From NCBI GenBank assembly GCA_017506865.1, contig JAFCMP010000517.1, positions 496,001 through 560,000 of the forward strand: DNA of 64,000 bases, written 5' to 3'. The notes under the pieces were generated by a model that was not told where the DNA came from, did not search any database, and saw only the letters and a program-made list of their open reading frames with translations. Positions 1 through 64,000 of the stretch are shown one piece after another (the stretch's first letter is position 1; each line of letters begins with the position of its first letter). The position numbers were made by a program, and so were the translations under genes. The DNA comes from Tribonema minus (taxonomy: Eukaryota > Sar > Xanthophyceae > Tribonematales > Tribonemataceae).

Positions 1-681
1 GTAGGGACGGGGGGGGGGGTATGGGGGTGTGAGGGCCTGAGTGCAGGCAGGCTTCATTCCTAACGGCATGCAGAGGTTGGGATGTCAGCGAATTGAAGGC
101 TCTAAAATCAATGCTGCATTAAGATTGTGTACTGCACATGCATTGTTTGTCGGTAGGCTGTGTAGAGCTCGGTGCGCACAAATCAATTCCACTGCGCGTG
201 CAACTGCGCGCCACTCCCTTTGTATGGACACATGAAAGCTGTGCTGTCATCGTTTTGAAGCAGTTCATGCTTGGGATAACAGCTCCCAACCCCAATGCAT
301 TGTTGCTGTAGCAGGCGTGTGGCTATGATGCTACCCTGCGCACACGCACTTATGCGCCACTGTTTTGACGTACAGCAGACCAGCACGCCAGGGCCTGGCC
401 AGTCATTGCACCCTGCACTGCCTCCACTTCTGCAGCAAACTCTACCGCATGTGTCGTCTTGCGCTGTGATTTACAAGTAATTTCATGAAGAAATACCATT
501 CCTTGTGAAATGTGCAGTTGGGGCGAGTAGCCCTGGCCCCTAAAAACCACCCCACCTAAAAGCATTCAGTAGTAAAGCGCCCTGATAAAAGCCAGGCTGC
601 ACACAATGTATGTGCACATGCCAATGCGAGTACATGCGTGCACTCAACTGGACTGCCGTGTACTCGTGTGGACGTGCGCAG
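1..681 (+). other. Upstream intron of the dynein gene
   Basis: No coding exon is visible here. The stretch ends in an AG acceptor at 680-681, directly before a coding dynein exon that opens in the AAA2 module, so it is read as the intron separating that exon from AAA1-encoding exons outside the window. It starts with a G-run (about 9-19). Small open frames in it show no family resemblance. Confidence 0.6.
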
Positions 682-3600
682 GACTGGAAGGATGGCGTGC
701 TGAGCATCATCATGCGCGGCATGTCCAAAAACTTCAGCGACCAGGGGTTCTACGAGTACCAGACGTACAAGTGGGTGGTCTTGGATGGCGACATCGACGC
801 GGTGTGGATCGAGTCCATGAACACTGTCATGGACGACAACAAGGTCAGTAAAGCTGGTACTGACCGCAGACTGGCCTGCAGAGTTGGTGCTTCGGTCGCA
901 CCTGTAGGTATGTATGTATGCATTTTTTAATGTAGCCTCAAATGAAGGCATATCAGCTTGAGGCTGCAGTCACAGCAGAGCTCAAAGCATCCCTTGCACC
1001 AAAAGCGGGCAGCATTCGCAAGTGGTCATTTTGTGCCTGCCATGTGTGAAGCGCTGCAAGGAGGGCTGGAAAAATCAAGCAGGAGGAAGCGGTTGTATAG
1101 TGACATTCAACGGAAACCAACCTTGGCACTTCAAGTGTCACTTAAAGTGTCACTTCAAGTATGATTTGAAGGCGATTTAAAAGTCACCGTGCGTCTGTGT
1201 TCCTGGTCACACTACAACAGTAATCTCTACTCAAGTGCAGTGTGTGCAAGATCGCGCCAGAAGACATGTGTCAAAACCAAGCTATCCCAAGTCACGCCCA
1301 CAAAATTACATTGGTGCCATTTGTGTTTACCTAGTGCATATCCAAGGAGCATACACCAAGACTCAGGGTCTGCTGCGGCATGCCTACATACCCCTGCTGT
1401 TACCGTACGCTTCAGTCCTCAACGCCTGCCCTATATCTTTGCACGCGCCCGCAGGTGCTGACGCTGGTCTCCAACAAGTGCATGTACCGCACTGCTGCTG
1501 CTACCGTACACTCCGAACCTCAACGCCTGCCCCTAGTCCGCCAACCCTGCGCGCAGGTGCTGTCGCTGGTGTCCAATAAGTGCATGTACCCCTCTGCTGC
1601 TGCGGCATGTGCGCTTTAACCCTCAACGCCTGCCCCTATTCCGCCTCACCTGCGCGCAGGTGCTGACGTTGGTGTCAAACGAGCGCGTGCCGCTGAGCGA
1701 CGCCATGCGCATGGTCTTTGAGATCAACTCCCTCAAGAACGCCACGCCCGCCACTGTCTCGCGTGCGGGCATCCTCTTCATCAATGAGTCCGACGTCGGC
1801 TGGCGCCCCTTCGTGGAGAGCTGGGCCGCCAAGCGCGAGGACGCCGCGGAACGCGCCGCGCTCCTGGGACTGTTCTCCAAGTACGTTGACGCCACCAGCA
1901 TGCTCGTGCGCAAGGGCTACAAGGAGGTGACGCCGCTGCGCGTCCTCAACAAGGTCTGCACGATCGTGTACCTCCTGGAGGGGCTGCTAGAGGGGGTAGC
2001 GCCGGAGTCCAAGGGGGCCCCCGACCTGCTGGAGAACCTCTTTGTCTTTGCGCTGTGCTGGGCGTTCGGGGGGCCCATGGTCGTGGACAAGGCCGCGGAC
2101 TACCGGCGCAAGTTCTCGGAGGAGCTCTGCAGCACGTTCCCCTTTGCCGCGTCGCACTTCCCCAAGGACGCCACGGTCTTCGACTGCTTCTTCGACCCCG
2201 CCGCCAACGCCTTTGCGAGCTGGGCCACCAAGGTTCCCCCCTACGTCGCGGTGCCCATAGGCACGGGCGCGGGGGAGACCCCCTTCAGTCAGCTGAGCGT
2301 TGCCACGACCGACACGGTGCGGCTCAGCACGCTCATGGACCTGCTGGTGCGGCGCGGCCGCTTCATGATGCTGGTGGGAACCGCGGGCACCGGCAAGACG
2401 AGCATCATCAAGAACTACCTCGGGGGGCTCGACAAGGACGCCGACGGCCTGCTCAGCGTCAACATCAACATGAGCTACTACAGCGACTCCGCCGCGCTGC
2501 AGCAGGAGCTCGAACTTCACATCGACAAGCGCTCCGGGCGGCGCTTCGGCCCGCCCGCCACCAAGCGCATGGTGTACTTTGTGGACGACGTGAACCTGCC
2601 CTACGTGGAGACGTACGGCACGCAGAATGCCATCGCGCTGCTCACGCAGCTGGTCGGCTACGGCACCATTTTCGACAGGACGGACCTCGGCTTCCGCAAG
2701 GAGATTGTGGACGTGCAGTTTGTCAGCGCCATGAACCCCACCGCAGGTGAGCGCTGATGCGGCGTGCGGGTGTTGTTGCATCTGGCGCAGTGGCGTGGTC
2801 AACTGGTGACGCGCCATTTGCATTTGAGCATGAGATGCAGTGTGCGACGCCTGAGCTTGCTGCAAACTTCAGTTTGAATGCCATTGTGCACTGATGGTGC
2901 TATTGAAGCAGCTTCAGTTGCCATGTGCGCCAGCTACACAGAGTTGCTGCAGTGAAAAGGGGCGGTGTGATGCTTGCACAGTGCTTTGCAGAGTGGCCAA
3001 TCCGCAATCCCCCATTGTGCACCCTCCCAGCGACTTCCCCCCTTGTACACACATACCTCACCCCCAAATCGCTTCCGTCTCCTCCCCCCCCCCCGCCCGC
3101 AGGGTCCTTTGAGATCTGCGAGCGCCTCCAGCGCCACTTTGCCACCTTCTGCGCCAGCATGCCCTCCACCGCGGACCTGCGCGGCATCTACGGCTCCATC
3201 TTTGCGGGGCACCTCACGGGCTTCCCCGCCGCGGCCGCCGCCATGAGCGAGCGCATAGTGGACGCCTCCATCGCGCTGCACCGCCTCGTTGCCGAGAAAT
3301 TCCTGCCGAGCGCCGTCAAGTTCACGTACAACTGGAACATGCGTGAGCTGAGCAATGTGTTTGCGGGCATGTTGTTGGCGACGCCGGGCTCCGGCGGCGG
3401 CGCGCCGCTCGCGCTGGCGCGGCTGTGGCTGCACGAGTGCGAGCGCGTCTTCCGCGACCGCCTGCTCACCGAGGAGGACCTCGCGGGGTTTGACGTGATG
3501 CTACAGGACGTGTCCAAGAAGCACCTGACGGAGCTGCAGACTGGCATGTTCGAGCGCCCCGTGGTGTTTACGGACTTTGCGGGGAAGGCATCGGGCGGTG

Positions 3601-6600
3601 GCGGCGACTACTCTGCGGTGCCGTCCATCGCCAAGCTCAAGCAGGTGAGGGGTGCTGCTATTGTGTGTGGGGGGGGTGTTGGGTGTTATGGAGGGGGGGA
3701 GGGGGGCAGCAGCAGTGCTCTGCGGTTGAGAAGCGCTGCCACTGTGCCCACAGAGTTGTAATCGAGGTACGAGCACGTGCAGCATGCAATCACCGCCGGT
3801 GTGTGCGCGGGCAGGCACAAGTACTTGTTGAAGTTGGTCGAGCAAGCGCCAGCAGCATGAGCAATGTGGAGCGTCACAGGCTCACTTCACAATAGCGTAC
3901 ACTACTTCCACATTGTGCACGATACACGTCACTCACCACACTGCAACGCGCGCACGCGTTCTCACCCAGGTCCTGGACGGCAAGCTCCCTACTTTCAAAA
4001 TACAGTGTTTGCTACTAACCCTAACCCTAAACCCTGAGCACAACACACTTACCCTGAAAAACTGCAATTTGCACGCATCCTCACCCAGGTCTTGGACGAC
4101 AAGCTCCCTACGTCAATACAGTGTTTGCTACTCTCAAATTTTAATCACAATGCTCTTCCGCTCAAGAATTGCAATGCGCGCGCGCATTCGCGCCAGGTTC
4201 TGGTTGGCAAAATACAGTGTTTGCCACTATCATATTTACACAACACACGACACTGAATAATTGCAATTCGCACGTACATTCTCAACCCAGGTCCTCGATG
4301 GCAAGCTCCAGGAGTACAACGAGTCCAACGCCATGATGGACCTCGTCCTGTTTGAGCAAGCCATGGAGCACGTGACGCGCATCTGTCGCATCATAGGGCG
4401 CCCATCCGGCAACGCCATGCTCATAGGCGTCGGCGGCAGCGGCAAGCAGTCGCTCAGCAGGCTGTCGGCCTTCATCTGCGGCTTCGACGTGCGCCAGCTG
4501 GCGGTGACGGCCAGCTTCAAGGTGCGTGCTTTGTGAGGTTGTTGTTGAAGTTGCACACTGGTGATGTGCAATTTGCCTTTACTCTGCATTTGCTTTTGCT
4601 CTGCGGCAACCAAGTATCCGGCAGTCGCGCTCATTCTTCATCCATCATGACCTTTTTTCAAAAGCGACGTCAAGGCAGAATGGTGCTCGGCCTCCTTGTG
4701 CGGTGGCGTTATTTCATGACGGAGCCGCTGATGACCATATTAAGCATCATAGCGACATGCAAGGCCACCTGCCCCAGCGGGTATGTAGGTGCGTCACGCG
4801 TGCAATGCCTGTGTGCTGCAGTGGTAACTTAAGTCAAAAGAGGCCCTGTTTGGTACCATTGCCAGCATCAGGATCACAATGTAAGATGACATGCATCGTA
4901 GACTGGTTGGTGACAACGTTTTTTAAACGCAGCACAGCGGCGCAATGCAGACAGTATCATCTTCATGAAGAAAGGTCCATGTGCTCAACAGGGATCACAC
5001 AGTTGTGCATGCCGCCGGCATGCTGCAGCTGTGATTTGAGCTTATCACACGCGCAATGTCGGTCGGTCATGAAATCGACGGTGCAAGCCCCGAAGCAGGC
5101 CTGTACAACATCATAATCTTTTCAACTTTAGGCGCACTGTGAAACTTGGCCAAACGTACCTGCAACAACCTGGGTGTACTGACCATTAACGCATTACGCG
5201 CACAATGTCCGCACATTGCCACGCCTGCCTCAGGTGGAGGACCTGAAGGAGGCCCTGCGCGAGATGTTCAGGACGGCAGGCGTCAAGGGCAACCCTCTCA
5301 TGCTCCTCATGACAGACGGCCAGATTGTGGACGACCACTTCCTTATTAGCATCAACGCGATCCTGGCCAACGGCTGGGTCAGCGACCTGTTTGCCAAGGA
5401 CGAGGTCGACCAGTTGCTTGGGGGCCTCAGGAATGAGGCCAAGGCGTGCGGCGTGCCCGACACGCCGGAGAGCATGATGGACTTCCTCGTGCAGCGTGTC
5501 AAGGTATGCTACATAAGCAGGGCTAGGGCTGTAGGGGTAGGTTGCGCGGTGTGCCAGACATGCGGGACAGCATGTACTCACTGCCCTGTGCAGTGCGTCG
5601 AGGTATATATGCTACATGGGTAGGGCTACTAGGGTTGTAGTTAGGGGTAGGTTGCGCAGCGTGCCGGGCATCCGGGACAGCATGCACTCCGGCATGCAGT
5701 GCATTAGGGTGTGATTTTCAAAGCAGGGCTTTAGGGTGAAGGGTAGGCTAGACAGGTCAGGGCTTCAAGATTGAGGTTATCATGGGTCAGGCGGGTGCGC
5801 GCCGTAGAACACTTTTGGATATCGTAGTGCAGCGTCAAAGGTGTGCTACATGTTGAGTTTTTTTACCATAAGGTAGACCTCAACCCTGATGGGCAAAGCT
5901 GTGTCGCTGACCGCAGTTGTGTGCAACACCAGTTCATGATGAGAAGTGGGGGACGCCCCCCCCCCCCCCCCCCCCCGCCCCCCCCCTCCCCTTCTCCCCT
6001 TCCCCGCCAGGCCAATCTGCACTCAGCTCAAATCCCATAATTGCCATGAAATCAGCACACGCGGCTCATCCTTGCACTCTCAGCAGCCACATTAACCCTG
6101 CCTTACCCCCCCCCCCCCGCCCCCCCCTATCTTCTTTGTCAGGCCAACCTGCACGTGGTGCTGTGCTTCAGCCCGGTGGGCGACGTGTTCCGCATACGCG
6201 CGCGCCGCTTCCCCGGGCTCATCAACTGCACCACCATTGACTTCTTCCACCCGTGGCCGCGCGAGGCGCTCATCTCTGTGGCCAGCCGCTTCTTGGCGGA
6301 TGTCGACCTCGGCGACGAGGTACTTTTTCACACTTCAAGTATACTTTGAAGTATACTTTGAAGTACTTTTCTGTATGTACTGGTGCACAACACATTAAGT
6401 ATAGTGAGTATATAGCAGTTGCACTTTCTACATTGCAGCAATTTGCATTTGCTTGAATTTCAGTGGACGAGGTGCACAACACTAATGAGTACTTCGAAGT
6501 ATGATGAATATGAATATACATGCGTGCTTCAGGCAGACGTCGACGTCGGTGACAAGGTGAGTGATGCACGTATATATGTGTACATACATGCATACTTTTG

Positions 6601-9600
6601 ATGCATGTATTCTATTGATGTATACACTTCAAATTAAAACGTCTACACTTACGGTTTAGCTGTATGAGGTTGCAGTTTGTGTATGAGCGAGTGTGTCACG
6701 CATGCAAAGCGCTCATGGTTTAGAGGTAGGGTCAGGGCCAGCCCTAATCCTAGCTTGAAGGTAATGAAGAGAGACCGCTTCGCTCAAGAGGTCAGTGCAA
6801 TCTGTGCGGAGTCAGGCATGCAATAACCGCTCAGGCTGGCTCTGTCATTCATGCAAAGTCTAAAAGGCTGACTGCGCTGAATGCATGATTGTGTCTTTGG
6901 CTCAGCAATAAGGTCCATAGGAAGGGCAGTGTCATTGTCAGCACCACTGAAAGCACAACTATCAATGTTGCGAACCCAGGTTCACATGTGTAAACTCAGC
7001 TATCGCTACTTGCCCACTGCAGGATCTTGAGTTGACGCAGGCACGTCATTGGCATGGTGATCTCACTAAGGGTTAGGGTTAGCATACCCCTAGCCCCTAG
7101 CTTTAATTAAAACTTACAGATCACTGATGACTATAACGAATGGCCATCATTGTCAATAACATAAGTGGCATCTCACCGCTCATCACGGCCACTGCTCGCT
7201 TGTCACCGCAGGAGACCAAGACGTCTCTAGCGCTGCACATGGCCGAAGAGCACCTTAGCGTCACGCAGACCAGCAAGGACTACTACGATACGCAGCGCCG
7301 ATACAACTACGTCACGCCCAAGTCCTATTTGGAGCTTATTGGCTTCTACAAGTTCCTGCTGGACCAGAAACGATCGGAGGTGCAGCGCCAGATTGACCGC
7401 CTGGACGTCGGCCTGAGCACGCTGCGCAAGACGGCCGCCGACGTCGCGGAACTTCAGGTAGGCGACGCACAACAGTTATTGTTGCAGTTACTGGTCTTGC
7501 CGGAGCCGGTTTTGTTTTGAGATAGTTTTGATTCCCCCAATTTCTTCCTTTTTGTAAGGTCATACTTGAATGCTTCTATCACATGCTGCGCAAGACGGCC
7601 GCCGACGTCGCGGAACTCCAGGTGGGTAACGCACCACGGCTGTTGCTGTTGCAGTTGATGGACTGGGCCCTTGGATTGATGATTGAACAATTATGTTCCC
7701 CACAAGTTCGCTTTGACATGAGTTTAAACTCAAAATATTGTACGCTGCGCAAGACACAGAACTGCATATGGGTGACGCACCGCGGGTGTTGCACTCTGCG
7801 CACGGGTGTTGCACTCTGCGCATGGGTTGTTGGCTGCGAGCGCAAGTACCCTCACCTCTCACCGCTACCTCCTCTTGCTGCGGCACAATAATAAGCACAC
7901 GATCTGATCCCAATACCCATCCCACACCCACCGCAACTCTGCCCCCCCTCACCTGTCAGGTGGACCTCAAGCACACCATGGTCAAGGTGGAGGAGAAGAA
8001 GGCCGCCACCGACGAACTCCTCGTAGAGATGGGCGTGCAACGTGAAGACGCAGAGCGTCAGCGCGCAGCAGCTAGCATAGAGGCGGAGAAGGCTGCCAGT
8101 GCTAGCGCAAGCGCGTCGCGCATTGAGAAGGAGGCGGAGACCGAACTGAGCGCTGCTGAACCCGCCATGAAGGCCGCCGCCGCGGCGGTGGACTGCCTGT
8201 CCAAGAGCATGCTCACGGAGCTCAAGTCGCTGCCCAAGCCGCCGCAGGTACGCTGCGCGATGTGTACTGCTCCAGTGTAGTGTTGTGCGAAGGGACGTGC
8301 GGGAAGCAGGGGTTGCTGCGACGTGTGCGCAGCTGTGTGGCGGCAACGCACACAATGCCGCTGAGGCCACCACGGGCGCTGCAACCGCAGGTTGCGTATT
8401 TGCCAGATCAATGATGACTTGCTTGCACAGATCACGGCTTGCGCTACGAAAACTGCGAGAAGAACAGTACACTCGATGAAGGTGGGCGTGCTTGTGTGCT
8501 GTTTTGGCATCTTTAAAGAGGCTAATAAGCAGCCTTGACTGAGCATAGATTGACAAGCTTCACAGGAGCTGTCTGCTGTCATGGAAGGGGCTACACATGG
8601 CACTTTCATAGGAACAGTCCTTTTGAAGCCGTATCTCATTCCTTACGCACTCCTTTGCAAAGCGGCTGGTCTCCGCATCAGCAGCTGCATCAATTGCACT
8701 CACAATTGCAGAGCACTGCCACTGCCCTAGCACTGGTGCTGAGCGCTGCTGCACTGATGCCACACTTCTCCCTGCGTGCCACACAGGGCGTGGACAAGGT
8801 CACCAAGGCAGTGCTCATCCTGGTGGAGAAGGAGTTCAAGACGCACACGTGGGACCGCGCCAAGAAGATGATGGCCAACGTCGACGCCTTCAAGAACTCG
8901 CTCGTCGCCTTCCGCGGCGAAGACATCACTGAGAACGAAATTGCCAAGGTGAGCGGACAGTCATTGTGGTGGTGCCGTGAGGCTACAGGTTCGCTGCATT
9001 TTGTTTTCTGGTGCCTGATGTTGTACAGTGCTGTATTTGAATGTCAGCTTGTTGTTCGCAAGAGCGTGCAGCGCCGCTGCGGCAGCTACCGCTCTCTTCA
9101 CCAGAGGTCTCATGCATACACTACACCATGCTGCATGCCACGTGTATGTAAGCACACACTACTGGACACGTACACGCCATTCAGATCAATACGCAGGCAT
9201 CACAGACAAACTCACAGTACCCTTGACCCCCCCTCTCCCCCCCCCCAATACCCTGACACGTCAGGTGGAGCCCATCCTGAGCGACCCCGAGTTCACGGTT
9301 GAGAACATGAAGGCCAAGTCCGCCGCCGCCGCCAACCTCTGCTCGTGGGTCATCTCCATCTACACCTTCAACCGCATCTACGTCAAGGTCAAGCCGCTCA
9401 TGGACTCCCTCGAGTCCGCGCGCGCGTCCAAGGCCGCCGCCGACGAATCTCTGCGAATCTCTACCGAGGCCGTGGCGGGCGTCGAAGCGCGGCTCAAGCA
9501 ACTTGAAGACCGTTTCACCGAGGCCACTGAAGACAAGGCGCGAGTGGAGGCGGAGGCTGCCGCGTGTCTCGCGCGGTTGGGCCTTGCGGAGAGACTCGTG

Positions 9601-12600
9601 GGGGGGCTGTCGAGCGAGAACGAGCGCTGGGGGCGCGAGATTGAGAAGCTCAAGGACAATGCGACGACGCTGGTTGGCGACTGCATGATCGCCGCGGGGT
9701 TCGTGTCGTACGTGGGCGCCTTCGACTCGGACAACAGGTCAGAGCGATGGCAGAGGCTTGGCAGCAGTGAGAAAAAGACGTGTAGCAGCAGTGGTAGTGG
9801 TGGTGGTGGTGGTAGTGGCACAATGCTGCATATGCGGAATACAGTCCCAAAATGTGTTGGTACCGAGTCCTTGAAAGTTCACGCAAAGCTACACTTGCCA
9901 GTACCATCTGCAATTTGCGAAGTATGCAAGTACGCTCTGCTACGGCCGTTGCTTCACTCGAGCAGCATGTCATGTCATTAAGCCAAAGCCACTGCAACGC
10001 AAAATGCCAGTTTCTGCCATGATGCACAGCGGCGGCTGCCATCACGCGCACCTGACCCCCTCCCCATACCACCCCCAAACCTCAATTCTAATCCTAACCC
10101 TAATCCCCCCCTGCCCACTCCCATGCCCCCTTCAGAAACGCGCTGTGGCGCGGTATCTGGATGCCCGATTTGGAGGCCAAGCGTATCCCCCTAACTCCTG
10201 GCGTGGATCCCTTGGCGCTGCTCACCAACGACGGCAACAACGCGCGCATGATCAGCGAGGGCCTGCCCGCAGACCGCATCTCCATTGAGAACGGCTCCAT
10301 CATCACGTCCTGCAAGCGCTGGCCGCTCATCATCGACCCGCAGGCGCAGGTGAGATGATATAGGCGATAGCGCTTCAAGTGTTAGATTACAATCAAATGA
10401 TAAGTGAACGTAAGTTATGAGTGAATGTGGTCTTGCGGCGTGGCACCAGCCATTAGCGTATTCCACATGCTGACTGTAGGTTGCAGGCAAGCTTGTCGTA
10501 AGCTGAAGCAGGTGATACTGTCAATCACACTGTCATGGAGTGTGCTCATGGGCGTCATCACGATCAACCGCAGCACGTGAGTCATATGTGACTCACATGG
10601 GCTGGTCCACGCTTCTGCAGATGAGACAGCTTTATATGTACCTGATCTTGTAAGCCTTGAGCACATGTCACTTTCGGACTGTAGGCGCGCGCAGTTGTGC
10701 ACGGCGCGCTCTTCACACTTCACCAGTGCACTCTCTGCAACTGCCCATCCCCACTTGCTTGCTGCTGCTAAGACATGTCACTTCGTGGCGCCAATAGCAG
10801 TCGCGCAGTAAAGGTGCTCAGTTGGGGCTAGGGTTTGGTTAGCTCTAACCCTACATGTACCTCTCTAATCTAGCCCCTGCTTGGCCCCAGTCCTTCCCCT
10901 ACCCCTAAGTGCAGGGCATGAAATGCCTGTGGCAGTGTGAGAAGAAGAGCGCTAGGTTAGGCCTGACCTTACATGTACCCCTCTCAGATGTAGCCCTAGT
11001 CTGACCCCAGCCCTAACTCTGACCCCATGCACAGGGCATCAAGTGGCTGTGGCGGCGCAAATAGAAGAGCGCCAACTTAAAACCTAACCCTACACATACC
11101 CCCCTCAGCTAGCCCTACATAGACTGACCCCGCCCCTAACCCTCACCCCACGCGCAGGGCATCAAGTGGCTGCGGCGGCGCGAAGAGAAGGCCGGCGCGG
11201 GCCTGGCCGTGGTGCAGCTCACGCAGCGCAACTGGCTGCGCGCCGTGGAATCTGCCATCACTAACGGCTCCACGCTCATCATTGAGAACATTGGCGAGGA
11301 CATTGACGCCACGCTGGAGCCCGTGCTCGCGCGCGCCATCTACAAGAAGGGGCGCGCCCTGTACCTGAAGCTCGCAGGTGAGTTGGGGTAGGCTGGTATG
11401 CTGCTGATTACAGGTGGCTGGTACATGCCCTGTCTGTGGCGTTGCAGCCGCCAGCTACTGCAGCTACCTGCGGCGATAGTGGGTAGGCATGCTGGTGTCT
11501 GATATACAAACGTACCCTGCATTTCAGCTGGCACCATATCTGTGATGGTAGTGGGCAGGCTCGTCTGCTAATTGATATTGACACAGGGTTAGTGGTATTG
11601 ACACATGCTCTGTTGCGGCGTTGCAGCCCGCAGCATATCTCCGTTAGTAGCAGGTGCGCGAGGCAGGGCGCTCGCAAGTGACACAATAGCTAGGCTTGCC
11701 TAATTGTGACCATTTCAAAAGAAGGCGCAGTGCCAGAGCGCGATGTGCCACTTGTGAAAGTGTAGCATGGCCGTGTGGCACTGGCCCTGAATACAATGGC
11801 TGGACAATGGCAGTTGCGTTCATTGTGCGTCCTCAGTGACATTGTCATTGCGGCGTGTACGTGGCTGCTGAGCACATATGCGTGTACGTAGGCCAGCACG
11901 CGTGCTTACTCACATGACATATTGATGTCATACCATCCGTGCCATGCGCGCATGATCGCCTCCCCCTCTTGCTTGAAACTGGACCTTAAAGCCCAATTGA
12001 TCAACTGGAGCCAAAGCGAGCACCCTTGATTGAAGCCACTTGCATCAATCCTCAAGTCATCATGTTCACTCACTCTCACTCCGTGACGCCGCCGCAGGCG
12101 AGGAGGTGGAATACGACCCCGGCTTTCAACTGTACCTGCAGACCAAGCTCAGCAACCCGCACTACAAGCCCGAGATCGCCGCGCAGTGCACCCTCATCAA
12201 CTTCATTGCCACAGAGCGTGGTCTTGAAGATCAACTGCTTGCGCGAGTGGTGGGGGTCGAGAGGCCCGAGCTGGAGAAGCAGGCGCAGGAGCTGCAGCTT
12301 GCGTTCCAGACGTACAAGATGCAGCTGGTGCAGCTGGAGGACGACCTATTGGAGCGTCTTGCCAATGCGCCTGAAGACATCCTGTCTGACGTGCCGCTCA
12401 TCGAGGTGAGATGGTGATGCTCATCAACGACATGGCCATGATCAATGCGCCTGAGGAATGTAGGATGATGATCATCAATAACATGGTGATGCTCAACGCG
12501 CCCGAGGACATCCTGTCTGATGTGCTGCTCATCGAGGTGCGACACGGACGTATTGTGATGATGCTCATCGATAACATGGTCATAGTGATGATGCATTGTG

Positions 12601-15600
12601 CACATTGGGGCTGTGATGCAATGAAGCGCATGACATGCGTTTGAAGTTTGGTGTGGATGCAGCTCCTTACTGAATGCACTGGAGGTGCTGATCCAGGGCG
12701 TGCAAATGTGCACATGATCTCATTCATGGCCGCCTTCCGTGCAAAGAGGCTTGTGAACCGTACGACCGACCGAACAACTGGGCAATGTTTTTACGGTAAC
12801 CGGCTGCAAGTGAAATCTTGCTTTGCATGCAACGGGAGACCCCTCACTATTATCTTTCTTCCTCCACCCTCATCCTTGCCCTAACCACACCTTACCTCAC
12901 CGCAATTACCCGTACCGCAGGGCTTGGCCCTGAACCTAACCCCAAGTACACAAGTACTAGTGCACAACTGTGGCAATTGTCACATATTCTCCCTAGCCCC
13001 AACCCTGCCCCCAACCCTAACTACGCCTAATCTCACCGCAATCACCTGTACCGCAGGGCTTGGAGGCCACCAAGGCAACCGCCAAGGAAATCGCCGCCGC
13101 CGTCGAGACGGGCAAGGAGACGGAGAAGGAGATCAACGTGGCGCGCGAGCTCTACCGCCGCCAGGCAACAGAGGGCGCCATGCTCTACTTCCTCCTCACC
13201 AAGCTCTGCACCATCGACCACATGTACCAGTACAGCCTCGACAGCTACGTCACGTTCTTTGTCAAGTCCATCGCCAAGGCCGCCGCGGCCGATGGCATCG
13301 ATCAGCGCGTGCTGAACCTGCGCGAGGCGCTGCGCATGACGGTGTACTCGTGGGTCAGCAGGGGTCTGTTTGAGAGGCACAAGCTCATCTTCTTGTCGCA
13401 GCTGGCGTTCAACCTCATGAAGCGCGGCATCCTGGGCGAGGAGAACCTGGTGAATGAGGCGCACTTCCGCTACCTCATGCGCGGCCCGCGCAAGCTGGGC
13501 GATGTGAGTGCTCTTGCGTACATATAGTACACACCGTTGCGCAGTGCTATGCTGAAATGTACACCACTTTCAAATGCTATGGTGCTGGAACACTCTGTAG
13601 CAAGAGCAGCATTGCTGTTGAGAAGTGGACATTCTCTGCTGAGCATTGCGCGTTCACATGCGCAAGCAGTGTACACATTTAGTCGGTGCTGTCGGGCATG
13701 TCTGCCAGTCTGCTCCAAATAGCATGGCAGAATGCGGTTGCTGAGCAATGAGGTTGTTTCTGGCAATGCTCCTGTACTTGAATGAGAGCTTATTACTGCC
13801 TGGCACGGCGCAACCATCAAAGCAGTCTGTGATTGTTCCCTCGCACACTGCAACAGTGCTCCTCCTCGTGCGGCCCTTCACCCTGCAACGGCCACCCGCG
13901 AGTGTGCACAAACTCATAAGCTTACCCCTAACAGCACTTCTGTGTGGAAATCTACAAACGCACAAGCCACTGCTCATTGCTTCATGCACTGTGACACTGC
14001 TCCCCTATGTCTGCAGCCCAATACCCTGCAATGGCTGCCCGAGAGCGCGTGGCAAGCGTGCGCAGCCCTCAGCGAGATGGAAGAGTTCAGCAAGTTTTCC
14101 TCGGACCTGATGGAGGCCGCGCCGCGCTTCAGAGAGTGGTTCAACCACATCACGCCAGAGACGGAAAAGCTGCCACTGGACTGGAGTGGCCTGGACAGGC
14201 ATGTAGTATATATGTATGTGTGTGTGCATGTATGTATGTATGTACTTCTACGTATGTATGTGCGCGCCATTGCAATGCTGGGGTAGGTAGTGTGACGTGC
14301 TTGGCAGCAAGGGTTTGAATGTGACGAAAGGCACTGTGGTGAAAAACACCAGTGGTTCAACCGCATGCTGCTTGGGGCAGGAGCTAAAACTTCAGCGCAT
14401 TGGCGTGCTTGACTGCATACATACATACCTGACAACAGTGCTCAGGCACAGGAGGTGGCCAAAACAGCAGAAAAGCGTAGTGATACGTCAGGGCATGCAT
14501 TACTTGTGCTTGCACTGCACTATGTAGTATCAAACAACAAGTGTCGTCACCTACACTGGGCACTATAGCTCACCTCACTGCACTTTGAGAGGCCTAACCC
14601 TAACCCTACTCCCAACCCTAACCCTACTCCTAACGGAGAATCTGCTTACGCACCCGGCACATGTACTGCAGCATCTCACATTCGCCTTCCACTTCAATTG
14701 CTGCCTGTGCACGCAGGGTCCCCTTCCAGAAGATGCTTGTCGTGCGAGCGCTGCGGCCGGATAGAATGACATCATCGCTCAGCAACTTCATCCGTGGCGT
14801 GTTGCCCAACGGCAACTCGTATGCAGACTGCGACTCCACCCTCAACTCGTTCCAGATCCTGGATGAGAGCTTTGCGGACAGCACCACCACTACTCCCATT
14901 TATTTCATCCTCAGGTATGCGAGGTTGACTTGTTTCACAAGATCAGCCACGGGGCAGCATGTGCTCTGTGCAAATGTTTCAATTGATTAGGCCGCTGAGG
15001 GTCAGCTTCTTGATGTGACCACAGCTGCTCAGGCCCCACGGGGAGCACTGACTGAGTGCACAAACTTTGCAATTACGGTTCAAGAGGGTTACGATTGCAG
15101 CTCAAAGTCACAGTTACTGTTACAGGTACACCTACCGTTACAGTAACAGTCAGAGGCACAGCCACGTTCAGGGTGTGGCACAAGTTTAATGATGTAGATG
15201 GCCTGCACACTGTATCATGGCGCATTGACGGCGTGGAGCAATAGTCTTAGTGTCCCTGTGAACTCTTACAACCAGTGGTTGTCACCGGGATCCATGCCTC
15301 AGCTACACCATGCTTCACACCCAGACCTGAACCTACATAATATAATATACCAACATACCCAGCGCTCGCGCCCACCGTCGCCGAACACAACCCTTGCGTT
15401 AAACCTTGCTGTTGCTCCCAACTCTCAATCACGCGCAGCCCCGGCGCCAACGTGGTGGGCGACCTGGACCGTCTGGCCGACAAGTACGGCTTCATCAAGA
15501 ACGAGTCCTACCACAACGTGTCCATGGGGCAGGGGCAGGACGTAGTCGCGACGGCGTGCCTAGAGACCGCGCACCGCAACGGCCACTGGGTCATCCTCAA

Positions 15601-17519
15601 CAACATCCACCTCATGCCGCGCTGGCTCGTGGAGCTGGAGAAGAAGCTCGACGAGTTTGCGCTGGAGGGGAGCCACGACCGCTTCCGCCTGTACCTCAGC
15701 TCGGACCCCAGCAACGCGATACCGATAGGCATACTGTCGCGCTGCATCAAGCTCACCAACGAGCCGCCCGCGGGTCTCAAGGCGAACCTCAAGCGCGCCT
15801 TCGCCAACTTCAGCCGCGAGTACATCGAGGAGGCGGACAGCAAGACCAAGTCCATCCTGTTTGGCCTGTGCCACTTCCACGCCGTCATGATGGAGCGCAA
15901 GCTGTACGGCCCCATGGGCTTCAACATGATGTACCCGTTCTCGGTCGGCGATCTCAAGGACTCTGCCGTGTGCCTCGCCAACTATATGGAGAATAGCGGC
16001 GGCGGCAAGATCCCGTGGCAGGACTTGAAGTACATATTCGGCGAGATCATGTACGGCGGCCACATCGTCAATGACTTTGACCGCCTGCTCGCCAACACGT
16101 ACCTCGACTGGTACATGAAGGACGAGCTCCTGGACGAAACCGAGATGTACCCCTTCGCCGAGGAGGAGAAGGGGGTCTCCTTCCCCTCCCCCGCCCCCAC
16201 CAGCTACGACAAGTACCTGGAGCACATCGACACGGCCATGGGGGCCGACACCCCCATCGCCTTCGGCCTCCACCCCAACGCCGAGATCGACTTCCGCACG
16301 CAGCAGAGCGACGCCATGTTTGAGACGCTCATGGAGCTGCAGCCGCGCGACGCCGCGGGCGGTGGCGATGCTCAGTCGCCGGAGCAGATGGTCGGCGCCC
16401 TCGCGGACAGCGTCCTGGAGAGGTTTGCTGAGAAGCGCTTCGACGTGGAGGATATCGCGCGCGGCCTGGAGGAGGCGGGGCCGTACCAGAACGTCTTCAT
16501 GCAGGAGATGGACGTGATGAACACGCTGCTGGCGGAGGTCGTGCGCTCCCTCAAGGAGCTGCAGCAGGTGAGAGAGCGGAGGGCTGCTGCGCGTGCTGAC
16601 GGCGAGGGTCGTTGAGAGAGCAAACTGTGTTTTCATGTGCTGTATGATGACAGTGGAATATCTGCGTGAGGTGATGATATGATGGCGACCTGCGTGAGCG
16701 TAGTTGCTGCTGAGCATTGCGATGTGCAGTTTCATTTTCCTCCGCTGAACTGTGACTGCTCATGTGCCTATTCCACTGTGAGCGTCCACCACCAAACTTG
16801 CTGCGGACGGCACACATGATTCCCCCAGCGACCTCCGTACTCAACCGTCGAGCCGCTTCCCCCCTCCCCTCTGAATCCCCCAGGGCTTTGCGGGCGAGCT
16901 GACCATGTCAGACGCGATGGAGCGCCTTATGGACGCCCTCTACCTGGACAAGGTCCCGGCGGCGTGGATGAAGATGGCGTGGCCGTCGCTGCGCCCCCTC
17001 AGCAGCTGGCTCACAGACCTCACGGCGCGCCTCGCGCAGCTCGACGAGTGGCAGGCGAACCCCGCCGACATACCGCGCGTGACGTGGCTCAGCGGCCTCG
17101 TCAACCCGCAGTCCTTCCTCACGGCCATCTGCCAGGTCACCGCGCAGCGCAACGCGTGGGAGCTCGACAAGCTCGTCACGCAGACGGACGTGCTCAAGAA
17201 GATGGGCGCGGAGGAGGTGGAGAGCGCCAGCCGCGACGGCGCGTACGTCTGCGGCGCGAGCATGCAGGGCGCGCGCTGGGACACGGTCACGGGCTCCATA
17301 GAGAAGTCGCGCCCCAAGGAGATGTTCTCGCCCATGCCGGTCATGAATGTGCGCGGGGTCAGCGCCGATCGCGCCGACACGCAGGGCGTCTACCTGTGCC
17401 CGACGTACAAGACGGAGCAGCGCGGCCCCACGTATGTCTTCTCCGCGCAGCTCAAGACCAAGTCGCCGGCGGCGCGCTGGATACTGGCGGGCGTCGCGCT
17501 GCTGCTGGACGTGTCGTAG
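682..17519 (+). CDS. Axonemal dynein heavy chain, outer-arm beta type (3' part, AAA2 to C-terminus)
   Basis: Motor subunit of a ciliary dynein, an ATP-driven microtubule motor of the axoneme. The tail, linker and AAA1 lie upstream of the window. Eighteen exons join in frame into 2323 codons plus stop: 682-843, 1660-2746, 3103-3644, 4291-4521, 5234-5503, 6143-6319, 7212-7457, 7960-8247, 8787-8948, 9265-9737, 10136-10349, 11158-11377, 12098-12405, 13057-13503, 14017-14198, 14717-14914, 15439-16567, 16884-17519. Order: AAA2 Walker-B region (VVLDGDID at about 775), AAA3 P-loop GTAGTGKT (2377-2400) and VDDVNLP (from 2578), AAA4 P-loop GVGGSGKQ (4426-4449), coiled-coil stalk and microtubule-binding region (7212-9737), AAA5/6, then the C-terminal domain with GARWDT (about 17270). 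The C-terminal wording matches the DNAH9/11/17 and Chlamydomonas beta-chain group from memory. The intron after 14198 uses a GC donor. Many introns carry copies of the adjoining exon edge. Confidence 0.95.
1451..1659 (+). repeat. Acceptor-side exon echoes, three units of about 102 bp
   Basis: The first bases of the exon starting at 1660 (coding VLTLVSNER) recur upstream at 1455 (VLTLVSNKC) and 1557 (VLSLVSNKC), each preceded by a CAG acceptor and by the same leader (ctcaacgcctgcccc-like, at about 1417, 1519 and 1622). The units are spaced 102 and 103 bp. The second copy runs into a stop after about 20 codons, so splicing to it would truncate the dynein. Confidence 0.9.
3960..4290 (+). repeat. 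Acceptor-side exon echoes before the AAA4 exon
   Basis: The boundary CCCAG plus GTCCTCGATGGCAAGCTC of the exon at 4291 is repeated with a few changes at 3970, 4089 and, more decayed, at 4197 (spacing 119, 108 and 94 bp). The first two copies keep a CCCAG acceptor and the third keeps CCAG. The units also share filler with 'aaatacagtgtttgc' and a telomere-like tract, so they include intron sequence as well as the exon edge. Confidence 0.9.
5504..5850 (+). repeat. Donor-side exon echoes after the exon ending at 5503
   Basis: The last ~55 bases of the exon (GTGCCCGACACGCCGG... to GTGTCAAG, then GT) recur in decayed form at about 5549-5601, 5660-5711 and, as a short piece, at 5831-5847. Intron bases after the donor (gctacat, agggctagggctgtagggg) are copied with it. 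The first copy keeps a usable-looking GTATAT donor. Confidence 0.8.
6520..6560 (+). repeat. Donor-side exon echo (ADVDLGDE edge)
   Basis: The exon end at 6297-6319 (ADVDLGDE followed by GTACTT) is echoed at 6533-6556 as ADVDVGDK followed by GTGAGT. The echo carries a donor nearer the consensus than the annotated one, so either could be the true edge of an extended or alternative exon; the annotated donor keeps the dynein frame. Confidence 0.7.
7580..7790 (+). repeat. Donor-side exon echoes (LRKTAADVAELQ edge)
   Basis: The last 37 bases of the exon ending at 7457 (coding LRKTAADVAELQ) recur nearly unchanged at 7585-7621, with the following GT donor and the intron bases around 'ggcgacgcacaac...ttgttgcagtt'. 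A weaker copy lies at 7742-7775 (ctgcgcaagacacagaac). The first echo keeps all 12 residues. Confidence 0.9.
10905..11157 (+). repeat. Acceptor-side exon echoes (GIKWLRRREEK edge)
   Basis: The start of the exon at 11158 (CAG plus GGCATCAAGTGGCTGCGG) is repeated at 10915 and 11035, spaced 120 and 123 bp, each behind its own CAG. Intron filler with tacccctctcag and ccctaac-like words belongs to the same unit. The 11035 copy contains an in-frame stop (TAG) about eight codons in. Confidence 0.9.
12406..12545 (+). repeat. Donor-side exon echoes (NAPEDILSDVPLIE edge)
   Basis: The exon end at 12363-12405 is echoed at 12496-12537 as NAPEDILSDVLLIE with a GTGCGA donor, and in shortened form at about 12446-12465. 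The intervening gatgctcatcaacgacatgg intron bases are duplicated too. The full echo keeps 13 of 14 residues. Confidence 0.85.
12895..13056 (+). repeat. Acceptor-side exon echo (GLEATK edge)
   Basis: The acceptor context ctcaccgcaatcacctgtaccgcag plus GGCTTGG at 13032-13063 is repeated at about 12896-12927, 136 bp upstream, with the CAG intact. Only a few exon bases are copied here; the rest of the unit is intron with telomere-like CCCTAAC words. Confidence 0.75.
14204..14270 (+). repeat. TATG/TGTG microsatellite
   Basis: Interrupted TATG and TG repeats directly after the GC-type donor of the exon ending at 14198. No other feature is seen here. Confidence 0.8.
14588..14633 (+). repeat. Telomere-like CCCTAA tract in a dynein intron
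   Basis: CCTAACCCTAACCCTACTCC-type sequence, imperfectly repeated, within the intron before the exon at 14717. Similar short tracts occur at about 4017-4037, 7069-7080, 29437-29450, 35196-35207 and 61460-61476. Confidence 0.7.
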
Positions 17520-18623
17520 GCGCTGAGCAGTGGTAGTGGGCGCGTCGCCACGTAGGCGTACATGTACATAACCTGGTATTTACAGATGGGCTGCATGTGG
17601 TGCCAATACGTGTGTGTGTGTGTGTGCTGTGCCCTGTTTGCTGTGATGCGCATGCCTGTCGCTGGCCTTCACACAGCGTGGACCAATGTGCATGGTGATT
17701 TGGGGCAGTTCAAGTTCTCGCTGCGTATTGTTTGCGCCCCTCTGCACATTTGCATTGAAACCGCCTGCCTGGTCAGTTTGTTCTGCAACGTACTGCACGG
17801 CATACCCAACTAGTATTCAAATGCTGCCGTCGAAGTCAGGATTGCCTGATATGTCTATTGTTTTCATAAGCTCAGCTGTAACGCCTGCCTGACATCTGCT
17901 ATCTGCTCTAGCGGCCGTTGGATCCACAGCGCACAAAACTTCAGTGCTCAGCTGAGTAACGCAAACTGACGCTCCAGATGTAGCCATGTTTCACCAGCAG
18001 GCACACGCACGGCTTGAGCTCTCTGCTTGCATGTTGAGCGCACCTGTAACCCTAGGGTTAGGGTTAAGGTTATAAAGCACCAGAGCACCCGCAGCTTGCC
18101 TGCAGCACTAGCTGAGGAAGGCCCATATACTGCTTGTCGCGGCGATCATCTTAGGGTAGGTTTAAGGTGAGGGTTAAACCTAGGAAAATGATTCGGCTTG
18201 CCCTTCTGCCAGCCACAAAAGTTGAAGTTCATGGGTCTCTCATCAGCTGCTTTGAGCGAATGCAACCACATTGATGGCAATAGGACTTGCATTTACTGTC
18301 GCTCTTGAAGGTGCAGTTTGACCTTGTCCTTACGTGTTGCTGTTGTGCTGCACAACACCACGTGAGAGCCTCGACAGTGCCAGGCATGGACCACTATGCA
18401 CATTGGATGAGCCTACCAGCGGCGTTTGCTTACAAATAAAACAAATGCCTCAACTTGAAGATGGCATGAGCTATCAACGGCATGGGCTATTCAACATGAC
18501 ACGAGCGCTCAAAAACACAAGCACCAGTAATGCAGAGGCTGCAGGGGCGCATTTCAGAGCCTGCATCAGTACATTGAAACAAAATCACAGAGTGTGTACA
18601 ATCAGGCAGGTATGTATCAAATG
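17520..18623. other. Spacer between convergent dynein and RSP3 genes
   Basis: Both genes end here (stops at 17519 and 18624), so it holds two 3' UTRs. A GT microsatellite lies at about 17609-17624 and a telomere-like CCCTAGGGTTAGGGTT stretch at about 18050-18066. No coding sequence is convincing. Confidence 0.6.
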
Positions 18624-20141
18624 CTAAGCGCTCCCCAACGTCACTTGCTCCGCTTCCGCAAGCCCGCCCCGCTCCTTGAGCTCTGTTAGCGTCACACTCT
18701 CTGCGTCCACCCCAGAGCAGTCAAAAGACAGTGACAGGAAACCGCCCTCTGGCACCTCTGCTGCCAGGCCATTTTCCTCAAACCAGTCTGCGATTGACTT
18801 CTCTACTGCCGCGATGGAGCTATCATTAGTGACAGTTACCGGGCCCAGTTTACCCCCTTCCAACCCCACTGCCGCCCCTTCCACCCACAACTGCGTCGTC
18901 GCACCGGCGGCAGCACTGGCGGCGGCCGCCTCCTTCGCCTCCCGCTCTGCCGCTTCCGCCGCCGCTTTCGCCGCCGCCGCGGCCGCTGCTGCCGCCGCCG
19001 CCCTCCCCCTTGCGGCCTCACGCACCGCCGCCTCGTGCGCCTCCGCCAACGCCTCCCCTCTCCTCAGCGCCTCTTCGCACAGGCCGTCCGTCACTGCGTA
19101 GGCAGCCGAGAGCGCCCCCGCACGCGCGCCGACACTGTCCAGCAGCCACGGCATGAACTCATCGGCAATATCGATGGCCCTGGGCTCGCACCACCGCCCC
19201 GCCGCGCGAAGCGCCTCGCACGCGCCGCGCAGCACGCCCGGCCAGCACTGGCGCATCATGCACACGGCGGCGACCTTCTGCGTGGCCTGCCAGCGACTGA
19301 GCGCTGCTGCGGCTGCGGCGCGGCGCTGCGCCTCCTCCGCACGCCGCCGCTCGATTGCGGCCGCCTCCAGCTGCTCCTGCGCGCGCGCCTCGGCGACGCG
19401 CTCCGCGTTGAAGCGGTCCGTGGCCTGCGCAATCTGCTGAAGTTCCCAGCTCCGCTCCACCTCCAGCTTGGCCTGCTCTAGGGTCTTGCCGATGAGCACG
19501 TCCAGCAGGGGCTTGATTTCGCGGTCGAAATCAAATAGTTCCGTGTTGATGACCTCCGTCGCAGCGTCGGCTCCGCCCAGTGGCTGCTTGTAGTAGACTT
19601 CGTCCGGCTTCTCTGCGAATTCATCTGTTTGCGTCACGCTGTCGCTGAAGCCGTAGAAAGGCATGCTCGCTGGCGCGCGCTGCCGATTGATGCGCTCGCT
19701 GGCGTCGTCTTCGATCTGCGGCTCTGGTGCCACAAGGTATTTGCTCAAGTCTAACTCTTGTTTCTGATTGTTGTAGGTGCCATAGTTGGGGTCGTACAGC
19801 TGCGCCGACAGAGCCGCGCGCTGGCTTGCGATGCTCACGACCCTGCCTGGCTTGACCCTCTTCTTCGACGAACTCGCCGTGCCAATAGGCGGCAGAACAG
19901 GTCGTCGAGCGTACGTATTAACGCGCGCTACTCGTGGGTCCTGGTGTATGTTGATGGGATAGTAGTCGTCGGTGTCGGGCTCTGTCAGGGCATCGTCGTC
20001 CTGCTGCACTACATCACCTCTGTATTTTGGCCGTGGTGTGATCGTTCGCTCTGCCACCCGTCCGCCGTAGCCTCCGCCAACTGTAGTGCTACGCATCAGC
20101 TCCGAACGCAGCGCCTGCTGCAGCCAGAACACACTGCTCAC
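18624..20141 (-). CDS. RSP3: Radial spoke protein 3 (RSPH3 family)
   Basis: Stalk protein that anchors the radial spoke to axonemal doublets and carries A-kinase-anchor and DPY30-binding helices in characterised members. It is an uninterrupted 505-codon frame, close to the roughly 516 residues of the Chlamydomonas protein. The family core spans about residues 165-300: a TQTD-type motif near 170, then LFDFDREIKPLLDVLIGKTL near 202-221 and a long Glu/Arg/Ala helix. Residues about 385-415 are a poly-Ala/Lys/Glu run coded by GCC/GCG repeats; the tail is acidic and ends TLGSA. The first ATG is used; the next in-frame Met is at residue 16. It is the only sizeable intronless gene in the window. It converges on the dynein gene and lies 570 bp downstream of HBS1 on the same strand. 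Confidence 0.92.
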   Translation of the reverse strand: MSSVFWLQQALRSELMRSTTVGGGYGGRVAERTITPRPKYRGDVVQQDDDALTEPDTDDYYPINIHQDPRVARVNTYARRPVLPPIGTASSSKKRVKPGRVVSIASQRAALSAQLYDPNYGTYNNQKQELDLSKYLVAPEPQIEDDASERINRQRAPASMPFYGFSDSVTQTDEFAEKPDEVYYKQPLGGADAATEVINTELFDFDREIKPLLDVLIGKTLEQAKLEVERSWELQQIAQATDRFNAERVAEARAQEQLEAAAIERRRAEEAQRRAAAAAALSRWQATQKVAAVCMMRQCWPGVLRGACEALRAAGRWCEPRAIDIADEFMPWLLDSVGARAGALSAAYAVTDGLCEEALRRGEALAEAHEAAVREAARGRAAAAAAAAAAAKAAAEAAEREAKEAAAASAAAGATTQLWVEGAAVGLEGGKLGPVTVTNDSSIAAVEKSIADWFEENGLAAEVPEGGFLSLSFDCSGVDAESVTLTELKERGGLAEAEQVTLGSA

Positions 20142-20709
20142 AGCTAGCGTGGTTCACTTGACTTTGTAACCGCCAAACCGGTACGCTTGACGAAACCGAT
20201 ACGGTTGATGCCGACTCGACATTCGTGGCTCAATTTTACGAGAAATGTATGTGTACCACCAATGCAACATGCCTTGAAAATTACATCTGTCGTGAAGCAT
20301 CAAGCTGCTCAAACACAGCATTCGATGGGCCAATCTTGTCTCGCCACCACCGCTAGGCTCTCGAAGGATCGGATTCGGCTGATGCAGGATCTTTTTTAGG
20401 ATGTGACATGGTACACGACACCCGCAGCGTTAGGACCCAAAATCTGCATTTAATTGGCCATGAATGCACACAAGCAGTACTCCCAACAAAGATTGACTGA
20501 CGTCAACAGTAGCAGCAAGAAAGTGCCATTGCATTGCGAGGGCGCTCTGCTGTGATCTGGTCATTAATGCTGGGGGCGTCAGCACCTCATAGGTGTTTAT
20601 CATGCACACGCAGCAACATCTACAAGTCCTGCACTTCTGTACTGCACTTTTGTACTGCGATAAAAAACCCCAGCCCTGCCGCATCTGCCCCAGCAGAGGG
20701 CACCAATCG
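20142..20709. other. Spacer between HBS1 and RSP3
   Basis: Holds the HBS1 3' UTR and the RSP3 upstream region. Just before the RSP3 start there is an imperfect repeat of the word cgaaaccg/aaccggtacg. No TATA box or coding exon is recognised. Confidence 0.5.
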
Positions 20710-23700
20710 CTACGCTTTCAGCTCGAGCACCAGACCTACAGCAACCGTTTGCCCCTTCTGTCGCAACACAAAACGCCCCAGCGCCCGGCAGTCGGAATAC
20801 CGCTCCACACAGATGGGTCGCGACAGTGTGAGCTGCACATGCGCGGTCGCGCCTGACGGCACGCAGCGCGGCCTGGCTTTGATGACGGTCCCTGCGCTGT
20901 TGGTCAGGGCGATGAGCTTGCTGACGTGCGCCGTGATGTCAACGCCCTGAAGGTGAAGCAGGAACTCCGTGCCTCTGCAGGGGTGACAAGGCGGTGTAGG
21001 ATGATGAGGCGTTGACAGCGGTGTGCGGTGCTTGTAATGTGCTTGTCGGTCCCAAAAAAGCGTTGTACATATCAGCTGGTGTGTGGAGCCGAAGCAAGCA
21101 GGTCGTTTGGTGGATGACAGGGCGTGGGTTTCAGGTGCACTGCAGCTGTGCTGCAAATCACACGACACGGCGGGAAAGACTCATGCAGGGAGGCTCTCTC
21201 CTATCACTTTAAGGCTCAATTGTGCCGTGTCAGTTATCCTGCAACAAGAGAGCGCCTGCGCCATGTACACCGAAAGGAACGGATTCACAAGCATAGGGGC
21301 GTGTGACGCCGCGTGTAATCAAGATGCTCACCAGCTCAAAGGCCATCAAAGGCATTGGCGATTGCATCACACGTGCAGTGCTTCTTGGTACATGCCACAA
21401 GCAGCATGTAAATGCATTCACGCAGCTTCATAAAAGGTAAAAACAATACTTCGAAGTATGCCAGGTGACCCAATGGTACGCCGAGAAGCAGCACCTGCAT
21501 TGCGCACGTTGCTGACCACACCTCTAAACATCTGGATAAACAGTATGGTGGACAAACGGCTGTGAGGTCATCGGCCCAGGGCCGCATGCAGATGCAATGC
21601 AGACTTGTGCATCCATGTGCTTAGCTGCGACTGACAACAGCGACACAGAAAGACGCCTATGCCACTTGATTTCACCTTCTACTGCTACTGGTGTTGTACT
21701 TTATTTACTTCTGCTTGAGCGGACACCTGATGTTGTACTTCAAAATATACTACTTCAAGTGTGAAGTTGCTGACCTGATGAGCGGCACCGCGAGCGCGTC
21801 GAGCGTTGCCACCTGCGCCTCCAGCTTCTCCGCCACCGGCACAGGCGACCGCGCCTTGCACAGGCAGCTCCCCGGCACCATCCTCGTAACATCAACGCCG
21901 GTGAGGGTAACTTCAACCGAGTCACCGGCGCGCGCGGGCCCCGGCTGTGCGCCCCCTTTCTCCACGCGTGATGCTGTCGCGAGGTCGCCTATGGGCATGA
22001 CCAGGACGCGGTTGCCCTGTTGCAGGCGACCCTGCAGAAGTCTGCCGGAAACGACAACGCCTTTGCCGGTGGGCGCTATGTCCGAGCAGACCCTGGCAAC
22101 ATAACAAGGCAGGTTGTTTTTGGCAGGGGGGGGGGGGAAAGGTTGGTGCATGCCACAACGGCTTTGCCTGCTGACTGGCTGCAGCCTGATGGCAGCCCAT
22201 CGAACGCAGGTACGTCGCGCTAGCAAGGTGTTGACTAAACGCTGTGTGCTGTGTGCTCCTGACTGTGACATGCACACCTGTGACAGCAATGACGGCAACA
22301 GTCACTGCCAACAGACGCAGACCTGTCGCGCACGCCAACGCAAGCGTAGTGGTGGCTGTAGTTGGGTGGGAATGGGACGCGTTTAGGAGCAGTGCAACTG
22401 TTGAGCATCACCCTCATCGCGACCCACTCACATGCGCATGGGCTTCAGCACTGCGCGCGGTGCCGCCGTGAAGCGGTCGATGGCCTGCAGAAAGGTGTCG
22501 CCCCTGTACCAGGTGCTGAGGGGGCAGTCGCTGCTGAGCGCTGCCACATTTTCGCCGCTGAGTCCACTCACAGGCACAAACCGCACCTGCAAGAAGTGAC
22601 GCGCCACGTAGGAGTACACGGCAACTGGTTGACATGCTGGCACAGACATGGGGCTTTTCAAGCAGGGAAATTAACCCGCATTCCAGCCTCATGCTTACCA
22701 AAAGCCCACAAACAAGATGAATGCTGACAAGTTGCCTGGTAACGCGGCATCCAAATTGGCAGTGGCGGGAAAAAGCCCACCATTGAATCCTGCGGAAATA
22801 TGCTGAGCGCTGTGCTTGACATACACTGCCAGCTACACGAAGAGCAACGTCTAGTTTGCGAACTTCATCACATGGGGCGTCACCTGCACGGCGAATATCA
22901 ACTCACAATGATGCTCAACAGTGGCTGCGCTGTGAGCAGCGATGCTCCACATCCACTCTCTGTCAACTCACACGCAGCGCAGTGAGAAACCAATAACTCG
23001 TATACGTGCGCTGCTGTTACAACAGTCACATGATTATAGGCTGAGCATGCCCACAGGCTGCAATTGTAACTGTAACGCTGGCTTATCCGGGTTCAGCACT
23101 GAATAGCCAAACTGAAGCGCGATAGGGGGCTGAGTGCAAGTCTCGTGCGCTTTCTTCACTAATTGAAAATTCCATTTCGCATTTTGCCGTGACCTGCTCG
23201 CCCACAGCCACACGACTCAACACTTTACCTGCCTGCCGCATGTGCACTCAGTCTAACCTATTCAGTCGTGCAGCAGGACAGCAGGCGCAAGTCAAAATGT
23301 GCATCATCACGACTTGCCTTGCCAGCCTTGAACCCAATCTGTCTCAAGAATGGCTCCACAGATGCCTTGATAGCCTCATACCGCCCCTCGTCCCAAGGGG
23401 GGACGGCTGCATCAAGCTTGTTTACTGCCACCACCACCTGGTTGACACCAAGTGCCTGGGGGGGGCATGGCAACGAGCACCAAGAAGCATCGGAATAATG
23501 CATTAGATGACTCATACTTTAAAGTAGATGTAAGAAACAGCAGGGGCATCAAAACGAGGCATCAGATGGCATTTATTTCATACCTCAAAGTATACACTGC
23601 AAAGTAGAAGCGTAACTCATGAGCCATCTGTGAAAGGCGGCTGATCCGCTGCCCCAAAGCAATGTGAGTGAGGCAATCACGCAATGAAAACAGGACTGAT

Positions 23701-26700
23701 GCCGATACCATTTCACTGCTGATTGTGTGCTGTTGCACTTGGTAGGGTGAAAGCTGAACTGAATGAAGCATGTGTGCCGCATGGCATTCAGCAATTTGGC
23801 GCAGCAACGGTGGTGTTCAGTACGGCCTGGAAAGTGCTTTTGATTGAATTCTCGCTCAGGGCGCGAAAAAGCCCAGATGATTGATGTCAAGCTTGCTACC
23901 AGGACCTATGTGTATCATGGGACAGGTCCATGTCAGCGGCTGTTCGTGCGTGCACAGTTTGATGCAGCATTGTTGAAGCTGAAGCCATGCAGCGACTTTG
24001 GCTACTGCGCTGCAGACTGGTGCCCCGGCATGACGTTCATGGTGGCACTGCTCGGCGCGCGGCATCACGGGCATGCAGTATTGTGGAGAGTGACTAAGAC
24101 CAATCAAATCCCCGCAATGCGCAGTGTTTCGTGAGTTGCTGGCACGTTCACGGCATTCACTTTGTTCAAGTGAGCAGGTACAAGGGGCATGCAGTGGGGT
24201 GCCAGCGGGTGTGCACTCCACGCACCTGGTGCAGAGAGATTGAAGTTTACAGTCTTGTACAGTGTAACAACTCAAAGGTGTCTCAATGCGCACTCAAATG
24301 TACTACCGGCTCACGCTTGAAAGCTGCAATATTACTGTGGCAAAAACTTCAACGGCTTCAGTAACTGCTCTTCACAACGCTCAAAACCATGAAGACTTCA
24401 CGACAAACACGGGGACCTGGCTTTGAAAATGCGCAGCATGAAAAAAAGACAGCACACGCATTTCTAAAAGCAGATGTACGCTCAGGGGGCGAGTATAGAA
24501 CCAGATGCCGGTGCTCATACACAACCAGGTCATATAAGTATTATCCAGGCTCTTATCAGGCTCTGCGTCAAAGCTGACACTTGCCTCAATGCAAAAATTG
24601 TTGATGCCACATGATCCACATCGTTGCAGGGGTGCACATGACTGACAGAGCACTGCTGAGCACTGCTGTCCCGTAACCAACGAAGCAAACTTACTTGTTC
24701 ATCAAACAATCTCATTTCCTTGTACTGCTTGTGGTTGAGCTGTACCGAGGGCTCCCATACAACCCACCTTTGCAGAAATCAACAAAAGTAGAGAATCCTC
24801 ATGCTCACGCATACATGCATGCATACATGCGTGTGAGAACCCCGCACCACTTGATTGCCAAGAGTCGGAGCAACTTGTCCCAGCAAAAATTGATGCTCTC
24901 CTGAACAGCAAGACTTGCGCCTTCGTCTGCCTGCTGGACCAAAGCATAATTCGCCCCTTCCCAGGCACAAACTTCAGGAGTTGACGTTCCTGTACTGGAG
25001 GTTCCTTCGTCTCCCCGCGGGACTCAAAGCTTGACTCGAGTTTACGCCTGTCGAAACAACATGCTTGTAGGATTTCTATATGCATGCAATCATACATCAT
25101 CACACTCAGTGCAGGCCGTTCAGTGCCGAGCGCAACCGCCTTGGTAATAGGTCAACACTGCGCATAGGCAGGAAGAACACGTGAAATCTCTTCACGCACC
25201 TTGACCAGCAGTGCGTGCTCCTTCGTCTGCCCGCTGGACTCAAAGCACGACTCAAACTCGCCCGGTGTGGCTGGCACAACCAGCACTGCCACATCTGCTG
25301 CACACGCGCCGGATATCATCTTGGGGATGAAGTCCCTGCAATATACCATAAATGTGGCACATGCACACCATTGAGGAGACGGAGTGCTGCAATTGGAGTG
25401 CTCACGCGCTTCTTCGCGCCTCAAGTGAAAGCATAAACGCAGAGCAGCGATGCGATGCTCTCAAAGACTCGGTATGGCATCATGCCTGTGACACTGCGCG
25501 TGGGTGTCATGATAATGTTGACAAGGCCCCAGTTACAGCTCATGCCCCCACATGAAGCACACTTGCAGGCGTTTGCGACCTGTACAAGCGATCAGCTGAG
25601 CGTTGATGCATGAGGTGCGCGGACAGTCAGCCAAGCTGCTCAGTGCTAAAGCGGACAGAACCAAAACGCATCTGATGCACCGGCTGACGCGCCGTGCCAC
25701 ATGTGTTGTTGTGCCAACATGTTGTCGTGCCGACACGCATCCCCTTGCGTCACTTCTTCAGGCATACATGTGTGATACATGCTGCACATGGCATAATCAT
25801 ACACTGGAAATAAACACCGCAAACAGCAATGCTGCACAAGCCTCAAGCCACAAAGCCCTGAGGCGAGCGGGGAGACAACGGTTTGCGCGAGCGTTGAAGT
25901 TGGGTGTATGCTAAATCCGAACTTGATCAAAGTCACAGTGCTCAGCTTGCCTGTGCCCTGGCGCGTCCAAGAGCGTGATGAGCTTGGTCTCCGTGACAAC
26001 GTGTTTTTGTGCGACGTCTATGGTCACGCCATGGGCACGCTCCTGCCATACATACAGACAGCACAACAGGAAAAGTGAAAATTTGGTGAAAGATGAGAAG
26101 AGTACGTTTGAAATGAATGGGGAATAATGTGCAGCGCCGCTGTGGATCAATGAGCAAGGGGCACTCGCCAGGAAGTAGACAATCAGCTGTTTGTAAATGT
26201 ATACTTCAGTCAGTCCACGAGCAGCAGCTCTTGAACAGTGGCAAGATGTATGCTTTGAGCGTTCATGCCAAAGTTAACTACTTTAGTTGTAGAAAAGGAG
26301 GGATTTCAGGCATCAGTAGGTGTCAATTGTCTGTGGTTGGAGACTTCACAAACAGAACACAACATCACAGCAGATGTGTTGCAGCACGCCATATCGAATT
26401 ATGGTGCTCCATGAGCATTTTACTCTATATCAGTCACATCAACCGTATGACCGCAGCACTGCAAGGTTCGCCTTGTCCCCTTGAAACTTTCAAGGGCGCA
26501 CATGGCATCAACCGTTGCTGACTTGCTGATTCAGACCCCTGCTTTGACACCTCCCAAAATACAGATCCAACTGGCCGTTGAGAAATATTTGGCAGAGCAA
26601 TACATGACACAAGCCACTGCAAGCGCACAAGCAAGAGCCTACAAGTACATCACCAGCAGCGGTTTGAAGTTCAAGTGTGCCTGACCCACACTGCTCAGCA

Positions 26701-29700
26701 CACATCATACTTGTATGACTCGTTTTAAAAAATGTGTTGTAATGTCAGCCATCTAGCCATGACTTGTGATGAGGCGTGCGGCTTAGGTGCAGCTGCCAAA
26801 CCAGCGCTGGTCCTGGTAAGATATTTGCGCACTTACAGTTGCTAGAGATATTACAGACATTCGTATCAGATTAGTTGTTGTCTGCGTGCGCATTGCAAAA
26901 TGGAGCGCATCACCATGCAGGCGAGGCCATGTGCCCGAGTGACTTGTATACACACAAGTGAGTCTTTGAAGTAACTACACAGTACGCATACTACGTGAGC
27001 AAGTAACTACAGTAGTATGCAGGACACGTAAGTAACGAGAGCAAGTCTCATTCATGCGCGGCAAGGGTGTCACATCAGCTTACTCTTTGTGTTCAGCTTT
27101 CAGGCTTACCTACCATACTTGCGTATGGTACAAATGGCAATCAGCACGTCGGGGAGGTGGGATGCTGTGTGGAGCTCTTGAGTTTTTGCTGAGCACACGG
27201 TGCGAGCAGTAAACTTCCCTCAACCACAATGGTGATGAACTTTAAAAGGTTCAAAACTCCACAGCGCATTGACGAGCCAATCATTAATAGCTTCATGTAA
27301 GGACTGGCATTAACATCCATGCACGTGTTTTGAAAAGTAGGCCAACATCATCAGTTTAGGTGGCACAACTCACCTCTTCGTCTTCATCCATGATCCAAGC
27401 AAGGTGCGAACAGTGAACTTCCCTCAATCAAACTGGCAATGCGCTTTTTGATGTTAATGTTAACCAAACATGCGCATTGAAAAGCCTGCATATGAACACT
27501 GGCAGTAACATTATTTACATGCTTCCAAGAGTAACCAAACATAATCAGGTGGGGCAGCTGACCTCTTCGTCTTCGTCCATGATCCAAGCCAGGTAAAAGG
27601 ATGCCTTCCCTTGCTCACGTGCCTCCCTCTCATGCTTGTGCAAGACGCGCTGCAGCAGGAGCAGTGCACACCAACACACAGCAGCGCTCAGCAAGCAAGT
27701 CCATCATCGTGAGCAATGTGATGATGCACAAGTATGATGCTCGACAAGACACACAAACAGCCAGGCACACTCTGTCATCAGGTGGGATCAGGAACTGAGA
27801 TTTCAACATGTCACAAATGGGTACTCGTCAGCTGTACTACTACGTAAGTCTCAGGCAGCATGTGTAGAGCTCAACACATAAGCCGGCATGATAGCGATTT
27901 GGTGTCAGATGCTGCCCGAATATCAAGGACCCACGACCAGCCTTGCTGTACTGTGGCAATGCTTTTCAGAAGCCATGGCGTGCATGCTGGCTGACCTAGG
28001 GTCAGCACTGGTTCTTGCTGAACACCGCGCACAGACAGTAGAAGGTCACAAATCTGGCTCAACATGTAACCAAACCAAATCAATGAAGCAGTGACGCCGC
28101 AACTCTAGAAAAAAAACAGCGTTTGTGTGCCTTCTGCCGTTGTTTGCTGTGAACTTCTTCTTTCAGGTGCTGCAATTGCGATGCATCACCATGGTGATCA
28201 CAGACTGCTTTACGGATTCATGCATGAATGCATTACCTGTGATACGTGTCCCATTTTGACGAGCACCTGCCCCATGAGTGTGCTCTTGCCAGCGTCCACA
28301 TGGCCCACCACAACCATGCTCAACCGTTCTGCATCATCAAAAACACAAAGCCATGGCGTGCACGATTTAAGTTCGACGTCGGTTGGAGAAGAGAGGTGCT
28401 TCCAGCGTCGTGTAGTACTGGCACAACCTCAACGTCAACACAAAACTTCAACATGGACAAAGACTTGCAGACGAAAGATGTGGTAACGCTGCTCGGCCAG
28501 TCTGCCTGAGCAGGAGTGGAAGAGCCGCATGTTGTAGGGACCAAGAAAATTCATTTTTTTTTCATGATTCCCGCCGGCCATGCTGTCGACAGTGTGCGGC
28601 CTGCTGGCGATGCTGATTATCTGACCGCCTTGCCAGTGATGCATTAATGCTGTACTTTGCTTATCATGTACTTCGAAGTATGTTTACATCACATCATACA
28701 GTTCAAGCTGCCAAGGACTGACTCAACATCAGTTCAGAATGTTGATAATTTGAGTGAGGTAAGAACTACCGTAGGGTTAGTGTACGCCGCCTCTATTTCA
28801 AGGACTCAGAATGCTGATGAAAGTCCCAATGGGCAGCAAAGATTTCGGTGCATTGTCATCCGCCATAAACTAAGTCTCTCTGAAGGTGACATGTTGTGTC
28901 CATGCAACGGGCAGCTCCTCGCACATGCCCTAATGACCACATTGTCGAAGTTCAACACAGACGTTGTCTCAACTCAAGACTGCTCCTGACGTCGCGTGCA
29001 AGCATTTTCAGATAACACTTGTCAGCACATCAAGTATACCTACCAACGCTGCTACCCTATTGCCGAAGCTATCAGCGCCACCCCGCTTTGTGCCGATGAG
29101 CACATGGGTCAAACTTCCTCGCAGACATTTGGGTTAGGACTGGTGGGTGTTCTGTGACTTCATGTTCTACGTACTGCTGGCAAAGAGTACAATGTGAATG
29201 CGCCAGCACACGGACTTGTACATACCAGACGGTGTATTGGCTGCACTCGGCTCTGTATGGCCCAGGCCTCAGCGCTAACTAGATGTGGCTTTGGCGCCGT
29301 TGGTGACTTGATTGTCACGACACACAACCACTTGACGCCCTACAAACCACTCGACGTCCTACAAGTCATGCTCATATGCAAAACTTATTGAGCACCACCA
29401 AAGCGCACATCACACATCAATTTGTCAGGAGCCCTGCGTTAGCCTAACCCTAACCCCCATTAGCCTGTCTGATGTCCGTGCTTGAGACAACAGCTTGGGT
29501 AATTCTTAGTGCCCTCACGGAACGTCCAGCGTTGATAGACAAAGAGGGTTACCTACCCTATAAATTAAGCCTGATGACACCGCTGGACGAAGTAAACTGC
29601 TCAGAAGAATGTTGCGACTCTCTTGGCCTGTTGCTAACCCTGCAGACATCTCAATCCGTTCCGATGATGGCCTACAATTACGCTTACCAATGTTGACGTC

Positions 29701-30755
29701 ATGCACTGTTTGCAACACAGCCAAGGAATGGCACCATGGCAAACGACTCATGACTAAGGACTCATGTCAATGATTCATGGTGGCCAACGAGTGACTCACG
29801 CTTGGCACCCGCAGGCTCCGCCTCCTCCACCTCCTCCCTCCCCTCATCGTCCTCCGCTATCGCGGCGTCCATCGCAGCGGAGTCCCTCCCAGGCGAAGTG
29901 CGCACTTGCTCCTCAAACCTCAAGCCGCTGCGCCCCGCAGGCGCAGGCGACGACACAGTGCTAGAAGGCCTGCTGTCAGCGCCTGTCCCCCCCGCCGCTG
30001 CTGCCGCTGCCGCGCCGTCCGCCCCCTTCTTTGCCTTCCCCGCAGTCCCCTTCTTGGCACTGCCCTTGGGCGTTGCCACTGGCGTGCCGTAGCCAGCAGG
30101 TCCCGCATGCGCCTGCGTCGCTGGTGCGGCTTTGGGAGACTTTACTTTTTCAGCTGCGGCGGGGATTACGACGGGCACGAGGCCGCCACGCGAGCCGATG
30201 GCAGCCGCTGACATGATTGCTGGCGCTGCTGCTTGTTGCTGCGCAGCAGGGGTCCCTGCCGGCACTGCATCGGCGCTGCTGATGAGTATCGCCAGCGCCA
30301 TATCCACATCATAGCCGCTGCTTTGAGCAGCCTCTACCATTTGCGTGTGGCTATATGTGGCGGTGGTGCTGTCAGCAGCGGCACTTGCTGCGAGGCGCGA
30401 CTGCAAGTCGGCGACTACGACTTCAGCCAGATCATCGACCACTTCCGCTTCCGTAGCCGCCTGCTCCGCTGCAGTGTCCATTTCGTACGCATCGTCGGCT
30501 GTGTACAGGCGGCCTGCCTCGTAGCCGTCGTCGTAGTCCTCATCGTAGTACTGCAGTGCAGCAGCATCAAGAGCAGACACCGCATATGCATGAACACATA
30601 AGGGCGAGTGAGTAGCTCAACGTGAACGCGACGAAGATTGCATCCGAGCACAGTCATGCGTACACCTGACACAGAACCTTTTAAGAGAGACTGTTGTCAC
30701 TCACATCGTCGTCATAGCTGTAGTTCCTGTTGCGGAAGGCCCTGTGCCGCGACAT
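20710..30755 (-). CDS. HBS1: HBS1, eRF3/eEF1A-like ribosome-rescue GTPase
   Basis: Translational GTPase that delivers Pelota/Dom34 to stalled ribosomes in no-go and non-stop decay, acting in the cytosol. Ten exons (30705-30755, 29800-30550, 28237-28328, 27563-27649, 25951-26042, 25200-25335, 23318-23455, 22432-22586, 21775-22092, 20710-20974) join in frame to 694 residues. The N-terminus [17 protein letters not shown] is the HBS1 N-domain opening, and a Tyr/Asp-rich stretch and a Gly/Ala/Ser/Lys linker follow. GTPase motifs: GHVDAGKS 276-283, switch-I GVTIDV 332-337, DAPGH 353-357, NKLD 415-418, SGL 456-458. Beta-barrel domains II and III follow, with RPRCVPSG and LSRPI near the end. Two introns have GC donors (after 25951 and 23318). 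Exons 4 and 6 have decayed neighbours in their following introns. Confidence 0.95.
21447..21460. repeat. Palindromic TACTTCGAAGTA motif
   Basis: Perfect palindrome atacttcgaagtat in an HBS1 intron. Relatives of the form (T/A)ACTT(C)RAAGTA(T) recur at about 1126-1170, 6335-6365, 6492-6504, 21737-21765, 23514-23524, 23580-23606, 28668-28682, 37247-37262, 43720-43734 and 58428-58438, in introns and spacers only. Confidence 0.7.
24895..25060 (-). repeat. Exon echoes of HBS1 exon 6
   Basis: The 3' part of exon 6 ([15 protein letters not shown], about 25200-25250) recurs twice in the following intron: at about 24999-25045 (reads [12 protein letters not shown]) and, weaker, at 24905-24950. Neither copy has a consensus donor at the expected place, so they look dead. 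Confidence 0.75.
27195..27560 (-). repeat. Exon echoes of HBS1 exon 4
   Basis: The end of exon 4 coding [10 protein letters not shown] (27563-27592) is repeated at 27374-27403, 189 bp away, with the same ten residues and an intact GTGAGT donor. The surrounding intron (actggca, taacatt, aggtggcacaact) is copied too. The word cagtgaacttccctcaatc at about 27410 recurs at about 27208, so a third, older unit lacks the exon part. Confidence 0.85.
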
Positions 30756-31695
30756 CCTGTGGCCCCAAAGGTTCTGTGTGGATTCGATAGTTCAAGTCCG
30801 AGGTTCAAGTTGTATATGTCCAAGTTCAATTAAGTTCAACTTCATTGGAAAGTTCAAGTTCATCATAATGTTTTTGTGACCCGACTTTGACACAGATGCT
30901 GCAATCACTGCAGGATGCTGCAAGTCTTGGACTGATGTCAAAAAAGTAAGTCTGACAACAGCAGCAGCAGCAGCAGCAGCACCAGCAGCCAGTTCTTTTT
31001 TTGTCTGGTATGCATCTGAGTAGAGCAGGACGTGTCAATGGCACATGAGGGTGTCAACGCTGGTGCAATCACTTCGCGCGAAGTCGTCTGGAGGGCTGTC
31101 GGGGGCATACTATAATTGCTGGCATGCTTGAATGACGGAGTCTCACAGCACCTTTCTGGTGCCGAATTTGCTGCGTGCGGTACATAAATACAAGTCCATA
31201 CGTACATGACCTGGTGGTGGCTGTTAGTGACTACACAACCAGCATTCTGCTGGCTGCCATTGCACATGCATGTTGACAGGTCAAGATCATAGAGACTGTG
31301 GCGTCTCGTGCAGTTTACAGTGCGCACCTCCAGCAACTTTGTGCTTCTGCCAGTGGGTGATGTCAGCTCCGCGGTTCGTCGGAGGCAACATATGCTACAA
31401 CGTCAGTTGAGATTTTGCAGCGCCCACAGCGCGCTTTTTTTCTCTTTTTTCAGGTAAATAAAGTTGAAAACTGATCAGCCCTCGGTTTCAGGGTCGTGAA
31501 ACCGTCAACGTTTTTGGTCAAGTTGGCGAGGGTACGCGACGCTAATTCGGGTGTTCGCCAATCTGGCGGTGCCACAGCGTGACGTACTTACAATGTGCGA
31601 GCGAGCGAGTGTCGCTCCCGCGCCGTCTGATGCGAGGCAGGCAGGCCAGCGCGCGAGTTTCGTTGGGGCTGCCAGCCTAAAGCTGACCAAGACTC
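30756..31695. other. Divergent promoter region, HBS1 and membrane-protein gene
   Basis: HBS1 reads left from 30755 and a membrane-protein gene reads right from about 31.7 kb, so both promoters should lie here. Visible sequence: short aagttcaa repeats (30790-30860), a CAG/GCA triplet run at about 30957-30987 and a T-rich tract at 31434-31451. No core promoter element is identified. Confidence 0.5.
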
Positions 31696-31729
31696 ATGTT
31701 CCGCATGGCTTCGATCTCCTGCAAGCCAT

Positions 31730-33794
31730 GGTATATCCTGTCACTATCAGTTGTTGCTTCTTGTCAATGTCAAATACCACGGTTTGTCAAGCCTCGCCAT
31801 ATACTCAAGAGCCGACGAGAGACGTGCATTCATTCCTTGCACTGTGCAGTTCAATGATGCTTGGCTTCACGTCAACGACTCGCTGCTGGGCGGAGATGAC
31901 ATAGCGGAGCAATTCATCAACGAGAACACACAGGTATGCTTCAGCAGCTGTTACGCTCGACACCTACTGATTAGTTATGTAACGTGAAGGACTCCTCGGA
32001 GGCGCCCCCGGGGGGCGGGAGCTGTACTATGCAACATGCACAAAGCAGTGCATCGCCATTTCAACCGCAGTCTGAAAATTAGCGTTGTGCATGCATCAAT
32101 TTGGCACTATCAGTAGACTGATGATTTTTAGCGCAAGGCGTGCATGCAAAAGCTGCAGCTCTTGATTGCGTACTCATAGACCACTTGCTCGCAGAGCGAC
32201 ACGCCAAAAACTGTGAGCACAAGCAGCAGCAGACATAACAGCACACATCCTTTACATCCCCGGATCTAGTACTCAGCACTGTGCCGTCACAGCAGTGAAA
32301 GCTCCAAATCTGAGAAATTTAGAGTAGCCTGGTGCATTGACGTGAACCTGACAAAAATTCAAAACCCAGAGCCTTCAAGAAACTGCCGCCAGAATCAGAG
32401 GAACATCATGCATTTTGGCAGATTCATGATAAGCTTGCTGAGAGCAGGACAGCAGGAGGAAAGTCAGCGGCCCTCACATGTGAATGGCCGAGAACTGTTG
32501 CTTGATGCTGCAGTCAAGGACTCCCAGCCCCCTGCAGCAGTGCTTGCGCTAGCACAGCATGCAAGTCGTTGCACCAGCCAGACAGGCGATGCGTACCCGT
32601 GCCTTGCCCTACCACCTGAGACGTCATAGCTGTTTGTCAGCACAATGCACACATCCATTCCATTCTGCCTACTGTTGCGGTTCTGCCCCTGCAGCTCGGT
32701 CTCATCAACGCTTTGCTCCTGACCATGGCGTGGAGCTCCTTCTACGGCGTCATGGACATGGATGATGCGTGGCGTGATGTCAACATCGAAACGCACGTCT
32801 GGATCGACCTCCAGATTGTGCTGTTTGGCATTGCGTGCATGGGTTTTGGCTTTGCTACGGTCGGCTCTGTGTTCTACCTACTCGCGGCGAACGAGGCAGG
32901 CACTGCCAGCAAAGTGCACTCGTTACAGGCGCACTTCGGCCACTGGCTCAGCGCACCCTGGTACTTCTTCTTCACGGGGCTCTTCGGCTGGGGTTCCGGG
33001 TTTTATGTACAAGGTGAGATGCTTACCTCTAGCCCTCAAGTTTGAGGAGCTTCATGTGCAAACATAATGAGCTCCTGTTGTTGGCCCAGTGCACAAGCAT
33101 CTTTGCTGAAACATCTACTTCCACTAACGCATTACTTGCACGTTTGCCACACCGCAATCCGACAGGTTGCGTAGCCGCGCGCACCACCGCCGCCATGGTG
33201 GTGTTCCTGGTCATCATGCTCAGCGGCACGGCCATCTTCATATGGTCCATGCGCGAGTGCGTCAGCGGCGTCTTCACCGTGCAGCGCATCAGCGAGGACC
33301 ACAGGCCCATCACGCACACGCTCGGCCACATCCAGGCGCAGTTCCGCCAGTACGCCGCGGAGGTGGGCGCCGAAAACATATCGCACGACGAGTTCAGGCT
33401 GTTTCTGGTGAGGCCAGTAGGACACCTCAACTACTGGCCCGGGCTGTCTGCCGTGTGCCAAGCGCGCGTCGACAGGGTGTTCGAAGAGGAGCTCCAAAAA
33501 GCGGTTGAAACTTCGAGCGCCGCGCCCATTACGCTCCGCCTCGCTGAAATCCGACTTCAATTTGTCAAGTACTCCAAGCAGGTCGGGAGCGACAACATCA
33601 GGCGGGCAGCGTTTACGGACCACTTGGCCAGGCCTGCTGAGCCGGGTGGCGATGTTGTGTGCCTGTCGGAGGTGTGTGTCGCACGCGCCAACAAGGTGTT
33701 TGACGAGGAACTGCAGAAGGTGGTAGATGGTGATGATGATGATTCAAGTGAGCTGAGCGTTGTCACACCGCTCATGCTCACGCCCACCGACTAG
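31730..33794 (+). CDS. Multi-pass membrane protein of unknown family
   Basis: I do not recognise the family. Three exons join in frame: one ending at 31933, then 32695-33013 and 33166-33794. The 5' end is unresolved: the frame of the first exon is open from 31631 but has no clear ATG or acceptor, while a nearby ATG at 31696 (signal-like MFRMASISCKPW) lies in another frame. Four hydrophobic segments are visible: INALLLTMAWSSF, the stretch from WIDLQIVLFGIACMGF on, YFFFTGLFGWGSGF, and MVVFLVIMLSGTAIF. The long soluble tail holds two diverged copies (33315-33509 and 33528-33728) of a module of about 70 residues ending FEEELQKAV or FDEELQKVV. The end is Asp/Ser-rich. It diverges from HBS1. Confidence 0.7.
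33315..33728 (+). repeat. In-frame tandem duplication, about 73 codons
   Basis: Two tandem coding units in the tail of the membrane protein. Aligned words: FRQYAAEVGAENI with FVKYSKQVGSDNI, RVDRVFEEELQKAV with RANKVFDEELQKVV. The copies are well diverged at DNA level but similar in pattern, so the protein repeat is probably old and functional. Confidence 0.8.
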
Positions 33795-34940
33795 GCAGCG
33801 CGACCCTGGAACGCTCATCGCGTTACCTGCACAGCAAGCTGTGTCAAATGTGTCTTTTTCTACACTGAGAGGCACTTCCTGAACCGTGAAGGCAAAGCGG
33901 CATATGCAAAAGCTGCCAGCACCCAGACCTCTGAGTGTGAAGTGGAGACAGCGTGTAATCCATCAATATTGTTTGGGTAAATTTGCGATTGGTTTACAGA
34001 AAGGATGATTCAAATTACAGAAAGCACCTGCACTCTGTGCACTGTGTCACCAAGCAAGGTGCCAAGGCACAATCCATCAACGAGCAAGCTGCCAAGGCAC
34101 ATTTCGTCTGCTAAAGTCAAGAAAAGGCCTATGGAAGGCGTTGGCACTTCATGGTGCACCATTCACAAATGTAAACCGCATTTTGTTTCTGCTGGCTGGC
34201 GAGTGGGACGTTTTCTACCCCCCTGTCTGAATCATTGATGTATGCCATATACAATGTTTGTGAGGAAGAACCAGCGGCATCATGATGGCTGCATTTGATG
34301 GCAAGTGAACCACACGTATGGATGCTATCTTGTTGGTTGAAGCACGCCAATGATGGCCGCTGGATGGGGTGCCAGCACCCCTTTTAAGTAGTGAAGGAGT
34401 TGCAGGGGATACACATGCATATGTCCATTCCTGATGACCTCAGAATCCCAACACAACATAAGTTCAGCCTTGTGAAATTTCATGACAGAACTGAGGAAGA
34501 ATGCCTTGTGCAGGCCAGCTTAAGGAGTTGCACCAGTGCCGCAATCCTTTGCGCAGTTTGGCACGCAAGCACTGCAGCAATGTGTGGCTGCGTCAAGAAG
34601 AGCAGGAGTGTTGGCGAGGCCACAGTGCTGGCAGTGTACTTCGCACGTGAGAAGCGACGACAGTTGTGAAGCGCTAGGGTCTGTACCGCTGCCGCCTCAC
34701 TTTTTCTTCTAGGTTTGGATTGAAATTTATCTTTAAGTTGGCAACTCTCCGAGCAAGCAAAATGCCATGAAGACCCCCACCAGCACAAAGCAGTGGCAAG
34801 AAAAGCAGTGGCAAGACAGAACTAGATGTACGTCACCAGAAGTGCCGCACGCACATCATAACAACTTCAGCTGTGTAACGGCATTCAAGTAATGTGTAGT
34901 ATTGCTGTAGGCAGATGCTCTCTCTGCAAGTAAGGCCGCC
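33795..34940. other. Spacer between convergent genes
   Basis: Lies between the stop of the membrane-protein gene and the stop of the plastid-targeted gene. An imperfect repeat (ccaaggcacaatccatcaacgagcaagctgccaaggcac) sits at about 34058-34100. A frame at 34391-34669 (+) has no homology I can see. Probably untranslated. Confidence 0.45.
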
Positions 34941-37201
34941 TTAAAAATCATCCATTTCCTCTTCGAAACCACTGGAGGGCTTCTTCATGACATCCAGGAA
35001 TGGCACATGGACAAATACCACCCGCCCCAGGCACTGGTACCCCTGCGGCTCCTGAACAAGGGCACATCAAGGGCACACAGGGCAAGCAGGCGTTAGCTCA
35101 GCACAGCGGGGCTTACCAGCAATCCAAGATTTGGAGGCTGATGATCCGATCCAAGCCACTACACCCAGATTTTCACCTCATTCTGCGTCGGCGCTAACCC
35201 TAACCCTGCGTCGGCGCATCTTGCTGCCATTTGCCACTGTGTGCTGGCAGAGCCTTTGACTTTCTAGGCAGTGCACGGAGTACTCTGAGAGTGATTCATG
35301 TCTGATGCCTGATCACATGTTGCGCAGCGCCAAAAACAGAACGTTCATTGCCGCTGCAGCTGACTGCTGGCGTCATGGTGCTTGACCAATGCAATACAGT
35401 GGTAGATCACAACGACAGTAGTTCAACATGCACCTCATTTCTGTCCTGTCGCATGCGCATTGATAGTCACATCAGGCATACACAGTCAGGTCATGTGGCA
35501 GTGCTTGGCACAGGCTGAGACTGTGCGACATTCATCATGTCGCGGAATTGAAGTAGCCCGGCATCAAGTTGCATTGAAAACCGCTACTTGGAACATACCA
35601 GCTAATCAGCACGCCTTCAGCCAGTCCTCTCAAACCACAGATAAATGTTACATGTAGGTACTGCTGCAGGCTCACCTGTTTGAACCACCTGATGATGACG
35701 CTCTTGTCCGGTGCCTGCCACACAAAGAACTTGCCCTCCTGGAAGTCCACCTCTGCACGGTCCACCACCGCCAGCACTTCCGTCGTCTGTGAAGACACCG
35801 CACGCACACAACGCAGGTCATGATCAGGTGAGATGCGCGCAACAACAAGTGTACTCAATTTCTGTTTACTGAAGAATAAGCATCTGCATATTGCCAAATG
35901 CAGGCACCAACGACGGCCGTTACTTTCTTTGCTCTGCAGAACGATGCCGGTCTCAACACCTTTATGTGCTGCGCTAAACAGCTGTACTTAAACCCTGACA
36001 ATGACCTCCAGGGCCAGCACCCGGTACACGCGAGCTCTCCTCTCAGCAACACATGTAGATGTATGCTATAAGTAACACACTGTATGTATGTATGCACAAG
36101 CACTCACTGCGTCCTGCGGCAGCGAGATGCCCAACGCGTCACTGGCTGCCACGATGATGACAGGTCCATCACGGTACGGTATAACATACTTTATGTACGT
36201 ACTGTGTATGCATGCACTCACCGCGTCCTGCGGCAGCGATATCCCCAGCGAGTCACTGGCTGCCACGATGATGACAGGGTCAATCAAGTCCGTCACGGTG
36301 TCACCGCCAGGCAGTGCCACCGTCCCCATCTGCGGCCCCTCAGGGTCCGTAAAGTCGTACTGCCATGTACCCTGCTCCGCAGGCTCTCCGCTCGTGGGCG
36401 CCGCGATATCCTGCAAGCAAGCGCGCCAACATGCCAAAGAAAAATCGACTAAATCACATATTGGGCCAAGGGATAGGCATTGCTGATAGTACGTGTGGAT
36501 GAGTTAGGGCTTATAGGTTGAGGGAGGTCGAGAAGCGGCCTAACAGGGGTGCATACATGTGGATGTACAAGTAGGTTAGTATGGCGGGTGCACATGCTGC
36601 GACGAACCGCATCACATTGGCGCCAGTGCACACATGCACGTGCAATTCATGACGTCGGCGGTTCAAACAGAAGTGCGTACATCCGCACCGCACGAATGAA
36701 GACTTGGGCAATTGCCGAACAAGCTCACCTCAGCTGTGAGGCCAGGGTAGGCTCCAGCGATGCATACGGTGCGCGGATAGTGCTCCCGGGCTCCTATCTG
36801 TACAATTGGCAGGAAGCGGCTGCCGGTACCGTGCAGCCCTGTCTGCTCCATCTGAGCTACCATCTGCAAGCAGCATCACATGTTGACAACGGGAAGGGCT
36901 TGATCAACATGACACTCCATTTGCGCTTATGAAGTGAGAGATCGAATCTGCGGGAAGCGGCCAATGTCTTAGCATCATGATGATACGATACTTGATTTCT
37001 AGGACGCGCCGTATGGCGAACCCGAAGTTAGTCAGGCGTAACATCGTATCACAGCACGCCAAAACTTACCTGGGTTGATCTGCTGCCGCACGTTGCAGTT
37101 GCCTGCCTGGCTTGCCGACATGCTCTTAAGGCAGGAGCTGGAACGAAGCCGAGAGCGGCATCGACGTAAAGCAGAGAGAACAGAAATGTCAACCGTATCA
37201 T
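34941..37201 (-). CDS. Predicted plastid-targeted protein, function unknown
   Basis: Five exons (37070-37201, 36729-36863, 36222-36410, 35676-35786, 34941-35051) join in phase 0 throughout to 225 residues. The N-terminus MIRLTFLFSLLYVDAALG is signal-peptide-like and is followed by FVPAP and an Arg/Ala/Thr/Ser-rich, acid-free stretch (about 24-44). That is the layout of bipartite presequences in algae with red-derived complex plastids, where Phe follows the cleavage site. The mature part is soluble, with LHGTGSRFLPI near 54, TWQYDFTDPEGPQMGTV near 108, DPVIIVAASDSLGISLP and a C-terminal GRVVFVHVPFLDV ending in an acidic tail. I cannot name the family; it could be a photosynthesis assembly factor. 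Exon 3 has a well-preserved echo in the next intron. Confidence 0.75.
36100..36180 (-). repeat. Exon echo in the plastid-protein gene
   Basis: The last ~57 bases of the exon at 36222-36410 (DPVIIVAASDSLGISLPQDA) are copied 114 bp into the following intron at about 36108-36167, reading GPVIIVAASDALGISLPQDA with a GTGAGT donor. Eighteen of 20 residues are unchanged. The two donors sit in near-identical context. Confidence 0.9.
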
Positions 37202-37706
37202 TGCTACGCGTCTGAAAGTCACACCGCAAGAGATGCTGATTGAACTTCAAGTGTGACTTGAAGAAGAGATTCTTCATGTTTGAAGTGTAGACAAAAGGTC
37301 ATGTCCTCTCCATGAAAGCGTTTGCTCCTCAACATGTCATGCAAGATAGCCGCGAGATCTGCACAGCTGATGGTGCTGTTGTAAATGACTAAGTATATGG
37401 AACATCAGTATCTCATCAGTCCCAGATGTTTTAAAAATGTCATGCAGCAATGTAGGTACACATATGTAGCATTATCGGTGCGCTGACCACCATAGGAAGA
37501 GATCGTATATGATAATTTTGTCAAAGTTTTCACATTACAATTACACACAGCCAATGGCAAGCCTACCATATGCTATCAAGCACACCTGCCACTTGCAGCA
37601 GCGACCAGCATGAGCTATGCAAAGCAGGCACGCCACCTGTGTCAAGCAACATGCAAAAGTGTCAAACAGCAAAGCTCCTAGAGCAATGCTATGCACCAGA
37701 ACCTCG
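37202..37706. other. Spacer between two minus-strand genes
   Basis: Contains the upstream region of the plastid-protein gene and the 3' UTR of the cupin/FN3/PA gene. It carries an inverted cttcaagtgtgacttgaag at about 37245-37263 and is AT-richer than its flanks. No exon is seen. Confidence 0.5.
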
Positions 37707-40615
37707 TCATTGAACTGCCGTATTGTCCACATGATCATCCGCGCCCGGTGCCGCAGCCTGCCCCCGCCCGCTCTCCGGTACCGCCGCCAGCAGCACAGCG
37801 GCGTGCTCCTTCAACATCAACACGTGCGGTATTCGAACCTCCCGCCACGGCCCCTCGCTGTCCTCCCGCGCCCAGCCATCCGGGGGGCTGCTCCCGGGCA
37901 TGCAGAACTGGCTGAAGCCGCCTGCGTGCGTGCAGCTGCCGTCGTCCGCAATGACCACCGCCAGCGCGCGCGCGCGCTGCGCCGCCATGACCTTGTGCAC
38001 GAGCGGCACGGCGCCGCGCGTCACGAGCGCGATGCGGCCGCGCACGAACGACGCGTTGCGCAGCTCCGGCGCCGCGGCGTCGGGCGGGTCCGCGGGGATG
38101 AGCTCCGCGGTGACGAGGTGCGTGCGTGGCGAGAAGTGCCCCGCCCACACGGGCACGTCCGCGCCGCCCAGCGCGATGGCCAGGGGCCCCCTGTCGTCGG
38201 CCACGTGCACGCGCTCGCGCGCCGCGTCCAGCGTCACGGTGGGGCCGCGCGCCATGCGCTCCGCGTGCGCGTGCAGGCCCACGATCGGCGCCCCCCCGAA
38301 GTCCGCGTAACGGACGGCCGGGTCGCGCGGCGTCGGCAGCGGCTGCAGCGGCGCGTTGCCGTGGATGCCCTGCACCGCCAGCTGGCGCCGCGCCAGCGCG
38401 GTGGGGGCGTCGCCGGCGGCGGCGGCGGCGGGCGTGACGGGCGCGCTGTTGCGCGACCAGTCGCTGGTGCCGACGGCGTTCTGCGCGCACGCCGCGAACG
38501 TGTGCGGCACGCCCGGCGCGAGGTTGTTGACGACCACGGAGTCCGTCGTCCAGTGGGGGACGCCGGGGGGGACCTGCGTCGCGGGGAAGACCCCCACAAA
38601 CTCCCACTCCCGCCCCGCGCGCTCCCCCACCTGCATGACGACGTGCCAGAACTGCACGGGCGCGCCGCCGTCGTCCGCGGGGTTGTCTATCGCCAGCGTC
38701 ACCGCCTGCGTGCCCGCCATGGCCTTGACCGGCAGCGCCGCCATGCCGGAGGGCACCGTCACGGGCAGCGTGAGCGCGGGCGCCGACGGCAGCGAGAACG
38801 GCGTCGCCGCCGCCGCCCCCGCGCCGTACGTCAGTGCCACCTGGAACGTGTACAGGGTGCCGGGCGTGAGGGGGGCGTTTTCGAGAGCGTGCGCCAGCCT
38901 GCGCGCGCCCCCCCGCCGCGTCACCACCAGCCCGCTGGGCTCCACCGCCGCGGCAGTAGCTGCCTCCGCCAGGGCAGCGGCCAGCGATACCTCCGCAAAG
39001 CCGCCGCCGTCGCACGCGCCGCCGCCGCTCGATGCAGCAGCTGATGCGGGCGCGATGGCGCTGGCAGCAGCGGCGGCGGCGGCAGCATCGGTCTGAGCGA
39101 TGGGGCACCAGGTGACGTTGAAGCGGACCTCGCTCTGGTCGTCCTTGCGCTGCTCAAAGGTGCTCGCCCACTCCAGCGACGCCGTGCGCCGCCCGATGGA
39201 CGTCACGCGCGGCGCGCCGGGGATCGGCAGCGTCAGCGACAGGACGAGGTGGTTCCAGCGGCTGGCGTCCTGCCACTCGCGGAAAGACTTGCGCGGCCGC
39301 CGCGCGCCGAGGCCGCCGCCGCCGCCGCCGCTGGCTTCGTCGCCGCCGCTGCTGCTGCTGCTGCCGCTGGCCGAGGCGCTGCTGCTGGTGGTGCCGGAAC
39401 TGGGCAGCGATGTGTACACGTTGTCCCACAGCGCTTGGAGCACCTCGCCCTCCGCCGTTCGCCGCATGCTCGTGTCAAATGATGGCGAGTCTAGTGCCGC
39501 CAGCAGTGCCAGCTGCTCCGTGTCCCCCGCCTCCGCCTGCCCAGCCAGGGTCGCCTTGACTCTGTTGAAGTTGGAGGCGTCCACGTAGCAGTGCTGCAGC
39601 AGTGTCACGTCCGTTGCCGCAACCACAGTTGTGGTGTAGCCGCTCGGAACGAAGAGCGCGTCGCCTTGGCTGACGTCTGCCGTGGCATTCTCGCCTTGTG
39701 CGCGGGCTGTTGCGCGCGAGACAGCCAGCGCCTCTGCCGATGAAGTATGGAGAGCTGCGTCGGAGGCTGCGGAAGGCAGCAGCGTTGCGCCGATGGCTCC
39801 ATCTATGATCGTTATGAGCATGTGCATGCTGTAAGGGCACTGCAGCGTAGCCTGACCCGCTGTGCTAGACAGCCGCTGCAGTGCCGGCCACTGGCGCGTT
39901 GCTGAGCTGCTGCTGGTGAACGCAGGCCCCCTGAGCCTCAGCATGTAGTCGTTGACAGTGATCCTGGGCGTTGCACGATGAGCACCAGAGCAACGCGCAA
40001 GAGCGCGTAAGCACTCTGTGCTATGCAACAGCTCTGATCACAAGCACACAATTAACTAAAGACATCACAAGATGCATTGCTCCCATACATAGTTTGCCTC
40101 ATCGTAAAAGCAAGGCTCTTGTGAAACCAAGGTGGGACTTGACTGCATTCACGGCTGCAAGGATGTGAGTTCTGCTTTTGCCCATTCGCAGTTCGCAGGC
40201 ATGATGGTAATGACGTTCTTACATTGTTGCTCTAGTATTCATGAGATACCGTCCCTGCACGGCAAAGTCCTGCACCTTACCTTGGCATAATCACCCTTGC
40301 TGCGACGGACGGGCAGCGGCTCTTGACGGGCCCAGATGTGTCCTGCTCGTAGCAGGAGTGAATGATCGACAGTAGCGAGGCAGGGAGGGCCTGGCTGTCT
40401 GCTGGATCCACCACCTGGCCATCGCTTGTACTCCACAGATCAAAACGGTCTATGTCCTCTATGCGCTTCACTATGGCAGGTACGCCAGGCACTGCATGGG
40501 CTACGAAAAACTGCGGGAAGTCGAGGTTGTCGACGGACACAACGGGCTCCTGCGCGAGCACACAGGCCAAAGCCGTGGCCCACGCCACACAACAGAACGT
40601 TTTGACAACTCCCAT
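37707..40615 (-). CDS. Secreted protein with cupin-like, two FN3 and a PA domain
   Basis: Two exons (40281-40615, 37707-39963) give 863 residues. The start at 40615 was chosen because it begins a clean signal peptide (MGVVKTFCCVAWATALACVL, then AQ); an upstream in-frame Met at 40669 would bury it. Residues about 30-250 look like a JmjC/cupin-8 fold: AHAVPGVPAIVKR near 38, SMHMLITIIDG near 157-167 and GDALFVPSGY at 212-221. The usual HxD iron pair is not evident, so catalysis is doubtful. FN3 domains cover about 359-510 and 515-622 (VPHTFAACAQNAVGTSDWS near 597). A protease-associated domain covers about 745-845 (RGRIALVTRGAVPLVHKV). Linkers are Ser/Gly/Ala-rich, with a poly-Ala insert in the first FN3. 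Likely extracellular or endomembrane. Confidence 0.8.
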
Positions 40616-40812
40616 GACGAGACTACTGCCCCATCCTCTGTCTGTCTTGCAGGATTCGGATATGAACACCGAGATCTTGATTTCCGTTATTTATGCAGGA
40701 ACTCGGTTCTAGAGAGTCCGAGTCCGAGCTCAAGTTCACCTTTGGGACCGCAAGTTCTTTCTTTCACCGGGCGGTGCCTTGTGCCACTAGTGTGCGCTGC
40801 TGTGATTGCCAG

Positions 40813-43800
40813 ATGAGCTCTAATGGTGCAGCAGCTGCGTCCAGGCCAAGGAGGTCAGTGAAGCCCTTGCAGCACTTCACCGTTAATCATTCACCTGCCA
40901 AGAAGCGCCAACGGAGAGAAGACAAGGACGAGGGCGTCAGTGCCAATGGCAAGGGCGGCAGGTCAGCAGCGATCCTCTGCGAAAAGCACTCCATACTCGA
41001 TGTTGATGGCTGCTTGCGGCAATGTACCTTTGTCTGAGTGCAGCTCCTCTTTTAGATGGTGAAACGATGCTTCAAATTCAAAAAGCCCGCACACGCGAGC
41101 CCCGTCGAGCATGCTTAGCGCTGACTTGGACTGCTGTATGCATTATACATCCACTGAGAGCAGCCGCCGACACATTTCAGCGCTTGTCATGGCTTATCCG
41201 GTGACAGGAAGCGGAGCCGCAACACCAGCGCCACATCCGGTGTCGACAATCCATATGATCAAATAAGGACCAAGGTCAAGAATCTGCTCACCAAGTTGCG
41301 GCGAGACAACTATCAGCTGGACGTGTACAACCAGGATGCCTCACGCACCGCCAGTAGCAAGAAGATGGCCCAGCGTCAGGAGCAGGCCAAGTTGGAGGAG
41401 CGTATCCGGCAAACGAAGCTTGAGGTATGTCACACCAGTGAGCTACTCATATGCAGAAAGGGGCTATCAACAGACTGTGCACTTAGCAATATCATGGCCT
41501 TCAGTTGGGGTAACTCATCATTATGACTCGCCTAAACTTTGATTCCATAGCCTGCGGTAGATGCTGCTGTAGTGCGCGCTGCACCGCAAACTAATAATGT
41601 AAGTGCCGCAAGTCCTTTCACCATGTTTGACCAGTACAACATGGCGTACTGCACCCGCTGCACGTCAAGGCGCACCCCCTATGTCACATGTGTTGCCTGC
41701 ATAGTTGGCAGATACGAAACGTACTTTCTGGGTTAGGTCGGCAAGTAAGCGCCATGATATAGCTTTGTCTGTGCTGCACCGCTGCTGGTATTCACCCGTG
41801 ACTTTTCTCAAAACAGACCCCCATGCAATGATTGCCATGTCTGGCAAGCACAGGTACGTTCTACGCTGAAGGAGTTGACGGAGATGAACAGCTCTGGACC
41901 ACGGTGGGACCACTTGCAGCCGGATGAGGATGGGCAGATTGAGCTGGAGGAGGTGGCTTGCACGGAGTGCGGCAGTGATGAGAGCACAGAGGGCAATGAC
42001 ATTGTCTTGTGTGACATGGAGGGCTGCTTCAGGGCTTATCATCAGGTCAGTTATGCTTTGCCTGTGCTGCTCACCTGCACGCTACATACTTCAGAAAACT
42101 GATATTCATTGATTCATGAGCGCCGTGGTCGATCGCTGATGCTGTCGGAGCTGAAAGCATCGACTCCAGACCCCATGAATTGAAGGCTTTCTAATGGGCA
42201 CCATGTTACAGCATGGGCCACCAACGCTTACAATCCAGGCTGCCTACAGGTGACAGCATTGTGTATGCCGCAGCACTCAAGAAAGCTAGGCTGCCTGAGC
42301 TATGCAACACGCCAGCATGTATGCGCTGTGTTTGCTGGCATATGCTGATGCTCGCATAACACGCACACTCTAGATCTGCATCTGCTTCTTTGAGAAAAGG
42401 GATGTGACAACTGTGGCATCTTGGACGTTGGCTATTGCCGCCTTGTCGGCCGCTTTTGTGAACTGCCGTAATTACAGCAACGGAGCCTCACAGCGGTCAT
42501 TTTGCTGTCGTAAGTCTGATGTTAATGCTGCGACAGCGCTGCTGCTTTTCGACGTCCGTTCATGTATGAGACCTATAAGCTGTTGGGCCCTTGTTTTTGA
42601 CGAAGAGTTTGTGATAACGCATCAGACAGTGTGTTGTGCAAGGCTGCAATTGTACAGTTCGCGATACTACTCGAGTAGGAACTGATACAACACTATCGGG
42701 ACATGCGTTTCTATGACTGGCTGAATATATTACATTCAAATGGCCCAGGCTTCTGTTTGCAGAGTTGTGTGTGACCACCGAGTGCTGCTCTCCCCAAGTG
42801 CTCTACTCTTGTTCGGCAACACTCAAAAGTTCCACCGCAAAACTCACTTGTGCCCCTTGTCTGCGCTGCATCACAGGCGTGCTTGAAACCGCCAATGGCT
42901 GCCAGCGTATTTGAGGATGAAGGTGCTGACTGGTTTTGCTGGCAATGCGAGTGCCTGCTGGACTGTCTGGAGCTGGTGGAAAGGGAGGAGGAAAGTGCCA
43001 ATGGCAAGCACCAGGATTTTGACAAGTGGCAGGCAAGTGCGCACCACACCCTTCATACTTGCAGTCCCAGGTTGCGAGAAACTAATTTCTAATCCCTGAT
43101 AGGCCAATGGAAATTAATCAAAAGAGCGTAGAGCATTAGATGACAAGGAGTGGTTAGCCGCAAGTGCCTTCCACCAGTAACCGTGGTTGCTGCTGTTGTA
43201 GTCGTTGGCCACGAGTCAAACAACCTTGTGTACAAAAGTTCAGGTAGTGATTGGCATCATAGTGTGTGATGTCATGCCTCAGTACCTGCATGCCCCAATG
43301 ATGTGCTTCAGAGTACTGGCTAGACTACTGCATAGTACTGGTTTTTCAAAACAAGCAGCACACAATGCGGCACCACAAGACACGGACCAACACCTTCAAC
43401 GTGGCGTGCATTTGATGGAGTGCCAAGTCGCTCAGTGCTATTGTGTGCATCACCTCATCACACTGCTGTGACTCACCCATGCCATTCACTTTCTGAGCAG
43501 TCATGCATCTGCATTTGGGGATTGAGTACACTGACAATACAGGGGGACTGATGCGGAGGTGACCGGCTACTTGAATTTGAGCATGTATAGCAGTATGTGC
43601 ACGTAATAGTACATACACAATGCATGCATGCAGGGGGACCGATTTGATGTTGAAGTTGTGGTGAATGTCATCCACTCTGGAAGAACATTTGACTGCATTC
43701 TTGCCATTATTAATTGCCATACTTCAAAGTACATGTCATTCCCCAAGCCTGCAATGCTTCCAAAAAAGCATGTAGGGGGAAGTCGTGTGACCCCCCCATT

Positions 43801-45260
43801 ACTTGAGCGTTCTGAACACAATGAGGAGTGCCTCAACAAGTGCACTTTTGCAGCACGCTCAAAAGCTATGAGGTGCTCTGTAGAATTTGATTGAGGTCAA
43901 AGGTACATCAGTGCACGGTGCACCAATATCTGTCACACACGTAATGCGCCTGTATGATGATCTTCAAATAGCACAACAGATCTAGGCCGTTGGCATTGCG
44001 AGTAGATGGCTGCACTTGCATCATGAGCACCATCTTACATTGCACTGCTGTGGATGACACACACAGTCGCAGAAGCGGCGCACTGTGACGTAACCTCATC
44101 GCTAAACCTAAGCGCCATGTCTGTTGTCACCCACTCTGCAGGATGTGTTCCCCGAGGCTGCAAGCGACGCGCATGCCACCAACGGTACTGCAATGGATGA
44201 GGACTCAGACGATCCCAGCAGCGACGAAGACTACGATCCCGAGAAGCTGCGCGCCAAAGCGGCTGCCAGAAAGGCGGCAGGCGGAGAGGCGGGGTCTAGC
44301 GACGGAAGCGAAGGCAGCGACGATGACAGCGAAGGGGGCGGAGAAGGCGAAGGCGGCAAAGCTGGCAGCGCACCGGAGGAGTCAGGCGACTCCGACAGCG
44401 AGGGCTACAACAGCGCGGACACGGACACGAGCGTGGAGAGCATCGGCGACGGCAACCTGGAAGTGGCAGTGCTCAGCGATGTGTCATTCGACAGCAGCGA
44501 GTCGTCAGCGGGGGAGGAGTCTGAGGGCAAAGGCGAAGGCGGCGGTGAAGGGGGCGGCGAAGGGGGCGGCAGCGAGGCGGCAAGCGACGCCGGCAGCGGC
44601 GCTGCGGCGGCGGCGGGCGGCAAGCTGACGGTGGGCAACCGCGTCAAGATGCGGCGCAGCGCGGGCTCCATCGAGGCCAAGGTGCTGGCGGACATCAGCG
44701 TGAGCGGGGAGGCGGACGTGGGGCGGCGCGTCGCGCACGTGCGCAAGGGCTTCCTCATGCTGGGCACCGTGGACGCGTACGACGCCGCCAAGCGCGCGTG
44801 GCGCTGCGCGCTGGACCAGAACGGCGCGGCGGTGACCATGACGCGCGAGGAGCTGCTGCGCGCGCTGCGGCTGGTGGCGGAGGAGGAGCTGCGGCAGAAA
44901 GCCGCTGCGAAGAAGGACAAGCTGGCGGCGAAGCGCGCGGCGGCGGCGGCGGCGCTGGAGGCGGGCGGCAATCTCGACGCTGCCAACATACTGCAGGGGT
45001 CGCGCACGCGCCGCAGCGTGGACTACATTGCGCTCAACAGGGAGATGTTCGGCGAGGGCTTTGATGCGGACATTGACGACCAGGACGAGGCTGCGGACGC
45101 GGAGAGGCGCGCGGATGCGGAGGCTGCTGCCGCGGCGGAGGACGACGAGGAGGGGGAGGGGGAGGGGCAGGAGGAGGGGGAGGGGGAGGGGGAGGGGGAG
45201 GAGGGGGAGGGGAAGGAGGGGGGGGAGGGAGAAGGGGGTGAAGAAGGAAATGACAACTAA
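40813..45260 (+). CDS. PHD-finger chromatin protein with Tudor-like segment
   Basis: Five exons (40813-40961, 41208-41424, 41854-42045, 42877-43032, 44142-45260) give 610 residues. PHD fingers read histone H3 tails in the nucleus. The zinc ligands are complete as C4HC3: C158, C161, C175, C180, H185, C188, C207, C210; the intron after 42045 splits the finger just after H185. After the finger, KWQDVFPEAA and SSDEDYDPE resemble the region following the PHD in plant HAT3.1/PRH proteins, but no homeodomain is seen. Residues about 425-475 (VAHVRKGFLMLGTVDAYD and on) resemble a degenerate Tudor-type barrel. The N-terminus is basic (PAKKRQRRED) and may be a nuclear signal. The C-terminus is Glu/Gly from GAGGGG repeats. 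The donor after 43032 is GC. Confidence 0.85.
45148..45245 (+). repeat. GAGGGG low-complexity tract in coding sequence
   Basis: Hexamer-like GAGGGG/GAGGAG repeats coding Glu-Gly at the C-terminus of the PHD protein. Being in frame with multiples of three it can vary in length without breaking the protein. Confidence 0.85.
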
Positions 45261-45900
45261 AGTAAACCGATGCTGCCGCCCGGCTGCCTCCTGGAGGCCA
45301 GTAAGGTGCTTTCAACGGCTCGCATATATGCCCTTGCCTGTGTGTGGCAAGTGAAGGAAGGCGGTGCCGTGTCTTTTGTGGGGTGATTCGTCGTACCCGC
45401 AAGGGGGTTGAGTCAGCATGGTGGCTGTCATCCCTCTACTACATTGGGGGTGGAACATGTTCGTAAGCGGGCATGGCATAGGCCCCTGCTCGCTATGATG
45501 CCTCTGGCATCAGGCCAATATGTGTTGACGTTCTGTTTCAAGGCTGCTCCATGTGCGTCTGATGTGGCTGACACTAGCCACCAACAAATCACACACAATC
45601 ACATCCATCCCTGTGTGCTTCTGCTTGTATTTCTTGTGTCCCTTGTATTGCCTCCATGTATTGCTGGAAGAATTTGCATACCTGAGTGTAATTCTGATCC
45701 GTCTGCAAGGACAATTGTCGCTCGCCATGTTGCCATCGGTCTCCACGTCTTGGTGCATGTTTCATCACTGCAGTGCAGATGCCATCATTTGTGCTTGACA
45801 CATGTTGCAGATTAAGTGTTGCAGTGTCACTCTTCAAGTTGAAGCTAACTTTAAGTTGAACATTAATGTCTGTTGTGTTCACACGCAGCAGTTTGCCACT
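45261..45900. other. Spacer between PHD and ECH1 genes
   Basis: Between tandem plus-strand genes: 3' UTR of the PHD gene and upstream region of ECH1. A short cttcaagttgaagctaactttaagttgaac repeat lies at about 45833-45862, close to the ECH1 start. No coding exon is convincing. Confidence 0.5.
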
Positions 45901-48046
45901 ATGTTCAAGTCCGCGTCGCAAGCGCTGCGAGCATGCCATAATTGCAGAGCAGCTGGTGCTGCCATCAGTTTCAGCGCAGCTCAGCGTGGCTATGGGACGC
46001 TCATGGTTTCTACTGAGTTGAAGCATGTCGCGCAGGTCACAATCAATCGCCCCGACAGGATGAACGCCATGAACAGGGATTTTTTCGAGGACGTGCGTGC
46101 GTTCTTCACAGCTGCATCGAAGGATCCCTCCATTAGAGTCGTGGTGCTGTCGGCAGAAGGTAAGATACAGAAGAAAGATCCACTCAACCGAATTGTGTGA
46201 TGCAGCGACCTGACCTTCACGTGCGATGTCAGTGGTGCCATGACCTTTGTCACATCTATGCGAAAATGTCATAAGCAAGATGAAAACCGCCCGTAAAATG
46301 CTGCTTTTGCGCAAAAATATGGGCTTTGCTGTTGAAGTCAAATCACATTACGACACCATCTGTTGTGTGCAGGGAAGCACTTCAGCGCGGGACTCGATCT
46401 GGAGGACTTTCGTGACCTCCTCATGCCGAAGAACACTCAGGCCTTTGATGTTGCCAGAGACGCGTGTGGCATGCTCAACTTTGTCAGCGGCCTCCAAGAC
46501 AGCTTCGCTGCAGTCACTGCCTGCTCAAAACCCGTCATTGCTGCGGTGCAAGGGGCGTGCGTTGGCGGAGGTAAGGGGTTAAACTGCTTTGTCGCATGAT
46601 TGCATCAACGTGTATGATGAGGGTCACTGCACTCTGCACTGGTGGAGCACCCATACCACTTTGCTCTGTTCAGTACAACGGTGGGTGCCAAGCGGTTGCC
46701 TATACAGTACCTGTGCTGTAGCACCAACCATACGTGCAGCCATGCGAGTCAACTGCGATTGTGAGTTGCAAGTTTTATTGACTGCTCTTTGCTGAGTACT
46801 GCTGACATTGCGAGCGTGTAGGCTTTGACAGCCTATGTACAGCACATGCATGCACGCCTGCTGCTGCACCCAAGCGGCCCAAATGAAGCCTTAAGCCTCA
46901 CGATCAATGCAGAGCGTTCAAAGTCATGCACTATGCACATCATCACCCACTTCGCGTAAGTAGTGTGTTGTTAACCCATGTTGTCACCTTGTTCCCACAC
47001 GGGACGTGCGCAAGTTTTGAGCCTCGTGCACGTCCCCTCAAACTCGTATTTGCACCGGCACAATGTACAACCACCTGTTCATGACAACTGGGCACTCACA
47101 TGCTGCTCTTGTGAACGCTGACCATCAATTAGGAGTTGACCTGGTTCTAGCGGCTGACATGAGGCTGTGCACACGGGATGCACACTTCTGCGTCAAGGAG
47201 GTGGACATTGGCATCTGCGCAGACATGGGAACACTGCAGCTGCTGCCCAAGGCTGTTGGCAGCGACAGTCTTGCAAGGTAAGCATGTGCATTGATCAGCC
47301 CTACCCCTAACCCTAATGTAACCCTAACTCTCTGTAATGGTAATCTTGCGGCAGCTGCTTCTCAACACAACTGGTGGTGCTAGCCTGCAAGGCATACTCG
47401 CAGAAACACCCATGTTCTTCATTCAGCAGGTCTTTGACAAATCATGCACGGCGTTGCAGTGCTGCAACATTGCTCACAGCGCCTGCTATACAGTAATAGA
47501 TCATGCTGCAGGTAGGTTCCCCGTTGGACTGTACCAGACTGTCAAGGTCATCCACACCACCGGGCAGGCTGTCACAATGCCCACAAGAGCATCAGCTGCA
47601 AATGCACGAGAGACACAGCACAGGCCGCCAGCGCCATACGCCCATCTTCAACTGAGGCTTTCCAAAGCTGCATGTCGTGGCAAGTGCAACACCTCAAACT
47701 CACACACGCTTGGTAATCCGCACCAACTGCCCCCAGGGAGCTTGTATACACGGCTCGCAAGCTGCCCGCGAGCGAAGCGCTGTCCTGCGGTCTAGTGAGC
47801 AAGGTACTTGATGACGCAGCCCAGATGCGCGAAGCCGCGCTGGAGCTGGCGACGACCATCGCCGGCAAGTCACCAGTTGCAGTTCAGGGGACCAAGCTGC
47901 ACCTCAACTACGCGCGCGACCACAGCGTTGCGGACTCGCTGAAGCACCAGGCGCTGTGGAACGCCATCATGCTGCGCTCAAAGGACGTCCCCATCAGCGT
48001 GCAGGCGCGCATGCGCAACGAGGCGCCGTCTTTCCCCGACCTCTGA
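45901..48046 (+). CDS. ECH1: Delta3,5-Delta2,4-dienoyl-CoA isomerase, mitochondrial
   Basis: Crotonase-fold enzyme that moves double bonds in the beta-oxidation of unsaturated fatty acids. Four exons (45901-46159, 46373-46570, 47133-47277, 47737-48046) give 303 residues. The three acidic residues of rat ECH1 (D176, E196, D204) fall at D155, E175 and D183 with identical spacing, inside GVDLV, KEVDIG and CADMG; this separates it from ordinary enoyl-CoA hydratases. The CoA/oxyanion motif GKHFSAGLDLEDF and the second oxyanion GGG are present, and ARDHSVADSL matches the family C-terminus. The N-terminus (MFKSASQALRACHNCRAAG) is basic and amphipathic like a mitochondrial presequence; the end PSFPDL is not a peroxisomal PTS1. 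Confidence 0.93.
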
Positions 48047-48902
48047 ATATGAAATGCTTGCATTCCGCTATTGTCCTGGTTTCTTTTCATAGATGCTGCG
48101 TATTACCGGTCGCGTCAGGCTGCTGCAGCTGCTGCGAAAGCAGTTTATTTGCTTGCTACTGTCCGCCCCGGCAGCATGGCTCCCGCCTTGCGGTTGCATT
48201 GCTGTTACAGATATGCAAGTAGCTGCAGCTAAACAATGGGTCCGCTCATGTGCTCTTCAGTCTGTAGCAGGCTGACTTGCTCATAGAGGCACTTTATCAC
48301 ATGTGCGAGAATTGACTCGATCAATTTGGGTCAGGCAGTGAAAGGCTAGCTTTTCAACATGGCTGGTGTTTGACCGTGGTCCACTGTACTGGTGCTGCAC
48401 TTCATATGCACCTGACTCATCTGATTCTTCAGCTGCTTGTGTCGTTAGCTCTTGATCGCTGTTTCTACAGGGAAGCACACGCTAAGATCACGTGTGATCC
48501 AGATCAGCCGCTTTACGAAGTGCGGCAAAGCTGTTGTTCACATACACCCATGGTCCTGAAGTATTGTTGTGCACTGGACATTCCTGAACTCGTTGGCGCA
48601 GAGGAATCAGGACTGCATTGCTCTGTCACATGTTCTGTCATTTCTTGAGCAAAATGCGGGGCTGGCAGACATATACATGCATGCAATGCATCAACAGGAG
48701 GCATAAGATTTTTTGTGAAAACCAGTTTCTGCATGCATTGCCTTGGAGAACGAACACTATACAGAAGGGGAACATGGCTGTAGCAGTAGACGCCCACAGC
48801 CACCTGTCGCTCGCAAGCAATGTTGATGCTTTGGGGTATGTCGTGTACCATGCCTCGTCAACTTGCAGTTCAGTACTTCAAATAGATACAAGCTGGTGAC
48901 GC
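48047..48902. other. Spacer between convergent genes
   Basis: 3' regions of ECH1 and of the small basic protein gene. No repeat or exon stands out. Confidence 0.45.
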
Positions 48903-50149
48903 TCATCGCCGCCTCGCCATGAGGCTTGTGGTGGTTGCATATGCCTCCGAGGCTCGCTTCTCACGTGCCACAGCAGCCTCTCGTTGCCTGGCCCGCTGGC
49001 CCTTGTCTAACCCCGCAAAGTCGCCACCCGCAAAAGATGTGGCTGATGTCGTTTTGAACCGCTCCTGTGAGGGCAGAGCACGACCAAATTGTCAGCACTT
49101 AGTCAGCAATTGGCATTGCAAGTCTACCCAGCCTGCGCCAGAGGCCACAAAGTGTGGCTCCGCGGTATCAGTGTTAACATTGCAGCTTTTGCAAGGCTTG
49201 CTGCTTCTGGCCCCTCCTTTTCAGGTTCACAATCTATAGCCACAAGCAAGTCACTAACGACACACAAAGTCGCTGCTCAGCATCAAATCTGTGACATGTT
49301 CTTTTGCATGATGGCTTGCTGTAGGGTTTACGATTAGTTTTTCAGGATTATTGTTCAACCCGTATGTGTGGGTGACGCGCCAGTTTGACCTGTGATGAAG
49401 CCCGGGAGGCCCACGCGTGTGCACCCTTGAACCCAATGCTGCCAGTAATGGCCGGTAGTGGATCTGCTAAAGCTGAAGCCCTGACAGCGCTGCAGCACCA
49501 GCCACTGCAGTGTTGCCGCAACGTACGCAAATGCTTCTGCTCTGAAAGTGCACTGGTTCATCTCCGTGCACCCTTGCTACCACATAGGATGACAACAAGA
49601 GCATACATGGCGGAGGAATTCGGCAACTCCAGTATGGCTGCTCACTGCATGCACATACCTGATCGAGCTTGTCGCCGTCATCTGGGTTAACCACGTGCGC
49701 GAAGAGCAGCTTGCTGGGCACGCCCCTCATCCGTTCCTTAATTTGCTGTGATGGAGCAGGGGCAGGTAGCAGCTAAGAAAGTCAGGAAGCGGATCTGAAA
49801 CGGATGTTGATGCACATGGCCACCTGTTGTGCACCACGCCGGTGTTTTACTTTAGGAGCTGCATAAACGAATATTATAAGGGCCTGACACTATGTTTCGC
49901 GCGCACGCTCTCAAAGTCGACATGGCTTACCACGCGCGTTCCGCGGGCAGTGTAGCCTGTACTAGATTGTTGCGGCTGCTGAAGTGTCTTGAACAAGTCC
50001 TGTGTCGTGGACGCCCACTTGCTGCAATCTGCAGACTGCAGCTTGCCGGCAAGCTCCCGGCCGATGCGATCCTCATTCCAGTTGCCGCAGAGCACTGCCG
50101 TGCTGTAAGTCCTCAGCGATCCAGTCATGCCATGTCCTACCATCACCAT
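48903..50149 (-). CDS. Small basic protein, possibly ciliary
   Basis: Three exons (49931-50149, 49659-49745, 48903-49064), all phase 0, give 155 residues. I do not recognise it firmly. The segment TYSTAVLCGNWNEDRIG near residue 14 recalls the GNWN-type motif of small axonemal proteins such as CFAP68, and the end (ASEAYATTTSLMARRR) is Tyr/Thr/Ser then Arg-rich, but this is suggestive only. There is no signal peptide, membrane segment or enzyme motif. The ATG at 50149 starts MVMVGHGM; an unseen 5' exon is possible since an AG acceptor precedes the conserved part. It lies head to head with the Nudix gene, 131 bp apart, so the two probably share a bidirectional promoter. Confidence 0.6.
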
Positions 50150-50280
50150 GATGCCACAAGTTTCGTAACTCAGCTGCCGTCAAGTGCCGAGAGCATAGAT
50201 TACACAGCGTTTACAGTTTCATTTTTTATTCTTTGCTGAAGTTGCACTTTGAAGTTGTGTCCTCCGGAGTTGAACAGAAA
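50150..50280. promoter_or_regulatory. Probable bidirectional promoter
   Basis: 131 bp between the start codons of the small basic protein (-) and the Nudix protein (+). It must hold both 5' UTRs and core promoters if the start codons are right. A T-rich run lies at 50219-50230; no TATA box is clear. Confidence 0.4.
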
Positions 50281-52022
50281 ATGCCAGAAGCAAGCGATGA
50301 AGGGGGGCACGGAGCTGATGACTGGGCTGAGATTTTCGACGTAGTAGATGAGCACGATAGGGTTGTCCGTCAGGAGAGAAGAGATGTCGTCCACAAGCTC
50401 GGGCTCTGGCATCGAAGTGTGCACATCTTTGTCACTGACGGTGGGTTACCAAATACCAGTGCCTTGAAAAGTGCTGCTTGCTGTCGCGTCTGCACGCGCC
50501 ATGTACGTTGCTGCTCCATCTTGCAGGTGACTGAACGCACGATGTTTGATCTGTGGCATTCTCAGTCGTGTTAACTGAGATGTGGTGTACAAAGTCAATT
50601 AGTGAAGGAGAATGCATCAAGCACATATGGCAACCATGCTGCTTGTGCGCTCACAGCACGATGTAGTAATCGACACCAACAAGCCAGCAAAAGGCGAACT
50701 GGGTCTCTCACGAGTGCCAGCTTCCACTTGCCACTGTGCCTGACTCCTCTCGATCCAGATCACGGACGCGTGCTGCTTCAGAGGCGTAGTGACAAGAAGG
50801 CTCTAGAAGCAGGCTGCTGGGACTTGAGCTGCGCAGAGCATCTGAGCACAGGCGAAAGCTACTTGCAGGGAGCTGTGAGGGGGCTCAAGGAAGAACTAGG
50901 CATAGAGACCACTGCTGACAAGCTGCATAGGCTGAGGGCCGCATATACACACGAAGAGATCTACCCAGAAAAGGTGAGTGAGTCAGCTGGTGCATTGTGC
51001 AGCCGCAAATGTACTACTGTTGTGGAAACCGCCATGCGCGTCGAGGCAATTAGTCAACACCCTTAAACATGGTATTTAACACCAATTTGTTGCAAGTCAA
51101 AAAATCAGGAGCATTGAAGCATGGCATGTTGTGGCTGGCCAATGCTGTCATCATTGCGCCTGCATCTGGCGTCAACCCTGTTTGATCTGTGACCTGTCAC
51201 AATCCAGTGCCTGGAACACATGTTGAAGTATTCATGGCCACACGGTCATGTCAACAGCAGTTACACCTCTGTCGTTCCTACACATTTATGTGGCAGCATG
51301 CACCTTTGGTGGAGCATAGCATTGCTCACCACCACCTCATGTGCATGCCGTACTACTCTGGCAAGCAAGTCTTACCCACACCACATTTCAACCCTGCCTC
51401 TTCTGCATGCTTTGATGTTTAGCCAGCACGCTTCACTACAGCACCCTGGATGCACATTCAATGCATGTGTAACAGGCATGTGATGTGCATATGCACTAGG
51501 TCTGCACAAATTTGGAGACAGGCTGCTCATGCCATGAACGTATTATGCTAGCGTGCAAATATCATTGTGTGCGATACCCAAACGCACACATGGGAGCATC
51601 AGGGATGGCGGTTGCCAGCATGTGAACCAGCTGCAGAAAACAAATGCTTTTTGCCATGAGCTTGTTTTGTACGATGCACTTTCTCCGTTGCAGATTGCAC
51701 AGATGTTTGCAAGCTGCGATGAGCTGGAAGCAGTGCATTGAGGTCCATGCTGACACTCTTTTGTTGAGGTTAAGAGGCGCAACATGGTGAAAAACACGCA
51801 CTCATTTTCGTCTGCATTGAGCAGGGATTACAGGACAAGGAATTCACAGAGACATACGTGCTGCGAGCTTTCAGCGGCATTGTGTGCCATGATCCCAATG
51901 AGGTGGCAGAGACTGCATACTGGAGCAAGGAGCGACTTGTCAAGGAAGTGGCAGCTGAACCACACAAGTTCACATCATGGTTTAGGGCGGAATTGGCAGC
52001 TGTTAATGTGGATGAATTATAG
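50281..52022 (+). CDS. Nudix-fold protein, isopentenyl-isomerase-like, with degenerate Nudix box
   Basis: Three exons (50281-50440, 50759-50973, 51825-52022) give 190 residues. The opening (EIFDVVDEHDRVV, then LGLWHRSVHIFV) and LLQRRSDKK, CWDLS are typical of the Nudix branch related to IPP isomerase. The Nudix box (GX5EX7REUXEEXGU) maps to residues 80-102, but the first Gly is E80 and the first Glu of REUXEE is G95; E86, E98 and E99 remain. The Glu at that position is the general base in MutT, so hydrolysis may be weak or lost. The start is the first Met before the domain. A microexon cannot be excluded in the 0.85 kb intron before the last exon, but the junction reads through well. Confidence 0.82.
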
Positions 52023-53685
52023 CAACATCAAGATTTTCTTCAACATGTACCTAGTACACTTTAGACGGAAGCTGGTGCTTGCGGCTGCACGCTCTGGTTG
52101 CATTCTGGCACTCTTGGCATCGCTGTCACTGGGCAGCAAATGTATGTTTGGTGAATCATGGCACCCACATTGCCACCATGCACTACCGTGCACTGGACTT
52201 ATGTGCTGTGCTCGTTCCCATGGAACTTCACATTGCTGCTTCACATGTGTCATCAACCGCACATACCTGCCTGTTGGATCATGTCCATAGAGCATGTCCA
52301 CGCTTTTGGTAACTTGAGTTGAACCTTTAAGCCCAAAGGTCTCCAGCTGTGCCTGCTGGCTTGCCATAGTTGCCTATTGATTTTCAGTGGAAGTGTCCAG
52401 CTAGCTGCCTTGACATACCTTGTTCAACAACTCCATGCTGATGCAGCATGGCTTATCGTCTGTGTTTTCACCTTGAATAAAATGTTGCAGCAGGCAAAGC
52501 GTCGCCACCACCACATCACCGCCGCACACATGTCGGGACTCGGAACTGTGAGTGTTTTCATGTCACAGTGATGCGTGTCACCTGTCAAATGTACTCACTC
52601 ATCTCGTAACTCCTCATTTTGCAGAATTCGACAGGTAACATCGTCCTGGCCGGTTTGAATGGCACTGTCAACTTCCTCAATTCGATGTCGACAACTCCGC
52701 AAATAAAGTGCGGCATCATGAGCATGGCATATACCCAGCATGATCATGAGCGATCCACACATTTGATGCAGCATATTTTGCACATTGTCATTGCAAGCGA
52801 CTCTCATTGAACGTGGTTCATGCTGCAACGAGCTTGAAGCTCCATGTGCGATGTTGACTTGCTGTGTACACTTTGAAGCTGACATGCGAGCTCACCAACT
52901 CCGTACTCATGCTCACCTGCGTCTCTCCCCCTCCCGCCTTACACACACAACATGACATCCACACGTGAATCTACCGTCGTCACTGTGTGTGGCTCAGTAT
53001 CTGCTCTACTTTGAACTACTGCAGTCTGTGCATACATGAGTACTGACAGTGCTCTGTTGGCATCTGATTTGATTTTTTTTAAAAGTCACACAATGGATGC
53101 ATACGTCTTTTAAGAAACTGCCGCCCAACACTCGATTAGCATGCAAGGCTAGAAGCAATTGTACACCTGCCAAGCCGGCTCATGTAGCAAAATCAGATGT
53201 TGTTGAACACAGTGCAGCACATACCATTTGAACAAAAGAAGAATCAACATAGTCCAGCGGGTCAAAACCAAACTGGCTGCTTTGCACCATGCCATGCTGT
53301 GCTGCACAGGGGAGCGCGACAACCAAACGCAGCAGGCTGACGCAGTGGCAAGAAATTTCAAAGCTGAAAGCACAGAGAGCAGAACACAGATAGTTCTTGT
53401 GCAACTGATTATTCATTGTCAGGGAGCTGTACTTACAACAAATGGGACAACGATCATGCCGAATGCTACCCGTGCCTCTCCTCAAGAGAGTAGGCTCCTT
53501 CGTACAGAAACCGCATGAGCTGACAAAGAGCTGCAAAGACGTGCAGGACACTAATCAACCTTATCGGACCTCCTGAAATACAACACACCGCGGCACTGTA
53601 GATGCCCCTGCCCCTCAAATGCAATCCACTGAGTGCAGCAAAGTTTGCCGCTGTGGCATGTCATCTGTGACTGCCATTACGCAAC
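52023..53685. other. Spacer between convergent genes
   Basis: Lies between the Nudix stop and the thioesterase stop. No exon is supported; frames here are short, without family resemblance. Much of it must be untranslated or intergenic. Confidence 0.45.
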
Positions 53686-54663
53686 TCACGGCGCAGCGGC
53701 CATAGCACCGGGAAGCCTGGCATCCTTCGGTATCACGAAAAGACTAGTGCAAGTGGCATATGTGATGTTGCCGTCGAGGCTCATGATGGCCCCCACCATG
53801 AACAGCTTGCGGCCCTCCTGCCTGTCCATCTTTACCTCCACCATCGTCTGCGTTGTGGTAGGCAGGGGGGCCTTAAAATCTACATGCAGGTAGGCGGTGA
53901 GCACTGCCATCCGCCCTTCCAAAAACTGTAACCAGCCCAACAAATTATCGAATGTGAGAGACGTGATACCCCCGTGCACCAGGTTGGGGTGCCCGCGCGT
54001 TTGCTCTCCAAATCGGACCACAGCTTTGAGGCTGTTGCTGTCCCTGTCGTAGGTGACGTAGGGGCACTGCACGCCTTGATAGTGGTTGAGGGTGTCGTGG
54101 AAGACGTGATCACGCTTGTAGGCAGGGTTGGTGGCCAGCAATCGATCGACATCAAGGAGCTTGCTGTCCTTGCTGAGCGCCTGCGAGGCCACACTCTTGA
54201 GTTCGACGAGCTCCTTGTTCCATTGACGCCGGTTGCTGTGGGTCCACAGCGCTGCTATGGCTGTGGCAGCTACCAGGCACAGCAGTGCCACTGGAGCTGT
54301 AATCGGAGAGAGCGCAGCTGCGAAGGACAGCAGGGCAGATATAGCAGGGCAGACAGCAAGGCGACGACGAATTTAGAAAATTCTAAACTGTGGATCCGTG
54401 CAACACTGCGCGACCTGCTGTGTCTTAGCGGCCTGCCTGTGCTGCACAAGCCTGACTACGACATTGCATAGTCTAAGGTTTCAGGGTGTGAGGAAGTTTA
54501 GTGATTTCTAGCACACAGGGAGCCGCCTGCTACAAAGATACAGAGGCAGCGCTCCGAGCAGCGCAGTCTAGCAGCGACCCTGGGAGAGCAGCAAGTGCGG
54601 GCTCTCATAGAATGGTGTGACAATTGCGTTGATTCAGTACTCACCAAATGCGGCCGCCGGCAT
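53686..54663 (-). CDS. Membrane-anchored hotdog-fold thioesterase
   Basis: Acyl-CoA thioesterase of the PaaI/THEM4-like hotdog superfamily. Exon 1 is only 19 nt (54645-54663, MPAAAF plus one base); exon 2 is 53686-54296. Together they give 209 residues. Residues 7-24 are a hydrophobic signal-anchor (VALLCLVAATAIAALW), then WTHSNRRQW. The hotdog core covers about 95-197, with the HPNLVHGG motif at 109-116 and D123 on the following helix, as expected for the catalytic acid, and a FKAPLPTTT strand. The start was chosen because the tiny exon supplies the only ATG that keeps frame and completes the anchor. The true organelle is unclear. It converges with the Nudix gene. Confidence 0.83.
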
Positions 54664-55199
54664 GGTAATTGTTGCTGTAGTCGCTTGACTGTGGATGTGC
54701 GGTACGCCGTGACGTATGAGCTGCTGCTGCCGGGTGCGGAGGACGGCTGCAGGTTGTGGCAGCAGCATGTTGCCCTGTAGGCATCGGCCATGCACGCAAG
54801 CTCCGCCCCGCCGCCCGCAGGCGGCACAATCTGAGCGCAACCTCTTCAGAACGAGAAAAGTCCGCTGCGCTGAGCGCTGACACCTCTGCGCGACACCTAC
54901 CTGAGCGCTGGCACCAAGAACCTCAGATGTTCAGATGGCGGTGATCGGTGGCTGCACTGCGCGAGCATGAACTGTGCGTAACACTTTTTGGTGTTGGCGT
55001 CGTGCAGGATTGCACTGCTGAGGCTACCCATATTGGAGTGTACATTCAAGTTGATTGTCAAAATCACCCATACCCGGCAGAGACGGGTATTAGTTGACTG
55101 AGGAGAGAGAAAAGGAAGGGAGAAAGGAGGAGAAAAGAGAGGGGGAGCAGGAGGATTAAGGACCGGGACAAACAAGCAGTAGGCGCCAAGGGCATACAT

Positions 55200-56706
55200 C
55201 CCCCTGCACAAAGTTTTGGTGTCGTGTTGCACATGCAAACAAAGGAGTGCCCTGCATGACTGGGTGCAATGTTGTAAGTCTCATTCGTAACAAAAAAACA
55301 CCAGAGACCATGCCGATCAGTGCCGTGCCTATGCCCACATGTGCTGGTCATGCTCGCTCCGCATCAGCAAAACACTTTTGCTGCGCGTGGTACACTCTTT
55401 CTCAACACCATAAATACTACTAGTCACCTTGAGAGCTGGTGCGGTCTGACCAGGTTTGCCACGAGCACCGCCCGCCTCTGCATCAGCTCTCGTGATGTCC
55501 TCAAAGCAGCAGCAGCGCTCCCTCCTGTGAGCTTTTAGCAAACCTTCAGGACCTGCGCCAGCAGCAAACACGTTCTGCGATCACTGTTTACGTGAAGTCG
55601 TTCTGTGAGCTGAAAGTCCACGGTGGATCCGGACCCGTCATCAAGCAAAAAGGGCGCAACTTTACGCTTGCAGTGGGCGAAAAGCGCGGTTGAGCACATT
55701 TTGACAGAAGTGCGTTTAAACAAGACAAACCCGATGCAGGCACCATGGGGAACTAGTGTCTCCTGCGCTAGAGCCCGAAAGTAACACTGGCCTCTATCAG
55801 CCTCCGTACAATTCACAGACCAAAATATGGCGTAGCAAGCCCGTGAAGGAAGTACTGCAAATTATATGTACTCCAGCTGCAGCATCTATCTCAACAAAAC
55901 TTTTGGAGTGCCTTTGCTATCAAATGTGTCATCACAACCGTTGTGTGCCAAACCTGCTGTGTTTCGACCAAGTCTGCTCCTATGTAAGAGCACAAAACTT
56001 TCGCTGTTGTCGGACATCATTGTTGCACGATGCCTGCTGTGCCCCCTGAACTGCTCTTCAAAGCTGCCAAGGTGCTGCAGCCGCCTGAGAAAATTTCACC
56101 AAGTACATGTAGTTGTGACTGCGACTGCCTCTAACCTTCATCTGGATATTCTGCGCATGAAGCCGGCACCTGCAGCTCTGAGGGCCGTCCTGCTTAGCGG
56201 TCCGTCTTCTCACCCTCGGCCTCACGTAGTCACCTTGAGCCAATTAGGTTTGGTGATCTGCTGTTGCCTCCTGCCAGCACGCGCGCTGAACCGCTCTTGT
56301 GGCTATCGTCGACAACTGAGCTCTCGCTTCTCATAAAACTGCTCCTGCCCACGCGAAGCGCGGGAAACTTCAACCTGGGAATAAACGGGGGCCTTGAATC
56401 GAAACCCATCACATGGGACTCTTTCGTGGCAAAGCCCGAAGATTGACACAGGCTGCACCAGCTACCATGCGTTTCACCGGCCAGCATGTGGCGTTTGCAC
56501 AAGCTTGTCAAGAAAGTGCGCTGCGCGAGGCGAAAACTTCAGGCGGGAGCTGCTCTGTCTCAGAGATGTTTGCTGATGTGACACGAAGAGAGGACAACAC
56601 AGGTGGGCTTTGCGTTGCCGAGTGCATATGATCGGCCTATGGTGGTGACCGCTAGGAACGTGCCGGCCAGCGAGGTGACGACACATAATGCTTCAACTTC
56701 AATCAT
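55200..56706 (-). CDS. Possible GIDE-type (MUL1/SP1-like) membrane protein, incomplete model
   Basis: Tentative. An exon at 56601-56706 starts MIEVEA and gives a transmembrane segment (LCVVTSLAGTFLAVTTIG). An exon at 55553-55762 (70 codons, good AG and GT edges) contains KVAPFLLDDGSGSTVDF, which resembles the GIDE domain of MUL1/SP1 E3 ligases. A second hydrophobic segment (IGTALIGMVSGVFLL) lies at about 55290-55335, where the family has its second membrane helix. Possible short exons lie at about 56115-56270 and 55440-55520. No RING finger was found and the exons are not joined with confidence; the 3' end may reach further left. Confidence 0.35.
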
Positions 56707-59700
56707 GGGAGCATACTTTCGACGTTGCTCGGGATCGCGGTCTAACAGGCCACTTCAGTTGACGCTGCCCCCCTTCTTCGCCAGCAATATTCCCCGGGTT
56801 GGGCAGCTAGTATACGTCCTCAGAGCAAGCTTGAAGCGTGGGCGTCGTCCGCGACCACATCGACGCCAATCAAAGTCCGGTTTCTTGGAACATGCGGTGT
56901 GGACCTATTTTTTTGACCAACCATGGCACAGCGCAGCTGCGCATTCCCCCCATGCCGGCCCTACTTTTCATGTCAATCACCATACCGTGCTGATCGCTGG
57001 ATGCGGGAGCTGAGAAAAGCATGCCAGTCTGGAAGCGGTAAGCACAGCTGTATAGAGCTCAGACGTTTGGCGTTCCTTGGCCTGCAACTCAGTGCGCGTC
57101 TCTTGCTCAGTGCAACATCACCTCATGTTGAATACATCAACTAACACACCCTGCTGATGCTGCTCACCTGGGTTTGTGCAAAATAGCCAGGGTCAGCTGC
57201 TACATACACAATATTGAATACATGTCAATTGCTCAGCAGTGCGCGGTGATGGTGCCGCACCTAAAAAATGGTAGAGATTGGGAAGCGTACCCACACGAAG
57301 TCGTTCAAGCTTGCGCCCAAGTCTGCCCAGTCTCTTCTGCAAACACTTTGCTTACGTGCCAGAGATCATGCTGCACTGCAGTTTGGAGGGCGGTGAGGGC
57401 ATCGCATCACAACATTCCATGTGACACGCTATTAAGACAGCAGCACGCCAGTGTGGCTGTTGAGGTTGGTGCAAGTAATCGGTAATAATTTCAGTGTGGC
57501 CATCTATGGTGCAAAGGCGACACCTGGTGATGTTGATTGCTTTGCCGCTGCGGCCAGCCGACACTGTGCGTAAGGGCTTGCAGCTTTGATCATACAAATC
57601 TCACTTGTACCAAGCCGCAATATTTCAACACTATCTAACACTCATCTCCATGACGCTCTTCGACTGTACTTGTATGCAGGTCATCGGCCACAGTCCCCTT
57701 ACTGACTGAAGTGGACATGCACAGAGCAGCATAAGCGTGTGGCAATCCCAGACATCAGCTCATCACTGAGGTCAGCTTGTGCTGATGTGTCGTGTGCACG
57801 CTTCTACAAGTCAAGCCACCTTCCACCCCTTCATGCTGCAGGTTGAAGCACAATTCATGAGCACATTGCTGAATCAGCATTGACCTGAGAGGCCAATTAT
57901 ACAGCAAACGCAGGTTACATATGGTGCTTGTGACACATCACCACCTGTTTGCACGTTTACTCTACAACATTGGCGCAGTCGATATGCTCTGTCAGTGTCA
58001 TGCACAAATATGAGCGCAATCTCAACCCTGTCCTGTAGAACTAGTACAGGTTGGCAGCTGCTGATTACCTGCGTACTCGCTTAACGCCGTCCGCTGCAGG
58101 TGGTGCATGAACCGAGCAACAACAGTAGAGGGCAGCGGTCGTCACCAGGGCAATGTGTTGACGCACTACAAATTGATGTCAATCTCAATAAGCATCTGTG
58201 AACGCCCCTGGGGGCATGCAAACTGCTGGCCAGCTTATGTGCTGCAGTAGTGCGCGGTCGGCTCCTGCTGATGTGTCTGGAGATTCTGAATTCCAAGAAT
58301 ATGCATCTTGCAGCGTTCGCTTGCTATTTTCAGAAGGGCCCCTGTGAAGGGCTCCTGTAATGCCCATCCGCCGCGCAGCATATTCTTTCCATGTCAAGAG
58401 CGCTTGCAGCACTGCAATGTGCTTTTATACTTCAAGTATTCCACTTGTGGCTTTGAACTATGATTGTGATGCAGCAGTACACTTGTGAGCAACATCGATT
58501 GGGATGAAGGCAAGCCGCACTTGTGAGCAATATCGATTGGGATGAAGGCAAGCCGACCTGACCCAGTTTTGACTAGCCACAAAAGTACCACACAAACAGG
58601 AATAGATATAGCTTCGCAAGTTTGATGAAACAAGCAACAGAATGCAGTGCGCACATCAACTTGATTGTGCAAACGAATGTGCTGCCGGTCATGCACATCC
58701 GCAGCAATGTGTGCAACAGCCAAGCATGAGTATGTAGTAGTTGTGCACTGCTGCAAGGCCGTCAACGGCATTACTTCGTCTGAATGCTTGACTACATGGC
58801 TTCCTTGGTCAGCGCATTGAGGATTATTGTTGCGGCGTCGAGTATGCGCATTGGTTAGCAAGGGTGCATATCACCAGCGAGTTCTGATTACCAGGGAGTG
58901 CTTGTATGATGTCACAACATGGGCCGTTCCAGATACTTCCAAATTACAACCTTAGAATATCTTGGCTGGTCAGATTCACTTGTCTGGCTGGCTGGGAAGC
59001 AAGACTGAGAGCACCCTCCCATCTGCACCTTGGGGTGTCTACATAGGCTGGCTAGGGTCAACAAGTACAGGTGATCCATGCAATGCCATGTCATTCTGTA
59101 TGTTGATTTAAGTGTGTCTCTGGTGTTGTGTCGCTTGCCCCTCTCTCAGACTTTTCCAAGAAACCCACATTTCCTACTCCTACATCACCGAGTGACTCTC
59201 CACCACCCTCATCAAGTGAGACTTGTTGTATTGTGGACAGATGTCACCTATGTAGCAGTATAGTTTTCTGGCCTCTGTGTACAAATCAGTATGCACTGTA
59301 GCAAAACAGTGCATGCTTCAACTCTGATTGCCTCACCGCTGTAGGGCATCGTGGTGGAACGCACACACACACTCGAGATCCGTTATTCCCAGTTTTATTT
59401 TCAAGTACAAGTTTGGCCAAAGTTCTGGTCTTCAAGGCAAGCTGGCTGTGCTTGCTGTTGGTGAAAGCCCTGTTGATTGCGGCATCACTCTTGCTCATGT
59501 GCAGTGTGTGCGGACTTCCGCCGTCAACGTCACTTTCAAAATCTAACTGATCTGTCCCTAGCTTCTTGATTTCCTGATATTTTGAAAGCAAAGCAGATGG
59601 CTGTGGGTCTCAGTGGCAGGGCTGTGTTGCCACAGCTGCGGCAAAACGCGCAAGCGTGATACTGACGCGTGTTTGTAAAGTGCCCAACTCAGCATGAAAT

Positions 59701-60049
59701 GCTATTATATTAGCGCACATGACGCTTTTGATGAATACGCTCAACATGCATGAATGCACGAACGTTGCATGAATGCATGAACGTGTGCTGCAAACGAGGC
59801 AAAACAGCTGGTGCTGCTGGCATCTCCACATGCCACAGATGCCCACTGGTGTGTTGCGTGCTACAAAAGAGTCAGCAGTGCTGCTGGCATCTTCAGTACT
59901 GCTACCTGCATACCCAAAACCTCAATGAGCGTGGTGCACATGTGCTGCCATCTAATAGTAAGCTTAACCCTAACTCAACTAAACACAAGTGTCACAAAGA
60001 AGCTCAAAGTGAATGTTGGGTTGTTGATGGTGAGTGAGGCATGGCATGC
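56707..60049. other. Long stretch without a supported gene
   Basis: Mostly unassigned. A minus-strand block at about 59370-59570 (EIKKLGTDQLDFESDVDG and on, about 65 codons after a TATCAG acceptor) and a plus-strand block at 59151-59213 (FSKKPTFPTPTSPSD, after CTCTCAG and before GTGAGA) look like possible exons but belong to no model. A 38-bp tandem duplicate lies at 58480-58555. The rest shows nothing I can support. Confidence 0.4.
58480..58555. repeat. Tandem 38-bp duplication
   Basis: Two adjacent copies beginning cacttgtgagcaa(c/t)atcg and ending aaggcaagccg, differing at one base. Recent tandem duplication outside any known gene. Confidence 0.95.
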
Positions 60050-60133
60050 ATGGAGGGTGACCTGACGCTGCGCAAGTATGAGCCTTCAAGTTTCCTGGCT
60101 TGCATCTCCGCCGACGATGGTGGTGCATCACGA
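60050..60133 (+). CDS. Candidate first exon of a gene running right
   Basis: Twenty-eight codons from ATG (MEGDLTLRKYEPSSFLAC and on) to a GTAAGC donor, with coding-like composition and phase 0 at the end. The exon at 62876 also starts in phase 0, so both could belong to one gene, but nothing proves it. Unrecognised family. Confidence 0.3.
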
Positions 60134-60284
60134 GTAAGCTATACAGCGCCAATTACGTCGCTTTCGCCCACAACGGAAAACGGCTGAATTCGACTGCTGC
60201 TCACTTCCTGCTCGATTGCGCTGACCCAGAGGCTTGCTACAATTAGTAGTACCTGTGCCGGCGGAGCTGCCAGTGGCGTTGATG

Positions 60285-61256
60285 CCACCGGGAGCTGCGC
60301 ACTGGCAGGATGTTGCAGTGCAGGGTGAGTGACGGTGCTGTTGATGACAGCTGTTGCTGCTGTTGCTGCTGCAGGGGAGATAGGGCTGCTGGAAGCATAT
60401 GTGCCAGCTTGTCACCAGTTGCCGCACGCAGCCATGTGGCAACTGCGGCAATGAATCGTCTGCATAGGGGCAGGTGTGCCATCTCTAATGTAGCTGCGCG
60501 TCGCCTGGTAGGATTGTTGGCCCAGAAGCGGAACGCTTCGGCGCTGCCGCTGCTGCAGGCGCCGGAACAGCGGTTGCGCCGCCGTAACATGCCGCCGCTG
60601 CGACGGCAACCATGATGGTGCTGCTGCTGCCGCCGCGGCAGTTGCGGCCCCTGTTGCAGCGGTCACCGATGGTCCTTGCCGTCACCGCTGCCACAACCGC
60701 CGTCACTCCGTTCAAGGCACCGCCTGCTGCCGCTGTCCCTGTCGCAGCAGCAGCAACAGGCCCAGGCCCGGGCCTGTTCAACAGGGCCTGCTGCAGCAGC
60801 AGCAGTAACTCCTGGCGGTCACGGTGCTGTGTCACCTGTGCCCGCAAATGCAGCGGCATTGGAGCGACTGCGCGCGCTGCGGCCGCTGCCGCTGGCCCTG
60901 CAGCACGTCCAGCCGCCGGGCGGCAGCGCGGCCTGCCTCTGCTGCCGCGGCAGCAGGGCGGCCTGCCGCTGCTGCCGCGGCAGCAGCGCTGCCGTGACGT
61001 CACTGCGAAGCCGGCAGCGGCAGCGCAGGGCAGCAGTGCAGGGCAGCAGGGCAGCAGGGCAACGCTGCCGCTGCCGGCGTCGCAACGGCGTCGTAGCAGC
61101 AGCGCAGGCTGCGCTGCAGCTGCAGCTGCAGCTGCAGCTGCTGTTGCTGGAGCAGCTGCGCCTCCGACTGCCGCTGCAGTGACGCTGTTGAAGCAGCAGC
61201 AGCTGACACCTGTGCTGCCGTTAGGGGGGCCCCTGTGGCAACAACTCAGAATATAG
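60285..61256. repeat. CAG/CTG and GCC/GGC triplet-rich low-complexity block
   Basis: Almost the whole block is built from GCA, GCT, GCC and CAG words, leaving long open frames on both strands (up to 214 codons on +) that are Ala/Gln/Leu/Pro-rich and mutually uninformative. It contains two identical 18-bp perfect palindromes (CTGCTGCCGCGGCAGCAG) at 60939-60956 and 60969-60986, 30 bp apart, and a GCAGCT run at about 61117-61140. It could be coding or a structured repeat. Confidence 0.7.
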
Positions 61257-61495
61257 ATCCACTTGGGGCTGTGTAGTCACTGTAAAGTGCACTGCTGGCT
61301 GTATTTCCTACTTTTCCACTCCAGCACCAAATGAGGCGCTGAAAGCCCATTGCTTATCAATGCCGTCCTCGCATTTGCCGGCACTGGTGATCACGAGGTG
61401 GAGATAAGCGAACGACAGAACAGTCAAACACCGAGTCTTCATGAGTCAGAAAAATAATAACCTTAATCCTAACCCTTAAAAAAATAAAAAGGCCG

Positions 61496-61509
61496 AAAAA
61501 AAGAAAAAA
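61496..61509 (-). terminator. Pol III terminator of the tRNA gene
   Basis: On the minus strand a run of six T, one C and seven T lies 14 nt past the tRNA 3' end, as expected for RNA polymerase III termination. Confidence 0.75.
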
Positions 61510-61523
61510 CGAAATCGATATTT

Positions 61524-61595
61524 CATCACCGGCGGGGCTCGAACCCGCAACCACTCGATTAAAAGTCGAGCGCGCTGCCATTGCGCCACGGAGAC
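61524..61595 (-). tRNA. tRNA-Lys (anticodon UUU)
   Basis: Seventy-two nucleotides without intron. The anticodon arm is CTCGA-CTTTTAA-TCGAG, giving UUU for lysine. The T arm GCGGG-TTCGAGC-CCCGC and D arm GCGC...GCGC are intact; the acceptor stem pairs except for one U-U at the fourth pair and a terminal G-U. Internal promoter boxes match: A box TGGCGCAATGG, B box GGTTCGAGCCC. CCA is not encoded, as usual in eukaryotes. Confidence 0.93.
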
Positions 61596-61607
61596 CCGTA
61601 AACTTCA

Positions 61608-62875
61608 ACTTGGTGTATGGCGCCTGCATGAGCACCTAGAACCTCAGGCTCAGGCGTGAATGGTGGGGCGCTCGCTCACTAAAAACGCGCACAGCCACGG
61701 CTAGCAAGCTCATTCCCAATAGTACTTATGATCTTGTATTTACAGCAGCCCCAAGGTGGGCTTGATGCGTTGGATAAGATTGCAAAAAACTAAAATCGGA
61801 CGGGCCCTTAGAGCCCTACGTTGCAGGCTTGTACTAGACTCATGGGGGGCAGACACAGCGGCACCCAGTCTGAGCCACACCTATCGTAGCCGATGTCTCC
61901 ATCTCTTGAGCGAAAACGCCGGAGGACCGCGGTTATGCCTCTAGTATACATCTGGGCCAGAGGCGCCCGGTCCTCGATTCCTTGCCTAAGCACGCCGCTG
62001 ACGTGCCTGGCCGAGGTTCTCTTTCTTGCGTGTTCAAGCAAACGATCTACAGTGTGCCCTGATGCTATCCGTATCCCCATGTTCCAATATCCCCTGCTGC
62101 TGCCCAAAGCCGTATCCTCACCACACGCGACTCCGCAGCTCCTGCTCACAGCCAGCATCTCCCATCCCCTTGCTGCCTGATGCACCCTCGCCACCATCAG
62201 CGCCACCGCGAGCGCTGCCGCACCTCTCGGTGCTAACGAGCAGAGTACTTCTGAATTCAAAGTATAACTGTGATCCAGGAGCTTACACCTGAGTGTCACC
62301 TAGGGTTGCGATTGTAGCTAGAGTGAGTGCTGAGCTACTCCTGAGACCTTATTTAGGTGTACAAGACCCTGATAAGCCTTGCAGAAGCAATATAGGCCTT
62401 GACAGCAGTTGTGCCAGTGGTGCCAGTTGTGCCTGGCCTCACTTGAATCCTCATTGACACTTCAATGGCGCCGGCAGTGTTCAAGTACTACATAAGGTCT
62501 TTGCCCTGACGCACATTGCCCTGATGCACATCGCACGTGCAACAAGTACTGACCATGCTTTATAAGGCCGCATAACCAATCATGATCCGTCAAGGCTGCA
62601 TGAACCGGCATTGACGCCATGAGGTAGTTTGGCAAACCGCTTGACCTCAAAGCAGCTTTGAAAGCTTCCCCGGGAAACAAAGACATGTTGCTGCTACGAT
62701 GCTACAATGGAAAGACCACGATGATTTGCTTGACTCCTTCCAACCACAACTTCTTTCTCATATGAGTCAGCTCTAGTCTAGGCGCATCAACGTAGTGCTA
62801 CCAAAGTAACACATTGCCGCTGTATCTGATCTGCTGGTGCCATTATTCTGCTGCTTCTTTCCTTGCTGCATGCAG
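61608..62875. other. Unassigned stretch, possibly intronic
   Basis: A minus-strand frame of about 160 codons at 61808-62299 is open but has no family resemblance. The block from 61795 to 62230 is GC-richer and more even in composition than the introns around it, so a foreign or decayed element cannot be excluded. Nothing is claimed. Confidence 0.35.
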
Positions 62876-64000
62876 AACATGAAAGGCATGATCGTGTTCC
62901 CGCTGGTCCTGGACTGCCTCAACGAGTAAGTGCCAGTAACAAGGTTAGGCATTGACGGTGTGCATGTGGCAGCATGCAAAAAAACATGAGTTCGAGTGTA
63001 TATGGTCACACATTGCCAGCATGCTCTGCAATGCATGTTGCAGCTGCTTGCAGAATTATCAGTGAGCAGCAGAGATGGTGGGCACCTGCAGTAACCTTGT
63101 GAGACTAAGCATACATGCACGCCAGCGGTAGGGTGCTGTTGACTTCAGTGGTACTCCTCGATTTCTTGAACCTGTCAACATGCCACTGGTTGCTCTAAGA
63201 CTTGATGGTGATGCTTGAATGAACTGTGTGCATCACACCATGATGGTTGGTGCTTCAAAGTTGTCATCAAAGCACATTTCTGATATAGCAGTTGTAACAT
63301 CCTTTGACTTGACAATGTTGCACAAGCAAGTCAGACTTCCGCCCCGCACATGCAAAACCAAGCATACCCTTGACTTTCAAAAGCATGCGTCATGCCCATG
63401 CAGTGAGGGGAAGAGATGGCTGAGAGCCATGTGCAACGAGTGGCCAGTTGGCACTCAGCAGCGGCTAGACCCATTCAACAGGGCCGGGTGGAAGGCCAAG
63501 GAACAAGAGCTCTTCGCGTGCTTATGGCACATTCTGCTCACGCCTGTGCTCGCTAATAGATCGGTAAGTCACTGTGGCGCAGAAACATCTTGAAACGCTT
63601 GTGAATGTATGCACAGTTACCTTATTTTTGACAGTCAAATAGTGTGGGACTTGCGCTCTCTTGACCACTTCAGTTGAGCAGTACGCACTGTAGTAGGCCC
63701 GAGCATTATGATAAATTAATGCTTGACATATGCTATCACAAGACGCCTCAGGCAAACTATTAATGATGTGTCTAGCTTAGAGCATGGCATTGCATGCATG
63801 GTATCATAACAAAGCTTGCACTCACCCCGCGCCGCGGCTCGCCCCCCTACGTGTTATTAAGCTTGTATCATGTCTGAACTTGACTCTCTCCACCTGCCAA
63901 CAATCGCCGCGCTGCATGTGCTGCGACACACAGCTTCGCTCACTGAGATTCCGCAGTCTTCTAATCTGAGGCAGGCAAGGTTGCCGGTGACGTTTGGTCA
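62876..64000 (+). CDS. Partial gene leaving the window, function unknown
   Basis: Two well-bounded exons: 62876-62925 (NMKGMIVFPLVLDCLN plus two bases, GTAAGT donor) and 63404-63563 (DEGKRWLRAMCNEWPVG and on, ending LTPVLANRS, GTAAGT donor). They join in frame. The sequence is helical, Trp/Leu-rich, and would fit a HEAT/ARM-type helical repeat, but I do not recognise it. Upstream exons probably lie left of 62876 (perhaps 60050-60133) and more lie beyond 64000. Confidence 0.5.

Follow-up and report, generated by a model that had tools for sequence, protein, structure and literature searches.

The DNA analyzed here, a stretch of 64,000 nucleotides (64 kb) from Tribonema minus referred to as the window, raises the question of why several of its introns carry, next to an exon, decayed copies of that exon's own edge together with its splice site. 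The means by which introns grow in the absence of transposons are, to our knowledge, poorly understood. For the one 64-kb window and three genes covered by this analysis, the copies, hereafter termed echoes, are probably the product of recurrent tandem duplication across splice junctions, which is tolerated and whose copies decay inside the introns.

Three genes with curated models (30 introns, 60 edges) form the basis of the analysis. The first (682–17519, forward strand) is the 3' portion of a gene for the beta heavy chain of outer-arm dynein, with 18 exons and 17 introns modelled in the window; its spliced sequence is a single open frame of 2,324 aa with 67.9% identity over residues 60–2323 to the protein of an intronless relative, and the solved structure that best matches one of its exons is likewise a beta heavy chain of outer-arm dynein, presumably that of the ciliate Tetrahymena. 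The gene at 20710–30755 (reverse strand; 10 exons, 9 introns, complete spliced open frame), which we, like the earlier note on this DNA, take to be that of the translation GTPase HBS1, has one exon with a match to EF-Tu domain 2 that falls short of the Pfam cut-off. The third (34941–37201, reverse strand; 5 exons, 4 introns, complete open frame) encodes a Raf1-like Rubisco assembly chaperone (Pfam RuBisCo_chap_C, 5.7e-16) with a signal-peptide-like N-terminus. Such an N-terminus on a plastid protein, the Raf1-like domain and the presumed ciliate source of the dynein match together suggest a complex plastid in this alga. With the addition of 7 introns modelled in two other genes, which we assume to be PHD-finger-like and enoyl-CoA-hydratase-like, the exon-edge test set amounts to 74 edges of 37 introns; the models of these two genes are provisional, having been generated by script with hand changes, and the enoyl-CoA-hydratase-like one probably misses at least one exon. 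A gene-finder whose splice matrices had been trained on the curated set found the dynein introns again and added false mini-exons and opposite-strand false genes, so that the three main genes were analyzed with curated models only. The GC content of the window is about 55%, as against 27% and 45% in the chlorarachniophyte genomes of PMC12730881, which accordingly belong to other species.

Copies were recovered by self-BLAST and by a scan of the window in 60-base tiles. Scores of at least 36 were reached by 67 direct, 1 inverted and 0 distant matches among the 2,878 high-complexity tiles, and by 81, 8 and 0, respectively, when all 3,176 tiles were included. In an exon-only test, where 50 exon bases were compared with the adjoining intron against 200 length-matched samples from other introns, 13 of the 74 edges beat all 200 samples while about 0.37 would be expected; direct scores of at least 30 were obtained at 8/74 edges, as against 0/74 in reverse complement. 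Echoes were accepted at 12 edges (7 donor, 5 acceptor) in 11 of the 30 curated introns, 11 of these 12 edges being significant on exon sequence alone. The remaining one, the acceptor of dynein intron 13, fails the exon-only test with its 7 exon bases and was counted since it is clear in both self-BLAST and the tile scan. Two edges that beat all samples were left uncounted, namely the acceptor of HBS1 intron 8 and an acceptor of the PHD-finger-like gene, with matches of just 14 and 16 bases.

Most accepted echoes lie in the dynein gene (all on the forward strand). On the acceptor side, intron 1 (1394–1690) holds two copies with a period of 101–103, whose echo exon starts at 1455 and 1557 precede the true one at 1660, and intron 3 (3918–4309) holds three copies with periods of about 92–119 (echo exon starts 3970, 4089, and 4197; true start 4291). 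Intron 11 (10837–11190) has two copies with a period of 118–123 (echo exon starts 10915 and 11035; true start 11158), intron 13 (12879–13063) one at lag 136 (echo exon start 12921), and intron 14 (13846–14045) a weaker one at lag 141–143 that has lost the splice AG. On the donor side, intron 5 (5448–5851) carries two copies with a period of 98–110 and a third, weaker one at lag 337, the echo donors at 5603, 5709, and 5841 following the true donor at 5504. The echo of intron 6 (6288–6558; lag 238) is weaker, and its donor GTGAGT at 6557 outscores the true one; the echo stretch 6533–6556, directly before that strong donor, resembles a 24-nt in-frame mini-exon and was used as such by the gene-finder script. 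Intron 7 (7418–7792) has two donor echoes, with lags of 164 and 146, the second without GT, and intron 13 (12360–12583) a single one at lag 131 (echo donor 12537). On the reverse strand, HBS1 intron 6 (24902–25253) carries two donor echoes at lags 216 and 300, both without the splice GT, and HBS1 intron 4 (27196–27594) one at lag 189–204 whose donor GTGAGT at 27373 outscores the true one. The donor echo in intron 3 of the Rubisco-chaperone-like gene (36073–36286, reverse strand; lag 109–114) has an intact GT.

The copied exon portion spans 7–65 bp, and each site has 2–4 copies including the original, i.e., 1–3 extra. A minisatellite array was rejected on account of these low copy numbers and because Tandem Repeats Finder, run with the default threshold, reports just one of the arrays at its period (1450–1680). 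The earlier note, which was made from the sequence alone, had described nine echo sites in the dynein, HBS1 and plastid-protein genes; the echoes exist in all three, but the count rises to 12 edges. Its periods, mostly 95–140 bp with extremes of 189 and about 240, are corrected here to about 92–238 bp for the nearest copies, more distant ones having lags of 300 and 337, while its observation that both donor and acceptor sides are hit is borne out. The pattern, which it termed pervasive, is so within the three genes, but the exon-edge test gave no accepted echo in the 7 modelled introns of the two further genes.

The echoes have the appearance of neutral debris. Among copies of more than 14 bases, identity in the exon part ranges from 95% to 73%, with indels and partial nested copies, which agrees with the claim that the copies are graded in age. 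The intron part of the unit is duplicated too; pooled identity is 83% for the exon part and 77% for the intron part, random stretches of the dynein region already giving 63% with gapped alignment. Over 596 aligned bases, echoes and exons differ by 38 synonymous and 52 non-synonymous changes, with two stops, the exon side being limited to 66 bases and the third dynein intron 5 copy being excluded; the synonymous share is near the roughly 40% that we calculate for an echo drifting beside a constrained exon. Adding that third copy (2 synonymous and 6 non-synonymous differences, GT intact) gives 40 and 58. GT or AG is kept in 15 of 19 copies (16 of 20 sites with the third copy), so that, as far as sequence goes, the ladder of decoy splice sites proposed in the note is indeed present, and by our own arithmetic this retention is close to the neutral expectation at that divergence. 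Six echo splice sites score at least as high as the true site. Duplication of whole exons in tandem, as in mutually exclusive exons, was discarded on the basis of the short exon segments copied and of the same 38 to 52 count.

To what extent are the duplications concentrated at splice junctions? Eleven strong arrays were defined by a score of at least 36 and a lag of at least 60 in high-complexity tiles, and merged by hand; the threshold of 36 was picked after the controls had been seen. Left out are low-complexity tiles, repeats with lags below 60 (7783, 12415, 34787, 58480) and, as scoring below 36, the accepted echoes of dynein introns 6 and 14, the non-coding pairs 41758/42052 (score 29) and 59785/59858 (score 33), and matches within coding sequence, e.g., at 9314, 33453, and 44352. 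Ten of the 11 arrays cross an exon-intron junction. The exception is an intron-internal repeat in dynein intron 12 (11423–11634, forward strand; lag 180), the sole strong array not reaching an exon, which is possibly a decayed donor echo. The analytic P for 10/11 is 1.5e-3 for placement within the own intron, 5.6e-4 for all introns, and 9.3e-6 for the whole window, this last value depending on rough, provisional coding intervals outside the three genes. When the intron 13 acceptor is reclassed as internal, the corresponding values are 1.2e-2, 4.9e-3, and 1.5e-4. Masking of the exon bases leaves 9 of the 11 arrays with a score of at least 36, and 8 of these 9 cross a junction (P about 9e-3 for the own intron and 3e-3 for all introns, by arithmetic from the analytic fractions). 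The masked score of 46 of the intron 13 donor array may stem from a separate lag-51 repeat there. Overall, the junction bias of the strong arrays is moderate.

A possible, though less than even, reading is that ordinary tandem duplication strikes all non-coding DNA, that exon edges are included by chance and that the conserved exon makes such copies easier to see. This is a known general process, the strong array of dynein intron 12 is internal, and a potato gene shows one junction-crossing and one interior duplication (PMC4974935). Moreover, the arrays of HBS1 intron 6 and of intron 3 of the chaperone-like gene fall below 36 once the exon is masked. However, a simulation including decay and detection loss predicts only 34–38% of arrays to be junction-crossing, against the 10/11 seen (P 1.4e-4 to 4.2e-4), and the bias persists in the masked set. 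Among high-complexity tiles, no array of at least 36 at a lag of at least 60 was found outside the three genes, the region from 37 to 64 kb included, where the two weaker non-coding pairs lie. What speaks against recurrent duplication across junctions is that the exon overlap averages 27% of the unit, which is below the uniform-placement prediction (KS P 0.0023); the simple uniform-placement model gives no explanation for this short overlap. The bias itself reflects either a mutational hotspot or the survivorship of duplications starting in exons.

Other explanations have to account for the same copies. That the echoes are functional, as alternative or poison exons, U1-binding decoys or recursive splice points, is unlikely: the retained GT or AG, the six high-scoring sites and the in-frame mini-exon look-alike at 6533–6556 speak for it, but the exon-derived part displays no coding constraint and the splice dinucleotides survive at about the level of neutral decay. 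Nor is there a counterpart in the relative, for which dynein alone was compared. Scanning genome contigs yielded a single eukaryotic one, helpful in placing exon boundaries and intronless in the part available, and a scan of viral contigs gave none; this sole relative covers 16 of the 17 dynein junctions (intron 1 lies outside its coverage), and its dynein protein has no echo-sized insertion or extra exon at any of these 16. As it has no intron at them either, it does not allow the introns to be dated. The earlier note had also named the tandem duplication of AGGT-containing exon segments as a proposed route to new introns, existing introns here seeming to be enlarged by the same kind of event; under such a Rogers model the echoes would be remnants of intron birth. 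Tandem duplications at introns and AG and GT sites are present, and the exons at two acceptor sites start with GT, yet the expected signature is absent: the upstream exon end resembles the intron end above the 95th percentile of mismatched pairs in 1/30 introns, as does the downstream exon start with the intron start (1/30), and the copied units include intron sequence, i.e., they derive from a pre-existing junction. This origin is therefore very improbable. Insertion of Introner-type transposons or of another dispersed repeat family at splice sites would fit the AG/G contexts and the short CCCTAA-like tracts that introns have in common, but it is barely credible given that the copies found are local and tandem and that the 30 introns are dissimilar, with a top inter-intron score of 46 (dynein introns 13 and 15), which agrees with a self-BLAST match (12992/14593) lying in telomere-like tracts. 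A link between echoes and these CCCTAA tracts was dropped, as the tracts also occur in echo-free introns. An assembly or sequencing artefact is equally hard to credit, since artefactual copies should be near identical and those longer than 14 bases show 5–27% divergence in their exon part, besides indels and copies that are partial and nested.

Junction-crossing tandem duplication has a precedent. In potato RdRp, the tandem duplication of a segment spanning an intron-exon boundary gave rise to an intron (Ma et al., 2016, PMC4974935); the unit consists of the 3' part of an intron, the splice site and the 5' portion of the exon that follows, so that splice signals are inherited. Units crossing the boundary with their splice signals are likewise found at the 12 edges described above. 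By contrast, the potato duplicate, in a single gene, became an additional intron that is spliced and also brought in exonic sequence, as seen in RNA reads (PMC4974935), while in T. minus many introns are involved, on both sides, with no extra exon in the dynein protein relative to the relative's. The potato gene was the single case of junction-crossing tandem duplication found in the literature searched, and the earlier note's statement that it knew of no named description was too strong. Tandem duplication of AGGT exon segments as a route of intron gain (Rogers, 1989; reportedly shown by Hellsten, 2011, as cited in PMC4974935 and PMC3443670; reviewed in PMC3443670) resembles the present case in multiplying splice-site-like sequence; it differs in that it predicts an exon-to-intron similarity that is lacking here, where the copied units already hold a junction. 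Introners, dispersed transposable elements that shape introns genome-wide in some lineages (Gozashti et al., 2022, PMC9860276), differ in that the copies here form no family common to the 30 introns. What is new is the density of echoes and the junction bias. Earlier work on internal gene duplications, which can similarly carry splice sites within a gene, reportedly deals with new introns and coding repeats rather than with decaying intronic copies.

Recurrent, tolerated duplication across junctions would proceed as follows. Segments of roughly 90–240 bp straddling a junction (7–65 bp of exon, the splice site, the remainder intron) would be tandem-duplicated repeatedly, each site gaining one to three extra copies. 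The copy attached to the exon body would remain in use, and the duplication would be tolerated because this exon-proximal site stays in use, while the other copies would come to lie within the intron and add to its length; as they decayed neutrally, look-alike splice sites would remain. The claim that existing introns are enlarged in this manner is supported; what the data show are the tandem anatomy of the copies, their graded decay, the lack of any sign of coding constraint and the excess of junction-crossing arrays over uniform tolerated placement. The spliceosome presumably passes over the echoes, and it is plausible that the process is ongoing. Candidate DNA mechanisms for such events are the fill-in repair of staggered breaks or of paired nicks and replication template switching, either of which may have operated here.

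Much more tentatively, and with low probability, duplication in this lineage could be linked to the splice junctions as such, whether by transcription, by RNA-DNA hybrids or by nicking specific to junctions, and constitute a main engine of intron growth while supplying strong decoys; proximity to the exon or exon definition, and not consensus strength, would then have to decide which sites are used. Since several decoys score at least as high as the true sites, they would offer a natural experiment on splice-site choice. A genome in which roughly one intron in three of some genes carries such fossils, of graded ages and on both sides, would provide a time series of the process, and the junction bias, if it holds genome-wide, would point to a mutational process that depends on how genes are structured.

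Decayed tandem copies of exon edges, each taking in the splice site and some intron sequence (here called echoes), lie within introns of three genes, as an earlier note had reported from reading the sequence, and the support is now stronger, coming from self-BLAST, a tile scan and an exon-only test. The three multi-exon genes were curated by sequence reading and their splicing then checked by script, in a window with a GC content of about 55%. The dynein gene (plus strand), one exon of which has outer arm dynein beta heavy chains as its best match, is modelled with 18 exons in the window, which give a single open frame of 2,324 residues; HBS1 (minus strand) yields a complete frame from 10 exons, and the third gene (34941-37201, minus strand), Raf1-like, has 5 exons and a RuBisCo_chap_C match (5.7e-16). 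Their 30 introns are GT-AG in 27 cases and GC-AG in three (dynein intron 15, HBS1 introns 5 and 7). The 5' end of the chaperone-like gene (37070-37201, minus strand) encodes a signal-peptide-like stretch ending AALG/FVP, a motif that suggests complex-plastid targeting. A radial spoke protein 3 gene (18627-20153, minus strand; 1.3e-39) adjoins the dynein gene.

In a self-BLAST of the window, exon edges stood out by strong direct repeats lying close together, with few in other places. When every 60-base tile was compared with the following 420 bases, scores of at least 36 were reached among 2,878 high-complexity tiles by 67 in direct and 1 in inverted orientation, and by none against distant DNA; for all 3,176 tiles the counts were 81, 8 and 0. 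The alignment of exon edges to their flanking introns that the earlier note had proposed was run within the window, with 50 exon bases set against the adjoining intron at 74 edges of 37 introns (7 of these introns from two provisional models). Thirteen of the 74 edges exceeded all 200 length-matched samples of other introns, against about 0.37 expected, and scores of at least 30 were found at 8/74 edges in direct and 0/74 in reverse-complement orientation. Of the 30 curated introns, 11 carry accepted echoes, at a total of 12 edges: at the acceptors of dynein introns 1, 3, 11, 13 and 14, and at the donors of dynein introns 5, 6, 7 and 13, HBS1 introns 4 and 6, and intron 3 of the chaperone-like gene, dynein intron 13 thus having them on both sides. 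Eleven of these edges are among the 13 exon-only winners, while the twelfth (dynein intron 13 acceptor) is based on self-BLAST and the tile scan. Since Tandem Repeats Finder, run with the default threshold, reports one array only at its period, most of them would escape routine repeat annotation.

The duplicated units measure about 92-238 bases and comprise 7-65 exon bases, the splice site and intron sequence, with further copies at lags of 300 (HBS1 intron 6) and 337 (dynein intron 5). Geometry dictates that the true copy be the one attached to the exon body. Copies probably differ in age, as the identity of exon parts longer than 14 bases runs from 95% down to 73%. Outside the modelled exons, a 38-bp unit is repeated twice at 58480-58555 (97% match). 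An open reading frame at 33453-33727 has a degenerate internal repeat (lag about 220), which may stem from an ancient duplication of some 73 residues that kept the frame.

Searching for relatives of one dynein exon led to one eukaryotic contig (NYVR01000115.1) filed under a Planctomycetota genome, a eukaryotic dynein gene there being contamination of that MAG. This gene is without introns across 7,140 bases, and its protein is 67.9% identical to the window dynein over residues 60-2323. The alignment covers 16 junctions (intron 1 lies outside it) and shows an insertion of echo size at none of them. The exon models for dynein are thus correct, and proteins of this family do not normally include the echoes; this comparison covers dynein only among the three genes.

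Between echo and exon, 90 differences were counted over 596 aligned bases, of which 38 (42%) are synonymous and two create stops; by our own arithmetic, an echo drifting beside a constrained exon should show about 40% synonymous changes, and a constrained echo mostly synonymous ones. GT or AG is kept in 15/19 copies, about the neutral expectation. With matrices trained on these same 30 introns, 6 of the 19 echo sites score at least as high as the true site, for instance 12.6 versus 6.1 (dynein intron 6) and 12.3 versus 9.9 (HBS1 intron 4); the third copy of dynein intron 5, outside the 19-copy and difference counts, keeps its GT and scores 9.4 versus 9.0. The open frames imply use of the exon-proximal site; if so, consensus strength alone would not set splice-site choice here. 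The dynein intron 6 echo (6533-6556) resembles an in-frame mini-exon of 24 nt, preceded by an AG and followed by a very strong donor, and exon birth is possible at this site.

Merging the tile scan by hand gave 11 strong arrays (score at least 36, lag at least 60), of which 10 cross a junction and one is inside dynein intron 12. Under an analytic model in which duplications spread evenly over positions where they are tolerated, the probability of at least 10 crossing arrays is 1.5e-3 for the same introns, 5.6e-4 for every intron of the three genes together and 9.3e-6 for the whole window, where coding intervals beyond the three genes are provisional; it weakens to 1.2e-2, 4.9e-3 and 1.5e-4 when the acceptor array of intron 13, with its 7 exon bases, is taken as internal. 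Simulation with copy decay and the same detection led to an expectation of 34-38% junction-crossing arrays (P 1.4e-4 to 4.2e-4). Conservation of the exon copy could in principle favor the detection of crossing arrays; once exon bases are masked, however, 9/11 arrays keep a score of at least 36, eight of them junction-crossing (P about 9e-3 for the own intron and 3e-3 for all introns, by arithmetic from the analytic-model fractions), so that such conservation does not account for the bias, which is moderate. Relative to a simple uniform model, exon sequence makes up a small share of the unit (mean 27%, KS P 0.0023), which may reflect selection against longer exon copies or clustering of breakpoints near the junction.

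Regarding the process itself, the earlier note had linked the echoes to duplication of AGGT-containing segments, a route that is not upheld, its mark of intron birth being absent from the introns of the three genes. Introners are ruled out because these introns have no family sequence in common beyond short telomere-like tracts. CCCTAA/TTAGGG hexamers are common in the introns of the three genes, with 20 in 19.4 kb (about 9.4 expected by base shuffling), and almost lacking in coding sequence, with 1 in 18.6 kb; other non-coding sequence has 9 in 26.0 kb. Tandem genomic duplication is regarded in a review as a demonstrated way of gaining introns (PMC3443670). In a potato RdRp gene, a tandem duplication that spans the boundary of intron and exon, as the echo units do here, created a new intron, and the first intron of that gene holds a second duplication, of 83 bp (PMC4974935). 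The claim that the pattern has no named description is therefore too strong, the potato gene being one direct precedent for the event; for exon-edge copies at the present density, none appeared among the matches listed in an open-access full-text library (subscription journals being mostly outside it). The cause of the echoes is likely tandem duplication, an ordinary class of mutation that is unusually dense in these three genes, where its preference for splice junctions is significant though moderate.
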